Assembly (NCBI GenBank): GCA_031213475.1
Contig: JARUPZ010000024.1
Location: 5,189,437-5,253,436 of the forward strand
Reading direction: 5' to 3'
DNA: 64,000 nucleotides
From: Nereocystis luetkeana
Lineage: Eukaryota > Sar > Phaeophyceae > Laminariales > Laminariaceae
In this document: piece after piece, positions 1 through 64,000 of the stretch
Layout: every line of letters starts with the position of its first letter
Numbering within the stretch: position 1 is the first letter of the stretch
Position numbers and translations under genes: made by a program
The notes under the pieces: generated by a model
Databases searched by the model: none
What the model was told of the DNA's origin: nothing
Seen by the model: only the letters and a program-made list of their open reading frames with translations

Positions 1-118
1 GTAGCGAAGGGTGTCCGGCTGGCCTTGCACACTCGCTCCTCTCGTTCGAAAGTATGTATCACGTCGGGGGAAATGTGAAGGACGGCTGCCGGCGTAGTCT
101 AATTTCAATTATTGTACA

Positions 119-142
119 CCCCCCCCCCCCCCCCCCCCCCCC
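119..142. repeat. poly-C run, 24 C
   Basis: An uninterrupted C run with no recognised element attached. It lies in the presumed flank or intron of the Gln-rich gene read on the minus strand. Confidence 0.9.
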
Positions 143-261
143 TTCCATTTCCGGGGAACATGTGTGACATGATATGATACCTGGTACCTGGTATGATATA
201 TGATATGATATGTTGATGCCTGGTATGTGCATGTGGGCATCAACTTCACTCAACCCTTTTA

Positions 262-359
262 TTAACCCTTTTAGAACCGCAGTCCCATATCTGGGGACAA
301 ACAAGTCAAATTTCAAGTAGTTTGTCCCCAAAACGGGACTGCGGTTCTAAAGGGGTTAA
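262..359. mobile_element. MITE-2 (piggyBac-like), intact
   Basis: TTAA at both ends, followed by CCCTTTTAGAACCGCAG and closed by its inverse. The two arms pair almost perfectly around a short AT-rich centre. TTAA targets and CCC/GGG ends are the hallmark of the piggyBac superfamily. The element is too short to encode a transposase. Confidence 0.85.
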
Positions 360-365
360 GAGCAC

Positions 366-440
366 CTTTAGTCCCCTTGTGGGGACAACTCACTAAGAAT
401 TTGAGTAGTTTGCCCCCAAAAGGGGACTGCAGTTTTAAAA
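366..440. mobile_element. MITE-2, degenerate neighbour copy
   Basis: Keeps the central TTTGCCCCCAAAAGGGGACTG core and part of both arms but has lost the TTAA ends. It follows the intact copy directly, so a tandem duplication is possible. Confidence 0.6.
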
Positions 441-2337
441 GCGAGCATCAATATCATATGATACGACGACCATCATACGGACGCGGACCATAAATGAAAC
501 GAGGCGCCACAATGTACTCGTTTGTAATGTAAGCGCATACGGTACGGACTAATGGTACGTACGTACAGATTATTGTGCCGGTCATAGGTGGACACGTTTA
601 TCGTCAGAACGCAGCCCTTCCCCTTTAGAACCGCAGTCCCGTTTTGGGGACAAACTACTTGAAATTTGAGTGTTTTGTCCCCAAAACAGGACTGCGGTTC
701 TTAAAGGGATGGTGTACTCGTACGATCTCGCTGCTACCACCGGCATGCCTGGACCTGACCTGGTGTCAGGTGTCTGGTCAGCAATACTGCTGCTGCACCA
801 GTATGTGCATTTTAGGATTTTTGGGATGCATACCATCGATAAACCCGCGTCCCGAAAAAAAGTACCAGGTACCAGGTATTTGGTATTTCGACATGCCATA
901 CCATACGAACAACTGCTCGCGTGCTCGAGCATCGAAATAGAAGAGAACAAACGAAAAGAACAATGACGGGAGCGACGAAAATAAATCATTCGAGTGAGAA
1001 TACTTCCTGCGGTGCTTGTAGCATATACCAGGTACCCGGTATGTACGAGTAGCAGCGAAGCAGCAGCAGCAGAGCAGCATGCCGATGGCAACAACGGCAA
1101 TATGTATGGGAAGCTTCAAGCGTCAACATCACCAAACAAACAATACACAGCAACAAGCACCGCAAGACAGGTCTAGTAAAAGCGCGAGAGAGATGAACGT
1201 ATCATAATACGTCGAGAGAGAGAGGAGGCAGAGCAAGCAACGTGAAAAAGCTGAATGAAGCCCGTCTCTCTCTCTCTCAACGCCAGGGCTTTCTGTTATT
1301 ACATGCCTCGTCCTCTCTTCTTCCTATATCTGCGGCAGCTGCTGCTGTACACGGGTACACAGGCGCGTGCGTTGTGTACTCGTACACTGGTGTGTACACA
1401 ACGAGTATTCCCCAGGGGAGGGCGGAGAATCAAAGAATCCATATCTCCTTCGTCCTCCTACAAGAAGAGGATACGAAAATCGGTGAGGAAAAGCCTCAAA
1501 AGACTCCAGAAGAACGGGCATTGCTTTGTCGCGTCGCTCAGGGCAGACTGGAAATATAAAAATGTCAAAAAAAAAAAATCGCCCGACCCACGGACGGATG
1601 GATGCTGGCGATGCTGAGGTAGGCTGCAAAATAATATGGGGTCGTCTGTGCGCCTGTTGAGATCAAATCTGCAAATCAAACGCCGAACCCAACGAACAAA
1701 TTCGAATTCAAAAACTTGGGGGGGGGGACTCAAACACCGAAAAAAATCGATGTGTACTGCGCACGGCTATTACTATTATTTTGAAGTTATGGGAAGTTTG
1801 TATGTATGATGTATGATACGTACATACAACAACAACAGTTGTATCCACGTATGTATGTCGAAAGTCGAAATATGAGAGCTTGGTAGCTTTTCAAAAGTGC
1901 CACACTAAAACGCATACGAAAACGAAACAAATAATGATAGAAAATGAAAATTCGAACGACGTTGTCAGTGATTTTTGTGTCGTGCGTCTCGCGAAAAAAG
2001 AGAGGAAGAATATCAAAAGTGGCGAACAAAATCGAGCGAAAACTGAGGACGGTTGCGTCCCGCAACGCGGCGCCGCTGCTAAGAATCTCGCGCGCTGCGG
2101 CCGTTCGCTGGCGTGGCCTCCCTCCTGCCATGGTCCCGACTATGGGGGTAATGCCTGACGCAATGGTACGCGCCAGCGTGGTAAATAACTTGAAACAAGC
2201 GAGAGACTTTTCGGTTCGGTTGGATAGACTTAAATAAAGTAACATTTTTAAAAAGGCACAAAATAATGTGTACCAGGTAGTTCAGTTGCGAAAAGAGCAT
2301 CCAATCCTGCCACGACGAGTACCGAGCGAGCGCGGTC
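440..2337. other. no gene recognised; flank or intron
   Basis: About 1.9 kb without a convincing exon. It holds one MITE-2 copy, repeated TACCAGGTA words near 868-880 and 1028, CT-rich runs near 1265 and scattered short open frames. A minus-strand frame at 2040-2130 rich in Arg and Ala could be a first exon, but I found no clear donor for it. Confidence 0.5.
617..709. mobile_element. MITE-2, ends worn
   Basis: Recognised from CCCTTTAGAACCGCAG and the inverse GCGGTTCTTAAAGGG. The TTAA target copies are no longer clear. Confidence 0.75.
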
Positions 2338-2414
2338 TCACCCCTCTCGCTCTAGCCTAGAGACACCCGCCCACGCCACGACACATAAACAACCCATGCA
2401 GTTTTCGGTCTCAC

Positions 2415-3080
2415 CTGAGAACCTCCCCGCCGTGTGTCTCCTCCAGCTGCAGCTTCCCCTTCTCCCGACGCCATGCTCTTCATCGCCTCGGGAAAGTCCC
2501 CGCTGCCGCTGATCGCAGACCCAGACTGAGAATCCCAGAGGGGACGCATGTGAGCGGCAAGAGGAGACGGTGGTCGTCTCCACCACTCGGCCCGACGCAC
2601 AGGCGACTGCTGGGGGAGGCGCATGGCCCCTCCATCTCCCTCTCTTTCCGCCGCACCAGGGCCTCCCTTTCCCCGGTCGGAGGTGCCCCATAGGTGCATC
2701 TCGGGATGATTATGCCAGGACCTCTTTGACAGAGAAAGTCCAGGCACGGATGGGGTCAAAGACTTATTGCTTGAGGGAGGGGACATTTTGAGGCTTTGCC
2801 TGGGGGCCTGCATCGCCGCACCGTGGCTTCCCGGAGAGGCGATGGGTGCCTGCTGCTGCTGCGGCGGCGGCTGAAACTGTTGCTGCGGCTGCTGCTTTGG
2901 TTGCGCCTTCTTCTTCTTCTTGACCTTCTTCTTCTGCTTGAAATCCGCCCCGGCCGGAGAAGCCTCACGCTCTTTCGGCTGCTGCTGCCGCTGCTGCTGC
3001 TGCTGCTCGTGCTGCTTCAGCTGCTGTCCCCATGTGAAAGATGTTGCAAGCTGTGGGTGTGCAGCAGTGACAGAGGGCAT
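2415..3080 (-). CDS. Gln-rich protein exon, function unknown
   Basis: I do not recognise the family. A 222-codon open frame runs from an ATG at 3080 to a splice donor (CAG followed by GTGAGA) just below 2415, in phase 0, so the gene continues leftward. An in-frame TAA at 3099-3101 lies just upstream of that ATG, so this is either the first coding exon or one entered through the acceptor-like CACCCACAG inside it. The first 80 residues are a Gln-rich block, a Lys stretch (KKKVKKKKK) and Gln/Pro runs. The rest is Ser/Pro/Gly/Arg-rich, with WGTSDRGKGG and RRAEWWRRPPSP the least simple parts. The Lys stretch could serve as a nuclear localisation signal. Gln-rich tracts are common in transcriptional and RNA-binding proteins; that role is only a guess. 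The exon lies head-to-head with the membrane-protein gene starting near 3.5-3.8 kb. Confidence 0.5.
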
Positions 3081-3092
3081 ATTTTCCAACAA

Positions 3093-3471
3093 AGGGGATT
3101 ATGATGGTCCGCGATCCGGAATCCGCCTCCTTCCGCTGTTACTTTTCCGCGCTGGTGGGCGCGGCCCACGGTTCGGGCAGACAGACGCGCGGAAGGGCCG
3201 CGATTTTACTCGCTTCCGCCGTGTTGCCGGTACTCGCACCTGGACAACGACCTGTTTGATCCAGGCAGGGCGTGGTGCTGTGATGATTTTATTTTATTTT
3301 TTTGTTTTTTCTCCTTGAAAAAAAAATCCCCAATGTCAGCCGCATGGGGCAAATAATCAATCCACATTATACTTGACTGGACCAACCGTGACAGCCAATC
3401 AAAAGCATCCGTATCCCTAAAATTGGCATGGCCCCTGTAGAGACATCCACAATATTTTATTGAAACCTTTA
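3093..3471. promoter_or_regulatory. candidate divergent promoter region
   Basis: This GC-rich gap separates two divergently oriented first exons. It contains a CCAAT box in forward orientation (GACAGCCAATCAAAAG, about 3389-3404). I see no TATA box at a useful distance. The call depends on both flanking exons being first exons. Confidence 0.25.
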
Positions 3472-3633
3472 ATGTTCGTTTTGGGTTCCAAGGAGGATGA
3501 AAGCGAAGACAGCAGGAGACTCTGCTCTATCGAACACAAGGCGCCGCCCGTGTCTCGAAAGAGAGGTCTGCTGCTTCTTCTTATTCTGATCGGTATTGTT
3601 CCCATCTTTGCACGAAACACGACCGGCGTAGTG
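3472..3633 (+). CDS. candidate 5' exon of the membrane-protein gene
   Basis: An ATG-initiated frame of exactly 54 codons ends at a strong donor (GTAGTG followed by GTGAGCA) in phase 0. It encodes a charged N-terminus (SKEDESEDSRR) and then a basic-flanked hydrophobic segment (KRGLLLLLILIGIVPIFA), as in a signal anchor or extra membrane helix. It could join the next exon across a short intron ending at AAGAGAG just before 3771, which would keep the frame, but that acceptor has a poor pyrimidine tract. It may instead be 5' UTR or a separate short peptide. Confidence 0.3.
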
Positions 3634-3782
3634 GTGAGCACTCTGGCTCCGAAACAGATCAAAGCGTCGCCGTTTTTTATAAGCAAAGCCCGACTTAAAT
3701 TTCAAGATATTGACCTGCTGTTGCTGTCGTGTTTGGTCAACGGGCGACTGCCTTGAGTACTCCAAGAGAGAAGAGAGGGGGC

Positions 3783-4007
3783 ATGGTGATGATTCCCGTG
3801 GCAGCGGTGGTGTGCCTGGCGGTGGGTGGTCCCTACTTGTGGCTCGGTTACGGGCACTACTCGGCGCATGGAGGGGTCAACCTGGCGGTGCATTCCGTGC
3901 TGCTGTTCCTGTGCATCAACTTGGTCGTGTGCCTCTGGGAGTTGTGCCTGTGCTACAAGTACGAGCTGATTCGGTCGACGCACGCCAAGCGGCTCAAGGA
4001 CGGACAG
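3783..4007 (+). CDS. multi-pass membrane protein, exon 1
   Basis: 75 codons from ATG to CAG, then donor GTGTGT, phase 0. Codons are strongly G/C-ending, unlike the surrounding DNA. It encodes two hydrophobic segments, residues about 4-22 (VAAVVCLAVGGPYLWLG) and 36-57 (VHSVLLFLCINLVVCLWE), with a Tyr/His-rich loop between them, and ends in a basic cytosolic-looking tail (STHAKRLKDGQ). Joined to the exons at 14435, 33451, 35767 and 37604 it makes a protein of about 275 residues with five or six membrane segments. From memory the whole resembles uncharacterised membrane proteins of algae and protists with a D-VGNG motif and a Y-YGT-VYF-SFF motif; I know of no established function. If the candidate exon at 3472 is real, translation would start there. 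Confidence 0.7.
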
Positions 4008-4269
4008 GTGTGTTGATACCTGCTGGTAGGAACGATCAGTTTGAGTTTTTCTGTAGGTGGCGGTGGCAGCAATGCAGCAGATACGGCAAATACCTGGTTT
4101 GCAGTCGTTGTCCGAGTGGTTTCAAAAATAACACAACATGCCAAGTCACAAAGGCGCCAAGTCAGTTACGAACTCCGCAATTCACCGCAAGTATCTAACT
4201 TAAGGGCGGGGAGCGGACCTATGGTTCCTCGCTATTTTATGTTTACGATTCAGAGTAGGCCTGGGCCGA

Positions 4270-4440
4270 ATTGGGCCGTAGCCTTTAAGGCATGCCTGAA
4301 AAAATGCCTGAACTACTGTTTCTGAAACAGGCATTCCTGAACTACTGTTTTCTTGCCTACCTTGCCTATCTTTCTCCAGGCACGCATCAGGCACGCTTAC
4401 AGTCATTTAAGGCATACAAAAATAACGCCGTTAGTCTGGA
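4270..4440. repeat. CAGGCAT/GGCATGCCTGA-rich short repeats
   Basis: The words GGCATGCCTGA, ATGCCTGAACTACTG and CAGGCAT recur, partly as inverted copies. The same words dominate 5190-5620, so the two blocks are probably halves of one array split by the intervening 800 bp. Confidence 0.65.
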
Positions 4441-4980
4441 ACTCCCAAAATCTTGGGGAAGGGGAGGGGAAGGGGATATTTTTTCTGCAGGGTCCCCGTA
4501 GCCCGTAGCAGCCACACAGCGCGTGTTCTTTCTCACAGCCCCCCCTCTAGCAACGTAGATTTCATCGCGTTGTATGCTGCATTGTGTCTTCATAAAATAC
4601 ATACCAGGTGTTAATAGTGTAACTACGTGACGACACATCATGTCATCTACGTTATGACAACCCAGCGCAGTACCCTCGCAATATCCTATTAACTTGTTTT
4701 ATTGTAGCAACTTAGTTACCGCTGTAGCTGTAGTTATTGTTTGCTGCGGGTTACGAGCACGTCTGACGTACCAGTATGATAGCGTATGTCGGCCTGTACC
4801 GTGTGGCGCGGCAGACGCAGGTGCTGCCGGAAGGCCACTTGACACCATACGATAATCTGACATTATGCCAACGCATGCACACCGAACTCTTCGAATTGCT
4901 AACCAATTGGCTGGTTTTGACGAGAAATCGGCCGAGAAATCGACAGAGAAATGTTTGGTTTCGGTTTGTTATTTTTTAGC

Positions 4981-5089
4981 TATTACGGGGGACCATAGTT
5001 AATAGGACCTATGGTATAAACAAAAACCTATATATTTACCTATTTTTACTCACAATATTTGGTGCTATTTACTATGGTCCCCCGTAATA
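4981..5089 (+). mobile_element. MITE-1, intact
   Basis: TA on both sides, left end TTACGGGGGACCATAGT and its inverse on the right, about 105 bp. The interior reads ACAAAAACCTATATATTT, then TTTTTACTCACAATATTTGG. TA target copies suggest the Tc1/mariner (IS630) group. There is no coding capacity. Confidence 0.9.
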
Positions 5090-5189
5090 TGTTAAAAAAC
5101 CCGACCGAAACCGACCGACTTTTTCGGGATAAAACGTAAAACCGACCGAGGCACTCTTCAATTTCCGTTCTCAACCCTGTACGTACGTT

Positions 5190-5620
5190 TACCTGCATTA
5201 TTTAAGGCTTGAAACCAAACTACTTGATTCTAGTATCGGAACTCTCTTGCGGCGCTGAAAAGGTTTCCAGGCATCTGTTCAGGCATTTTGAATCTTGAAA
5301 TCACATTACTTTAAATTAGTATAGGATTTGCGTTGGGGCGCTAAAGAAGTTTCAGGCATTTTTTTCAGGCATTTTGCCCGTTCACACAAACCTACTCGAA
5401 ATTAGTACCAGGTATAGGGTTTATCTTGGGTCGCCGAAAAGGTTTCAGACATCTGTTCAGGCATTTTTTAAGGCAAATTCCCTTAAATAGATACCGGGCA
5501 GGCATGTCTAAGGCAAATTAAGGCACGTCAGGCATATGCCTATCTTTTTTCCTATCTCAATGTTTTTCTCCTGTAGCGTGCCTATCTACTATCTACGCAT
5601 GCCTGAAAGCTAAAGGCTAG
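5190..5620. repeat. tandem repeat, period about 110 bp, three units
   Basis: Three units each contain an ACTTGAAATTAGTAT-like stretch, a GGCGCTGAAAAGGTTTC-like stretch and CAGGCATTTTTT. Spacing of the second block (about 5250, 5340, 5440) gives the period. The tail dissolves into CAGGCAT words. Confidence 0.7.
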
Positions 5621-5843
5621 GTAGGGCCTAGGCCGAATCATCCCTTGCCCCCCTGGTTGAACCGTATCAGACAGATAATGCACACTTGTCTTTGGCTTGA
5701 ATGCGACGGACCAGGTATTCAATAGCGTATTTTTTTTTTCATGTTTTCCCACGGATCCGCAACCTGCCATGAAGGAACCACCACGCAAGTCGTGGAATGC
5801 AGCCCTCCGTATGCGACGTAGGGTAGATTCGCGCGACGCGATA

Positions 5844-5940
5844 TTAACCCTTTTAGAACCGCAGTCCCGTTCTGGGGACAAACCAGTCAAATTTCAAGTA
5901 GTTTTGTCCCCAAACGGGACCGCGGTTCTAAAGGGGTTAA
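5844..5940. mobile_element. MITE-2, intact
   Basis: TTAA at both ends with near-perfect arms (CCCTTTTAGAACCGCAG). Confidence 0.88.
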
Positions 5941-7034
5941 CAGTGACAGTGAAGCTGAGCTGTGTGGCTCGAGGTCAACGGGTGGGAACACGGATCGAAA
6001 AGCAAACTCGTAAGAACACAAGCATCCAAAAAGCAGGAAGAAGACTGGTATATACAAAGCGGCAGGCGACCATGGGTGTCTGGCCTATACCTGGTAAGCC
6101 ACAGCGGCAATCAGTGGCCGCGGCATCGAGCACCAGCCGCTATGTCGTGTGCGAGAGGAACGCTTCGCTCTAAGCGCCCGTCGTCGGCGGGCAGACGTGG
6201 TAGACTCGCTGGCGGTGTCATGTGTGGCTGCCTGTTTTTTGCTGGATTTTGTGAGGGAAAAAGGGCTCCAATCAGCAGCCAAGTATTGTTCGCAACACGA
6301 CGACAGTTCGAGATACCTACAGCTCCTAAGAGACAAGCGCACACAGAGAACGATCGGGTGGCGTCATGACGCAACGCATCGTCTGACCAGGACGCAACCG
6401 GCAGGCTGCAGCAGCGCAGATTCTATTCGTCTCACCAGCGCACACACTTGACAACTTTTCAACACGTCGGGCAGACGATGACCGGTACTCTAGATAATCT
6501 AAATCCCAACCTGTCGTTGTGATAGGCTGTGCAGGACGGGTATAGTACCGATCCAACTCAGGGAACGTGTATGTGCTTGGTACATTCATGCACATTGTGT
6601 ACAGCTCCCACCCGGGGGAACATGAGCGAAATCATACAGATCAGGAGTCCATTTTCTCTCAAAGATCTAGATGATGCAGTGGGGATCGGTGATCCAGCCG
6701 AGATGTTCAATAGTTACGCAGATCCACCAGCTGCAGCAGTGGCGAGAACTGCCCTATCGCAGTTTCAGTAGTACAAAAGATTCGAGGTACATAAACGAGT
6801 GTCTGGTCCAGCTATCCAGCAGAATTCTCAGGGTTACGACGTAATTTCGCGTTTCTACGGCGCCCGCCGGCTCTAAATATGTTGGGATGTGCAGCGAGCT
6901 GCGGGTGTCAATGAGTGATGCAGCAGAAACGGTTTAGCAGCAACGGTAGTAGCCAGCAGCTTCTTGTTGTCACATTGGCTCATCGTCAATCATATGATAC
7001 GTGGTCACAAGACCGGAACTATAATGTCATGCTC

Positions 7035-7160
7035 CTGCCGCTGCTGCTGCGTTTGCTGTCGCTACTGCTGCTACTGCCCCTACTGTTTCTGCTACTGCCA
7101 CTACTACTGTTTCTGCTTCTGCAGTTCTGCTGCTGCTACTGCTTAATTTGCTGCTGCTGT
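7035..7160. repeat. imperfect CTG/CTA triplet repeat
   Basis: Mainly CTG, CTA and CTT triplets. Open in several frames only because of its triplet composition. A shorter pure CTG run lies at 7403-7421. Confidence 0.8.
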
Positions 7161-7818
7161 GCAATCGGAATGCAATTACTTGGCGTCCTACCTCGTTGGC
7201 GCACGACACACTACGGTGCCTGCCGTCTGACAGGCGTGTTCTGTTTTTTTTTTCCCCCTGTGCCCATGCTCAGTAAAGCCGCACTACGAGTACAGACAGA
7301 GTGCCGACCCGAAGCAGTAGTGATGTCTTTGCAGTAGAGAAGTGGTGCATAATATGAATCGCACGGACGTACGCTTGTACTGCTTTGTAGTGTTGAGTGT
7401 TCTGCTGCTGCTGCTGCTGCTGCGTACTCCTCAGTCTAGATAATGTCGAGAAGGCCGGCGTTTGTTCAGGACTGGCGTTAAAAGCGTTGAGTTCGAATGG
7501 GGGAGCCTTTTTTTTTGTGTTCGTTTTTTCGACAACGGTAAGGGTGCTAAGGTCGTACCAGGTGCGTCACATTTTTTCGGAAGGCTGTCGACCACACACC
7601 TCTTAGTTTAGAAAACACCTTGCAACTCCGTCTCCACATATAAGGACCGTTCGTATCGAATACTGGTGTATAAAGGACCCCTATCTTTCGGGACAGGGTG
7701 ATATCGGTACATATTAGCACAAAAAAAACTCAAGGAAAATCGAGCGCCGAAAAACAATCGCGCGCCTGTGCGATCTCAACGCTCTTGACTGTATTATTGT
7801 ATGCATACATCGTCGGGG

Positions 7819-8062
7819 GTAGGTACTTATTTGTTGCTTGCGCTAGTCATTTGACCGTTGACCACGCATCCCTTTCGAGAGGGGACATCGGAGGGGGGGC
7901 GGGGGGGGGGCGGGGTACTCATTTGTTGCTCGCCTTAGGTATTTGACCATTGAGCACGCACCCCCTTCGAGAAGGAACACCGGGGGAGGGTAGTCATTTG
8001 TTGCTTGCATTAGTTATTTGACCGTTGACCACGCATCCCTTTCGAGACGGAGCACCGGAGGG
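7819..8062 (-). repeat. family B, three partial 3' ends in tandem
   Basis: Blocks at about 7819-7892, 7915-7975 and 7990-8062 each repeat GTACTCATTTGTTGCTTGC, TTTGACC-TTGACCACGCA and TCCCTTTCGAGA, separated by G-rich runs. Sense is minus, so each unit ends CAAATGAGTAC followed by C residues. Confidence 0.75.
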
Positions 8063-8280
8063 GGGGGGTTATGGCTGGACGTTGGTGCTGCTGATGCCTC
8101 TCTGCAATATCCACCCCCTTGGTCGTACGATCAGCGAAAGGGAAAGGGCTCGTGTACAAAGCACCATCGTAGTATCGGCAGCTCGTAGTGTTGCACTGCT
8201 GTTGTACGCAAGCATGTATCTGAGTGTAATTCCAAATAGTTTGTCGGTAGTGCGGCCTCGAAGGGGTTATAACCCTTTCA

Positions 8281-8470
8281 AACCTTTTAGAACCGCAGTC
8301 CCGTTTAGGGGGGCAAACCGCTCAAATTCCAAGTAGTGTGTCCCCAAAACGGGACTGCGCTCCTACTGTAAGGTTAACCCTTTTAGAACCGCGGTCCCGT
8401 TTTTGGGGACAAACCAGTCAAATTCCGAGTACTTTGTCCCCAAAACGGGGCTGCGGTTCTGAAGGGGTCA
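8281..8470. mobile_element. two MITE-2 copies in tandem
   Basis: The first unit (8281-8372) has a damaged right arm. The second (8374-8470) starts with a clear TTAACCC. They share the TTAA between them. Confidence 0.8.
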
Positions 8471-9039
8471 AGACAGCTCCACGCATCGAACAAATCAAGA
8501 TAAAATCCCCTTTTCATTATCTACTGCTGTACATCTTTCGCCGCTGTATGATCTTCCTGGTGGCCAAAATCTTGATCGCGTTTGCCGGGTAGCACAACTG
8601 CTGTAGACATGGCTCATACGTACAACGTTAGCCGGGGGACATCTGTAGGATACGGCTGTTGCACAGAACATCATATAGGAAAATGTAGAACCTACAGTAG
8701 ATCATGTAGATCATGATCTGACCGATGTGTGAACAAGTTCACAGCAGGCAGCAGAGTATTCACAGACAACGTGCTGAGGTATATAGATGGTTCATAGATA
8801 CCAGACGCCAGGTATGTAACACCATACCAGGTACACAACAACTTCGGTTTTTTGTTTCGTTTTTCTTCATGATACGTCGGTACCCAAGCATGTGCAGCAG
8901 TACTGCTGCTGTATGTCGATAGCAAACAGCAGTGGTGTGTCGTCCACCGCCCACTCAAACGACGCCGTATTCACGGCAAGTAAAGCAAGCACCAGTAGCA
9001 CTATTTGCTTTTTACTAGATGACAGGTTATTTGCAAACA

Positions 9040-9260
9040 TTATCATCAGCAGCAGCAGCAGCAGTTGACAGCAAACATCAGCAGCAGCAGTAGCAGCAGC
9101 AGCAGCAGCTGCAGCAGCAGTACTGGTAGTCCACAGCGAACAACGACAGCAGCAGCAGCAATAGTTTGTAGCAAACACCATCAGTATGATTATTAGAGGT
9201 CTCGGTAGACAACAACAACTACCACTACAACAGCAGCAGTTCACCGCAAACAGCAGAATA
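9040..9260. repeat. CAG/CAA/CAT triplet repeat region
   Basis: Runs of CAGCAG interspersed with ACAGCAAACA words. On the minus strand this yields a long open frame of Cys/Leu/Ala runs with no domain signal. Confidence 0.75.
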
Positions 9261-10175
9261 TCGTTCATCCCAAACAACAGCAGCTTAGCAGTGGTTCGCA
9301 GCATCGTCGTACGAAGCTGGCGCCGGTAGCACACAGCAGTCGTACGTACAGTAGTAGCTAACCGCACGGCGGGGGTATGGAAGATGAACATGCGCATGAT
9401 GGAGTCTACTGCTTGAACACTACCAGGTGTGTACTTCGCCAAATGAACATGTATCGTACCTGCCATGTACCTGGTACGTGGTGCTGTTAACGTTACTGGT
9501 GTGAAAATGAACATTGCTTTGATCGTAATTCAAATTACAGAACAGAACCACCGTGAGCGAACGTTACTATTAATGGTAATGGTAATACAGCAGCAGTAGT
9601 TTTCATAAAAAACGAACACTTTTTAGTGTTGATTTTAGATGATACGAGTACGTATATATTTATTCACTGATGCTAGTAGTGAATTTCGTGCGAAATCCTG
9701 GTGATAATCTTACTTTATTGATTGTAACTTACCCTTCGGGGCGTTGGCTGAGAGGAGTGGAAACAAACTAAACGGGAAAAAAATAAATAATAATGAACAT
9801 TTCGAAGTACCAGTACACACATTTTTCAGTAACATATACGAACGTCCCAAAAAATGGCCCCAAGGAATACAAAATATCGTCCCCATCAGTACCAGTTTCA
9901 TACCGAATATTTATGAAATAGAAAAAATGGCAATTCTGCTCTGTCTCTTCATTTCGTCTGCAATAAAGGTAGCACTTTTGGACTTGGAAAAATCTGACCG
10001 ATTTTGACCTAAAACATTCATGACCGATTTCATCCGGCGATCGCTGTGGATGGACCATTTCTGACCGACAGGCTGGACCCCTGAACTGAAGTGAAGAGCG
10101 ACCCGATATCGTTGAAGTGCCCGATATTCGTACGTACGTACGTACAGGCAGTAACAGTACCAATAGTATCATTAT

Positions 10176-10284
10176 TATTACGGGGGACCATTGTTAATAG
10201 GACCTATGGTATACACAAAAACCTATATATTACACCATTTTTACTTACAATATTTAGTCCTAGTAACTATGGTCCCCCGTAATA
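10176..10284 (+). mobile_element. MITE-1, intact
   Basis: Inserted in an ATTATTATTA context; TA target copies and both ends complete. Confidence 0.9.
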
Positions 10285-10526
10285 ATAGTAGTTAGGTTTT
10301 ACTATTAATAATGAATGATTCGTCATGTCAGGAGGAGCCAGTAGAGTAGTTCGTGAGGGTGAGGGGGGCCGCATTGCTTTTGGTATTGTACGTGTACACT
10401 TTTGCCAAAAGCGTTCAGGTCTGGTCGATACCGATCTTCCATGTTCGAAGACATTGGATTCTGGTTTCCCTTTCATATACCAGTATAAATATATATTATA
10501 TATATATAGACATAGATATATATATA

Positions 10527-10875
10527 TTTTTTTTTTTTTTTTTTTTTTTTTCCATCCCATTCATTATCTTCGCACATCTTCTTCTCTCTCTCCTTCCAAC
10601 TCGTAACTCAGATCCGGGGTCACATAGCAGGCTCTTCTCCCCCTTCCCGCTACGGCGGTACGTGCCTTCATTTTTTATCGCGAGAAGATTTCAGCCTTTT
10701 CTTCCCTCGTCGACTCGCATCGAATTGTGCCTACCCACGCTGCAAGGCGCTCTCAACAATTGAATCCCTTTTTTTATTTTTACAAATAAAGTCAAAGTCC
10801 GACCCTCCTAGGGCTCGAACCCAGGACTCAAACAAGTAGAATTCGAGGTTAACCACTTGAACCACCGGGGCGACC
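10527..10875 (-). mobile_element. SINE-1, full length (tRNA-derived)
   Basis: Read on the minus strand it starts GGTCGCCCCGGTGG. An A-box-like TGGTTCAAGTGG and a good B box GGGTTCGAGCCC lie 40-50 bp apart, as in a tRNA-type RNA polymerase III promoter. A body of about 230 bp follows, and the element ends in A25. The gene order tRNA head, body, poly-A is diagnostic of a SINE. It has no coding capacity and would depend on a LINE. Confidence 0.88.
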
Positions 10876-11109
10876 GATGTACCAAGGTATAATTATATAT
10901 ACCTGGTATATATTATAAGTATATGGATGATACGACTGAAACGAGCGATGCACACCATTGCCACATGAAAAAAACGGAATGTAAAACTCGATCTGGTGAT
11001 ATATGAAGTCATCCCGACACGCTACGGGATGGTTCATCAGGATAAGCTTGCATGTTTTTCTTCCCCTCAGAATATTCTTCTTTCGGGTGAGGTACCGCCA
11101 AGACAAGCG

Positions 11110-11210
11110 TTAACCCTTTCACAGTGGTACTGCAGTCCCGTTTTGGGGACAAAGCACTTGGAATTAGACTGATTTGTCCCCAAATTGGGACTGCAGTACT
11201 GAAGGGGTTC
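11110..11210. mobile_element. MITE-2 variant
   Basis: Left TTAACCC clear, right end GGGGTTC. The arms read GTACTGCAGTCCCG, so this is a subfamily with GTACTGCAG instead of GAACCGCAG. Confidence 0.82.
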
Positions 11211-11429
11211 AGCTCGATTTTCTTTCCGGAACGGGACGGTTGCGAACGTAGTACCGAATAATGGTGTTTTCGGAACGATCTGGTTGAGGCCCCTTCCAAA
11301 AATAGAAAGTTTTTCGACTGTAAGGGTCATTCTTATCGGACAGCTTTTTTTCCAAATCTTCGACATTTTTTCCGCGCAATTTTCCAATCTTGCATATTTT
11401 CCTGGGTTTTTTTTCCAAATATTGGAATG

Positions 11430-11624
11430 TTAACCCTTTTAGAACTCCAGCCCCGTTTTGGGGACAAACCAGTCAAGTTCCAAGTAGTTTGTCCCCAATT
11501 GTCCCCAAAACGAGACTGGAGTCCTTTGAGAACTCCAGTCCCGTTTTGGGGACAAACCAGTCAAGTTCCAAGTAGTTTGTCCCCAATTGTCCCCAAAACG
11601 AGACTGGAGTCCTAAAAGGGTTAA
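11430..11624. mobile_element. MITE-2 variant, internally duplicated
   Basis: TTAA at both outer ends encloses two nearly identical palindromes (GAACTCCAG arms). Each centre carries TTTGTCCCCAATTGTCCCC. The identity of the halves indicates a recent tandem duplication inside one target-site pair. Confidence 0.85.
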
Positions 11625-11853
11625 CGAACTTGATATTTTTGCTTCCGGAGCATTTCACGAATAGTGACAGAACGCCTCCGTATATCGATACATATCTCCA
11701 ATTATTTCCAAGCTCTAGAAATTTTGGAAAAAACGCTTTCCGATAAGAATGAGCCTAAGCACCCTTACCGTCAAAGATGTCAGGAGGCAGCATTTTTTCT
11801 CCTTGACGAGATAGCGAATTTGCCTTGGCATGCCTTGACTGACGCCAAACTAC

Positions 11854-11963
11854 TATCACGGGGGGTCCATAGTAAATAGGACCCGTGGTACACATAAAAA
11901 CCTATGTGTTTACCTATTGTTACTGACAAAAATTGGTCCTACTTACTGTGGTCCCCCGTAGTA
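11854..11963 (+). mobile_element. MITE-1
   Basis: TA copies present; left end mutated to TCACGGGGGG, right end CCCCCGTAG. Confidence 0.82.
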
Positions 11964-12158
11964 CAAGGTAGGTTTTAGTGCGGAACACTCGGCCCTGCAA
12001 CCTTTGCAGCGCACGTTTTAGCTTTGCTTGACGTGTCTCCTGAGATCTTTGCCCACCGGTCGTTCGAGAACCAAAAAAGATGCGACCGCTGAACGACGAC
12101 CACACTCCTGCGCGAAACCCGAGGCTTTTCTTTTGCGGTACGAAGTTTGTCCCCCCCC

Positions 12159-12328
12159 TATCACGGAGGACCATATTAAATAGGACCTACGGTGCACACA
12201 AAAACCTAATATTTCGCTATTTTTAGGGGGACCATATTAAATAGGACCTACGGTGCAGACAAAAAACTATATATATCGCTATTTTTACCAACAATGTTTG
12301 GTCCTATTAACAATGGTCCCCCGAAATA
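12159..12328 (+). mobile_element. MITE-1 with duplicated left half
   Basis: The segment GGGGGACCATATTAAATAGG through CGCTATTTTTA occurs twice in a row before a single normal right half, giving about 165 bp. Confidence 0.82.
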
Positions 12329-12639
12329 GGGCTGGGCACCGACCGATTCGGTCAGTTGGTCGATTATGCTGCCGTCGAAACCAACCCGCATATTGAATTG
12401 CAACAGTATGCTGTCTCTTCTCTCTCCTCCCTCCTCTCGAAACGCATGTGGTGGTCTCGAAACGCATGTGGTGGGTTTCCGTGCCGTAATTTTACGTGGT
12501 TCGTTGGACGTACGTAAGATAAAAGGCACTGGCGGATATACTGGCTGGATCGACCAGTAGATCACTATACTTGTGCCAGTGCCCAGCGCTATTAATACCT
12601 GGTATCAAGTAGAGGGAGGCAACACACAACTAAGATGGG

Positions 12640-12988
12640 TTTTTTTTTTTTTTTTTTTTTTTACTCATCCCATTCATTATCTTGCACATCTTCTTCTCTC
12701 TCTCCTTCCAACTCGTAACTCAGATCCGGGGTCACATAGCAGGCTCTTCTCCCCCCTTCCCGCTACGGCACGTGCCTTCGTTTTTATCGCGAGAAGATTT
12801 CAGCCTTTTCTTCCCTCGTCGACTCGCATCGAATTGTGCCTACCCACGCTGCAACGCGCTCTCAACAACTGAATCCTTTTTTATTTTTATTTTTGCAAAT
12901 AAAGTCAAAGTCCGACCCACTTGGGGCTCGAACCCAGGACTCAAACAAGTAGAATTCGAGGTTAACCACTTGAACCACCGGGGCGACC
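12640..12988 (-). mobile_element. SINE-1, full length
   Basis: Same head with A-box-like and B-box motifs as the 10.5-kb copy. The poly-A is T23 on the plus strand at 12640-12662, and the body is about 95 percent identical by eye. Confidence 0.88.
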
Positions 12989-13741
12989 GGCTTTGGAAAC
13001 ATCTCGTTGAGCTCTTCCCACAGGCATAGTAGACCCATCGCTCCTCGGCGTTTGCACTCTCCATAGAAACATGTTCCAAAATCGTAGGAGGGGGTACCTT
13101 GCCCTATCACCCGCATGACAGGGCAGTAGGTGCCAGATACCAGGTACATCTTGGAGTAGTATTTCGAAACGAACGGCCTCTCACCAAAGGCGAGACCCAT
13201 CGCCCGACAGAAGTCCCGCCGGTTAAACAATACGACAGCTGTTCATATTACGCGGTCGACAGCAGTGGTAGCACTTACCAGGTACCTGGTAGTAGACAGT
13301 GCACAGTAGTAGACTTGTGACAAGTGCCGGGCATCTATTAACAGCAGTAGGCAGTAAGTAGACAGCAGGGGACGATAGACAAGGCGGTCTTCGAGCAGAG
13401 CAGAGAGACGGACGCGTCCATCAGCCGTAAACGACCGATCCTTGCTGTACGCATGTAGGCACCCCAGTACGTACGTAATGACCGGAGTAGCACTCTGTAC
13501 GTACGCACCTTCCTACCCGTGCTGCCTTCTCACGTGAGTTTTTTGTTTTTTTTTTCAGTGTATTTTCCGTTGAGGGGCCGTAAAGCTGACCCCTACGATG
13601 CTGCGCTAACAAAAAAAACAAAACGTCGCTCGATCAGCCTACACGGACGTGCCAGTAATTACGACTTCCGCTGTGCAGTACCTGGTACTGATCTGGGATT
13701 TGCAACAAACAAGCTGTTCTTGGGAAAACAAAAGGGCTCGT

Positions 13742-14200
13742 TCGAAGCTGTCATCCATGTGCGAGTCCGTCTCACGCGATTCTTAGTAGAGAATGCAGCT
13801 CTCCCTGCATGCGGCTCACCGAACACATCACGGCGCTTCGCGCTTGGTGCAAAAAAGCAAGTGTCTGCCTGGTCGGTGAAAACCCGACGCGCTCCGTCCC
13901 GGCATTGCCGGGATGCGAGGGTCCATGGTCATACGACTACGGCCATGCATGATAGTAGTCATGAATACCCCCCCCCCCCCCCCCGGTTGGCAATGACACC
14001 GTGAAACATGCCGCTCAATACTTTAGCTAAACAAACAGGGTACCGTTTTTTCGTTTGTTTGTTTTTTGGCGGTTGGTCACAGCTGGTGGTCGAGTTAGAT
14101 CACGCGTGCGGGATGGAGAACCTTCCTCCACATAAGGGGAATGATCGTATCACGTAGTGAGTATGGTAAGGAACCCAAGCGGTAGTTACATAGTACTCCC
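13742..14200 (+). repeat. family A, end of one unit fused to the start of another
   Basis: The segment 13742-13985 is the right part of family A, ending GCATGATAGTAGTCATGAATAC and a poly-C run. Immediately after the C run, 13986-14200 is the left part of a second unit (GGTTGGCAATGACAC through CATTGCTG). The poly-C therefore sits at the junction between head-to-tail copies. Confidence 0.7.
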
Positions 14201-14208
14201 ATTGCTGC

Positions 14209-14375
14209 CCCCCTCCCCCCCGCCGCCGCCTCCTCCCTATATGGAACCCTTGCAAACGAAGACCGTCGCCGTGATAGGTATTCCGTTTCATGCGGTTCGG
14301 GGAGTTGTTCAGTCCTTGCTTCTGGGCCAACATCTGAATAGACTACTCCCGCTTCGACCCGGCTTACTCAGACCA
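14209..14375 (+). pseudogene. broken tandem copy of exon 2
   Basis: Nearly the same sequence as the first half of the real exon 2, including its upstream poly-C tract and TATGGAACCCTTGCA. It has one extra base near 14275 (GTGATAGGTATTCCG against GTGGTGGTGTTCCG), and TGG has become TGA in ACATCTGAATAG, so it cannot encode the protein. It lacks the 3' half and the donor. The acceptor CAG reads CAA here, so it should not be spliced in. It arose by a local duplication of acceptor plus exon start. Confidence 0.75.
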
Positions 14376-14434
14376 TCCCCCCCCCCCCACCCCACCCCCC
14401 CCCGCCGCCTCCTCCCTATATGGAACCCTTGCAG

Positions 14435-14656
14435 ACGAAGACCGTCACCGTGGTGGTGTTCCGTTTTATGCGGTTCGGGGAGATGTTCAGTCCTTCTTTC
14501 TGGGCCAACATCTGGATAGACTACTCCCGGTTCGACCCGGCATACTCGGACTCGGGCTCCGCGGGCTACAACATCGACGTGGGCAACGGGCACTCGACGC
14601 TTCTTCCTACCCTGTTTCTGATGGCGTCGATGGTGCGGCCCGTGCTGGGGCCTAAG
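14435..14656 (+). CDS. multi-pass membrane protein, exon 2
   Basis: Entered at CCCTTGCAG and left at CCTAAG before GTGGGT: 222 bp, 74 codons, phase 0 on both sides. It carries the most characteristic part of the protein. An aromatic-rich block WANIWIDYSRFDPAYSD precedes the motif GYNIDVGNGHSTLLP, and then a hydrophobic segment (TLFLMASMVRPVLG). The acidic/aromatic loop and the D-VGNG turn probably lie at a membrane face; I cannot assign a catalytic role. It is preceded by a C-rich tract (14376-14403) and by its own dead copy. Confidence 0.85.
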
Positions 14657-15171
14657 GTGGGTATTAATTGTAGGAGTCGACAACAGAACATGGTGTACAA
14701 AAACCGGTCAAACAGCGTCTGTGTGTAGTGTGCGTGTGGTCTTCACGTTGTAACCCTTTGAGGCTTGAGAGGAGAAGAAGAGTGACAAAATTTTGACAGA
14801 AGTGACGGGATTACTACAGCAACAATTGCGGCCTCTGCGTGAATGGTTTAGGGGGTGATAACATGGTGTCCGAGTTACGGTGGTTGAGTGCGAAGGGTCT
14901 CGTACGGCGCGGGCGCAACCCTTGACTCTCTTGGGTACCCCCCTTTTTCTTGCGCGTCGCTCACACGCTGCTCGCCGGGAGGTTTGATGAAGCACCAAAA
15001 GTTGTCGCTGTTTTTGGGTCGCTTACCTCGGGTGTCCCCCAGAGGGGCTCACGCCGTTACTTTCTACAACCCGTCGGCGCATCCATTGCCCGTCCTGATC
15101 CTTGAATCCTAGAGAGACACGGGTCATGTGGTCACAGATTGTGTTGTGTCACATACGAAGAAAAAACAAAC

Positions 15172-15281
15172 TATTTACGGGGAACCATCGTGAATAGGAC
15201 CATTTATGGTTGGTAAAAATAGCGAAGTATCAATGTTTTTGTGTTTACCCTAGGTCCTATTTAATATGCCCCCCCGTAATA
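15172..15281 (-). mobile_element. MITE-1, diverged
   Basis: Left end TTTACGGGGAACC, right end CCCCCCCGTAA; interior in reverse orientation. Confidence 0.82.
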
Positions 15282-15830
15282 TTAATATTTACAAGTCGAA
15301 AATCGGAGCAAGTAGGTAATAGGCAGATGCAAACGCCAACAACGTACATGCAAGGTATGTATGGCCCGAGAACGACAGCAGGGAAGTGCCAACAAACAAA
15401 CTAGGGACGGACCTAAAGACGACGGGTGGAAATCAGAAGGAAAACCCAGGAATGAGACGGAATAGCGTAGTACCGTACGAATGACGCAAGACTCACAACA
15501 ACAACAACAACAACACGCACGTGCTGAAGAGGAATGTATGGCTACTGCGCGGACGAGCACCGGGAAGAAGGGAGAGAAGAGAGGGCGGCTTGAACAAGGA
15601 CGGAGAGGAACAATAGCAGTACCGTAGATACCTGGTACCTGGTATATATTTAGGTATCATACCAGTGTGTATATACTCCTTCGGGGGTTAATATAAGGAC
15701 CACTTGGTGACCATATTGACGTCTGAACGGTCCTCATATTGACGACCGTAGTGTTATACCTGGTATTTGTTTTTGCCAATTGTGAGGCGTTTCATTTTAT
15801 TTCGTATCACGTTTGTTTACTATTACAGGG

Positions 15831-15935
15831 GACTATAGTTAATAGGACCAAATAGTGTTATTAATAGTAAAAATGGTTAATTATATAGGTTTTTATGTAT
15901 AACATAGGTCCTGTTACCTATGGTCGACCGTAATA
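15831..15935 (-). mobile_element. MITE-1 carrying a TA-TTAA-TA micro-insertion
   Basis: Ends TTACAGGGGAC and GTCGACCGTAA. The interior reads GTGTTATTAATAGTAAAAATGG where siblings read TTGTTAGTAAAAATGG. Confidence 0.85.
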
Positions 15936-16379
15936 GCTAACTGCTTGTATACATACATACCGACGTAGCTCGTGATCACGTTTGCTTTCCAGCTCACCGA
16001 ACGGCTGAGACACTTTTCGGAGAGTGAGCAAAGCGTAAGCTTCGCACCTGCCATATTTTTGATAGTACAGGATGCGCCCTTGCCCGGTACATTCTCAAAC
16101 CGACCCCTTGACGTGTCCACGTGTCCACGTGTCCCCTCATGGCCCTGGGTACACGCTCGTATATATATATATACGGCGGTTCCTACAACACGGCTCGCTA
16201 TCACGTTCACGTTACAGCAATTCAACTCTATCTGATACTGCTGTGCGTATATATTTTACCCACGACAATGATATCACGTACTATAATTACTTGGAAAGTC
16301 GTGTGTTTGATTTCGCTGCTGAGGTATGTATCTGGATATTTATACTCAAGTACCAGGTACGCCAGTTGTGATCTGTTAC

Positions 16380-16487
16380 TATTACGGGGGGCCATAGTAA
16401 ATAGGACCAAATGTTGTCGGTAGAAATAGGGAAAATATGAGTTTTTGTCTGTACGGTAGGTCCTATTTACTATGGTCCCCCGTAATA
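16380..16487 (-). mobile_element. MITE-1, intact
   Basis: Abuts the 1.1-kb repeat that starts at 16488. Confidence 0.88.
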
Positions 16488-17621
16488 AAACTACATACAT
16501 AGATCACAACCCCTGATCGTGCTCGGTTGGTGCATCCCTGGCCTCTCAGAGCTCTCTCAATTCCAAACCGCCTCCTTTCATTACTTGCCGGACCTTTCCA
16601 GCAGTTCTTTGTTTTCTCGATCATTTCTTCCTTTTTTCTTCTTTCGTTTCGTGTGCGTGCGTGTTCTCCGAGCACGGCATCGCGGGAGGACCCGGAACCG
16701 TCGCGGGTGCCAGCGGGTGCTGGCGGGTAGAGGGGGGGTTGCAAGGAGCGCGGTCGCCGCTTTCGTGCCTAGGCGTCGCGTGTGCCTCGAGACACGAGGG
16801 GTGAATAATCGGGCTTTGTCTGGCTTCGATTTATGATTGTTGATAGAGTATGTACGAGTTTATAAAGGTCGTTCGGGATGGCAAGATAATATTCAAGCGG
16901 TGCTTATTTTTGCGACCACGCTGAAGTTGAAAGAGGGAGGTGTGCAGTTTGAACACCAACGTTATCGAGCTGGGGAACGACGGCCACGGTGAGCACCGGG
17001 CTTCACGCGGGGCGGGCGACGGGGCTGATTGTGGCAGAGAGTGATATAAGCTTTGCCCGGACCGAATCGGTAGCGAGGTGGTCGCGAGAGGGGCGGGCGG
17101 CGTACGAGGCTGAGAGAGAAGCTCTTCTGTGCGATTTGTTTCTTTTCTTATTTTCGACCGGGTGTAAGGTGTTCCAATCAGGCAGAACATTATTACACGA
17201 GAGGGGACGGGGATTTTTTTCCTTTCCGAGTTTTCGGTTTCATTTTTATTGTTTTTGCTGCTGTACCGTGCTGTGCTTTTGCTTTCTTCGTACAAACAGT
17301 ACAGACATAGAGCATACCGAAAGAAGAAAATAAGTATAACAGACAGTAGTACCCTACCTGGGGTATGTACGTACGTACGACATCCGCGACGCGAAGCGTA
17401 TATGTGGCATCCAAGCTGACGTCGGAGCTGTTTTTTCCTGAAGCATGGCGGCGGGACTCTTGGCATTATCAAGTCGCCGGTCTGCAATTACGATCCTTGA
17501 AAACACTAGACTCAATCGTGGACCTCTGTTCGCTTCGCATAGTTTGATGTACTTTTTTCCTTCCTGAGCGAGCGTAGCGGGCGGCGTAGGCCGCCCGCGG
17601 AGCGAAGCGCCTTGTATATTA
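16488..17621 (+). repeat. 1.1-kb dispersed repeat, copy 1 (with hairpin end)
   Basis: Starts CTACATACATAGATCACAAC and ends in GGGCGGCGTAGGCCGCCC followed by GCGGAGCGAAGCGCC. The end is a strong hairpin inside a wider GAGCGAGCGTAGC/GCGAAGCGCC near-palindrome. Copies 2 and 3 at 53035 and 59279 are about 95 percent identical. No frame is conserved by an obvious coding pattern, and there are no long terminal inverted or direct repeats. It is probably a non-autonomous mobile element of unknown class. Confidence 0.7.
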
Positions 17622-17739
17622 TACGAAGCTGTATTTTATACTGTGGGTGGTCGCCTCGTTTACGTGGCGACGTAGCGACCCTCCGCATATACAGCAGTAG
17701 TTCGAAGTAAGTGTGATGACGAGTATATCTTGATATTAA

Positions 17740-17854
17740 TATTACGGGGGGACATATTAAATAGGGCCTACGGTACACACAAAAACCTACCGGTACATAT
17801 TTCGCTATTTTTACTAACAATGGTTGATCCTGTTTACTATGGTCCCCCGTAATG
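17740..17854 (+). mobile_element. MITE-1 with a TA-CCGG-TA micro-insertion
   Basis: CCTACCGGTACATATTTCGC replaces the usual CCTATATATTTCGC. The right-hand TA has become TG. Confidence 0.82.
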
Positions 17855-17907
17855 GCATGTATGTTTTTTTTTCGAGAAATATGAATAGATGCTATTATTA
17901 ATAATAG

Positions 17908-18014
17908 TATTACAGGGGACCATAGTTAATAGGACCTATGGTATACATAAACACCCAAATATTTAACCATTTTTACCAACAATATTTGGTTCTATTAACT
18001 ATGGTCCCTCGTAT
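17908..18014 (+). mobile_element. MITE-1
   Basis: Lies 54 bp from the previous copy; ends TTACAGGGGACC and GGTCCCTCGTA. Confidence 0.82.
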
Positions 18015-18379
18015 TCGTAGATGTAAATTGGTACACGAACTAGCGAACCTTCCGTTCCTTTTTCCCCGGCGAAACAACGGACGGGCAGACGTCCCCCACG
18101 GAAGGCCCGCCGGCCGAGACTGGTGCCATTGAGGTCACAGCGCTAAGCGAAAAGCATGCGCACGCCGGGCGTGCGTGAGGATGCAAACCGTACGTACTGC
18201 TTGCAGTACCTGATATGTGCCAGAACACTACCGTACGTACGTGCATATATTTATGTACCAGGTGCCATTCATTATATCATACCATACGTGAGTCGACACA
18301 CACTATTATATACCTGGTATATACTGAATACGTACGTAAAGCCCGTCGCAGCGCTTGTAGCTTGCGCTTTCGGTACTAC

Positions 18380-18596
18380 TATTACGAGGGGGCATACCGT
18401 AGCCGGAAGGGGGGAGAAGAGCCTGCTATGTGACCCCGGATCTGAGTTACGAGTTGGAAGGAGAGAGAGAAGAAGATGTGCGAAGATAATAAATGGGATA
18501 AGAAAAAAAAAATAGTTAATAGGACCGAATATTGTTCGTAAAAATGGCGAAATATAGAGTTTTTTTATGTATACCATAGGTCCTAGTAACTACTAT
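18380..18596 (-). mobile_element. MITE-1 interrupted by a short SINE-1
   Basis: The left end TATTACGAGGGGGCATA stops at 18396, SINE-1 sequence fills 18397-18510, and the MITE interior resumes at ATAGTTAATAGGACC. An ATA flanks the SINE on both sides and may be its target duplication. The right MITE end is lost. Confidence 0.75.
18397..18510 (+). mobile_element. SINE-1, short 3' form
   Basis: Contains only the last 100 bp of the body (from CCGTAGCCGGAAGG) and A10; the tRNA-like head is missing. The start point matches that of the short copy at 31040-31156. Confidence 0.75.
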
Positions 18597-18635
18597 ACAT
18601 AGTAGGAGCATCGAACATGAAGTGACGGAGGGGGA

Positions 18636-18790
18636 GGGGGAGGGGTGGGGGTGCTCATGTCATGTCATCCATGGCCGTATATGGTCGTATGAACCATAGA
18701 CCCTCGCATCCCTGCAATATCTGGAGGGAGCACGTGGGGTTTTTCCCGACCAGGCAGGCAGACATTGCTTTTCTTGCACCACCGAGCGCG
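18636..18790 (-). repeat. family A, partial
   Basis: A G-rich run then GTGCTCATGTCATG, CCATGGCCGTAT and ACCCTCGCATCCCTGC: the poly-C-tailed end of family A in minus orientation. Confidence 0.65.
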
Positions 18791-18958
18791 GAGCGAAACG
18801 TGTAGAGTCAGGCGAGCCAGTCGCGGGAAGGGCGTGGGTGGCATCCTACAGCAAATGAGAACCGCTGGCGAGGCGGGCTTTCTTACGTTTCGTTTTTTTT
18901 GTTATTTTCTTCACCCTCCTTTTTTTTTTCCTCGCCCTGTACTGCTCCTGCCCCCTCC

Positions 18959-19067
18959 TACTACGGGGGACCAGAGTAATTGGGACCTATGGTACACACA
19001 AAAACCTCTATATTTACCTATTTTTACCAACGATATTGGGGGCTATCTACTATGGTCCCTCGAAATA
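18959..19067 (+). mobile_element. MITE-1
   Basis: Left end CTACGGGGGACC, right end GGTCCCTCGAAA; TA copies intact. Confidence 0.82.
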
Positions 19068-19076
19068 GTCGCTACT

Positions 19077-19255
19077 CCGATCCGGGGTCGGTCATATATA
19101 AGGAGGCCTCCCCCCCGCACGGCGGTACGTGCCTTTGCTTTATTTTGCCGCGAAAAGAGACTGCAGCACGCTCTTTCCTCGCCGACTCGAGTCGGAGATG
19201 TTGTGCCTGTAATATGTTATGCCCACACGCTCCAATAGGCGCTCTCGACAGTTGG
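19077..19255 (-). mobile_element. SINE-like body, third subfamily
   Basis: Reads GATCCGGGGTC, GGTACGTGCCTTTGC, GCGAAAAGAGAC, CCTCGCCGACTCG and GGCGCTCTCGACAG in the same order as the SINE-1 body but clearly diverged. No tRNA head is found next to it. Confidence 0.55.
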
Positions 19256-19709
19256 TGTGCATGTTTATGGCTGACAGCGTCGAATGATTTGATTCATGAT
19301 TTGGCCGTTTCCAGAGAGGACAATGGGTACTGCTACGCGGTTATACGCACCGCACGCAGCACCGCGCGCAGCAGCCAGCCTCCATCAGGCCACGGTGTAA
19401 GGATGCGGGTTAACGCACAGGAGGGGCGCGGTCACCAAAACGATTTTTTGAGAAAAAAAAAAAAATGTCATGGTTTTGATGAACAACCCTCTGGCCTTAC
19501 AGGTACTACTTCGAAGTACATTTTTTTTTTTTTTTGCAAAAACAAGAGCGGAATTCCGACGATTTTGGGTTAAGGGGGACCGTCATCCAAAAGCAAAAAA
19601 AAAAACAAAATGTGCAACCTTAACTTAGCTCGCGTCTCTCGGCGTTTGCGCCCCCCTTCCCCCCCTCCGCCCCCCCCGCCCCCCGTGGCTACACCGGGAC
19701 TTAAATTAA

Positions 19710-19950
19710 CTCATTGAAGCTGTCATCCACGTGCAAGTCTGCCTCACAAGCGGTTCTTGGTAGGATGCAGCTCTCACCCTTCATGCGACTTGCCGAACAC
19801 CTCACGGCGCTTCACTCTTGGTGCAAGCAATGTCTGCCTGGTCGGTGAAAAACCCGAAACCCCCCGCCGTCCCGTCATTGTAGGGATGCGAGGGTCTATG
19901 GTCATACGACTACCGCCATGCATGAGATCGAGTACACTCTTCCCCCCCCC
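19710..19950 (+). repeat. family A, right part
   Basis: From CATTGAAGCTGTCATCCACG to CATGCATGAGATCGAGTACAC and a C run. Confidence 0.7.
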
Positions 19951-20130
19951 CCCCCGCCGACTGTCGACAAAAATCGGCTTGGAAATTGCCGGATGGGGTG
20001 TGCTCGTACCAACCGCGTTTTACGGTACATTCAGTGGGCGTCTGCAGCCAATATAATATACCTGGTCGACATTGCTCTGGGGAAAATAAGGCTGAGATTG
20101 GCACGATAAGTATGAAAACAAGAAAATGCG

Positions 20131-20228
20131 TGAACCCTTTTTAGGACCGCAGTCCCGTTTTGGGGACAAATTACTTAGAATTTGAGTGGGTTGTCCCCAA
20201 AACGGGACTGCGGTTCTAAAGGGGTTAA
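20131..20228. mobile_element. MITE-2
   Basis: Left end GAACCCTTTTTAGGACCGCAG, right end GGGGTTAA intact. Confidence 0.82.
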
Positions 20229-20871
20229 GAAACGCAGCTCAGCTGTGGGATTCGCTGCACTAACTCCCATACAATGGAGTTAGATCGACGTCGGGAAAGC
20301 ACGTATGCGCATAATATAAGACAAGTGAGTCTAGACACCAAATTTGACGGGGGGGGGGGGGGGGGGGGGTTCCACACCGGCCGCCCCCTGGTGTGTATAC
20401 GCGGTATGGATGATGTGGTGTGTACGAGCGCACGATACGAGATCGCAAGTGTAAAAAAAAAAACAAAGTGGGTCCGCCTTACGTACGCACGGCACTGGTT
20501 GCTTGAATAGGTTTAGCCACCGCGTACGCCGCGTATTCCCAACAGGCGTAGCAGCGTTCGCCAACGGGCTTTCACGATATATGATATATACCAGGTATAC
20601 CAGTAGCTCAAAAACATCGGTTCACACGTTCACACACCACATTCATGGGAATTTCCTCCCACGAACCGAAATAACGAAATAACCTTGGAAAGCGCGCTCA
20701 GTCGAGGGAGCAACGTCGTTTCGGACGATTTATTTTCCCAACACGGAGGTACAGCAGTACTAGTACGGAGATTTTTGCCATTTTTTCCTCAACTCCCGCA
20801 CCTGCCACGGGATGTGGGGGCGTGCGCGGACCAGATTACAGTAGCGTGGACCGCGGATGTATTCCTCCCTT

Positions 20872-22520
20872 GCATATAGATTCCATCTGCGACATCATTG
20901 AACACTCCGGGTACATGCATGGCGTCAAAATTCCGTCCGGTTGACATTTCAAGGACTCCCATGAAACGCATCAATGCCCCGGATCGCGGCTCTCTTCCCC
21001 CCTCCCCCCCCGACACCGTCGCACCCACTGCACGGCTGCCTCGTAATCTCCCCGCAGCGGCAGCACACGATCACAGGCCCCTCCCTGCGTGTGGAGATGT
21101 TTCACATGGCACAAGCAGCACCCAAGCTGAGATAACCATCCCCCCCCCCCCAACAGCTCTGAAGCGTTAGTAGAAATATCGTTGATGTCTCTTTCTTCCC
21201 GGCTCGAGCCGCACCCGCAGAGTCTCGCCTGCTCATCCCTCGCACGTTCAAACCTCCAGTCCACGCCCGTTTCCAGGCAGCAACTAACCCCAGACAGCGC
21301 GCCTGGATGCGTCCGAAGAAACTGCGCGTTTCGCGGGTCGATAAACCAGAGTTACCCCATGGGACGCCGACAAGCATCCATCCCCCCATATGGCTTCGAA
21401 GCCCTCGTTCGCAAGCCATTCGCAAAACAGCGAGTTTATCCCCCATGAACGTTCCGGACCCAAAACAACGCGCTGCCCGCGCTCTACCGGCGACGCTCTC
21501 GACCCCACGCGGAGGGTTGCGGCATTCCAACGCCCGCAAGCAAATCGAAACGTGCTACGTGCAGAAATCCCGTCAACTCGGAAGCTTTTTTTTTGTTTGT
21601 TTTCCCCCACGTCCACGTGTGAGGCGAAGAAGATATCGGCCACTCCGCCATGAACCAACGCAGTTTCTGCAATGTTTTGGGGGTGGTCATCGTCACTGAA
21701 AAATCGTCTGTGTGGACGATCCATCCCAAACCTTCCAGCCGGGGAACCCAACTGGCGGGGGGGGGGGTTCGCGGAAAACAGCGGTGGGATCGTCGGGATC
21801 CCGCTTTCCCAACGGGCGGTAGTGGTCGGATGAGAGAGACTGTAACGCGCGTATACATCGTCGACCACCCTTGGACAGCCGGACCTCTACAGGGAGGGCG
21901 TCATCCACATCAGTACCTACCACACGATACAAAACGCTACCAGCTTCACCGCCTGCACCCTGATTACGCGCACAACCACGAGGCGCGCCAGCAGCACCCA
22001 CGAGGCAGTTACATAGTAAACCCATTGCTGTCTCTGGAAGTGGTCACATCATAAATTAAACCATCAATTCATTGACGCTGTCATCCATATGCAAGAAAAC
22101 CCGTCTCAAACGCGGTTCTTAGTAGGATGCGGCTAGCTCACCCTCCATGCGACCCGCCGGACACCTCACGTTTCGCTTCTTCGTGCTTGGTGCAAGCAAT
22201 GTCTGCCTGGTCGGTGAAAACCCGACGCATGCTCGGTCCCGGCATTGTAGGGATGCGAGGGTCTATGGTCATACGACTGCGGCCATGCATGACAATGAGT
22301 ACACCCCCCCCCCCCCCTCACCCCCTTACCCCCCCCCCCACGGTGGCTCGACTGCAACGCGATCGACCGCCGAGGACCCTTGGGGCGACACCACAGCATC
22401 CTGGAATGTTGCGTGAGTGTGGGAGTGTTCCAGGCCTGCTGAAAACAGTCCTGGACTCTCTCTCCACCCAAACGGCAATCGCCGATCAAGTACCGCGAGG
22501 TTCCCAACTCTGTAGCCAAG
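20872..22520 (-). pseudogene. decayed reverse transcriptase-RNase H
   Basis: Minus-strand blocks in the order of a retroelement pol. (1) 22380-22490: RT motif RRLPFGWRESPGLFS followed by LEHSHTHATFQDAVVS. (2) 21640-21745: thumb/connection LGWIVHTDDFSVTM and LQKLRWFMAEWP, then ASELTGFLHVARF. (3) 21284-21500: LGPERSWGINSLFCEWLANEGF and SSDASRRAVWG, the first catalytic Asp region of RNase H. (4) 20872-20971: RNase H end MHVPGVFNDVADGI. The frames change between blocks and a family-A unit splits blocks 1 and 2, so it is inactive. No YVDD box or integrase was located. The linkage of RT and RNase H without integrase and the style of the motifs suggest a DIRS-like or related element; this is from memory. 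Confidence 0.75.
22068..22330 (+). repeat. family A, inserted in the retroelement
   Basis: ATTGACGCTGTCATCCATATG through ATGCATGACAATGAGTACA and a C-rich run. It lies between the RT and connection blocks in the opposite direction, so it entered after the retroelement. Confidence 0.72.
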
Positions 22521-24740
22521 AACAGGGGGCGGCTTCTGGGCCCACTGGAGTCTGTCGACACGCTTATTCCGCATCAGTACGAGACAAAAACTCGATGCGG
22601 GTGCCCGGCCCATGTTTCTGCCGGGGATACAACACTCGAAAAAGAGCATCGCGCAGCACGTCACCCAGCTCACACGGTGGAGCACAGCCGAAGTCGGTAT
22701 CCTCGTTGGCACTCGATTGATTACACCTGATCCTGCGAAAGTTACCCCTTTTAGGGCTGCAGTCCCATTCTGGTGGCGATCCACTCAAAGTCTGAGTAGG
22801 TTTTGTCCCCAAAACGGGACTGCAGTCCTACAAAAAAAAGGGTTGAGTCGTGAGTTAATGGCAAGTTTGGCTTCTTTTTTACCGCACTTGACGGGGAAAG
22901 GCGGATGCCTCGAATTTCCTGAACAAAAATCCGCGCTGAGCACCAACGCACGACGCGTTTACCACATCAGCCACCACCTTTTTAGGCTATGACCTCGGCA
23001 TGGTCCCTGATGCCAGGGGGATTGACATGCTCCGACTACTCAAATCACTCTGCCACCTTGCTCCACGTTAAATGGCGCACCCGGCACTACTGCTAGCGAC
23101 AAACGAGATGCGTGTGAGGAAATGTTCTGACTTCCCCAAACCAGTGTCCCACCTGTCTCACTCCAACATGGTTAGGGTTAGGGTTTTGTGGACCGGATAG
23201 CGGATGTCGAAAGTTTCGCGCTGCCTTTACAGTCGTCTCAGCTAGCGCGAACCCGAACCCGCGATCCGGCACAGACAGTCCAACGACGTGCCGAATAAGC
23301 GTGCATCGGTTAACGTGGCCCGTTGGACACGCCAGGCATCCACGTGCTGCTCCAGCGAGAGCTTAATCCCCAATGAACATCCGCTCTGCTTGGTTCAACC
23401 CCCGCAACGCTACCACCCCGGTTGGTATCTTCTCCCTAGCGCGGAACAGATCCTGGAACACGAGCCAATCGTTCTCGCCCGACACCTCCATCGCGCTCCA
23501 AGAATCCCAGCGCGAGCCCCCTCAGCCCTCGTCCATCCTTCGAGGTCGCCGCGATCGCTCCGCCCGAGGTTTGCCCCACCGATCGGTGGAGGCCGCGCCC
23601 TTATCCAGAGCCAGGGGCGCCGCTTCTGCTCCCACCGCCCTGCGCTCCGTCCCGAGACCGCCGACCGCTCCCCCGCCAGCCAGCATAGCCAGTGCGGTTG
23701 ACGCTCCGCCCCCCCCCCCCCGCGAACACTAGCACCCGCGCGGCCATCTGCACCCTAGCCACGCGCCCCTTCCCCCCCCGCGCTGCGTCACTGGTGTCAG
23801 CTGCTTGATGGATCTCGTGGGGAATCCTTGCAGCTTTTTGCCGTAACTACGAGTCGCGGAACGCGTGACAGATGTTCGATCTCCTGCGCGCTTGGGTTTC
23901 GGTGTCGCCGCCACCCCTTCTCCCTACAGTTTCCCCGCGCTGCCTGCTACCGCTCCACCGCTGCTGCTGTCGGCCCGTAGTGGCTTGAATTCGCGTGCCT
24001 CCCCCAGCGGACAAGACCATGGAGCTCGGGGAATGCTGGCGAGGGGGGCATCTCGAAAACCGTTTCAGCCGTCGGTGGCATGGCTGGCGAGTGATAGCCC
24101 TGCGCACGGCTCTGGCGAGCTCACCAAATCCACAAGCTGAGATCTTGATTTATCGTATCTCCTACCTGGTAGGATTTTAGCCGATTCCGCGCTACTCGAT
24201 CGATGTGTCCGAGCGCGTGTGCCCCGAGGGCAATGCCCGCCGTGACGAAGCGCGCGTCCAGCTTGTGTACCCGCGCAAGGCTAAAGGCGCCCACCGCCAC
24301 CGTATCGTTCAGGCCCAAGCTTAGGACAGACCCCATACTCCGCAGCCCGCCGCAGTAGGTCAGAACGGTCCACTACCGAAAGTGTCGTGGTCGCCGCCAG
24401 CTCCCGTGCGCGGTCGAAAAATACAACGCACCGAAACCGCCCATCGACCGACCGTAACTGCTGTGCTACCTCAGGTGCCACCCCGAGCATGTCTCCCAGC
24501 AGCGCTTACAGGTCCGAAACTGATCCCCCCCCGTGGCTGCTGGTATCCGACCGCGAGGAATCCAGTGCTCCGGGGGGGGGGCAGCTTCTCCCACATTCGC
24601 GACGTCCTTGCCGAGTTCGGGCCTGCGTTGCGACTAAAATATGAATGATGCCCAAGACAAAAGATGAAAGGCCTCACGACCACTGTTAATAGAGAGCACG
24701 CCGTTCTCTCGCCGGCCAAGTGAGGAACAAGTAACATCCC
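22521..24740 (-). other. GC-rich segment, possible upstream part of the retroelement
   Basis: Base composition matches the RT block rather than the surrounding intron. Minus-strand frames at 24281-24490 and 24121-24336 give protein-like sequence (SVDGRFRCVVFFDRARELA; LNDTVAVGAFSLARVHKLD) but are frameshifted against each other. This could be a decayed gag-like region; I do not recognise a domain. A short GGTTAGGGTTAGGGTT stretch lies at 23171. Confidence 0.35.
22742..22846. mobile_element. MITE-2, diverged
   Basis: TTACCCCTTTTAGGGCTGCAG to GCAGTCCTAC, then AAAAAAAAGGGTTGA. The right arm carries an A-run insertion. Confidence 0.7.
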
Positions 24741-24988
24741 GTCACAGCCGTGCCAAGCGCGAGACTCAAAAACCGGCAGCGTTTACTGCGCTGCAACAGA
24801 ACACCCTACATACCCATGCTATCAAAGGCGGTGCTGGGCATACCTACTGTATTTTGGAAGGCAATGCTCAACGCGTACCCTTGGTGCCATACCTCGACCT
24901 GCCTCGTTCCTGGAGTTTGGTCCTCGCCCACCCCATTTACTTTTCTTCGCTCTAAAATGTTCCAGGTGTAGACGCATATCCTTTTTAT

Positions 24989-25085
24989 TTAACCCTTTTA
25001 GGACCCCAGTCCCGTTTTGGGGACAACTCACTTGGAATTAGACGGGTTTGTCCCCAAATCGGGACTGCGGTACTAGAGGGGTTAA
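24989..25085. mobile_element. MITE-2, intact
   Basis: TTAACCC and GGGGTTAA present; arms mixed between the CCCCAG and CTGCGGTAC types. Confidence 0.85.
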
Positions 25086-25269
25086 TGCTGCTCGGTAGTA
25101 TTAGTAGTGATGATGATGTTATTTATACACACTTCGAGAATATGTTTTTTTTTTAAACAGTAGTAGCAGGTATGGAATACACGCAGGAAAAATTCCCCAC
25201 TCGTGGCCGCTACTTGCAACTTCGGGATTATTTATTTATATACCTGGTATTTATTACTTCCCAGATATC

Positions 25270-25384
25270 TATTACGGAGGACCATAGTTACTAGGACCAA
25301 ATATTGTAGGTAAAAATAGTTAAATATATACTGGTAGGTTTTTATGCATACCATAGGTCCTATTAACTATGGTCCCCCGTAATA
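25270..25384 (-). mobile_element. MITE-1 with a TA-CTGG-TA micro-insertion
   Basis: AAATATATACTGGTAGGTTT in place of AAATATATAGGTTT. Confidence 0.85.
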
Positions 25385-25686
25385 TTATTTTATTTATTCA
25401 GACTCACCCATTCCTTGAATTCTGCAGCTTCAGATTTTGTCTTTCTCAGTCATATACGGACTGCATACTACTGCTGTATACCCTTCATGAAGCCATATAA
25501 TACCCGTAGTGCGCGCGATCGAAGCACCACACGCAGCTTGCACAGATGAGTTTCGACGAAATCCTCGCTCTCAGACTCACGTATATGATAAAGGGATCGC
25601 GAAGTCAAAAAGTGTTCTACTCCAAAGTATTGGTGTCAAAAGAACATCCGAAGATATATCTTGCACAAGGCCACATAGAACCCGTA

Positions 25687-25783
25687 TTAACCCTTTTAGA
25701 ACCGCAGTCCCGTTCTGGGGACAAACCAGTCAAATTTCAAGTAGTTTTGTCCCCAAACGGGACTGCGGTTCTAAAGGGGTTAA
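25687..25783. mobile_element. MITE-2, intact
   Basis: Almost identical to the copy at 5844, including the shared TTCTGGGGACAAACC variant, so the two are recent relatives. Confidence 0.88.
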
Positions 25784-27194
25784 GCGCGATGGAAGTATGA
25801 CACATGGCTTGCAAAGATGAGTTTCGACCAAATTCTGGATCTCGCAGCTGTTGTTTTGAAAATTGTATCCGTATACACCTGGTGGTATACCTCGTACCAA
25901 CCGGGTACGTATGCTTTTAAAGTCATACCGGCTGTCAGGGTAAACATGTAATTCACAGGGTGAGTAAGACCTATGCCAATGGGACAGCGAAGTTTCAATA
26001 AAAAGTTTGAATTTCAAAAGATACCCGCCAAAATTTTTCAGAACACGCTTTTTATGGGCCACGTAAAAAAAAAAAAAAAAATCCTAACTTTTGGAAAAGC
26101 CCGAAAAAAATAATCTGGGGCCGATGTTGGGCCAACATCGGCTTGAGAAAAACTCAGGCCGACCTTTGATTCGAAGCGGCGAGATTCCGAGTCCTCGACA
26201 GACATCGATCAACAAAAGCAACGATTGCGTCATGAATTCTGAACGGAGTCGCTCGTTAGGGGCTCCGACCCACCCTAGGGTCACCGTCTTCACACCATGG
26301 CCGGTGTCATGTAGCGGGAGCTGACCAGGCGTGTGATAAAAAAACATTCGGCCGCTGGTTTGCACAAAACAGAACATAAAACTTCTCCGTCCGTCTCGAA
26401 TGGTAAAAAATAGACTTTTTTTCAGGTTTGGGAGGATACCGTTCGACGCCGCCGGCAAGCTCTCGCCCCCTAGACCATGCATCCACCCAGTATCTTCGAG
26501 GCCGTCATCTATATTCGTTGGCCTTGCTAGATACCGAGCGGGTTGGCCGTGGGCTGAGTCTATGTCGAGATCGAGCGTCGATTGTCGCACGAGCTGGTTT
26601 CAATCACCGTGTTGACAATTTGCAACCAGAAAAAACAAATTGCGCTGCCTGCAGCCGTGGGGGGGGGGAAATAAAAAATCAAACATTTTTCTCCTTTTTC
26701 CCCACAGCGGCGATACGAGAAAAATTTCGGCTTTTTTTCTAAAGCAATATATTTGAAAAAAAAAACCTTTGAACTTCGCGTTTCCATTGGCATAGGTCTA
26801 AGGGCGGATAAGTTTAATATTTTCGTTAGTATTTTACGTATTTTCACATATACCAGGCACCAAGGTGTCGTGTGGCGTGTCGTAGTTATGTACCTGGTAC
26901 CAGCATTTTTTCGGTCGCCATTTTCCCGCCTCCGCGTCGTCATACCAAGGTCGCCGGTGCCGGCAACATATCCTGGTGTTGGTAGGGTCTCCTCCCTTCT
27001 CCCATCACGATCCGTCGCAATCCTCCGAATCAACGCTTTTATTCGTACCCGGTACATATGTTTTTTGTCATCATGTATGGCCTTATGGTGTCGTATCGGC
27101 ATGGACACAGGTTGTGCTGGAGATGTCGACGGGTGGAAGGAACGGTTTTGATCCGAAGGAACACACACACGTGCCTGGTATAATACCGCAGTGG

Positions 27195-27362
27195 GGCCGG
27201 CCCCTTTGTAGTGCCGGTATAGATGCGCCAGCCAACAACACCGGCACTGTATACAGGGGCAACCAACCGGCGCTAATTACTCCGCACGCTGCCACACCCG
27301 TCGATCCCATCTGTGCCAAGCGGTTGTTCCGCAGGCACTATAGCGGGCAACCGTCACCATAA
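27195..27362 (+). repeat. 180-bp GCCGGCACTA repeat, copy 1
   Basis: GTGCCGGTATAGATGCGCC, CAACACCGGCACTGTATAC, GCAACCAACCGGCGCTAATT, ending GGGCAACCGTCACCAT. Other copies lie at 57100 (same direction) and 30430 (reverse). Confidence 0.7.
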
Positions 27363-27371
27363 AGGCGTCAC

Positions 27372-27480
27372 AATTACGGGGGACCGTACTTCGAAGTATT
27401 AATAGGACCTACGGTACACACAAAAAACTATCTACTTACTACGAATATTTGGTCCTATTTACTATGGTTCCCCCGTAATA
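27372..27480 (+). mobile_element. MITE-1 with a TA-CTTCGAAG-TA micro-insertion
   Basis: GACCGTACTTCGAAGTATTAATAGG where siblings have GACCATAGTTAATAGG. Confidence 0.85.
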
Positions 27481-28148
27481 CTGCTGTATTTGCTCAGGCT
27501 CCCGTAGCAGAAACGTGGGAGGTGTGACTTTTAACTTTTCCATACGAAGCGGGTTACGAATGGCGGTGATGGTGATGGTGGTGACGGCGGTGGCGGTGTT
27601 GGTTCGGCGAAAATCGATCCAGACTTGGGTGCCGAGGCCACGCTCGCGGTGGCGCGGCGGGCTGTTGGCTTTGCCTCCTTTGGCACAAACAAGACCAACC
27701 AATGCTGTCTACGAAAACCAGTTTCCGAAATCAGAAGCCGTACCCGTAATATGTATGTAGATGGTTTTTCTGGTTGCTCACATTTTTCTTGAGCCTCAAA
27801 AACTAGAAAAACAATCGCCCGAAATCACGGCTGTTGATAAAAACTTTCCCGTAATAGATGAACTCACCAACGCTCATCAGTACACCCAGTTCCGTCCTCA
27901 ATCTTCATCCTATGGGAGAGGTACGTACAATTTATGGGGCCGCAGACTGGCTACTTTTGTGAGATAGAGAAACCAAAGTAGTCGCAAATGGAGCAAGGTG
28001 TATGTATGCCTGGTACACATACAAGTATACGCACGAATGCAAATGATATGGAAAGGCCAACGTACCCGGTACGAGAACGCAACAAATAGTGAGCCAACCC
28101 GAGAAAATGGTGTGCTATTAATATTAATAGTCGTTTTTTGTCTTCACA

Positions 28149-28245
28149 TTAACCCTTTTAGAACCGCAGTCCGCTTTTTGGGAACAGAACCACTCAAATT
28201 TCAAGTCGTTTGTCCCCAAAACGGGACTGCGGCTCTAAAGGGGCT
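28149..28245. mobile_element. MITE-2
   Basis: Left TTAACCC intact, right end GGGGCTA. Confidence 0.82.
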
Positions 28246-28832
28246 AGATCGTTTTTTTTACCCAGCCTTAACAGTACACCCAGTGTCCGTCGTGATTTCA
28301 TTATCCTAGAGAGGTACTATTTCTGTGGTCACACGCTGTGAGACAGAGTAAGACCAACAAATAAAAAAGTGACCGCAAATGCATGCATGGGTAAAACAAA
28401 CAAGTGAGATGATGCCAAGCCGCGCCGGGTACGGCATGACAACGCGCAAACAGAGACCAGGAAATCAGAAACCATTAAGGCAATAAAACAAAATGAACGA
28501 TGCTGAATCGAAACAGCAGAGCATACGAACGCCTCATCAAGGAGATCAGGATGACTGCTACGTACTCGAGAAGGAGAGATAGCTGGCGCACGGACGAAGC
28601 ACCACCACCGCGGCGGGAAGGGGAGAGGAAACGAAGCGAGAAGACGAGGCCAAAAACAAGAAGAGAGAAAAAGAGAGAAAAGTTGAAGTCGTACTCCAGG
28701 CGGTGATATTAATAGTAACATGGGGTTCCTGTCTCTGGGAAAACCGGTTCGGGAAACCTCGCCACACCCTTTGCCGTCTCGTTCCCATTCCCGTCTATAG
28801 CGATGCCAGGTGTCAGAAGTGCCGCTGTCGCG

Positions 28833-28860
<28 letters not shown>
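28833..28860. repeat. poly-C run, 28 C
   Basis: No recognisable family-A or family-B sequence is attached. Confidence 0.9.
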
Positions 28861-28863
<3 letters not shown>

Positions 28864-28922
28864 CCCGCCATTTGAACTGAACAACTATAAGAACTAAAAT
28901 ATCGCCCCGTAGGCACTATCAA

Positions 28923-29038
28923 CATTACGGGGGACCATAGTTAACAGGACCTAGGGTGCACATAAAAACCTACGAACCATGTATTCGACCATTTTTACTG
29001 ACAATAGTTGGTCGTGTTAACTATGGTTCCCCGTGATA
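28923..29038 (+). mobile_element. MITE-1
   Basis: Right end CCCCGTGATA; the left flank is CA instead of TA. Confidence 0.82.
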
Positions 29039-29848
29039 TAGTAGGAAACGCACACATATATTTGGCGGAGGAGGCGGATGTTCCTTCGTCGCTTCGGCGA
29101 TGGTTGAAGCCATGGCGCCACGTGCCAGCATATATATATATATATATATACCTGGTATACTATATTATATATACACCTGTAAACAGTAATATCCGCGCGT
29201 TATGATTATGGTTGGGACTCTGCCATTGTACCGGAATAAACAATACCGAAAATTGTCCGGAAGGGTTGAGGGCTTCTCTTCCTTGGCCGTCCTTGGTCAC
29301 TGCTGTTTTCCTTTGTGTGGTGTGTGGTGGCGTTGTCCTGTACGACTTTTGAGCTTTTTTTTCTTTTCTTTTTTCGGAGAGTCGTAGCCCGTGTAGTGTG
29401 TGTGTATGGAGGTGGTGTGGCGCGATGGTGCGGTGGTTTCTCTGAACACCATAGGCGCGATGTAGACATCCCATGAAAAAAAGGGTGAGAGCGGAGTCAC
29501 AAACGCCACCTTTTGTCGGAATAGAAAACAAACCATTGATACGAAGCGGGTTGGGGTTTTTTTTTTGCCAGTTTTTTTTTTCGTTCTCTCGTTATTTTCG
29601 GTTTCGTTTTGCTTGATTTTAGTATACCCCCCCCATCCTCCTCCTCCTCCTCCTCCTCCTCCTCCTCCTCCTTCTCCTTCTCCTCCCTGTCCGGGACTAA
29701 AAAAACAAAGTGGGGGCGTCGTCTGTTTGTTTGTTTGTTGCGTACCCTTGGGTACGGGGTTTTACGTTTTTTGGAGAGTTTTTACGTACCAGGTACTAAA
29801 TGTCATGTGGCGGATGCTCCTCCTTCCGCATTGCTATTGGGCTATGGA

Positions 29849-29963
29849 ATTTCGGGGGACAACAGTAAATAGGACCAGATATTGCTAGAAAAAATAGTTA
29901 AACATATACCTGGTAGGATTTTGTGTGTACCGTATGTCCTATTAACTAGGGTCCCCCGTAATA
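29849..29963 (-). mobile_element. MITE-1 with a TA-CCTGG-TA micro-insertion
   Basis: ACATATACCTGGTAGGATTT where siblings have ACATATAGGTTTT. Left end mutated to TTCGGGGGACA. Confidence 0.82.
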
Positions 29964-30114
29964 GCATCTGGTACTGGTACCTGGTGTATGTTAGTGCCTG
30001 TGAAATCGCCTGGTGCTCTTTGTTGCCGGTTGAGTATGTTACTGCCGGTTGCCCGATATATATATATATATATACCAGGTATATATTATTATATATATAT
30101 ATATTTTCAACATC

Positions 30115-30428
30115 ACTTTTGCTTTCCACCCTTACTCGTGGGAGGTTTTTACCCTCAACGAGCTTCTGGACAAGCCGTGGTCACAGGTGTCCACCCTTCT
30201 CCCCCCCGGTGCGTGCCTTTTTTTTTTGTCGCGCATGGGGTTCAGCATTCCCACTGCTCGTCGATTTTCATCGAATGTGGCTAACTCACGCTCTCGCGCT
30301 TTCCGCTAATCAATTTCTTCTTTTTTTTTGCAAGAAAAAGCCACGAGCATGCACTCGGTGAGACTTGAACCCATGAAATTGATCTTGATAGGCACGCGGA
30401 CCACCTACCAAGCCACCGGGGACGCCGG
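30115..30428 (-). mobile_element. SINE-2 (tRNA-derived)
   Basis: On the minus strand it starts CCGGCGTCCCCGGTGGC, with an A-box-like GGCTTGGTAGGTGG and a B-box-like GGGTTCAAGTCTC. The head differs from SINE-1. The body shares blocks with SINE-1 (GGTGCGTGCC, TCGTCGA, CACGCT). The 3' end is uncertain. Confidence 0.72.
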
Positions 30429-30600
30429 CATATAGTGCCTTTTAATATTCGCTCGGCACAGGCACAGATGGGCCTCACCAGTGTTGTAGCGTGCGGAGCA
30501 ATTAGTGCCGGTTCGTTGCCGCTTTATATAGTGCCGGTGTTGGTGGCTGCCGCATCTACATCGGCACCGTACATACAGCGACCATTAATCACCTCACACG
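30429..30600 (-). repeat. 180-bp GCCGGCACTA repeat, copy 2
   Basis: Reverse complement of the 27195 copy: TTAGTGCCGG-TCG-TGCC and TATATAGTGCCGGTGTTGG. It directly abuts SINE-2. Confidence 0.65.
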
Positions 30601-30765
30601 CTTTTTTTTCCGCTGCTGTCTTAAGTCACACACACACACAAACCGTACCACTTTCTCCATAAACGTAAGTAACCCTTGCATGTTAGTGTTCAATCTAAAC
30701 AGTGCTTATATACAGGGATGGAGTGGTAAGCCGGAGGTCGTTACTGATGTTGTTGTTCTCACTTT

Positions 30766-30864
30766 AATAAGCCCCTTTAGTACGGCAGTCCCGACTTGGG
30801 GACAAAGCACTCTAATTCCAAGTGGTTCGTCCCCAAAACGGGACTGCGGTACTATAAGGGTTGA
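30766..30864. mobile_element. MITE-2, TACGGCAG variant
   Basis: CCCCTTTAGTACGGCAGTCC arms; TTAA ends worn. Confidence 0.78.
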
Positions 30865-31039
30865 GGCCATCGGTGTTGCACCTCCGCGTTCCGTCGTAAT
30901 AATCCCAACAATTGTAGACCACTACAAAACTTACCCAATTCTCTTATTTCGTAGAATGTGTTTGTCGTGCCTGTCGTGTCGAGTACGATGACATGGCAAT
31001 TCATTGTCTACATACACTCCGCTTATTATTATTTATTTT

Positions 31040-31156
31040 ATTTTTTTTGCTCATCCCATTTATTATCTTCGCACATCTTCTTCTCTCTCTCCTTCCAACT
31101 CGTAACTCAGATCCGGGGTCACATAGCAGGCTCTTCTACCCCCTTCCCGCTACGGT
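31040..31156 (-). mobile_element. SINE-1, short 3' form
   Basis: Poly-A end plus the last 110 bp of the body, stopping at CCCGCTACGGTACGTG, as in the copy at 18397. Confidence 0.75.
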
Positions 31157-31587
31157 ACGTGTTGCGTAACAATGTACAGAGTAGTAATGTTGATATTAAT
31201 AGTATCTCTGTGGCGCGGTTTTGTGACCGCAGAACTTGTATCTCTCTATGTAGGATTGAAGAATCGGCACGGACACTAGTTGTGCTGGATGTCGACGGGT
31301 AGAAATGACGGTTTCATGTGAAGAACACTCCCCGCCCCCCCCCCCCCCTGGAAGTATCACACCAAGCTTGGAGCTATGAGTTTTGAGGAAAGTGTCCATC
31401 TTACTCACCAGGAGCGCCTCTCGGACCTGTCTTTTTTTCGACACTTTCCATTAAAAAGGTCGAAATGAAAACAAATCGGAGTGTTGTGATCACGGGACGA
31501 TGTAAGACAAAAAGTTTTGTTTTACTTTTTCCAAGTTCGGGTTGGTTGTTCATTTCAGCCCCCCCTCCCCCTATTTTTTATAGGTTG

Positions 31588-32078
31588 GGTTGGCGTCGGT
31601 TGGCAACGACACTGTAAAACATGCCGCTCACTACGTGAGCTAGACAACCAGAGTACCTTTTTGTTTTTTTTTTGTTTTTTGGCGGTCGCCCACAACCGGT
31701 CGCCGAGTTAGATCATTTTGTGCGAGGTAAAGAACCTTTACTCCGCACAAGGAAATTGATCGTATCGCGTAGTGTTCAAGGTAAGGCACCCAAGAGGCAG
31801 TTACATAGTACTCCCATTGCTGTCTCTGGAGTTGCCTGCACCGGAAATTAAATCAACTCATTGAAGCTGTCATCCATATGCACGTCCGCCTCGCAAGCGG
31901 TTCTTGGTAGGATGCAGCTCACCCTTCATGCGACTCGCCGGACACTTCACGGCGCTTCGCGCTTGGTGCAAGCAATGTCTGCCTGGTCGGTGAAAACCCG
32001 ACATGCTCCGTCCCGGCATTGCAGGGATGCGAGGGTCTATGGCCATACGACTACGGCCATGCATGAGATCGAGTACAT
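31588..32078 (+). repeat. family A, most complete copy (about 490 bp)
   Basis: Left landmark GGTTGGCAACGACAC, then a T-rich tract, GCGGTCGCCCACAACCGG, GATCGTATCGCGTAGTG, CATTGCTGTCTCTGGAG, CATTGAAGCTGTCATCC, GGTGCAAGCAATGTCTGCC, GTCCCGGCATTGCAGGGATG and GCATGAGATCGAGTAC. The C run that normally follows is displaced by a MITE-1 and resumes at 32215. No intact long frame; class unknown. Confidence 0.72.
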
Positions 32079-32091
32079 CGTATCTCCTATC

Positions 32092-32210
32092 TATTACGGG
32101 GGACCATAGTTAATAGGACCAAATATTGTTAGTAAAAATGGTTAAATATATAGGTTTTCATGTATACCATAGGTCATACTCCGGAGTATTAACTATGGTC
32201 CGCCGTAATA
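32092..32210 (-). mobile_element. MITE-1 with a TA-CTCCGGAG-TA micro-insertion
   Basis: GGTCATACTCCGGAGTATTAAC where siblings have GGTCCTATTAAC. It sits between a family-A unit and its poly-C. Confidence 0.85.
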
Positions 32211-33003
32211 GTACACCCCCCCCCCCCACCTGCGTGGAGGGTCTCTGTTAACAAAACCCAGTGATCGAAATTGGAAAAAGAAGAACGGGGGAAAATAGTT
32301 GTCTCGAATAATCCTGTGAATAACAGCGCTCCTGATTTTTTTCTTTCTGACCTCTTTTTTTTTTTATGTGAGGTGTAGCTGGCGGTCCCAAAGCAGCGCA
32401 AAAGTAGAGCCCAGAATGACACAACCCTAATCTTCACACGAACGGTCCCACTCAGTAATGTCCTGCGATTGATCCAGGTTAGGGTCCTTCCAATGTTGAA
32501 AATAAATAAATAAATGAATGAACACCGGAATTGGGAGCTTCTCCCCGACCCAAAGAGCCAATATGAATGTACCACTATGTTCCCGAATATAAGAAACATT
32601 CACGTTCTATATTCATATACAAACGGTTCTTATATATCGGGACAGAGGGGTAGGTGAAAAAAAAAAAAAGGGGGCCTCCACCGAACTTTTTGAATACCAC
32701 GGTATCAGGTTTTCTCTTTCGGTAAAGCGAGTTGGTGGTAGCCGAGCGAGTTTTCAGAGCGCGGGTAAAAACCCAAGAAAATATACCGTAGCACACGTCT
32801 TCTGTGTCTTGTCTTGAGTCTCTCTCCTTGTCGTCGTCCCCGCCCCTCCCTAACTCCCGCAACCCTTCTCCCCTCCCGGACATCCACATTTTCCCGCTCT
32901 GGTGCTGGCTTCGTTTTTTTTTACATATTTACTCGATCACCCCCCCCCTCCTCCGGTGACCCTTCCCCACAATAACTGCCCTCGGTGGACCCCCCACCCC
33001 CCC

Positions 33004-33150
33004 CCCTCCCCTCCCCCCGCCTGCCTGGTCGGTGAGAATCGGACGTGCTCCGCCCCCCCCCCCCCCCCCCCCCCGGAATTGTAGGGGTGCGAGGGTCTAT
33101 GGGCATACGACTACGACCATGCATGACATGAGTACCCCCCCCCCCCCCCC
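33004..33150 (+). repeat. family A, partial, with two internal C runs
   Basis: GCCTGCCTGGTCGGTGAGAATC, a C run replacing the GTCCCGG segment, then GTAGGGGTGCGAGGGTCTATG and CATGACATGAGTAC followed by C16. Confidence 0.65.
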
Positions 33151-33340
33151 CTTCCCCTTACCCCTCCCTTCCCCTTCCTTCTCTGCGCCCTCTCTCCCCT
33201 CCCGCCCGTTCCTCCCTCCTTTTCTCTCCCCCGCCCTCCCTTTGCCCCCCCCCGCCCACGCCGCGCGCATGCACGCTTGCCTTCCATGCGCTTCACGTTC
33301 CTTTCCGTACACTACGTTATATTTTAAGTACATTTTCAAC

Positions 33341-33447
33341 TATTACGGGGGGCCATAGTTAACAGGACCTATGGTATACATAAAAACCTATATGTCTAAC
33401 AATTTTTACTAACAATATTTGGTCCTGTTAACTATGGCCCCCCGTAA
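33341..33447 (+). mobile_element. MITE-1 ending three bases before exon 3
   Basis: Ends TTACGGGGGGCC and GGCCCCCCGTAA. The next bases are CAG, the splice acceptor of exon 3. The left flank is TA but the right flank is CA. Confidence 0.88.
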
Positions 33448-33450
33448 CAG

Positions 33451-33536
33451 GTCACGGGTATGGTGGGCTTGCTAATGCACTACCAGATGATCTACGGGAC
33501 CTTCGTTTATTTTTTTTCGTTTTTCAACACCGGCAG
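33451..33536 (+). CDS. multi-pass membrane protein, exon 3
   Basis: 86 bp from the acceptor CGTAACAG to the donor GGCAG before GTGTGT. Entered in phase 0, left in phase 2. Encodes VTGMVGLLMHYQMIYGTF and then VYFFSFFNTG plus a split Arg codon. The Y-YGT-VYF-SFF pattern is the second landmark of the family and follows the exon-2 sequence without a gap, which supports the 18.8-kb intron between them. The acceptor pyrimidine tract is supplied by the right end of a MITE-1. Confidence 0.8.
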
Positions 33537-33715
33537 GTGTGTACTGCTGGGGGGTTTTTTAATGTGTTTTATATTATGAAGGGGGGGGGGGTGGTTTTAC
33601 CAACCCCTACGTAGGTTTCCCAAACATCTTGCGGCGTTTTTCGCTCTTCCGCCGATTTTACTGCTGTCGTCGTGTTCCGATGTTTGGTTGGTTCTATTGT
33701 TTGCCTCTTTTTTTC

Positions 33716-33940
33716 GGGGGGGGGGAAGTGTACTCATTGGATTGGTTACTCGCCTTAGTCATTTGACCATTGACCACGCATCCCTTTCGAGACGGAGCAC
33801 CGTTCCTACTCCTAATAGAGACACCTCCCACAGTTGGGCGCTCATTACGTTGTTTCCGTATGTTACATCGAAACGTTTTGCAAATCTTATCCCCTTCCTG
33901 CTCGGCCGCCCGTGGCAACCGTCTATCTTTTCGGGTAGGG
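33716..33940 (-). repeat. family B, longer copy
   Basis: Preceded by G10, then GTACTCATTGGATTGG and ACCATTGACCACGCATCCC, GAGACACCTCCCACAGTTG, GGCGCTCATTACG, to CTCGGCCGCCCGTGGCAACC. Minus-strand translation of copies at 33.8, 50.6 and 55.3 kb shares RNERP-VGG and GCVVNGQMTKAS, so it may derive from the end of a transposon reading frame. Confidence 0.68.
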
Positions 33941-33944
33941 GTGT

Positions 33945-34430
33945 GTGTGCTCATTGTCATGCATTGCCGTAGTCGTGTGGCCATAGACCCTCGCATCCCT
34001 GCAGTGCCGGGGCGGAGCATGTCGGGTTTTCACCGACCAGGCAAACATTGCTTGCACAAAGCGCGAAGCGCCGTGAGGTGTCTGGCGAGTCGCGTGAAGG
34101 GTGAGCTAGCTGCATTCTCTACTAAGAAACCGCTTTAGACGCGGATTTTCTTGCATATGGATGACAGCATGAATGAATTGATCTAATTTCTGGTGAGGCC
34201 ACTTTCCAGAGACAGCATCGGGTTTCATGTGTAACTGCCTCGTGGCTGCCTCGCCGTATACACACTTCGTGATACGATCAATTTCCTTGTGCGGAGTAAA
34301 GGATCTTTCCCCGCACAAAAATGATCTAGCTTGACCGCCAGCCGTGGTAACCGCCAAAAAAAAAAAACGGTACCCTGGCTGCGTAGCTCACGCGACGAAA
34401 GGCGTGTTTTACAACGTCGTCGCCAACCGA
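33945..34430 (-). repeat. family A, near full length
   Basis: Mirror image of the 31588 copy, from GTGCTCATTGTCATGCATTG to CGTCGCCAACCGA. Confidence 0.7.
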
Positions 34431-34481
34431 AGTCAACTCAGCCTATATATATAGGGGGGATATATATATATATATATATAG

Positions 34482-34482
<1 letters not shown>

Positions 34483-34514
<32 letters not shown>
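34483..34514. repeat. poly-G run, 32 G
   Basis: The longest homopolymer in the window, preceded by a TA-rich stretch (34445-34480). Confidence 0.9.
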
Positions 34515-34876
34515 CGAGGCCGGTTAATGTATCGGTAGCGCGATCAGAAGAGTTGACCCCCCCACACCCCCCGGGTGGCTATCTCCACCAGACCTACTCC
34601 TCTCGGGTGTCAGGTCGGGTCAGCATGCTCACGCGCGCTCCGAGGTAGCTGCAGCAGCAGCAGCAGCAGCAGCAGGGGCAGCAGAAACTACCGCACGTAG
34701 TTTTGTGCTGTTTGCAAGAGGGGCTTAAGAATGACAGACACGGCACGTATTTTTATTTGAATAAAAAAAAAGCACTCTGGCTGAAAATATAAGCATCGTT
34801 TACCCATAAAAGACGGATACTAAACGGTCCTTACATTTCCGCCCAGATCGGTATGGGGTGAGCTTCTTGACTCTTC

Positions 34877-34990
34877 TATTACGGGGGGCCCTAGTTAGTA
34901 TAAATAGAACCAAATATTGTTAGTGAAAGTGGTTCAATATAGAGGTTTTTATGTATACCATAGGTCCTATTAACTATGGTCCCCCGTAAT
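34877..34990 (-). mobile_element. MITE-1 with extra bases near the left end
   Basis: CTAGTTAGTATAAATAGAACC against the usual ATAGTTAATAGGACC; right flank TG. Confidence 0.8.
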
Positions 34991-35100
34991 GGAACCCGTT
35001 TTGGGGGAGAAAATTTAGTCGAGAGTTTGTCCTTGAAGGGTTTTTAGCTTTACTGGTGCTGTTACCAATCCGCCGAAGGAATAATAAAAATAAATATTAA

Positions 35101-35211
35101 TATTACCGGGGGGCCATAGTAAATAGGACCAAATATTGCTAGTAAAAGTAGCGAAATATATAGGTTTTAGTGTTTTACCGTAGGTCCTACTTAATATGGT
35201 CCCCCGTAATA
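35101..35211 (-). mobile_element. MITE-1, intact
   Basis: Inserted in an AATATTAATATTA context 110 bp from the preceding copy. Confidence 0.86.
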
Positions 35212-35349
35212 GTAGAAGAGCTTGTTACGGAGAAAAAACTGCGTCTTGCACGCGTTGTCTTTTTTTTTCTGAACCGCGATCAGTTGCTTGCCCCCCTCCC
35301 CCCCCCCCCCCCCCCCACGCCTTCCTTCCTTCCCCCTCTCTCTACCCCC

Positions 35350-35690
35350 ACCCTTCATGCGACTCGCCCAATACCTTACGGCGCTTTACACTTGGTGCTA
35401 GCGATGTCTGCCTGGCCGGTGGAAACTCGACGTGTTCCGTCCCGGCATTGTAGGGATGCGAGGGTCTAATGTTATACTTCGAAGTACAACTACGGCCATG
35501 CGTGGCATCGGTACCCCCCCCCCCCCCTTCTCCTCCCCCCTCCCCCCCCCCCCACCCCCCCACCCACCCCCCACCTCCCGGTCATTCGACTACGGCCATG
35601 CATGATAAGGAGTTCACCCCCCTCGTAGAGATGTGAGGGTCTATGGTCATACGACCACGGCCATGGACGATAATGAGTACACCCCCCCCC
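35350..35690 (+). repeat. family A, two partial units with C runs
   Basis: The first unit (35350-35515) carries a TA-CTTCGAAG-TA micro-insertion at 35475. Two short end fragments follow at 35583-35612 and 35630-35680, each finishing near GAGTACACC or GAGTTCACC and a C run. Confidence 0.68.
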
Positions 35691-35757
35691 CTCCCTCCCT
35701 CCCTCCCTCCCTCCCTCCCTCCCTCCTTCCTTCCCTCCCTCCCTCCCCCGCCGTTTC
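35683..35757. repeat. CCCT(CCCT)n pyrimidine tract
   Basis: CTCC/CCTT tetranucleotide repeats directly upstream of exon 4; with TTTCTCCTGTCAG they form its pyrimidine tract. Confidence 0.85.
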
Positions 35758-35766
35758 TCCTGTCAG

Positions 35767-35866
35767 GCATAAGGCTTTGACGCCGAAGGAGGTGATCGCC
35801 GCCGTGCTGTGTCCCTCTCTGGCCTGGATACTGTTCCCCTTGGTCGGCATGGCTGGGAGCGCCAAG
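35767..35866 (+). CDS. multi-pass membrane protein, exon 4
   Basis: 100 bp from acceptor TCTCCTGTCAG to donor GCCAAG before GTGGGT. Its first G completes the Arg codon opened by exon 3 (phase 2) and it leaves in phase 0. Encodes HKALTPKEVIAAVL and the hydrophobic segment PSLAWILFPLVGMAGSAK. The WILFPLVGM part matches the position and composition of the last membrane helix in the protist proteins I recall. A GGT/CTG-rich minisatellite begins 15 bp after the donor. Confidence 0.85.
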
Positions 35867-35885
35867 GTGGGTCATCGCAAGGGCT

Positions 35886-36125
35886 CTATGGCGTTAACTG
35901 CTGCCGCCGCCGCTGCTGGTGGTGGTGGTGGTGGTGGTGGTGGTAGATGCCTGGATGATCTAATGTAACTGCTGCCGCTGCTGGTGATGGTGGTGGTGTT
36001 GGTGGTGTTGGTGGTGTTGGTGGTGGTAGATGCCTGGAGGATCTAATGTAACTGCTGCCGCCGCTGCTGGTGATGGTGGTGGTGGTGGTGGTGGTAGTGG
36101 TAGATGCCTGGGTGATCTGATGCAC
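35886..36125. repeat. minisatellite, about 70-80 bp units
   Basis: Three units of CTGCTGCCGCCGCTGCTGG, (TGG)n and TAGATGCCTGG-GATCT-ATG, immediately inside intron 4. Confidence 0.8.
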
Positions 36126-36319
36126 ACGATCTCCGTGTTTTTGGGATGGGGTTTGTTCTTGACACGGCTCTTGCGCGCGTGTTTTTTAAGCGGGGAGGAT
36201 CTGTAGATGATGCGGCGCTTGTACGGCACAGGATATCGGAGTAGATGGGCACAGGATATCGGAGTAGATGGGGATCTGTCTTATTATGGCAACCATTTAT
36301 TCGTGTGCGTGCGTGTTTG

Positions 36320-36320
<1 letters not shown>

Positions 36321-36364
<44 letters not shown>
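36321..36364. repeat. (TTA)n microsatellite
   Basis: About 15 uninterrupted ATT/TTA units. Confidence 0.92.
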
Positions 36365-36365
<1 letters not shown>

Positions 36366-36852
36366 CTTTTGGACTTTTTAGCCGAAAATCGAAAAAACGT
36401 TCTACCCCCTCAAAACCACGGATTCGGCCGTGCGTTCCTCGGAAATAAGTTATCGCCTGATGTCCCGAGTCGGTCGCAGCTGAAAAAAAAAAACAAAAAA
36501 AAACACACACACACGCACACACACATCTCCACCGGGGCGCAAAATCGTATTTTTCTTTCGTGTACGTACATATTGCAGACTACCCAAAATCTGTGACCCA
36601 AAGAAGCTCAAGTAATGGTCTAACCAGTCTCTCCTCGCTTTCGGTTCGCGTTTTTTTTGTGTTCGCCCGCCTCGTTTTTCTGTGTGTTTCCTCGTTCGCG
36701 ATCAGCTCATCATGGACGACAACTTTTCGGCGTGGCAGTAATAAACACACGTATCTCCGAAGGGAAAATGGGGGCTCGGGGAGGACGAGTAGCAAGGTAG
36801 AGAGGGGGAGGGCAAGGGGGGAGGGGAGGCGAGGATAGGGGGGGGGGGGGGG

Positions 36853-37240
36853 TTGGGTGTAGTCGATAGGAGATATGTACTCGATCTCATGCATGGGCGT
36901 AGGCGTATGACCGTGGACCCTCGCATCCCTGCAATGCCGGGACGGAGCATGTCGGGTTTTCACCGACCAGGCAGGCATTGCTTGCACCAAGCGAGAAGCG
37001 CCCGTGAGGTGTCCGGCGAGTCACATGAAGGGTGAGCTTGCATCCTACTAAGATCTGCTTGTGAGGCGGATTTTCTTGCATATGGACGACAGCTTCAATT
37101 GAGTTGATTTAGTTTCCGGTGTACGCATTTCCAGAGACAGCAATGGGAGTATATGTAACTGCCTCTTGGGTGCCTTTTACCTTGAACACTACGTGATACG
37201 ATCATTCCCACCTGTGTGGAGTAAAGGTGGGGGGGGGGGA
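36853..37240 (-). repeat. family A
   Basis: Follows G14 and GTTGGGTGTAGTCGATAGG, then GTACTCGATCTCATGC as the reverse of the usual end. The left part is truncated near CTGTGTGGAGTAAAGG. Confidence 0.7.
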
Positions 37241-37353
37241 TACGGCAGGGGTTTCCACCCGTGTTAGGCATGCATCTACTGGTTCGTCCCCAAAAGGGTC
37301 GAGGGAACGGTCTTACCGGGATGTGCTGCTGTTGCTTGTTGCCACCGCGGCTA

Positions 37354-37578
37354 CTATTACGGGGGACCTATAGTAAATAGGACCTACAGTACAGACAAAA
37401 ACCTTTATATTTCCCGTTTTTTACTATTACGGGGGACCATAGTTAATGGGGCATATGGTATGCATAAAAACCTATATATTTGACCATTTTTACTAACAAT
37501 ATTTGGTCCTATTACCTATGGTCCCCCGTAATAACAACATATGGTCCTATTTACTATGCCCCCCCCCCCCCCGTAATA
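37354..37578 (+). mobile_element. MITE-1, outer copy of a nested pair
   Basis: Left half 37354-37423 and right half 37534-37578 belong to one element split by another copy. The right end has an expanded C13 run. Confidence 0.88.
37424..37533 (+). mobile_element. MITE-1, inner copy of a nested pair
   Basis: A complete element sits at the TA of the outer copy's TTTTTACTAACAA motif, and the TA is present on both sides. This proves the TA target duplication directly. Confidence 0.9.
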
Positions 37579-37603
37579 GGCTGTGTTTTTTTCATCGCGG
37601 CAG

Positions 37604-37798
37604 GCAGTGTGGGCGATGAAACAGGAGACGGATAATCACGACCGCGTATGCAGAGTTAGACGAGAGATCGGAAGGGAGCGAGCGACTTACGGGGAGGACA
37701 TTTATGAGCCATCCCCGAATCCCGGCCGTGCGTTTCGGGTTGGGGTTCACAAGAAAGCGAGAGTAGGAGTTAGGCTCCGTGTTTTCGTAGGGCTGTGA
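37604..37798 (+). CDS. multi-pass membrane protein, probable last exon
   Basis: A good acceptor (TTTTTTTCATCGCGGCAG) leads in phase 0 to AVWAMKQETDNHDR, a hydrophilic C-terminus after the last helix. The frame stays open to TGA at 37796-37798, giving 64 residues. G/C-ending codons dominate only in the first 14. A donor-like GTATGC at 37646 could end the exon there and join the exon-like segment at 38210, also in phase 0. I prefer the simple stop but cannot exclude the longer form. Confidence 0.5.
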   Translation, partial: AVWAMKQETDNHDRVCRVRREIGRERATYGEDIYEPSPNPGRAFRVGVHKKARVGVRLRVFVGL

Positions 37799-38020
37799 GG
37801 GCCGTGAGGGCTGTTTACACCGACGTGATGATGAGCACGCAGGGGTAGAAGCTGGTTTCACCTTTTTTCTCTTTCAGTCTTGGGTTGGTACGATGGGGTG
37901 CGGTAGATAGAAGTGGTATTGTTGTTGTATTGCGTTTGGCTTTTTTTATTGAGGTATCACTCCCACTCTCTCACCTGGTAAGAGCTGTCGGCGCCTGTCC
38001 TGTGGTCTCGGGGGGCTGGG

Positions 38021-38127
38021 TTAACCCTTGTAGAACTCCAGCCCCCGTTTTGGGGACACACCCCTCGAACTCCAAGTAAGTTGTCCCCAATTGTCCCCAA
38101 AAACAAGACTGCGGTCCTAAAAGGGTT
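38021..38127. mobile_element. MITE-2 variant (CTCCAG arms)
   Basis: TTAACCC left and GGGTTA right; shares the TTGTCCCCAATTGTCCCC centre with the copy at 11430. Confidence 0.82.
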
Positions 38128-38209
38128 ATAAAGGGACGCTGGCACCCAAGCGTCCCCTGGTTCCCGCGTTTCCGGTCACTCTAATAATCTCGAAGTTTTA
38201 TCGGAACAG

Positions 38210-38281
38210 AAGTCCCGCCGCTATCTTAACACGCCGCATTTGGAGCTTTTCGGCTGGATCGTGCTCCACCGGAGAGCGACG
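38210..38281 (+). CDS. candidate exon, alternative 3' part of the membrane-protein gene
   Basis: 72 bp between ATCGGAACAG and a strong GTGAGT donor, phase 0, with G/C-ending codons: KSRRYLNTPHLELFG then WIVLHRRAT. A 60-bp in-frame gap ending CCCCCGCAG follows, then ALNRGDCTSTTKRWC and a frame closing at TAA 38477-38479. It fits as an alternative C-terminus, or belongs to an unrelated transcript. Confidence 0.3.
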
Positions 38282-39057
38282 GTGAGTTGTTGGAGGTTGA
38301 TCACAGCAGCTTGTGTCCCTCTTGACATTGATCCCCCGCAGGCTCTCAACAGAGGCGACTGCACCTCGACTACTAAGAGGTGGTGCTCCAATCTGTCGGT
38401 CGAAATTGGTCGGAAATTTGAGGTGCACGAAATGAGACGAAAATCAACCCCCAGCTTTGTTGCGGACGGCTACAACTAACTTGTCACAAGAAAACTGCGG
38501 CACGCGAAATTCAGGCCCATGTTCATGATGGGGTGGGGGGTCTGTGAGGGCATCGTCGGGTGCGCCAGACGGCTGCAGCCGTAGGCAGCGAGCGAGAAAC
38601 GACTCACGGGGGGGGTGTTTTCGTGTGTTCGAAGTTGCGGGCGGGAAAGTATTAATAGCACAAAATAGCTCGCAAAAAAAAAAAAACGCCCTAATGTTTC
38701 ATTTCACGCAAGGGAGCATATCACCGCGGAAGAAATGGCCTTCCCTAGAAGGTTTCTGTTCTCCAGGCGCATGGTATATTTCTTAGGCAGTCGTCGTCGA
38801 AGATGGTCTGCCTGGCGAAAAACGACGCTCCCATGATGGGTAGTAAGTGATTGGGCCCCAAAAAAAAGTGCGAAAAAAAAAGGGACAAAAAAACTCAGGA
38901 TTCTCGTAGATTTGCGTCAACCATGCTACAACCATGAAATACGGATCTTGGTTGCAAATTCTTCATTCTAATTCCAAGTCGTAAGTATATGTTACCGAAA
39001 CGCCCACGCGCGGGTACATACCGGCGGATTCCTGAGCGTGCCGGAGTCCCCCGAAAC

Positions 39058-39152
39058 CCATTTATTTAGGACCGCAGTCCCGCTTTTGGGACAAATTGCT
39101 TAGGATTTGAGTGGTTTGTCCCCAAAACGGGGCTGCGGTTCTAAAAGGATTA
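39058..39152. mobile_element. MITE-2
   Basis: ATTTAGGACCGCAG to GCGGTTCTAAAAGGATTAA; left end truncated. Confidence 0.78.
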
Positions 39153-39936
39153 ACGCGATTGGGATTACGATGACAGCAACTAAAAACGCTTGCGGAGGGA
39201 AAAAGAAGAGGTGCGCCCAATTATTTTTTTTTTAGGCTCCTCGAGGGTGCTGGACACGGAGGGAAAAAGAACATGCTACCGCACTCCTTCCCAGACGGTG
39301 TCAAAACGAAAAACAAACACACTCACTCGTACATACTGGTATTGATATTTAATATACTCGTAGTGCGTTGGGGTTTACGGACGAATCTATCCGAACAGTA
39401 CGACAAAAAAAAGCTACTATTAATAGTTATTTTTGTTTCCGATTAGTGTTTTTTTTCGCTTGGTTTGCGCTGCTAAATTCGACACTCGTACATACTGGTA
39501 TTAATATTTAATATACTCGGTAGTGCGTTGGGGTTTACGGACGAATCTATCCGAACAGTACGACAAAAAAAGCGAGTTATTTTTGCTTCCGATCAGTGTT
39601 TTTTTTCGCTTGGTTTGCGCTGCTAAATTCGATGAACATCGACGAGTAGCGGGAAATTAATGCTGTAAGAATGAAAGAAAGCCCTATATACGCGCGAAAA
39701 AAAAGAAGGGCACATACCGGGGGGCGGAAGGGACGGCATTTATTTGTGACCGCGAGGAGTGCATCATGCTTACAAAAAAATATTCCTGGCACCATAGCCA
39801 AACTGCATACGTACAAGGGAGGACGACGACGCATACGCCACAAAAATACTTACCAGGTACGTACCAGGTATAGAATACGCGCGAACGGCTTATCATAAAA
39901 AAATTGGAAATTCAGTAAAAACGGGATATAGACGAG

Positions 39937-39970
<34 letters not shown>

Positions 39971-40248
39971 TACGCAGCGTGCAAAGTTGAGTATCAACTA
40001 TATAATCAGTCGAACTTACAGCTGACGTATTTCATAATTTTATATAAAACCCATCCAAAACACCCACAACATGCGTCATTTTGCTGCGTACGCCCCTGTC
40101 ACAGCTAACTAAAGCTGTCGGCAGAAGAAAAAATAGATGGGAAAAAAAAACACGCGAAACGAGCACGAAACGCAAAAAACAGCGAACAAGCAACACGCAC
40201 AAACGAGCGAGGCAACAAGCGGACCCGTTCTACGATAGAGGTACGAGT

Positions 40249-40350
40249 ATAACGGGGGGACCATAGTTAATAGGACCTATGGTATACATAAAAACCTATA
40301 TATTTGACCATTTTTACTAACAATATTTGGTCCTATTAACCCCCGTAATA
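40249..40350 (+). mobile_element. MITE-1, right end shortened
   Basis: An internal loss removes ACTATGGT before CCCCCGTAA. Confidence 0.84.
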
Positions 40351-40493
40351 GCACATTTCCGCTATTTTGTTTCTGAAACACGGGGTTCCTTGACCCCCAG
40401 ATCGTCGGAATGTCAATCTTGATCTCGGAAAAAAAAAGCTTTGTAGCCTTGGGCCATGGGATTGTTCATCGAGATTCAATTTGATTTTTGCTT

Positions 40494-40582
40494 AACCCCT
40501 TTAGAACCGCAGTCCCGTTTTGGGGACAAACTACTTGAAATTTGAGCGGTTTGTCCCCACATAGGGGGCTGCGGTTCTGAAA
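40494..40582. mobile_element. MITE-2
   Basis: TTAACCCCTTTAGAACCGCAG left; right end truncated after GCGGTTCTGAAAG. Confidence 0.8.
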
Positions 40583-40701
40583 GTTTTCGGGTGAGGTATG
40601 GAGCAGCCTCAGAAAAATTAGGGTAAACCTCTATCGTAGAACGCCTCAGCAGTACCCGTCTACATGCTTGCTTGCCTCCCTGCGCACATGCGCGGAGATT
40701 G

Positions 40702-40810
40702 TTACGGGGGACCAATAGTAAATAGGACCTACGGTACACACAAAAACCTATGTACTTCCCTGTTTTTACCAACAATATTCGGTCCTATTTACTATGTCCC
40801 CCCTGAAATA
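40702..40810 (+). mobile_element. MITE-1
   Basis: Left flank TG, right end CCCCCCTGAAATA. Confidence 0.8.
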
Positions 40811-41090
40811 GCGTTGTGCACACGGCAAGCACCCATTCACTGCGTTGGACTCTTACAGATGTGTCGTACTGCACTGCGGCTGTTGACACATATGCCTGGT
40901 ACCTGGTAATATTTTTATATTTGCGTAGTCCTCTCGCGTGCTTCACGCATCGGCGCGTCGCCGGCCACGTCCTCCTTCAAGGCTCACTGCAGCGTTTTAC
41001 CGGTTTTAGCGCCACGTGTTCATAGGACCAATAGCGATACTGGGGTTACTTAGCATTATGATAAGTGTTTAGCCCTTCAGTTATGAAGCG

Positions 41091-41197
41091 TTAACCCTTT
41101 TAGCACTGCAGTCTCGTTTTGGGGACAAATGGGGATAAATTACTTGGAATTTGAGTTGTTTGTCCCCAAAACGGGACTGGAGTTCTGAAAGGGTTAA
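41091..41197. mobile_element. MITE-2, intact ends
   Basis: TTAACCC and GGGTTAA; centre extended by GGGGATAAA. Confidence 0.84.
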
Positions 41198-41640
41198 GCG
41201 TCATCACAAGCGCCAGCAAAATATTACCAGGTGAGCGCTAGCGTAAGTTTCAGTATAAGCATGAGCGCTATTAATAGCGTAAGCATAAGCGTTAGCGTAA
41301 AGGGTCGGTATAAGCACGTGAGTTAGCATAAGCGTCAGCACATGCGCTATAATAGCACGAGCATCAGCATGAGTCGTGAGCATAAGCGTTAGCACAAAGC
41401 ATCAGCGTTACTTGGCATTAGCATAAGCGCCAGCCTTTTAGTTACAAAGCGTTAGCGTCAGCAAAAGCGTCGGCGTACCAACAATGAACGCTAGCATAAT
41501 AAGCAGCAGCGTGAGCGTTACTTAGCGTCAGCACAAGCGTCAGCCTTCTAGTTACAGAGCGAGGACATAAGCGTCAGCATAACAAGGCTCAGCATAAGCG
41601 AGACCATAAGCGTCAGCGCAAGCATTGTTAGCGCTCAAAC
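41198..41640. repeat. degenerate AGCGTNAGCATA minisatellite
   Basis: The hexamers AGCGTT, AGCGTC, AGCATA and AGCACA alternate over 440 bp, with a longer period from TTAGTTACAAAGCGTTAGCG blocks. It begins at the right end of a MITE-2. Confidence 0.85.
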
Positions 41641-42179
41641 GTCATCGTCAGCGTTGGCGGTCCGACCATACCAAGACCACCACCGTGTTCGTTAGCGCGA
41701 TCACAGCATCAACATCTCAGCCTCGGGCGTCAGGCTTACCGCTAGCAATAGCAACCCGCCAGCATAAGCCGCCGGCGTTGCCATCAGCATCAACACAAAC
41801 CGACGACCTCATTAGTTACCCTCGACGCTAGAGCTACCCTACAAGAGCTACCTACTTACAGCAGCAGCAGCAGTCCTGTCATACCTACGAGTGAGCCAAG
41901 ACGCAAGCCATGGCGCTACTATCGAGCGAGTCACCAGGCCCCATCCTGCTCCTCCCCCCTCCCCCTCCTCCTCCTCCTCCTCCTCCTCCTCAGAAGAATG
42001 AAACTACCGTAGTCTCGCCTTCCGAACCACCTCACGACCACCGCACGCCTCTCGTCCAGGGACAAATTGTAGCTAATAACTACACCCATTCATAGCATAT
42101 GCGATGCGTGTCCGCATGGTCTTCTCGTTCATGATAGAGACGAAACAACTCGCCACCAAGCAGACGAGAGATGCCGCCC

Positions 42180-42180
<1 letters not shown>

Positions 42181-42215
<35 letters not shown>
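42181..42215. repeat. (CAG)n microsatellite
   Basis: Eleven to twelve uninterrupted GCA/CAG units. Confidence 0.92.
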
Positions 42216-42217
<2 letters not shown>

Positions 42218-42292
42218 TGGTACGCAATGCACACTAGTAGTAGAAGTAGTCGCCCCCAATGATGTTATTTTCATCAGCACCAGCATGCAAGT

Positions 42293-42480
42293 CGAGACGA
42301 GTCGAGCCGAGCCGAGCAGAGCGGAGCCAAGCCAACCCCAGGCACGCCATCCTCGGCCAACACAAAAGTAAGGCCAGGCACGGCAATGCAAGGAAGGGCA
42401 GCATCAGCCAAGCTCCAGGCCAAGCCAAGCTCCACGCCAAGCTAAGCCAAGCCAAGCTCTAGGCCGAGCTAAGCCGAAGC
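42293..42480. repeat. degenerate AGCC-A pentanucleotide array
   Basis: GAGCCGAGCCGAGCAGAGCGG passing into CCAAGCCAAGCTC repeats. Long minus-strand Leu/Ala/Trp frames here are a product of the repeat. Confidence 0.8.
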
Positions 42481-42870
42481 CCTCGCACGCAACCCGACCG
42501 CACCCGAAAGCCAAACAAAGCCCGACCACCAGACCCCGGGCCAGGTGAAGGACGAGATGGCAACCAAAAAAACATCACCACCACCACCACCACCAATGCC
42601 CGCCCGCCCCACGGCGCCGCTAAGCAGCACTACCAACACCCCCCCCCAAAAAAGGGGACACAAAACGGACGGAAAGCGTGGTGTGTGTATATAAGTATGC
42701 AGCATACGTATGTATGTAAGTGAGTATTTCCCCCCCACCCTCCCTTCCCTCCCTCCCTCCCGTCCTACCGCCCGCCCCCCCCACATCCCCTTCCAGCAGC
42801 GCAAGATCCACTTCCTGCTTCCGACATCGAGTACCCCACCCACCCACCCACCCACCCACCCACCCCCCGT

Positions 42871-43536
42871 CTACCCTATAGGATCTCCGAGTCCGTTGAG
42901 CGTTCGCAGAACTTCGTCATCCCAACCAGTAATCGTACCCCCCCCCACCCCCGAAACCGCGCCTCCGCCCCCCACAACGGAGGCGGAAGCGCCGGCGCCG
43001 GCGGGGTTGCTCAATCCGCCCCGTCTGCTGCTGACCCCACCACCGTTAACGTCGGCGCTAGTAGTGCCGCTGCTGCCGCCGCCGCTGCTGCCGCTGCCGC
43101 CGCCGCCGCTGGCACCCCAGAAGCTTGCGATGCCGGAGCCCCCACCAAGCCCGACGCCACCGCTTTCCACGGTTGTTCTTCTCCCACTGCTGTCCGCGCT
43201 GCTGCTGCCCCCGCCCCCGCCCCCGCCCCCGACTCCCCCCCCGCCGCTGCCACCGCCATTCGAGCCGAACATGTTCCCGATGAAGGGAATCTTCTGCAAA
43301 TTATTGTTTTTATTATTGCTGCTGCTGCTGCTGCTGCTGTTGCTGCCGCCGCCGCTGCTGTTGCTGCTGCCGCCGCCGCTGCTGCTGCGGGCACCATTGC
43401 CGTGGCTATTCCCGTTGCTGCTGCTGCTGCTGCTGCTCTTCTTGTTGGTGTTGCTGCTGCTGCTGCTGCTGCTCCCACCAGCGCATAAAACCCTCCCGGA
43501 CGAAGCAGCCGCGCGGACTCGCTGTTGCGCCTGCTT
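42871..43536 (-). CDS. SUMO E3 ligase (PIAS/SIZ-like), last exon
   Basis: Enters at CCACCATATCAG (acceptor just above 43536) in phase 0 and runs 221 codons to TGA at 42871-42873. After KQAQQRVRAAASSG the sequence is Ser, Asn and Gly runs, a short non-repetitive patch NNLQKIPFIGNMFGSN, more Gly/Ser, and a compact acidic/hydrophobic end TGWDDEVLRTLNGLGDPIG. Frame and phase fit the donor at the end of the preceding exon (45428). That link is inferred from phase and style, since no domain crosses it. It may alternatively be the last exon of a separate gene. Confidence 0.5.
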   Translation of the reverse strand, partial: KQAQQRVRAAASSGRVLCAGGSSSSSSSNTNKKSSSSSSSNGNSHGNGARSSSGGGSSNSSGGGSNSSSSSSSNNKNNNLQKIPFIGNMFGSNGGGSGGGGVGGGGGGGGSSSADSSGRRTTVESGGVGLGGGSGIASFWGASGGGGSGSSGGGSSGTTSADVNGGGVSSRRGGLSNPAGAGASASVVGGGGAVSGVGGGTITGWDDEVLRTLNGLGDPIG

Positions 43537-44209
43537 CTGATATGGTGGTCATAGCGGTGGTGGCGGTGTCAGGGTCGGTGTCGATGGTAGTAATGGTGGC
43601 CATACGGGTTGACATACCGAGTGGGGGGAGGGGGCGGAGGAGATGGCGGCGGGGTAGGAAATGGGGATGCGGTGGGGTTAGTATCGCTCGGTCCGGCATT
43701 CCATCTCGTCGGAGTGCGTTTTGCACCCCCCCCCCCCCCACACACACACACGCAGGCACAGACCGGCATACACACCAAAAAAGGCAAGACAGGAGGACAT
43801 CGACACACGAACGCCTCCGCGCATAGAAAACACCCGCGGACACCCCCAAAACCCCATGGCGTACGCTAAAGTAGAAAACAAGCAAAAAAGGCGGTCGATC
43901 TCCTACCCCCTCCACCTCCCTCCTTCAAACTATACCCTCCTTGTATACACAACACGAAACCCGGAGTATATATACGAAGTGCCAGGTATAGTATATATAT
44001 ATTGATGGCTGTGCGGAACGGTAGTCCCAAGGCGGGGTATCTATTTCTTTTAAATTGGGTGTAGAGCCACACCGAGGAGGGTCCAGAGGCGTTATTATCA
44101 CGCTCTCGGGGGGTATGACCATGACGCGGCAGGGGGGGGGGGGGGGAGGGGGACTTCTCTATTTTTTCTTTTCGTTCTTATTGTTTTTTTTAGAATCACT
44201 CGTATTTTT

Positions 44210-44509
44210 CCAGCTCAACTCCCCTCAGCGATCTTCTGGACAACAAGCCGTGGTCACAGGTGTCGTCCCTTCTCCCCCCCCGGTACGTGCATTCACTTTT
44301 ATCGCGCGTAGGGTTCAGCGTTCCCACTGCTCGTCGATTTTTAAGGAATGTAGCTAACTCACGCTCTCGCGCTTTCCGCCAATCCAAAATATATATATGC
44401 AAGAAGAAAAAGTCCTTGGGAGTGTATGCATGCACTGGGTGAGACTCGAACCCACAAAATTGATCTCGGTAGGCACGCGGACCACCTACTACGTCACCGG
44501 GGACGCCGG
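44210..44509 (-). mobile_element. SINE-2
   Basis: Minus-strand head CCGGCGTCCCCGGTGACG with B-box-like GGGTTCGAGTCTC. The body matches the 30.1-kb copy from GCTTTCCGCCAATCC through GACAACAAGCCGTGG. Confidence 0.75.
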
Positions 44510-45427
44510 CTTCCCCTGATTTCCCATGTGGCAGGCAGGGGGGAGGGGGGGGGGGGAGGGCTCTCTATCGTCCCCCTGATTTCAATCTGGCGGTACCATC
44601 TGTGCGATAGGACCTGGTGTTGACAGTAGGCTGGTTTGTTGGTCGGTTGGTTGGAGACGATAGCTCCGAAATTTTGTGCCCGGCTAAAAACTGGTTTCTG
44701 GTGCCAAATATACACACGCCTATGCCTATAATACACATACATCTGATGGAACCGTAACCTAAACCGGTCGTGCCTAACACCGCCACAGTTCGGCGAAAAA
44801 AAAAAAAAAAAAAAAAAAGGAACCCCTTTCTTTACACGAAACGTAGCACACAACACAATTCAACACAACCTGACCTACACCAAAAAAACGAGAGCCAACA
44901 ACAGGTACCGCCGCCAAAAAAACTTCGTTCCCCGACCGATGCAAACACCGTTGGGATGAAACACTCGACATGAAACAAATGCCTCCATGCTCTGGAACAG
45001 AGCGGTTGTGCGTACCAGCATCACACACTTCCACAAATGGCAGTACGAAGCACCAGGCGAGCGTGTCCATTTTCCACTCTTTTCCTTCTACAGCGCGGGG
45101 GCAAAGAAAGGTAAGGTCGGTCGTCGACACGAGCTTGCGTGGAGAGTGGAGACAGGCGGAGATGGGGGTAGGGGTCTCCCTCCCCACGTAATGATGACGA
45201 GAAAGAGAGAGGCCATACTATACAAGTGATGAGGAGGATGTTTTTCGTGACAAACTCGTCGCTATACGAATATATATATATATATATATGTATTTGTATT
45301 TACATGTGTAATTTTTTATCAAAGAAAATAGATTTTACAGCTGGAGATACGTATAGGACGGGCTGCAAATATTTTCATTTCGCAACTCAAGAGGGATGCG
45401 ATATACCGTAGATACACCACCCAATAC

Positions 45428-45867
45428 CTGATAATCGTCCGAGTTGCTGCCCGGTCGAGGTCTCTTCAGCGAAAGCGCCCCTCCCCCCGCCGGCGCAGCC
45501 GGGGACTCCCACCCCACGATCGAAGACCCCCCCCTCCCCCGTGACCCCGCAGACGCTAACCGCGCTTGGTTGTTCAACTCCTCCCAGGGATTCGCCGAGC
45601 CCCTCATCGCGGTCCCCTGCCCCCCTCCGCCACTAAGCGGCGACGTGGAAAACCCGGAACCGCAGTGGTGCATGCTCGAAGGATGACGCCCCGGGTTGGA
45701 GGCTGTTGCCGTCGCTGTCGCCGCCGCAGAAGACCCCGACCCGGACCCCGACCCTAACGCCGACGCGGATAGCAGCGTCGGCTGTTGGGGAGCAAGAGAA
45801 AGTGGCGGGGGTGACAGTGGATGCGGCTGTCCGTATCCTCCGCTTCCTCCTGCCCCTACTGCGCCGT

Positions 45868-45898
<31 letters not shown>

Positions 45899-47038
45899 CA
45901 CGCCTCCGGTAAACGAGGGCGCCGCCGCCGCCTGCTGCGGTTGCGCTTGCCCTTGCCCTAAGCCTTGGGCTTGCCGTCGTGCCCCTCCCGCGCTCACACC
46001 AATGCCGCAGCTACCGCCACCGCCTCCGCTACCGCTACCGCTACCCTCTCCCGCAGGCATCAGAGAAGCCGAGTGCGGATGTCCCGTAGAAAACGTCACG
46101 AGAGAGTTGTCCCACACCAGTTGGGGCGCCCCCAGCTGCGCATGCTGCGGCGCCGCCGCCGTCGCCGCCGCCGCCGCCGCCCGCCCCCCTCTATCTTCGC
46201 CGCCGATGGTAGCTACAAGCATGTCCCGCTCCCACTCGTCCAACTGGGCACCGCCGTCGTCGGCGCTTCCGCCTATGTCAAACGCACCGCTCCCCCCCCC
46301 CCCCCCCCCGCCCGCCGCCACAAATATCACCGTCGCTAGTGCTTACTCCCGGGGTGGAAGCCACGGGAGACGTGCGGCCCGTGGAATCATCCACAGATTC
46401 CATGGAGGATGGCGGCGGCAGCTCCAGCGGTTGTTGACGGCCGCTACTACCGCCGCCGCCGCCGCCACCGATCGCGGGCGAGGGATGTCTCGCCTTTTCC
46501 GACGCCCTCACCCCCGAGAGCATGTCGAAATTTCTAAACTGCATCACCGCACCAGAGCCGCCGGCATCACCACCGCCACCACCAACATCACCAACGGCGC
46601 TACAAATGCTGCTGTTGCTGCTGCTCTCTATTTCTACAGCCGCATGCATGCTGCCGCCGCCGCCGCCGTTTCCAAGACCGTTCGCGGTCATCGGCGGCGA
46701 CGGCACCAGGGGAGACACCGGGGCGGCGGAAGCAGCATTAGCAGCAGCAGCAGCGGTAGCAGCCGCGACAGCGGCGGCGGCGGCGGTGAGGCTGTCAAGC
46801 GGCGGCCGAGGGGCCGGAGGAGGGGCGATGGGCGCGGGGGGCTCCTCCTCGTCGTCGGTGCTGTCGAGAGACAGGTCGAACACTTCGGGCTCACCAGCGG
46901 CGTCAGCAGCTGGTTCGGCTGCTGCTGCTGCTGCTGCTGCTGCTGCAGGGGGGCTAGAGTCGTCTCCGCCGTAAAGGGCTAAGCCCACAGCCTCGTCCGC
47001 CCCCAAATCGACCGCCGAGTCCTCACCGTGGTTGCCTC
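45428..47038 (-). CDS. SUMO E3 ligase (PIAS/SIZ-like), long low-complexity exon
   Basis: Enters at TTTCCAACCTCAG in phase 1 and ends SDDYQ before GTATTG. Near its start lies EVFDLSLDSTDDEEE (about 46842-46888), a hydrophobic core followed by Ser/Asp/Glu: the form of a SUMO-interacting motif, as found C-terminal to the SP-RING in PIAS/SIZ proteins. The remaining roughly 480 residues are Ala, Gly, Ser, Pro and Gln runs with short unique patches (MQFRNFDMLSGVRASEKAR; LDEWERDMLVATIGGEDRGG; NPWEELNNQARLASAG). The frame is broken at an 18-C run (46292-46309 on the plus strand): one base fewer would join the two halves. If the GTATTG donor is not used, the frame stops at TAA 45335-45337. Confidence 0.65.
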
Positions 47039-47387
47039 CTGAGGTTGGAAAGCATGAGGGGGAAAGAACATGTCTATACATCTACACTCGTAATAGATGC
47101 AAGAACGTTGAGGTCGTGACTTTGGATTGAAAACACTCGGATGAGAGACAGAAAGCCAAGCCAAGACGACAGGACACGACGACGCCCAAACGACCCCTTT
47201 CCGCACGACCCCCACCTCACCACGCCAAAAACGTCGGCTAAGCTTCTCTCGACTCAACCCACCCTACCCCACCCCACCCCACACTTCCCTGCCTCCCTCG
47301 AAGGAGTTTTTGTGCATTCTCGTCCTTCCTCTTCAGCTAGGTACGCTTTCCTCACCCCCAACTCCCGCTGCAACCCTTGACCTAGCC

Positions 47388-47476
47388 CTTTTAGGACTGC
47401 AGTCCCGTTTTGGGGGCAAACCCCGCCATTTTCAAGTCGTTTGCCCCCGAAACGGGAATGCGGTGCTAAAAGGGAC
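47388..47476. mobile_element. MITE-2, diverged
   Basis: CCCTTTTAGGACTGCAG and its inverse; several GGGGGC substitutions, ends not TTAA. Confidence 0.76.
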
Positions 47477-47599
47477 AGCTAGCTTCGGCAGCAAGGTTCA
47501 CTTGTACGTACGTGAGGTGGGCACCCCGACAAAAGCCTAACCCCAACCCTAACCCCCGACCGCGTGAGAAATTTCTCTGAATTTTCTTGGAACGAGCAT

Positions 47600-47641
47600 T
47601 TTGTTGTCGTTGTCGTTGTTATTGTTGTCGTTGTCGTTGTT

Positions 47642-47673
<32 letters not shown>

Positions 47674-47675
47674 AG

Positions 47676-47731
<56 letters not shown>

Positions 47732-47745
47732 GCTGTTGTTGTTGT
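47600..47745. repeat. (GTT)n microsatellite with GTC interruptions
   Basis: About 45 triplets; the cause of the poly-Val, poly-Asn and poly-Thr open frames. Confidence 0.93.
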
Positions 47746-48074
47746 CTTCGCATTCAATCGTTACTCCTACCCAACGCCATGCGCACCCCGCGTCCGTCCC
47801 GATTCTTCGTCTGTAGAAAGAGGTACAAAACAGAGGCGGTCCGGTGAAGAGTCCGCGGGGTCTCTTCACTTAACCGAAACCATTTTTTCGAAGAAGACGG
47901 AGGGCAACGCCGTGGTTGGACAAAAAAAAACAATACACTGCTCACCCCCGCTGCCGCCGCCGCCTCCTCCTCCTCCTCCTCCTGCTCCTCCTCCGCCGCC
48001 GTTGTCGAGGAGGACGCCAACCACGGAGGACGATCCGAGAGAGAGCCCTCCATTTCCAGCACCAGCACCAGCAC

Positions 48075-48117
<43 letters not shown>

Positions 48118-48282
48118 GGACGCCTGCATCTTCTTCCGATCCCGCCGACTCTTACCCGCCTGTCGCCGCCACCGCGGTTGAGGAGGGAAGGTTCAAGTTC
48201 AAGTTGAGGCTTGACGGTCACAGGGGTCTACCAAGGGTTGAGTTGTGAGGCACAGGTGATGCTCGAGGGTCAGGGCTAAGTC

Positions 48283-48380
48283 GTAACCCTCGTAGGGTAA
48301 AAAATTGCGGTCCCGGTTTAGGGCGCGAACCACTCAAGTTCCAAGTAGTTCGCCCCCAAAGCGGGCCTGTGCAGTTCCAA
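48283..48380. mobile_element. MITE-2, heavily diverged
   Basis: TAACCCTCGTAGGG, TTGCGGTCCCGG and GTTCGCCCCCAAAGCGGG retained. Confidence 0.6.
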
Positions 48381-48402
48381 AAAAAAGTTTCAATATTTAT
48401 AC

Positions 48403-48511
48403 TATTACGCGGGACCATATTGAATAGGACCTATGGTACATACAATAACCTACTTATTTCGCTATTTTTACCAACAATATTTGGTCCTATTTACTATGGT
48501 CCCCCGTAATA
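48403..48511 (+). mobile_element. MITE-1
   Basis: Left end TTACGCGGGACC; otherwise complete. Confidence 0.87.
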
Positions 48512-48609
48512 CTGTACTTCGAAGGGGTTTGGGGTGAGGGCTGAGTACACAAGGCCGAGAGCTACGGTTAACGATGAACGGTTAGGGTCACAGGGCAAAG
48601 GGTTTGGGC

Positions 48610-48720
48610 TATTACGGGGGCCCATAGTTAACAGGACCTATGGTATACATAAAAACCTATATGTTTTCAACAATTTTTACTAACAATATTAGGTCCTGTT
48701 AACTATGGCCCCCCGTAATA
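48610..48720 (+). mobile_element. MITE-1, intact
   Basis: GGGCCC/GGCCCC end variant shared with the copies at 33341 and 61136. Confidence 0.88.
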
Positions 48721-48936
48721 ACAGTAAGGTTATGTTTCGAGGTTTCAAGCGTGGGGTTAAGGATATGCGCTCGAGGGTCAGATTTGAGGGTGTACCAGCA
48801 CTTCCTGTAGAAAAAGGGGGTTCAATGCCAGGGACGGGAAATCAGGGCTGACAGCTAAGGCCGTAAGGGTGGCCAGCACCGGCTAGGGTCACTGACGCTG
48901 GCTACGACAAGGGGGCAGCATATTTTAGCAACAGCA

Positions 48937-48943
48937 AACAACG

Positions 48944-48982
<39 letters not shown>
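48937..48982. repeat. (AAC)n microsatellite
   Basis: Fifteen units. Confidence 0.92.
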
Positions 48983-48983
<1 letters not shown>

Positions 48984-49102
48984 AAACAAAAAGACTGAAG
49001 GAGGCGGGAGAGGGGGGAGGGGGGGGGGGGGGGGGTTGCTCAACTAAAGAACTGCTCAACGCCACCGTGACCGCCGATACTGTAGGTGCTTGGACCTTAC
49101 TC

Positions 49103-49210
49103 TTTACGGGGGACCATGCTAAAAAGGACCAAATATTGTTGGTAAAAATAGGTACGTATGTAGGGTTTCGTGTGTACCGTAGGTCCTATTAACGGTGGTC
49201 CCCCGTAATA
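49103..49210 (-). mobile_element. MITE-1
   Basis: Left flank CT, right flank TA. Confidence 0.84.
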
Positions 49211-49499
49211 ATATAATTCGATCGATCACAGTAAAATATCTGCCAGGCATCTGATAGGCTACAGGGGCTGTACCTCGGGGTGCTTGCATCTGAAAAGTCA
49301 GCCGTAGCGCGAGGCTAACAGCTCCGCGAGCGGAGGGACCCTTAGGGGCTCAGAGCTACAGTAAGGTCAAGGGCTAACGGATATACCTGGTACAGCATAG
49401 GGCTAACGGTTACATAGCATAGGGTCAGGGTAACCTCGACGCGGGTCGACGAGGAAAGACGTGGCTCCAAGTATTATCTCGCGAAAAAAAAAAAAAACG

Positions 49500-49655
49500 A
49501 GAGCCTAAGCAGGGAGGGGGGAGGAGAGGGAGAGCCTGCTACGTAACCCCGGACCTGAGTTACAACTAAAGCAGGGAGAGAACAAAAAAAAAGGACGGAG
49601 ACGATCAACGGGGAGAAGAAAAAAAAACAATAATGAAAAAAAAAAAAAACGATTA
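49500..49655 (+). mobile_element. SINE-1-related fragment, diverged
   Basis: GAGCCTGCTACGTAACCCCGGACCTGAGTTACAACT then A-rich tracts; matches the 3' body of SINE-1 in plus orientation. Confidence 0.55.
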
Positions 49656-49766
49656 GGTCTAGCGTCAAGAGTAAGGATCTAGCTAGCGCGAGGGGGAAAA
49701 AGGTCAAGGGTTTGCCACTAGACCTCTTGTTTTTGGGGCAAAACCTCTCGGAATTACATGTAGAGC

Positions 49767-49892
49767 TATTACGGGGGGGGGCACAGTTAATAAGACCAGT
49801 GGTATACACAAAAAAGCCTACCAGGTATATGTGTAACCATTTTTTTTCCAACAATATTTGGTACTATTTGGCTATTATGGTCCCCCGTGATA
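49767..49892 (+). mobile_element. MITE-1 with a TA-CCAGG-TA micro-insertion
   Basis: GCCTACCAGGTATATGTGTAACC where siblings have ACCTATATGTTTAACC; GTGATA right end. Confidence 0.82.
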
Positions 49893-50283
49893 GAGCAGCA
49901 ATGTTGAGGGTCACGGTCGAAAATGGTCGCAGATCGAAAGACTGGGGCCAGGGCTAACGCTCACGGGCTAAGTAAGGTCCAAGAGCAAGTGGTGAAAGCA
50001 TTAGGGTCTGGGGAAAGGAGTATGGCTACGTGAACGCCACGGTCAACCGTAAGGTTCACGGATAAGGGTCAAGATCGCAGCGAAGGGTCCCTGATCACGA
50101 GCAATGGGTGGGGTCAACGTTAAGGACCCAAGGTCAGGGTTAGGATTAACGTCGACTAATAGGGCTAACGACCGGGGCTATGAGGGCTATAACAGGGGTC
50201 CGAGCTGCTGGAATCAATGACGCAGTAACTGGGAGCTGCATACGTAGACAACGGCGTCGGCGCCCGAACGCGGTTTGTTGCAC

Positions 50284-50433
50284 GCCTTATCAAGTCGAAC
50301 ACCTTCTGGTCTTCGAGTATGGGATCCCAGTGACCATCCTTATGAATCTCCACCTCTTCCGCGTCGTTTGTTAGCCCCTGCTCTTCCAAGGTACGGACCA
50401 CCTCGTCCAAGTACGTATCGACGACGAGATCCC
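50284..50433 (-). CDS. SUMO E3 ligase (PIAS/SIZ-like), post-RING exon
   Basis: Acceptor TACGTTGTATTGTAG; the first two bases complete the Gly codon left open by the SP-RING exon (phase 1). Encodes DLVVDTYLDEVVRTLEEQG, then EEVEIHKDGHWDPILEDQK. This is the segment that follows the RING in PIAS/SIZ ligases (D-Y---I, then V-I--DGSW-P). The 3' boundary is the least certain point: a GTGCAA donor below 50284 gives phase 1 and joins the next exon cleanly. If it is skipped, the frame runs on through CVIDSSSSDP to TAG near 50165, which could be a short isoform. Confidence 0.75.
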
Positions 50434-50490
50434 CTACAATACAACGTAAAAAACAAAACAAGGAGGACGAGGAGGAGGACGAGGACGAGT

Positions 50491-50715
50491 GGGGGGGGGG
50501 GGGGGTACTCATTTGTTGCTTGACTTAATCATTTGACCATTGACCACGCATCCCTTTCGAGACGGGGCACCGTTCCTACTCGTAATAGAGACACCTCCAA
50601 ACAATTGGGCGCTCATTACGTCGTTTCCATATACTACATACCAGTAGAAACTTTTTGCTAATCTCATCTCCTTCCTGTTTGGCCGCCTGTGGCCACCATC
50701 TGTCTCCTAGGATAG
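50491..50715 (-). repeat. family B
   Basis: G14 then GTACTCATTTGTTGCTTGAC; includes a TA-CCAG-TA micro-insertion at 50639 absent from the copies at 33.8 and 55.2 kb. Confidence 0.7.
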
Positions 50716-50778
50716 CGATCGTTTTCTCGCTGCTATCTAGTGTGTCAAACTCCTCCATGTCACATTCGTCTATTCGAG

Positions 50779-50872
50779 GGGGGGGGGGGGGGGGGGGGCG
50801 GGGGGCGCACTCATTTGCGGCTTGCGCTAGTCAATTGACCATTGACCACGCATCCCCATTCGAGCCGGAGCA
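50779..50872 (-). repeat. family B, 3' end only
   Basis: G18CGGGGGGCGCACTCATTTG, then GTCAATTGACCATTGACC. The CACTC variant replaces TACTC. Confidence 0.62.
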
Positions 50873-51571
50873 TGAGGTGGGGGCATTGGAGGAGGAGGAA
50901 AAGGAGGACACACGTAAGGAGAACACAACGAAAAAGAGAGGGACTAGAGGGGAACGGGGGGGACGTGCCGAAAATGTCGGCCGCGCTCAAAACGTCTACG
51001 AACTTCGGAGCACACAGCAGCACGCCGGAACCAAACGCCAGGCCTGACGTAATGCCACCGGCATCAACACCAACACCAACCAACATCCGGGCCACAATAA
51101 ACCCCAATGGCAGCGCCGAACACGCGTGACAACGCCGACGACCTTGCCAACATCCTACACCAACATCGATACCAACCCCAGCAACGCCAAAATAAACCAG
51201 GAGCGACCTAACCAACCCTAAACACTACCCCCCACCACCACCACCAATACTAACACAACCGCCACCACCAACCGCAAACCCCAATACCAACACCAGTGAC
51301 ACCAACAACACACCCATGATAAGTACCAACGATACAAACAACACAACAAAATTAAACAAACAAAAAAGCGGGATCGATCAATCGCCAACGATGGGACGGG
51401 AACAAAATACCCCCCTTCCTCCCCATCATACGACTACGGCCATGCACGACATGAGTACCCCCCCCCCCCCCCCCCCCCCCTCCCCCGCCCCGCCCCCCCG
51501 GGCAACATCACCCCCACACCCCCCTCTCCCCTCCACGACGACCCCCCCCCCAAACACTACCAACACCTCAC

Positions 51572-51710
51572 CTGGCTTGAGAGGCATGTTGCACACGCCG
51601 CACTTCCACGCAGCCCCCGCGCAGTCCTTGTTAAAATTAAGGAACGTCTTCAGGTCGAAGCACTGGAGATGCTTGCAAAATCGCCCTCTACCCGGGCACG
51701 TTATCGGAAC
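51572..51710 (-). CDS. SUMO E3 ligase (PIAS/SIZ-like), SP-RING exon
   Basis: Enters at GGAAACCCAG in phase 0, leaves at CCAG before GTGAGG in phase 1. Encodes VPITCPGRGRFCKHLQCFDL, a 15-residue stretch KTFLNFNKDCAGAAW, and KCGVCNMPLKP. The zinc ligands of the SP-RING are the Cys and His of CKH and the two Cys of KCGVC. This domain recruits the SUMO-charged E2 (Ubc9) and drives SUMO transfer in the nucleus. The usual Pro of C-P-x-C is Gly here. It is the strongest single identification in the window. Confidence 0.92.
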
Positions 51711-51929
51711 CTGGGTTTCCACCATGTTGGCGTGGAGGCGGGAGCGAAGGGGAAGGGAAGAGGAGGGCGGGGGGGGGGAAGAGGGGGGGGGGGGGGGGTT
51801 AGCCAACAAATACGCAAATCGCGGCGATATATTTCACGCTTTCACGACTAAGCTGGCCGGACAAAGCTGCAACTACTCACAACACGCCGGGGAGAGAAGG
51901 CGGGGCGGGGGGGGGGGGGGGGGGGGTAC

Positions 51930-52115
51930 TCGATAGGAGAGATGTACTCGATCTCATGCATGGCCGTAGTCGTATGACCAAGGCGGGGGGGGAGGGGTTA
52001 CGCATCGCGCTATGCAGCATCGCCGAACAGTAGCCGTTTGGCCCCACGAGGCCCTCCCATCCCTGTGCACAACGCCGGGACGGAACACGGTCGGGTATCC
52101 ACCGACCAGGCAGAC
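51930..52115 (-). repeat. family A, partial, with an internal insertion
   Basis: G18 then GTACTCGATAGGAGAGATG, GATCTCATGCATGGCCGTAG, a 40-bp foreign stretch, and CCACCGACCAGGCAGACATGG. Confidence 0.65.
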
Positions 52116-52253
52116 ATGGATTTTTGCCTGGCCATGCAGCAATGGGAGAGGAGACGGCTCCGACCGAGACAGCACATACAAACAGTACGAGGACATGACC
52201 GGAACCACAACAAGGAGCACAAGCAAACGAGGCAACAGACACACGCCACTCAC

Positions 52254-52418
52254 GAGACCGAGCGGACACCGCAGGGAGAGCCTCGTGGCCGTCGCCATCA
52301 GCTCGTCGTCGCTGTCCTCGTTGGCATCGTCCTCCTCGTCCTCGTCCTCGCTGCTACCGCCGACCACGTCGAGGTCGAGGTACCCCTTGAAGGATCGTTT
52401 CACTCGCCGTAGGGCCTC
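52254..52418 (-). CDS. SUMO E3 ligase (PIAS/SIZ-like), PINIT/SP-RING link exon
   Basis: 55 codons, phase 0 on both sides: acceptor GTGGAGCAG, donor CTC before GTGAGT. Starts EALRRVKRSFKGYLDLD, the end of the PINIT region. A strongly acidic linker of mostly Ser, Glu and Asp follows, then MATATRLSLRCPLGL, the first strand of the SP-RING (the C-P-L/I-S motif). It reads straight into VPITCPGRGRF of the next exon, which confirms the splice. An acidic linker at this place is also seen in plant SIZ1. Confidence 0.85.
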
Positions 52419-53034
52419 CTGCTCCACGTCGTGTCATGCCAGACACACACACACAAAACAAACAAACAAAAAAGCAAAGGAACCGGGAAACGAAAACAGT
52501 AGTTCATACGGCTATGAAGAGAGCGATTTTTTTTTTTTCTTCTGCATTCCATTTCGATTTTCCTTCTTTTTTTTTTTTTGCTTGTTCAGGCGAACTCATT
52601 TTATTTTATTTTTTTCCGACGTAGTTTCTATTTCAAGGGGGGGTACACAAACACAAACACGAACGAAACAAAAAAACGACCAAAAATACATCAAGCAATG
52701 CTATGCTACATACCTGGTACCAGGCGCATCATCTCATATATACCAGATCGCGCCGCATCGCTTCACAAGGAATTCCATGTGGCATCACACCATATGAAAA
52801 AACAATGAAAATAATAATAATTAACAGCTGTGACCAAGGACATTTCGTCGAAACTCATCTTTGCAACAACCTGTGTGTGATAAATCGATCGCGCGTACTA
52901 CGTGTACGGGTTTTGTATGGCCTACTGCCGGGTACACAAATCCATATACGAATGAGGAAGACAAAATCAGAAGCTGCAGACTCCAAGGAGTGGGTGAGTA
53001 TATATTGGAGAAAGGAAAAAAATAATTATATATA

Positions 53035-54108
53035 GAACTACATACTTAGATCACAACCCCTGAGCGTGCTCGGTTGGTGCATCCCTGGCCTCTCAGAGCT
53101 CCCACTTCCAAACCGCCTCCTTTCATTACTTGCCGGACCTTTCCAGCAGTTCTTTGTTTCCTCGGTCCTTTCTTCCTTTTTTCTTCTTTCGTTTCGTGTG
53201 CGTGCGTGTTCTCCGAGCACGGCATCGCGGGAGGACCCGGCACCGTCGCGAGTGTCAGCGGGTGCTGGCGGGTAGAGGGGGGGTTGCGAGGAGCGCGGTC
53301 GCCGCTTCCGTGCCTAGGCGTCGCGTGTGCCTCGAGACACGAGGGATGCATGAACGGGCTTTGTCTGGCTTCGATTTATGATTGTTGATAGAGTATGTAC
53401 GAGTTATGAAGGTCGTTCGGGAGGGCAAGATACTATTCAAGCGGTGCTTATTTTTGCGACCACGCTAAAGTTGAAAGAGGGAGGTGTGCAGTTTGAGCAC
53501 CAACGTTATCGAGCTGGCGAACGACGGCCACGGTGAGCACCGGGCTTCACGCAAGGCGGGCGACGGGGCTGATTGTGGCAGGGAGTGACAAAAGCTTTAC
53601 CCGGATCGAATCGGTAGCGAGGTGGTGGCGAGAGGGGCGGGCGGCGTACGAGGCTGAGAGAGGAGCTCTTCTGTGCGATTTTTTTTCTTCTTTTTGACCG
53701 GGTGTAAGGTGTTTCAATCAGGCAGAACATTATTACACGAGAGGGGACAGGGATTTTTTTTCCTTTCCGAGTTTTCGGTTTCATTTTCATTGTTTTTGCT
53801 GCTGTGCCGTGCTGTGCTTTCGCTTTCTTCGTACATACGAGTACAGACATAAGAGCATATCGAAAGAAGAAAATAAGTACAGACAGTAGTATCCTTTCCT
53901 ACCTGGGGTATGTACGTACGTACGACATCCGCGACGCGAAGCGTATGTGGCATCCGAGCTGGCGTCGGAGCTGTTTTTTCCTGAAGCATGCCGGCGGGAC
54001 TCTTGGCATTATCAAGTCGCCGGTTTGCAATTACGAACTAAACGTAATCGAGGACCTCCGTCACTTCGGTTAATTTGGTGTACTTTTTTTCTTCCTGAGC
54101 GAAGCTAT
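53035..54108 (+). repeat. 1.1-kb dispersed repeat, copy 2
   Basis: Starts CTACATACTTAGATCACAAC like copy 1; ends at TTCCTGAGCGAAGC without the GC hairpin. Confidence 0.72.
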
Positions 54109-54367
54109 ATATCCAGAGGTTCCACGTAGCTTGTCACGCCCGATAACCCCCCCCTCCCCTTCCATTTACATGGCATACGCCACACGACATGGTCGGCAAC
54201 AACGCGAGGCATCACCTCGATGGCTCGAAAAAAGTCGAAAAAAGAAAAGAAAAGAAAAAGGACTCACCTTCTTGGTAAGGTGGGAGCGTTGCTTGATATC
54301 CCGAAGCACTTCTTCCACACCAACCAGCCTCACCGTCTGGATAAAATGCGCAATACCAAAAAAAAAA

Positions 54368-54395
54368 GGGGGGGGGGGGGGGGGGGGGGGGGGGG
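54368..54395. repeat. poly-G run, 28 G
   Basis: Preceded by an A run; no attached repeat family. Confidence 0.9.
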
Positions 54396-54473
54396 CGGAA
54401 CATTTACACGTGTATATACGTCGAGGAGAAGAAAAAACAAACCGCGCCGGAAACGGGCAAGAATGGATTTAAT

Positions 54474-54570
54474 TAACCCTTTGAGGACCGCAGGCCCGTT
54501 TTGGGGACAAACTACTTGGAATTTGACTGGTTTGTCCCCAAAAGCGGGACTGCGGTTCTAAAAGGGTTAC
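54474..54570. mobile_element. MITE-2
   Basis: TTAACCC left, GGGTTA right; arms GAGGACCGCAGGCCCG and GCGGTTCTAAAA. Confidence 0.83.
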
Positions 54571-54825
54571 AACGAGATTTAATGAAAAATATCGGTTTGA
54601 AGTTTTCGAGAAAAAAAAAAAAAAAAAAAAACGTTGAGTAAACGGATGCGAAAACCAACACAAAGGTTTTATTTAATACCTGCAACAGTAGATAATGATA
54701 ATCGGAAGAACGGAAAGCTCACATCGACGAATGTTGTGTGAATTTTTGAAAAAAATAGAAGAAATCTCTGATATTTCCACAAATGGAAAAATTCGATGCC
54801 TCCCGATATCCAACACTCTACTGCT

Positions 54826-54899
54826 GTTACGGGGGGACATACTAATAGCGATCAGGACCCATCCCGTAAACACAAACCTATATGTTCCAGCATTTTTAT
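54826..54899 (+). mobile_element. MITE-1, left half only
   Basis: GTTACGGGGGGACATACTAATAG to CAAACCTATATG; cut off where a MITE-2 begins. Confidence 0.7.
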
Positions 54900-54990
54900 C
54901 GAACCCATTTAGAACCGCAGTCCCATTAGGGGGACAAACCAGTTCAATTCCAAGTAGTTTGTCCCCACACCGGGACTGCAGTCTTAAGGA
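54900..54990. mobile_element. MITE-2
   Basis: CCCATTTAGAACCGCAG to GACTGCAGTCTTAAGG; directly abuts a truncated MITE-1. Confidence 0.75.
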
Positions 54991-55149
54991 TAAAGCGTAC
55001 TTGGTCCCGATAACAAGGTGCTATGTTCTTCACCCATTACAGCTACAAATATTTGTATGCATGTATTTTTGTGTACTGTGGAATTCCTCAAGACCAACTA
55101 TTAATACTCGTATTGTGGGGAAAAAAAATGAAGGGCTCAAAGGTCTGGG

Positions 55150-55375
55150 TCCCCCCCCCCCAAATCCTAGGAGATAGATGGTGGCCACAGGCGGCCAAAC
55201 AGGAAGGGGATAAGATTAGCTAAAAGTTTCTATGTAATATATGGAAACAACGTTATGAGCGCCCAATTGTTGGAGGTGTCTCTATTAGGAGTAGGAACGG
55301 TACTCCGTCTCGAAAGGGATGCGTAGTCAATGGTCAAATGACTAAGGCAAGCAACAAATAGGTACGCCCCCCCCG
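55150..55375 (+). repeat. family B, plus-strand copy
   Basis: From CCTAGGAGATAGATGGTGGCC to AAGCAACAAATAGGTACG and a C-rich run; the clearest view of family B in its sense direction. Confidence 0.72.
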
Positions 55376-56257
55376 CCCCGCCCCCCGAACCCGCGGTTTA
55401 CCCCGCGCGGTTGTCAGAAACACCGGTACTACTCGTAGACTCTTCAGGATGATCTCCTTGAGTTTCCGAGAGTCTTTTCTTAAACAGGGTTCCGGTTCGT
55501 CCATATTGCCAGTTCTGAGGACATCATGATTTTTACCAAAAATCTCCAAAGATCCATTATTTCTGGTCCCAGTTCTGACAAGCAAAATCATATTTCTTAC
55601 CCCCCCCCCCAGAGAAAACTGATTGGCCGCTCCAAACATCAAAATAGGACTCGCGGAGAAACGGAAACCTTTTCCAGAAAGCTCTCGGAAAGCTCTCCAG
55701 GGAGCATTTCTGAGGGCTCTACTCGGTGTTTGGACTGTTGTCCCGCCGAGTAAAACGCGCACACTCGGCCTCAAAATCCAGTTCCTGGAGCCCAGACATA
55801 GTTCCCCATAATACACGGTATTTACACCAGGCACGAGAAGTTATAAGAATCATTTTTTTTCATCAATAGTGGCATACCATACCAGTACGTTGTAGTGCGA
55901 GTTTGCTGTACTGCTGCAGATACCCCGGCGACCCGCGCACGCGTCGCCTTCCACAACCCTACGAGCATAGAAATGTTCTCCAGCCCCCTTTCGTGAAGAG
56001 GAAAAAGCAGAACACAGCCCAGAAAACGAGAGGAAAAGGACGGTATCCGATCTTTCGATAGAGTCGCAACTTCCGATTTGATGCCGAACCCTTAGATTAG
56101 AGCGGTATATACATATCCAACAATTACGGCAGTATAAAAAGTAGTGGTGGAGGCAGTAGTCCATATACTTCGAAGTATATATATACGTATATATAATATA
56201 TATATATATATATACAGTAGAGTGGATACCCCGGCGTCCCCTACATGTTAATGCGCA

Positions 56258-56598
56258 TTTTTTTTTTTTTTCTCTCGTCCCATTCATGATCTTCGCGCAT
56301 CTTCTTCTCTCTCTCCTTCCCACTCGTAACTCAGATCCGGGGTCACATAGCAGGCTCTTCTCCCCCCTTCCCGCTACGGTACGTGCCTTCATTTTTATCG
56401 CGAGAAAATTTCAGCCTTTTCTTCCCTCGTCGACTCGCATCGAACTGTGCCTATTCACGCTGCAAGGCGCTCTTAACAATTGAATCCTTTCTTATTTTAT
56501 TTTTGCAAATAAAGTCAAAGTCCGACCCACCTGGGGCTCGAACCCAGGACTCAAACAAGTAGAATTCGAGGTTAACCACTTGAACCACCGGGGCGACC
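56258..56598 (-). mobile_element. SINE-1, full length
   Basis: Poly-A is T14 on the plus strand; tRNA-like head ends at GGGGCGACC. B box GGGTTCGAGCCC intact. Confidence 0.88.
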
Positions 56599-56669
56599 GG
56601 CTTATATATACAGTACATAAACGCCTGGGGCAGATCACTGATTCCCACGAAATGATACAGGTATTTTCA

Positions 56670-57060
56670 TTGCAGATGATCTAAATGATGTGTATGATCT
56701 GTGTGATCTGTGTGATCTAGCTCATGCTTGCCGGGTGAGGGCCGTATAGCCTGCACGGTTTACTACGCACGTAGCTCATGTTCCCTGGGCGATATCTGCA
56801 CCACTCAGGACCTGCTCAGCACATGTTTCCAGGGTGATACAGATCTTTCATTGCAGACGATCTGAATGATCTAAATGATCTGTATAATCTGAATGATATC
56901 TATATGATCTACCTCGTGTTGCCGGGTGGGGGCCGTATAGCCTGCATGGTCTAGAGCATCTTTCCTGGGTGATATCTGTACTTGATATAATACAGATCCT
57001 GCCTAACATCTACATGCCATGGCGGCAGTTTACAACACAGATGATCTACTGTACAATAGA
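56670..57060. repeat. TGATCT-rich array within a larger duplication
   Basis: Runs of GATGATCTGAATGATCTAAATG. The unit CCGGGTG-GGGCCGTATAGCC with TTCATTGCAGA-GATCT occurs twice, about 190 bp apart. Confidence 0.72.
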
Positions 57061-57097
57061 TCATGAGCTGTATGGTGTGCGATATACATATACAGCA

Positions 57098-57300
57098 GTG
57101 CCGGCCCCTCTCTAGTGCCTGTTTAACATGCGCCAGCCAACAACACCGGCACTATATACAGCGGCAACCAACCGGCACTAATTACTCCGCACACTGCCAC
57201 AATGGTTGATAATCCCATTTGCGCCACGCGATTCCGCAGGCACGATATGTAGCGGCCGACCGGCACCATAATACTCAACCGGCACTATAGGGGGGCCGCT
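57098..57300 (+). repeat. 180-bp GCCGGCACTA repeat, copy 3
   Basis: CAACACCGGCACTATATAC and GCAACCAACCGGCACTAATT as at 27.2 kb, ending CAACCGGCACTATAGG. Confidence 0.72.
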
Positions 57301-57493
57301 ACTGCTGACTGCTGTAGCCTACTTACTTGCGGAGATGATCTCCACACGCCTCCATCCCTTGTAAACCGAGAGAAGACAAGAGAGCGAGAACCCAATAACT
57401 AGTCGGGCCACTGTCTCCAGTATTGTCAGGTCTTCGTCCCGCCCCAACACACGAAAAAATAAATAATGGGTCGATCATTTGGGTCATCAACAC

Positions 57494-57608
57494 TATCATG
57501 GGGGGCCATGGTAAATAGGACCGAATATTGTTATTAATAGTGAAACTAGGTAAATACAAAGGTTTTCGTGTATACCATAGGTCTTACTAACTATGGTCCC
57601 CCGTAATA
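57494..57608 (-). mobile_element. MITE-1, array unit 1, with a TA-TTAA-TA micro-insertion
   Basis: TTGTTATTAATAGTGAAAC instead of TTGTTAGTAAAAA; left end TCATGGGGGGCC. Confidence 0.86.
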
Positions 57609-57649
57609 CGACCATAGGTAGGATGGAGCTTCGTACGGTATACCTACAG

Positions 57650-57772
57650 TATTACGGGGGACCATACCAGGTAGTAAATAGGACCAAATATTGTTCGTAA
57701 AAAAAGGTAAATACAAAGGTTTTTGTGTATACCATACCAGGTATGTCTTACTATCTATGGTCCCCCGTAATA
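57650..57772 (-). mobile_element. MITE-1, array unit 2, with two TA-CCAGG-TA micro-insertions
   Basis: Insertions at 57665-57673 and 57735-57743. Otherwise it matches unit 3 almost base for base. Confidence 0.9.
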
Positions 57773-57813
57773 CGACCATAGGTAGCATGGAGCTCCGTAC
57801 GGTATACCTACAG

Positions 57814-57922
57814 TATTACGGGGGACCATAGTAAATAGGACCAAATATTGTTCGTAAAAAAAGGTAAATACAAAGGTTTTTGTGTATACCATATGTCTTA
57901 CTAACTATGGTCCCCCGTAATA
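57814..57922 (-). mobile_element. MITE-1, array unit 3
   Basis: Uninterrupted sibling of unit 2. The 40-bp flank GACCATAGGTAG-ATGGAGCT and CGTACG-TATACCTA is shared by units 1 to 4, so whole segments were duplicated in tandem. Confidence 0.9.
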
Positions 57923-57963
57923 CGACCATAGGTAGGATGGAGCTTCGTACGATATACCTAGAG

Positions 57964-58072
57964 TACTACGGGGGACCATAGTAAATAGGACCAAATATTG
58001 TTCGTAAAAATAGGTAAATATATTGTTTTTTGTGTGTACCGTCGGTCCTATTTATTATGGCCCCCCGTAATA
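57964..58072 (-). mobile_element. MITE-1, array unit 4
   Basis: Left end CTACGGGGGACC; interior diverges toward TATTGTTTTTTGTGTG. Confidence 0.88.
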
Positions 58073-59002
58073 GCACAGTAGTACCAGCAGTGTGCGTATA
58101 TTGTTGAAGTGGTGCGTATGATACAAAATCATTCCGGCAACCAACCGAAACACGAACCAAGAAAAACACAAGAAAAAAAAACACACACACACACACCGTG
58201 CAAAAAACTACGAGTCTAGAAAACTGAAAAATAAAACGTAAAACACGAAAATAAAAAATACTAATGTACGTCCGGACCGTTTATACCACCCTTTACGTCC
58301 GGGAATAAAAAACAATGTTCCGTTATTTGGTTCAGTACCCGAATAATCCTTAATTTTTCGGGCAAAGTACATACACAATCGAGTATTATTAATAATCGTA
58401 CCATCAGTACCCAAAGATGACACGTAGCGATATAATTGACACATAAACAGAAATGCTACCCGCACGGCATCATGCAACCCCTGCCGAGGTTGCCAGGAGA
58501 CGGTCAGTCAAGGGAAAACGTGCGTCGGTCAAGGGTGTAATCCGAGTGTTCTACACTAAAACCTAATAGTTTGGCGTCCGTCAAGGTAAAATCCCGTCAA
58601 GGGGTTAAAAAGTCTTGACATCGTTGACCCCTACAGTAGTACAGTAGTACGCGCGATCGCAGTACATATCACTACAGCAGTATAAATAGTACGTACAGTA
58701 TCAAAGACGAGTTTCGACACAATCCTCCATCTCGCAACCATTTTTTTCCCCATCAGTATATAGTGAATACGATGTATTTACACTAAAATGAAACACACCT
58801 CCCGGCATAGCCTTTATTTTTACCAATCCGCCAAAAGATTTAAATAAAAAAACAAAAAAAAACTGGCAAAAAAGCGTTCACACAAAAAAATGCATACGAA
58901 AGTCACACCAACATCAATATGTTCGTGTCAATAGTAAAAAAAGGTGCCCAAACAGAATCAGCAAAAAAAACGACGAAAAAAAAAAAAAACTCAAGCACGT
59001 AC

Positions 59003-59137
59003 CTGAACCAGCACAGCGGTGGGATCCGGGTCGGAGCTGTAGAGCTCCACTCGGTTTTCCCCTACGCGGCAGGCGTGTCCGATGTCCTGAGGGGAGCAGT
59101 CCCCCTTCAGTTTTCGCGTCGTGCCCTGGAAGAACAC
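59003..59137 (-). CDS. SUMO E3 ligase (PIAS/SIZ-like), PINIT exon
   Basis: 45 codons, phase 0 on both sides: acceptor ATATATTTTGCAG, donor GTTCAG before GTACGTG. Encodes VFFQGTTRKLKGDCSPQDIG and then ACRVGENRVELYSSDPDP and TAVLVQ. The pattern P-DI---C--G-NR-E--SSD----VLVQ is that of the second half of a PINIT domain, which in PIAS/SIZ proteins helps select substrate and place the ligase. The first half of PINIT and the N-terminal SAP domain should lie upstream (higher coordinates) and were not found in this window. Confidence 0.78.
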
Positions 59138-59278
59138 CTGCAAAATATATTGGGTCGTATTTTGGAATATAGCTTGGGGTTGGGGTATAGTTTCAAGGTT
59201 CTCGGTTGTACTTTTCGAGGCTGGGTTACATTTTTGTGGGGTTTCTGAAGAATTTCGGGTTGGGTTGTACCAGGTATA

Positions 59279-60410
59279 GAACTGCATACTTAGATCACAA
59301 CCCCTGAGCGTGCTCGGTTGGTGAATCCCTGGCCTCTCAGAGCTCCCAATTCCAAACCGCCTCCTTTCATTACTTGCCGGACCTTTCCAGCAGTTCTTTG
59401 TTTTCTCGGCCCTTTCTTCCTTTTTTCTTCTTTCGTTTCGTGTGCGTGCGTGTTCTCCGAGCACGGCATCGCGGGAGGACCCGGCACCGTAGCGGGTGCC
59501 AGCGGGTGCTGGCGGGTAGAGGGGGGGTTGCGAGGAGCGCGGTCGCCGCTTCCGTGCCTAGGCGTCGCGTGTGCCTCGAGACACGAGGGATGCATGAACG
59601 GGCTTTGTCTGGCTTCGATTTATGATTGTTGATAGAGCATGTACGAGTTATGAAGGTCGTTCGGGAGGGCAAGATAATATTCAAGCGGTGCTTATTTTTG
59701 CGACCACGCTAAAGTTGAAAGAGGGAGGTGTGCAGTTTGAGCACCAACGTTATCGAGCTGGCGAACGACGGCCACGGTGAGCACCGGGCTTCACGCGAGG
59801 CGGGCGACGGGGCTGATTGTGGCAGAGAGTGATAAAAGCTTTGCCCGGACCGAATCGGTAGCGAGGTGGTCGCGAGAGGGGCGGGCGGCATACGAGGCTG
59901 AGAGAGGAGCTCTTCTGTGCGATTTGTTTCTTTTATTCTTTTCGACCGGGCTGCGGGTGTAAGGTGTTCCAATCAGGCAGAAAAATATTACACGAGAGGG
60001 GACGGGGATTTTTTTCCTTTCCGAGTTATCGGTTTCTTTTTCATTGTTTTTGCTGCTGTACCGTGCTGTGCTTTCGCTTTCTTCGTACATACAGTACAGA
60101 CATAGAGCATATCGAAAGAAGAAAATAAGTACAGACAGTAGTACCCTATCTGAGATATGTACGTACGTACGACATCCGCAACGCGAAGCGTATATGTGGC
60201 ATCCGAGCTGACGTCGGAGCTGTTTTTTCCTGAAGCATGGCGGCGGGACTCTTGGCATCATCAAGTCGCCGGTTTGCAATTACGATCTTTGAAAAAACTA
60301 AACTCAATCGTGGACCTCTGTTCGCTTCGCATAATTTGATGTACTTCTTTCCTTCCTGAGCGAGCGTAGCGGGCGGCGTAGGCCGCCCGCGGAGCGAAGC
60401 GCCTTGTATA
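59279..60410 (+). repeat. 1.1-kb dispersed repeat, copy 3 (with hairpin end)
   Basis: Begins CTGCATACTTAGATCACAAC 140 bp upstream (in the gene's sense) of the PINIT exon; ends GGGCGGCGTAGGCCGCCC, GCGGAGCGAAGCGCC. Confidence 0.75.
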
Positions 60411-60691
60411 TATTATGGAGTTGCGCCGAGATCGTGGACCAGAACGTCCCATGGCAACCAACGCATACCAACGCATCGACAAATATCAAGTCGAGCCGCA
60501 AGCGTTACATGTTGAGTTGCGCCGCAGTGGCGAGAAGACGTCGGATTTATCTTTCGTATCGAAAGTTTTGATATATCGCAATATCGGACTTTCGATATAC
60601 CTGGCACTTGGTATCGTTTATCGTTTATCACATATCAAAGCGTGTTTAGTCCACTACACCTCCTTTTCTTGGCGATACTGAACGAAAGCTT

Positions 60692-60807
60692 CTATGGGGG
60701 GGGGGGGGGGGCATAGTTAACAGGACCAAATATTGTTAGTAAAAATTGTTAAACATATAGGTTTTTATGTATACCATAGGTCCTGTTAACTATGGTTCCC
60801 CGTAACA
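60692..60807 (-). mobile_element. MITE-1 with expanded G run
   Basis: The left end has become a long G run followed by CATAGTTAACAGG; right end GGTTCCCCGTAACA. Confidence 0.78.
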
Positions 60808-60919
60808 TGTATAATACGTACACATGCACCAGGTATGAAATATCGGAAGCGTGTCGACCACCTACTTTTTTTTGTTGATCGGTATCGTTGTGGTCGTTCT
60901 CACATAGAGCTGGAACCCT

Positions 60920-61028
60920 GTAACGGGGGACCATAGTTAATAGGACCAAATATTGTTAGTAAAAATGGTCAAATATATAGTTTTTTATGTATACCGTAGG
61001 CCCTATTAACTATGGTCCCCCCGTAATA
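60920..61028 (-). mobile_element. MITE-1
   Basis: Left end TAACGGGGGACC, right end GGTCCCCCCGTAA with TA. Confidence 0.86.
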
Positions 61029-61135
61029 GGAAGATCCGAAAAACCATCTAAAAAAAAAAAACGAAATTCGGCTGCCTAAAAAATACACGAGACGGAGAAA
61101 GCGCACACCAAGATAATGTGCAAACTGAACTGAAC

Positions 61136-61244
61136 TATTACGGGGGGCCATAGTTAACAGGGCCTATGGTAGACATAAAAACCTATATGTTTAACCATTT
61201 TCACTAACAATATTTGGTCCTGTTAACTTTGGCCCCCCGTAATA
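61136..61244 (+). mobile_element. MITE-1, intact
   Basis: GGGGCC end variant; AACAGGGCC interior. Confidence 0.88.
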
Positions 61245-61364
61245 ACGGGGCCACGGGTATTATCCTCTTAAATGCCACATAAGAGTTCCCCCGTTCCCAC
61301 CACCAACCGAGTTGTGGCTGCTGACTGCAGCGGCTGTTGTCTGGAGTGCTGTCTGCACCGTACG

Positions 61365-61800
61365 ACATCGTATCGTTGTGTAGTGTTTATCGGTATCGTA
61401 TCGTTGTATAGTGTTTTTCCAGATCGGTACCGTATCGTTGTGTAGTGTTTTCGTTTTTATCGGTATCGTATCGTTGGATAGTGTTTTTCCTGATCGGTAT
61501 CGTATCGTTGTGTAGTGTTTTTCGTTTTCATCGGTATCGCATCGTTGGATAGTGTTTTTCCTGATCGGTATCGTATCGTCGTATAGTGTTTTTCGTTTTT
61601 ATCGGTATCGTATCGTCTAGTTTTCTCGTTTAATCGGCGTCGTATATCCTATCGATTAGTTTTCTTGTTGATCGGCATCGCATCGTTTACCTTTTCTTGC
61701 TGATCGGTGTAGTGTCGCGTATAGATTTTAACCGGTCGGCATCGTATCGCTTAGTTTTTCAGATGATCGGTATCGTATCGGTATCGTATCGACTATCAAT
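61365..61800. repeat. ATCGGTATCGTATCGT minisatellite
   Basis: Units of 30-40 bp: ATCGGTATCGTATCGTTG, then TGTAGTGTTTTTC, repeated about ten times with increasing decay to the right. Confidence 0.88.
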
Positions 61801-62012
61801 AGTTGTTTCTTTTGTTGATCGGTCTCGTATCCAGAACGATTCTCGTTCGATAACACATGCCAGGTACCAGGTGAGAACTTTACATCAACAGCCGCGCAAC
61901 TTATCAGGGGCGAGCACGGGCACTCAGGACAAGACGAAATATACATGAATGAACAACGTTTATACTCTTCTTGAAATCACTTGATTATAACACAAGCACC
62001 TGCCTCACTCAC

Positions 62013-62109
62013 GCGCAGCGAGTCTACCACGATTTTTTGTCGCTTCTACGATCTTTGCTTTCTTAGGGTTCTTTAACTTTCTTTGGCGTGCTTGCTTCTC
62101 GTGCCACAC
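62013..62109 (-). CDS. candidate exon, basic peptide
   Basis: Lies between a T-rich tract ending CGGGGGAAAAG and a strong GTGAGT donor. 97 bp, phase 0 in, phase 1 out. Encodes VWHEKQARQRKLKNPKKAK and IVEATKNRGRLAA. It could be an upstream exon of the SUMO ligase gene or of a neighbour; no domain is recognised and its exit phase does not fit the PINIT exon directly. Confidence 0.3.
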
Positions 62110-62171
62110 CTTTTCCCCCGGAACAATAGAAGAAAAAAAAAAACTAGGAAAAAAAGAAAAAGTCGATTTTG

Positions 62172-63048
62172 TTTTTTCAGCGGTTTGGCAGAGGCTCTCT
62201 TTCGTTCTTTTTCACCGGCTTGTTGAAATTTCTTTTGCACGTTCAGTTATTATTTTTTTTTTTTCTTCTTTCGTTTCGTGTGCGTGTGTGTAGTCGGAGC
62301 ACGGCGACGCGGGCGAGCCCGGCGCCGTCCGCGGGTCTCGGCGGATCCTGGCGGGTAGAGGGGGGGGTTGCAAGGAGTGTGGCCGCGGTTTTCGTGGCTA
62401 AGCGTCGTGTGTGCCTCGAGACACAAGGGAAGCATGAATGGGCTCTGTCTGGCCTCCATCTGGAAAATTAGACTGAGCATGCACGAGTCCGTAAGGGTCG
62501 TTCGGGATTGCAAGCTAAGATTCAACCGGTGCTTATTTTTGCGAGACAAGCGGCATTCTACACAGAGACGTACGCCGTGTGACCACCGACATCGCCGAGC
62601 GGGCTGGCCAACGAGGTTCACGGTGAGCACCGGGCATCACGCGGGGCGGGCGACGGGGATCACTGTGGCAGAGAGGGAGGAAAGGTTTACCCGGACCGCA
62701 TTGGTGGCGAGGTGGTCGCGAGAGGGGCGGGCGGCGTACGCGGCTGAGAGAGAAGCTCTGCGGTTCATTTTTTTTCTTCTTTGACTGGTGCAAGGTGTTC
62801 CAGGGGCAGACAAGTATTACATGAGAGGGGACGGGATTTCCTCTTCTTTCCGAATTTTTCGGTTTCATTTTCATTGTTTTTGCGGTGCTGTTGCTATGCC
62901 GTGCTGTGCTTTCTCCTTTGTGCATACCAGGTACATAAAGCATACCAAAAAAAGAAAAATCAGTACCTCCCTACCTAGGGTATGTACGTACGTACGGCAT
63001 GTGACTCTTCGCAGTATCAAGTCGCCAATTTGCAACTACAATCGTAAA

Positions 63049-63079
<31 letters not shown>

Positions 63080-63179
63080 CATCGACCTTCTGTCCGCTTC
63101 GCGTAATTCGATGGACAATTCCTTCGTGAGCGAGCGCAGCGGGCGGCGTAGGCCGCCCGCGATGCGAAGCGCCTTGTAT
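62172..63179 (+). repeat. 1.1-kb dispersed repeat, copy 4 (diverged)
   Basis: Starts abruptly near the TTCTTCTTTCGTTTCGTGTG block, about 80 percent identical by eye. It keeps the GGGCGGCGTAGGCCGCCC hairpin and GCGAAGCGCCTTGTAT end. Confidence 0.7.
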
Positions 63180-64000
63180 GGTATATACATACATCAACGC
63201 ATCAACGCGTAACCGATACATTTAAAGGCTTATGTCGTTGTGTCGCAATCGTAGGGAGGGCGTTGCTGGGCGTCAACACATCAAGGTCAACACCCGCTAC
63301 ACTTTAGGGTTGCACCGCAATCGTCAAACTACGTTACTACTCTATATCAACACGCCAACGTCAACCCATGATCAATGAAGCAATCGTTACATTCCAAGGT
63401 TGCGCCGCAATCTTGAGAACGCGTTACTCAACATCAACACATCATCAACGTCGACCGAAAAACACACACACACAAACACACAAACAAGCAGGCACAGAAA
63501 GACACACCATCCAAGAAACGCCATCCCGCCCTCAGTTAAACCCCTCCTCTCCTCGTACTCCCCTTCCCTTCCATTCTCCCCTCCCCCCTCCCTCTCAAAA
63601 ACGACCGCCATCCTCGGAGGACAGATAGGAGCCACAAAAGGCAACACAGGAAGGGGACGTAGCATTACGTTCATAAGCGTCATGTAAAATGGGCGTCAGT
63701 CTGCTGGGGGGGGTGGAGCAGGCAGAAGCGGTTGCTTGGTCTCGATTCGGATGCGCGGCTGATGGTTCCAAAGACTCGAGGCAAGCACCGAACGAGTACG
63801 CCTCCAGCAAAAACAACAGAACACAAGAGAGGGGGAAAACCCATTAAAAAAAAACTCATAAAAAAAAAACCCATGAAAACTCCGTACTACGTACAAAAAA
63901 AAAAAAAAACGAGCACAATATAGATACTGCGCAATCAAGCCCCAGAAAAGAGTTACAAAAAAAAAAAACACACACACACACACGGCCCCAGGAGCCAACG
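63180..64000. other. no gene recognised
   Basis: Repeated CATCAACG/ATCAACAC words (63190-63450), a CACACA run, pyrimidine-rich and A-rich tracts. A minus-strand frame around 63600-63683 is protein-like but too short to identify. Confidence 0.5.

Follow-up and report, generated by a model that had tools for sequence, protein, structure and literature searches.

What produces the small insertions by which repeat copies differ from their siblings in this 64,000-nt stretch of the brown alga Nereocystis luetkeana (contig JARUPZ010000024.1, assembly GCA_031213475.1; the whole stretch analysed is called the window)? The first-pass annotation had read them as scars, each a TA duplicated around a short core, and we consider it likely that they are excision footprints of TA-specific cut-and-paste transposons. 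Such transposons would insert at TA and duplicate it; upon excision, putative transposases would make staggered cuts, each inverted terminal repeat would leave some of its bases behind, and the broken ends would be filled in and then joined by end joining to give TA-core-TA, with a core composed of the left tip and, mirrored, the right one. Scars would accumulate because every jump leaves one while the number of elements stays low.

All twelve units cited in that annotation are present exactly as described (window coordinates; here and below, strand is given where one is assigned):

15859..15866, TA-TTAA-TA in MITE-1 copy 15823-15934 (triad, see below)
57532..57539, TA-TTAA-TA in MITE-1 copy 57496-57607, same MITE-1 position as 15859 (triad)
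57665..57673, TA-CCAGG-TA in MITE-1 copy 57651-57771, not in copy 57816
57735..57743, second TA-CCAGG-TA in MITE-1 copy 57651-57771
49819..49827, TA-CCAGG-TA in MITE-1 copy 49768
29907..29915, TA-CCTGG-TA in MITE-1 copy 29850
25329..25336, TA-CTGG-TA in MITE-1 copy 25272
17788..17795, TA-CCGG-TA in MITE-1 copy 17741
50639..50646, TA-CCAG-TA in repeat family F6, intronic
27387..27398, TA-CTTCGAAG-TA in MITE-1 copy 27373, gapped alignment, no empty sibling
35475..35486, TA-CTTCGAAG-TA in a poly-C repeat family, empty sibling
32177..32188, TA-CTCCGGAG-TA in MITE-1 copy 32094, empty sibling

When the core and TA were deleted and the collapsed sequence was sought more than 50 bases away, a distant empty sibling was found in the window for 11 of these 12 units, in line with their description as insertions. 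The unit at 27387 is an insertion in a gapped alignment of its MITE-1 copy, an alignment that needs an additional 8-nt gap elsewhere, and collapse gave no empty sibling. The clearest pair is MITE-1 copy 57651-57771, whose two CCAGG units are both missing from the 98.1%-identical neighbour at 57816. Under a strict test of palindromic cores (4-12 nt, sites with low-complexity flanks dropped), a distant empty sibling was found for 8/251 TA-flanked cores in the window compared to 2/723 for the other fifteen dinucleotides, and random 7-bp collapses close to scars had one in 3/347 cases. Once the palindrome condition was removed, TA was not special (35/2,633, against, for example, 82/4,042 for AG).

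The expectation that insertions in repeat alignments are TA-flanked held in part: self-alignments gave 104 distinct insertions of 3-16 nt, of which 11 were TA-flanked and 93 were not, with the share reaching 10/30 among insertions of 6-7 nt, and three of the 11 cores were neither palindromic nor CCAG/CTGG. Among the 37 copies or fragments of MITE-1 in the window, nine carry ten units of the cited forms. Other inserts occur in them at 28924 and 34878 (non-palindromic cores) and 54827 (no TA flanks), and several further differences lie at copy edges or in poly-C. Most inserts in the 23 copies of M2 have forms other than those cited. Tandem 10-bp duplications also occur in M2 copies.

The TTAA class can be followed to an element. 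MITE-1 (107-bp consensus, TA-TTACGGGGGAC ends) has the terminal inverted repeats and TA target duplication of Tc1/mariner elements; a PF13358 profile search gave no match among 30 candidates scored. TT would be the left end and AA the right end of MITE-1 or close kin, so that TTAA would be their footprint. The unit TATTAATA occurs 19 times in the window (1.07 expected), and its class 48 times (1.2 expected) in 200 kb of fresh DNA drawn as 20 stretches from 11 contigs. The features that bear on its origin are:

4982..5087, plus strand, representative MITE-1
37426..37531, plus strand, complete MITE-1 nested at a TA of another MITE-1, homologous to the 15859 and 57532 sites
37356..37425, plus strand, left part of the MITE-1 host copy (right part from 37532)
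17734..17741, TTAA unit, TA common to left end of MITE-1 copy
35095..35102, TTAA unit, TA common to left end of MITE-1 copy
15280..15287, TTAA unit, TA common to right end of MITE-1 copy
17896..17903, TTAA unit, at most 12 bases from MITE-1 copy
27397..27404, TATTAATA adjoining a CTTCGAAG unit; may be MITE-1's own sequence
12590..12604, TATTAATACCTGGTA, TTAA and CCTGG units with common TA
28116..28129, TATTAATATTAATA, two TTAA units with common TA
39493..39506, TACTGGTATTAATA, CTGG and TTAA units with common TA
10303..10310, TTAA unit, not in MITE-1
28707..28714, TTAA unit, not in MITE-1
31194..31201, TTAA unit, not in MITE-1
38650..38657, TTAA unit, not in MITE-1
39418..39425, TTAA unit, not in MITE-1
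41269..41276, TTAA unit, not in MITE-1
55099..55106, TTAA unit, not in MITE-1
58387..58394, TTAA unit, not in MITE-1

At one homologous TA of MITE-1, one copy holds the full nested MITE-1, two hold TTAA and others have TA alone. The two TTAA copies of this triad are 77% identical to each other and could both derive from one event. Three MITE-1 copies have a TA in common with a TTAA unit. The flank profiles of TTAA and MITE-1 could not be distinguished (p=0.064); 11 of 12 TTAA sites outside MITE-1 in the window favor the MITE-1 profile, as do 41/48 TTAA sites in fresh DNA, compared to 27/88 CCWGG sites and 922/2,000 random TAs, with MITE-1 ends themselves reaching only 17/23. Together, the insertion relative to an empty site, the full element at the site and the matching target preference in both window and fresh DNA lend good support to the proposal that MITE-1, as a TA cut-and-paste transposon, left TA-TTAA-TA behind on excision.

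CCWGG is the commonest class. TACCWGGTA occurs 39 times in the window, far from its expected frequency (0.42), and the earlier claim of at least 25 further occurrences is borne out by the 35 found besides the four cited units. It recurs 88 times in the 200 kb (2.1 expected) and 182,395 times in the 465-Mb assembly, compared to 1,744 for the reversed pattern. Outside masked sequence (22,345 of 64,000 window bases masked), TACCAGGTA is the top 9-mer by independent contexts (26 vs 0.51). Flanks in the window are mutually unrelated, and only 5/39 sites, one of them weak, have an empty sibling, because most sit in unique sequence. The remaining sites are:

178..193, candidate double scar TACCTGGTACCTGGTA (sites 178 and 185)
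863..878, candidate double scar TACCAGGTACCAGGTA (sites 863 and 870)
1026..1041, TACCAGGTA and TACCCGGTA with common TA
2271..2279, TACCAGGTA, unrelated flanks
5406..5414, TACCAGGTA, insertion in one gapped alignment
6088..6096, TACCTGGTA, unrelated flanks
8825..8833, TACCAGGTA, unrelated flanks
9468..9476, TACCTGGTA, unrelated flanks
10900..10908, TACCTGGTA within TATA sequence, weak empty sibling
13138..13146, TACCAGGTA, unrelated flanks
13276..13291, candidate double scar TACCAGGTACCTGGTA (sites 13276 and 13283)
13679..13687, TACCTGGTA, unrelated flanks
15629..15644, candidate double scar TACCTGGTACCTGGTA (sites 15629 and 15636)
15757..15765, TACCTGGTA, unrelated flanks
16351..16359, TACCAGGTA, unrelated flanks
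18311..18319, TACCTGGTA within TATA sequence
20589..20605, TACCAGGTA followed directly by TACCAGTA
24163..24171, TACCTGGTA, unrelated flanks
25241..25249, TACCTGGTA, unrelated flanks
26891..26899, TACCTGGTA, unrelated flanks
29149..29157, TACCTGGTA within TATA run
29787..29795, TACCAGGTA, unrelated flanks
30073..30081, TACCAGGTA within TATA run
39851..39870, two TACCAGGTA units (39851, 39862), 2 bases between
40900..40908, TACCTGGTA adjoining one-mismatch unit 40893
49384..49392, TACCTGGTA, unrelated flanks
52711..52719, TACCTGGTA, intronic
59268..59276, TACCAGGTA at 5' edge of repeat F5; F5 copy 16485 has MITE-1 at the matching edge
62925..62933, TACCAGGTA, unrelated flanks

The class is uniform, with 39 CCWGG in the window compared to 3 CCSGG, 11 CCAG/CTGG, 1 CCGG and 0 CCATGG. 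Doubles with a common TA number four (300 runs gave a mean of 0.42 and at most 4). Mismatches among one-mismatch variants are biased to the TA positions (20 vs 5.8 expected) over the C/G positions (5 vs 5.7), a point against the footprint model that is not fully explained. The flank profile differs from those of TTAA and MITE-1 (p about 0.0005, the smallest value that 2,000 permutations allow) and prefers R-TA-Y, frequently within TATA, with a weaker preference past the first base in fresh DNA. This unlike target preference points to another family, and CCWGG would have been left by a second family, its predicted ends being CC(A/T)...(A/T)GG; an A:A or T:T mispair at the center would account for the odd length and the W.

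The core CTTCGAAG is rarer: TACTTCGAAGTA occurs four times exactly in the window (five allowing one mismatch, 0.15 expected) and 2,133 times in the 465-Mb assembly against 7, and CTTCGAAG occurs four times in the 200 kb (0.01 expected). Two of the window units have no sibling:

19507..19518, TA-CTTCGAAG-TA
56166..56177, TA-CTTCGAAG-TA

CTCCGGAG occurs once in the window and not at all in the 200 kb; like CTTCGAAG, it may come from a further family. Its four-base tip alone agrees with the ends published for Stowaway (CTCCCTCCRT, PMC1925063), and no element with Stowaway-type ends CTCCCTCC was found in 264 kb. Other TA-palindromes are also raised in the 200 kb, namely AT-only ones, CGTACG (6 vs 0.37) and GATCATC (10 vs 0.03).

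Window and fresh DNA combined, 264 kb carrying 127 CCWGG units, yielded no full CC...GG-ended element at TA and no CTTC/GAAG-ended element in searches that would overlook elements present in fewer than four copies and lacking clear terminal repeats. We therefore infer the source of the commonest scar and file CCWGG, which is inserted at TA where empty sites allow the comparison, as footprint-like rather than as a proven member. The first-pass annotation had predicted other active families from CCAGG and CTTCGAAG; TA-directed insertions and the target preference peculiar to CCWGG favor such families, active or not, while the CC/GG and CTTC/GAAG elements it called for were not found in 264 kb. 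As a whole, its scar interpretation is well supported for TTAA and MITE-1, and supported but indirectly for CCWGG and CTTCGAAG as excision scars of putative further families.

Could CCWGG instead be a selected functional palindrome, such as a protein-binding or chromatin site, that spread genome-wide? Its abundance and uniformity would suit this, as would one-mismatch variants that leave the core intact, but the units are insertions relative to sibling repeats, form doubles with a common TA, show a target-like preference in their flanks and have parallels in TTAA and CTTCGAAG, and we find this reading very unlikely. Sequence-specific repair or slippage without a transposon is likewise hard to credit: the missing source for CCWGG or CTTCGAAG in 264 kb and the tandem duplications in M2 agree with it, but the inserted cores are not copied from neighboring sequence, and TA flanks, target preferences that differ by class and the MITE-1 triad speak against it. 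Regarding TTAA, derivation from the TTAA-target MITE M2, whose copies are flanked by TTAA-like sequence, is extremely improbable, given that the right flanks of M2 do not continue into TA and that TTAA flanks fit MITE-1 in window and fresh DNA; in addition, precise excision of the piggyBac kind would add no bases. As a piggyBac-type source, no element with TTAA at both of its sides was seen at TATTAATA sites.

Programmed or systematic removal of TA-bounded elements during the life cycle, leaving joints in the sequenced stage, would match both the uniformity of the scars and the 127 CCWGG units against no candidate element in 264 kb. A long-lived, low-copy jumping family would likewise yield many scars per element, however, and no programmed removal is known to us from brown algae; we think this reading highly unlikely. 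Within the excision-footprint reading, it is conceivable, if rather improbable, that one family, now rare or absent, left about 180,000 near-identical 5-nt scars (about one every 2.5 kb) through unusually uniform sealing of its excision joints; in its boldest form, this reading would have a brown alga removing a class of TA-bounded elements systematically or even by program.

Excision footprints are usually observed at single loci or in single assays. With one scar type topping the dispersed 9-mers of the window and numbering about 182,000 genome-wide, past cut-and-paste activity could become countable family by family, even after element loss, and since the classes have their own target preferences, a lost transposase might be recognized by its scars. 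Sequenced brown algae could readily be searched for the predicted ends CC(A/T)... and CTTC..., and the uniformity of the joints makes break repair in this lineage a question that can be tested.

Footprints themselves are known. Those of Sleeping Beauty and Tc1-mariner are described as the 3' overhangs after their sealing by end joining (PMC7827188), and those of Passer as 0-4 bp (PMC9976928). The present units resemble the former in duplicating TA around a few terminal bases and differ in having cores of 4, 5 and 8 nt, an inferred CCWGG source and about 182,000 units within a single genome. Stowaway MITEs of Triticeae are reported to leave short end fragments between two TAs and to reinsert at an old footprint's TA (PMC1925063); their consensus end would give CTCC+GGAG, and the footprints described are asymmetric and few, whereas those of N. 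luetkeana are mirrored, with one core dominant. A rice study, which likewise viewed excision outcomes at genome scale, reports 8/94 perfect DNA-transposon excisions, most others having deletions or filler (PMC4423477). Unlike in rice, joints in N. luetkeana are uniform, a biased view because only recognisable scars were counted. Another brown alga, Ectocarpus, is reported to hold almost 12,000 Mariner-Tc1 copies, mostly MITEs, in a paper whose main text does not use the word "footprint" (PMC12477816). Compared to these systems, what is new here is the number of the footprints, their uniformity and their excess over any visible source.

The first-pass annotation had described micro-insertions of the form TA-core-TA in repeats of the window, and we confirm this observation: all 12 of the units it cited are exact and lie at the positions it gave. 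When the core and one TA were deleted, 11 of the 12 had a distant empty sibling, a homologous copy with TA alone, while the unit at 27387 was recovered as an insertion by gapped alignment only. Palindromic cores with such a sibling were found at 8 of 251 TA sites, compared to 2 of 723 sites of the other fifteen dinucleotides. The wider claim that insertions in repeat alignments are TA-flanked held only in part, with 10 of 30 at 6-7 nt but 11 of the 104 distinct insertions of 3-16 nt in self-alignments. Since TA was also unremarkable when the collapse test was run without the palindrome condition (35/2,633, compared to, for example, 82/4,042 for AG), the scars form a distinct minority of indels.

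We considered whether the units could have arisen by slippage and rejected this, since the inserted cores are no copies of adjacent sequence. An assembly artefact is thought unlikely given how many scars there are. As the first-pass annotation had proposed, TACCWGGTA exceeds its expected frequency in the window (39 vs 0.42 expected); its flanks are unrelated, with pairwise identity never above 63%, and with masked sequence excluded it is the top 9-mer there by independent contexts. The whole assembly holds 182,395 copies vs 1,744 of the reversed pattern, and 200 kb of fresh DNA (20 stretches from 11 other contigs) holds 88 vs 2.1 expected, giving 127 CCWGG units together with the window. For the TTAA class, TATTAATA occurs 19 times in the window (1.07 expected), and TTAA units occur 48 times in the 200 kb (1.2 expected). 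The unit word TACTTCGAAGTA has four exact copies in the window, five with at most one mismatch (0.15 expected), and 2,133 vs 7 in the whole assembly; the 200 kb contains four copies of CTTCGAAG (0.01 expected) and none of CTCCGGAG.

TA-CWG-TA (81 vs 38.7) and TA-TWA-TA (55 vs 18.6) are raised in the 200 kb and mildly so in the window, where TA-CG-TA is mildly enriched as well; these are perhaps further, shorter scars. Also in the 200 kb, AT-only TA-palindromes are raised, and CGTACG (6 vs 0.37) and GATCATC (10 vs 0.03) recur between TAs.

The proposal that TTAA units are excision scars of MITE-1, an element whose consensus is 107 bp long and whose ends, TTACGGGGGAC, adjoin TA, was well supported by the finding of element, scar and bare TA at one site and by a matching target preference. 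Among the 37 copies or fragments of MITE-1 in the window, one internal TA of the element holds a complete MITE-1 in one copy, TATTAATA in two and a bare TA in others. Since the two TATTAATA-bearing copies are only 77% identical to each other, it is unlikely that they derive from one common event. Three copies of MITE-1 share a TA with a TTAA unit. The preferred bases outward of TA are G, T and A for TTAA sites as for MITE-1 ends, and in the window the two flank profiles did not differ significantly (p=0.064), while the CCWGG profile was distinct from each of them (p about 0.0005, the lowest value attainable with 2,000 permutations, both flanks of a site being counted separately). The MITE-1 profile fitted better than the CCWGG profile at 11 of the 12 TTAA sites lying more than 12 bases from MITE-1 in the window. 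In fresh DNA it did so at 41 of 48 TTAA sites, unfiltered for MITE-1 proximity, and 17 of 23 MITE-1 ends; CCWGG sites favoured it in 27 of 88 cases and random TAs in 922 of 2,000. Together, these findings make the scar interpretation strong for TTAA and MITE-1. A hairpin repeat of the window, M2, was rejected as a source of TTAA units; its ends are AACCC...GGGTT with TTAA-like flanks, and some copies carry 10-bp tandem duplications. The M2 repeats are probably piggyBac-type MITEs.

M2, about 93 bp, 23 copies or fragments:
5846-5937
25689-25780
54476-54568
and 20 more

For CCWGG and CTTCGAAG, the scar interpretation is probable, and for CTCCGGAG it is possible. The CCWGG target preference is R-TA-Y, frequently inside TATA in the window, and past the first base it is weaker in fresh DNA. 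At one TA of MITE-1 (CC-TA-TATATTT), four copies carry one core each, namely CCGG, CCAG, CCAGG and CCAGG; the two CCAGG copies are 84% identical and might stem from one event. The MITE-1 copy at 57651 has two CCAGG units, both missing from its 98.1%-identical neighbour at 57816. Four double CCWGG units occur in the window, and the excess is moderate, because random placement (mean 0.42 over 300 runs) and placement with target preference (mean 0.57) reach maxima of 4 and 5; the 200 kb holds seven more. Related cores in the window are CCSGG (3), CCAG or CTGG (11) and CCGG (1), and CCATGG is absent there and found twice in the 200 kb. One-mismatch variants of TACCWGGTA in the window hit the TAs 20 times (5.8 expected) and the C/G positions five times (5.7 expected). 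T>C and A>G make up 125 of 267 MITE-1 substitutions (26 copies), a spectrum that explains the TA-located variants only partly.

The elements with CC or CTTC ends predicted by the first-pass annotation were not found in the window or the 200 kb by the methods used, although we infer a source element for the CCWGG units. No family with CC, CTTC or CTCC ends was seen in these 264 kb, a search that low-copy elements lacking clear terminal repeats would escape, and no inverted-repeat element with CC ends at TA turned up in the window. Across the window, the 200 kb and some 3-kb loci, neither terminal-repeat families nor recurrent TA boundaries yielded anything starting CC, CTTC or CTCC; the boundary method, which requires four exact 11-mers, recovered MITE-1 and M2. 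One candidate in fresh DNA, a CCTGG-tipped hairpin at L019:9156-9489, was rejected since the inverted repeat extends past it; L019:9100-9550 is a long, nearly perfect inverted repeat, possibly a fold-back assembly artefact. PF13358 had no match in the assembly among 30 candidates scored, which says little because a genome with introns was searched in six frames. In IMG/VR, MITE-1 had no match, and the double-scar sequence matched 9 contigs.

The window represents 64 kb of an assembly of 465,085,209 bases. An initial protein search of it gave no match, and it has no tRNA or Rfam matches; among 30 ORFs, Pfam gave one match over the cut-off, zf-MIZ, and another ORF had three sub-cut-off matches. 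The zf-MIZ match belongs to a PIAS-type SP-RING gene between 59.2 and 50.3 kb, whose product matches two Ectocarpus proteins and one Scytosiphon protein (77-79% identity over 92-94% of a 165-residue query). This places the host among the brown algae. MITE-1 copies and scars are present in its introns. Four MITE-1 copies cluster at 57496-58071, three with an identical right flank, which suggests tandem duplication. At the exact 5' edge of the F5 repeat, one copy has MITE-1 and another has TACCAGGTA.

50264-59197, minus strand: PIAS/SP-RING-type gene, five exon blocks, introns of several kb
16485-17617, 53032-54103, 59276-60409, 62242-63179: F5, 1.1-kb repeat, four copies
33715-33933, 50491-50711, 55166-55380, plus partial copies: F6 and related repeats, which contain long poly-C stretches (nhmmer, 20 matches)

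The anatomy of the units is that expected of cut-and-paste excision, after which the broken ends would be filled in and joined, leaving a doubled TA and a core from two mirrored tips. Such a history would also fit the class-specific target preference and the insertions adjoining older scars. For TTAA, two bases of each element end would stay behind, and for CTTCGAAG and CTCCGGAG four. CCWGG could reflect 5-nt overhangs CCAGG that pair everywhere but the centre, or 3-nt overhangs CCA with a one-base overlap, whose blunt product would be CCATGG.

We found no report of a genome-wide build-up of such scars in the open-access literature under the terms used. Almost 12,000 Mariner-Tc1 copies are given for Ectocarpus in PMC12477816, and PMC4423477 gives perfect excision in 8 of 94 cases in rice. 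Sleeping Beauty excision leaves its 3-nt overhangs, as described in PMC7827188. Stowaway, with ends CTCCCTCCRT, leaves short pieces of its ends flanked by TAs, and in one case an element had inserted again where an earlier footprint lay, according to PMC1925063. Altogether, with their main source missing, the scars are marks of a known type that are unusually numerous and uniform here.
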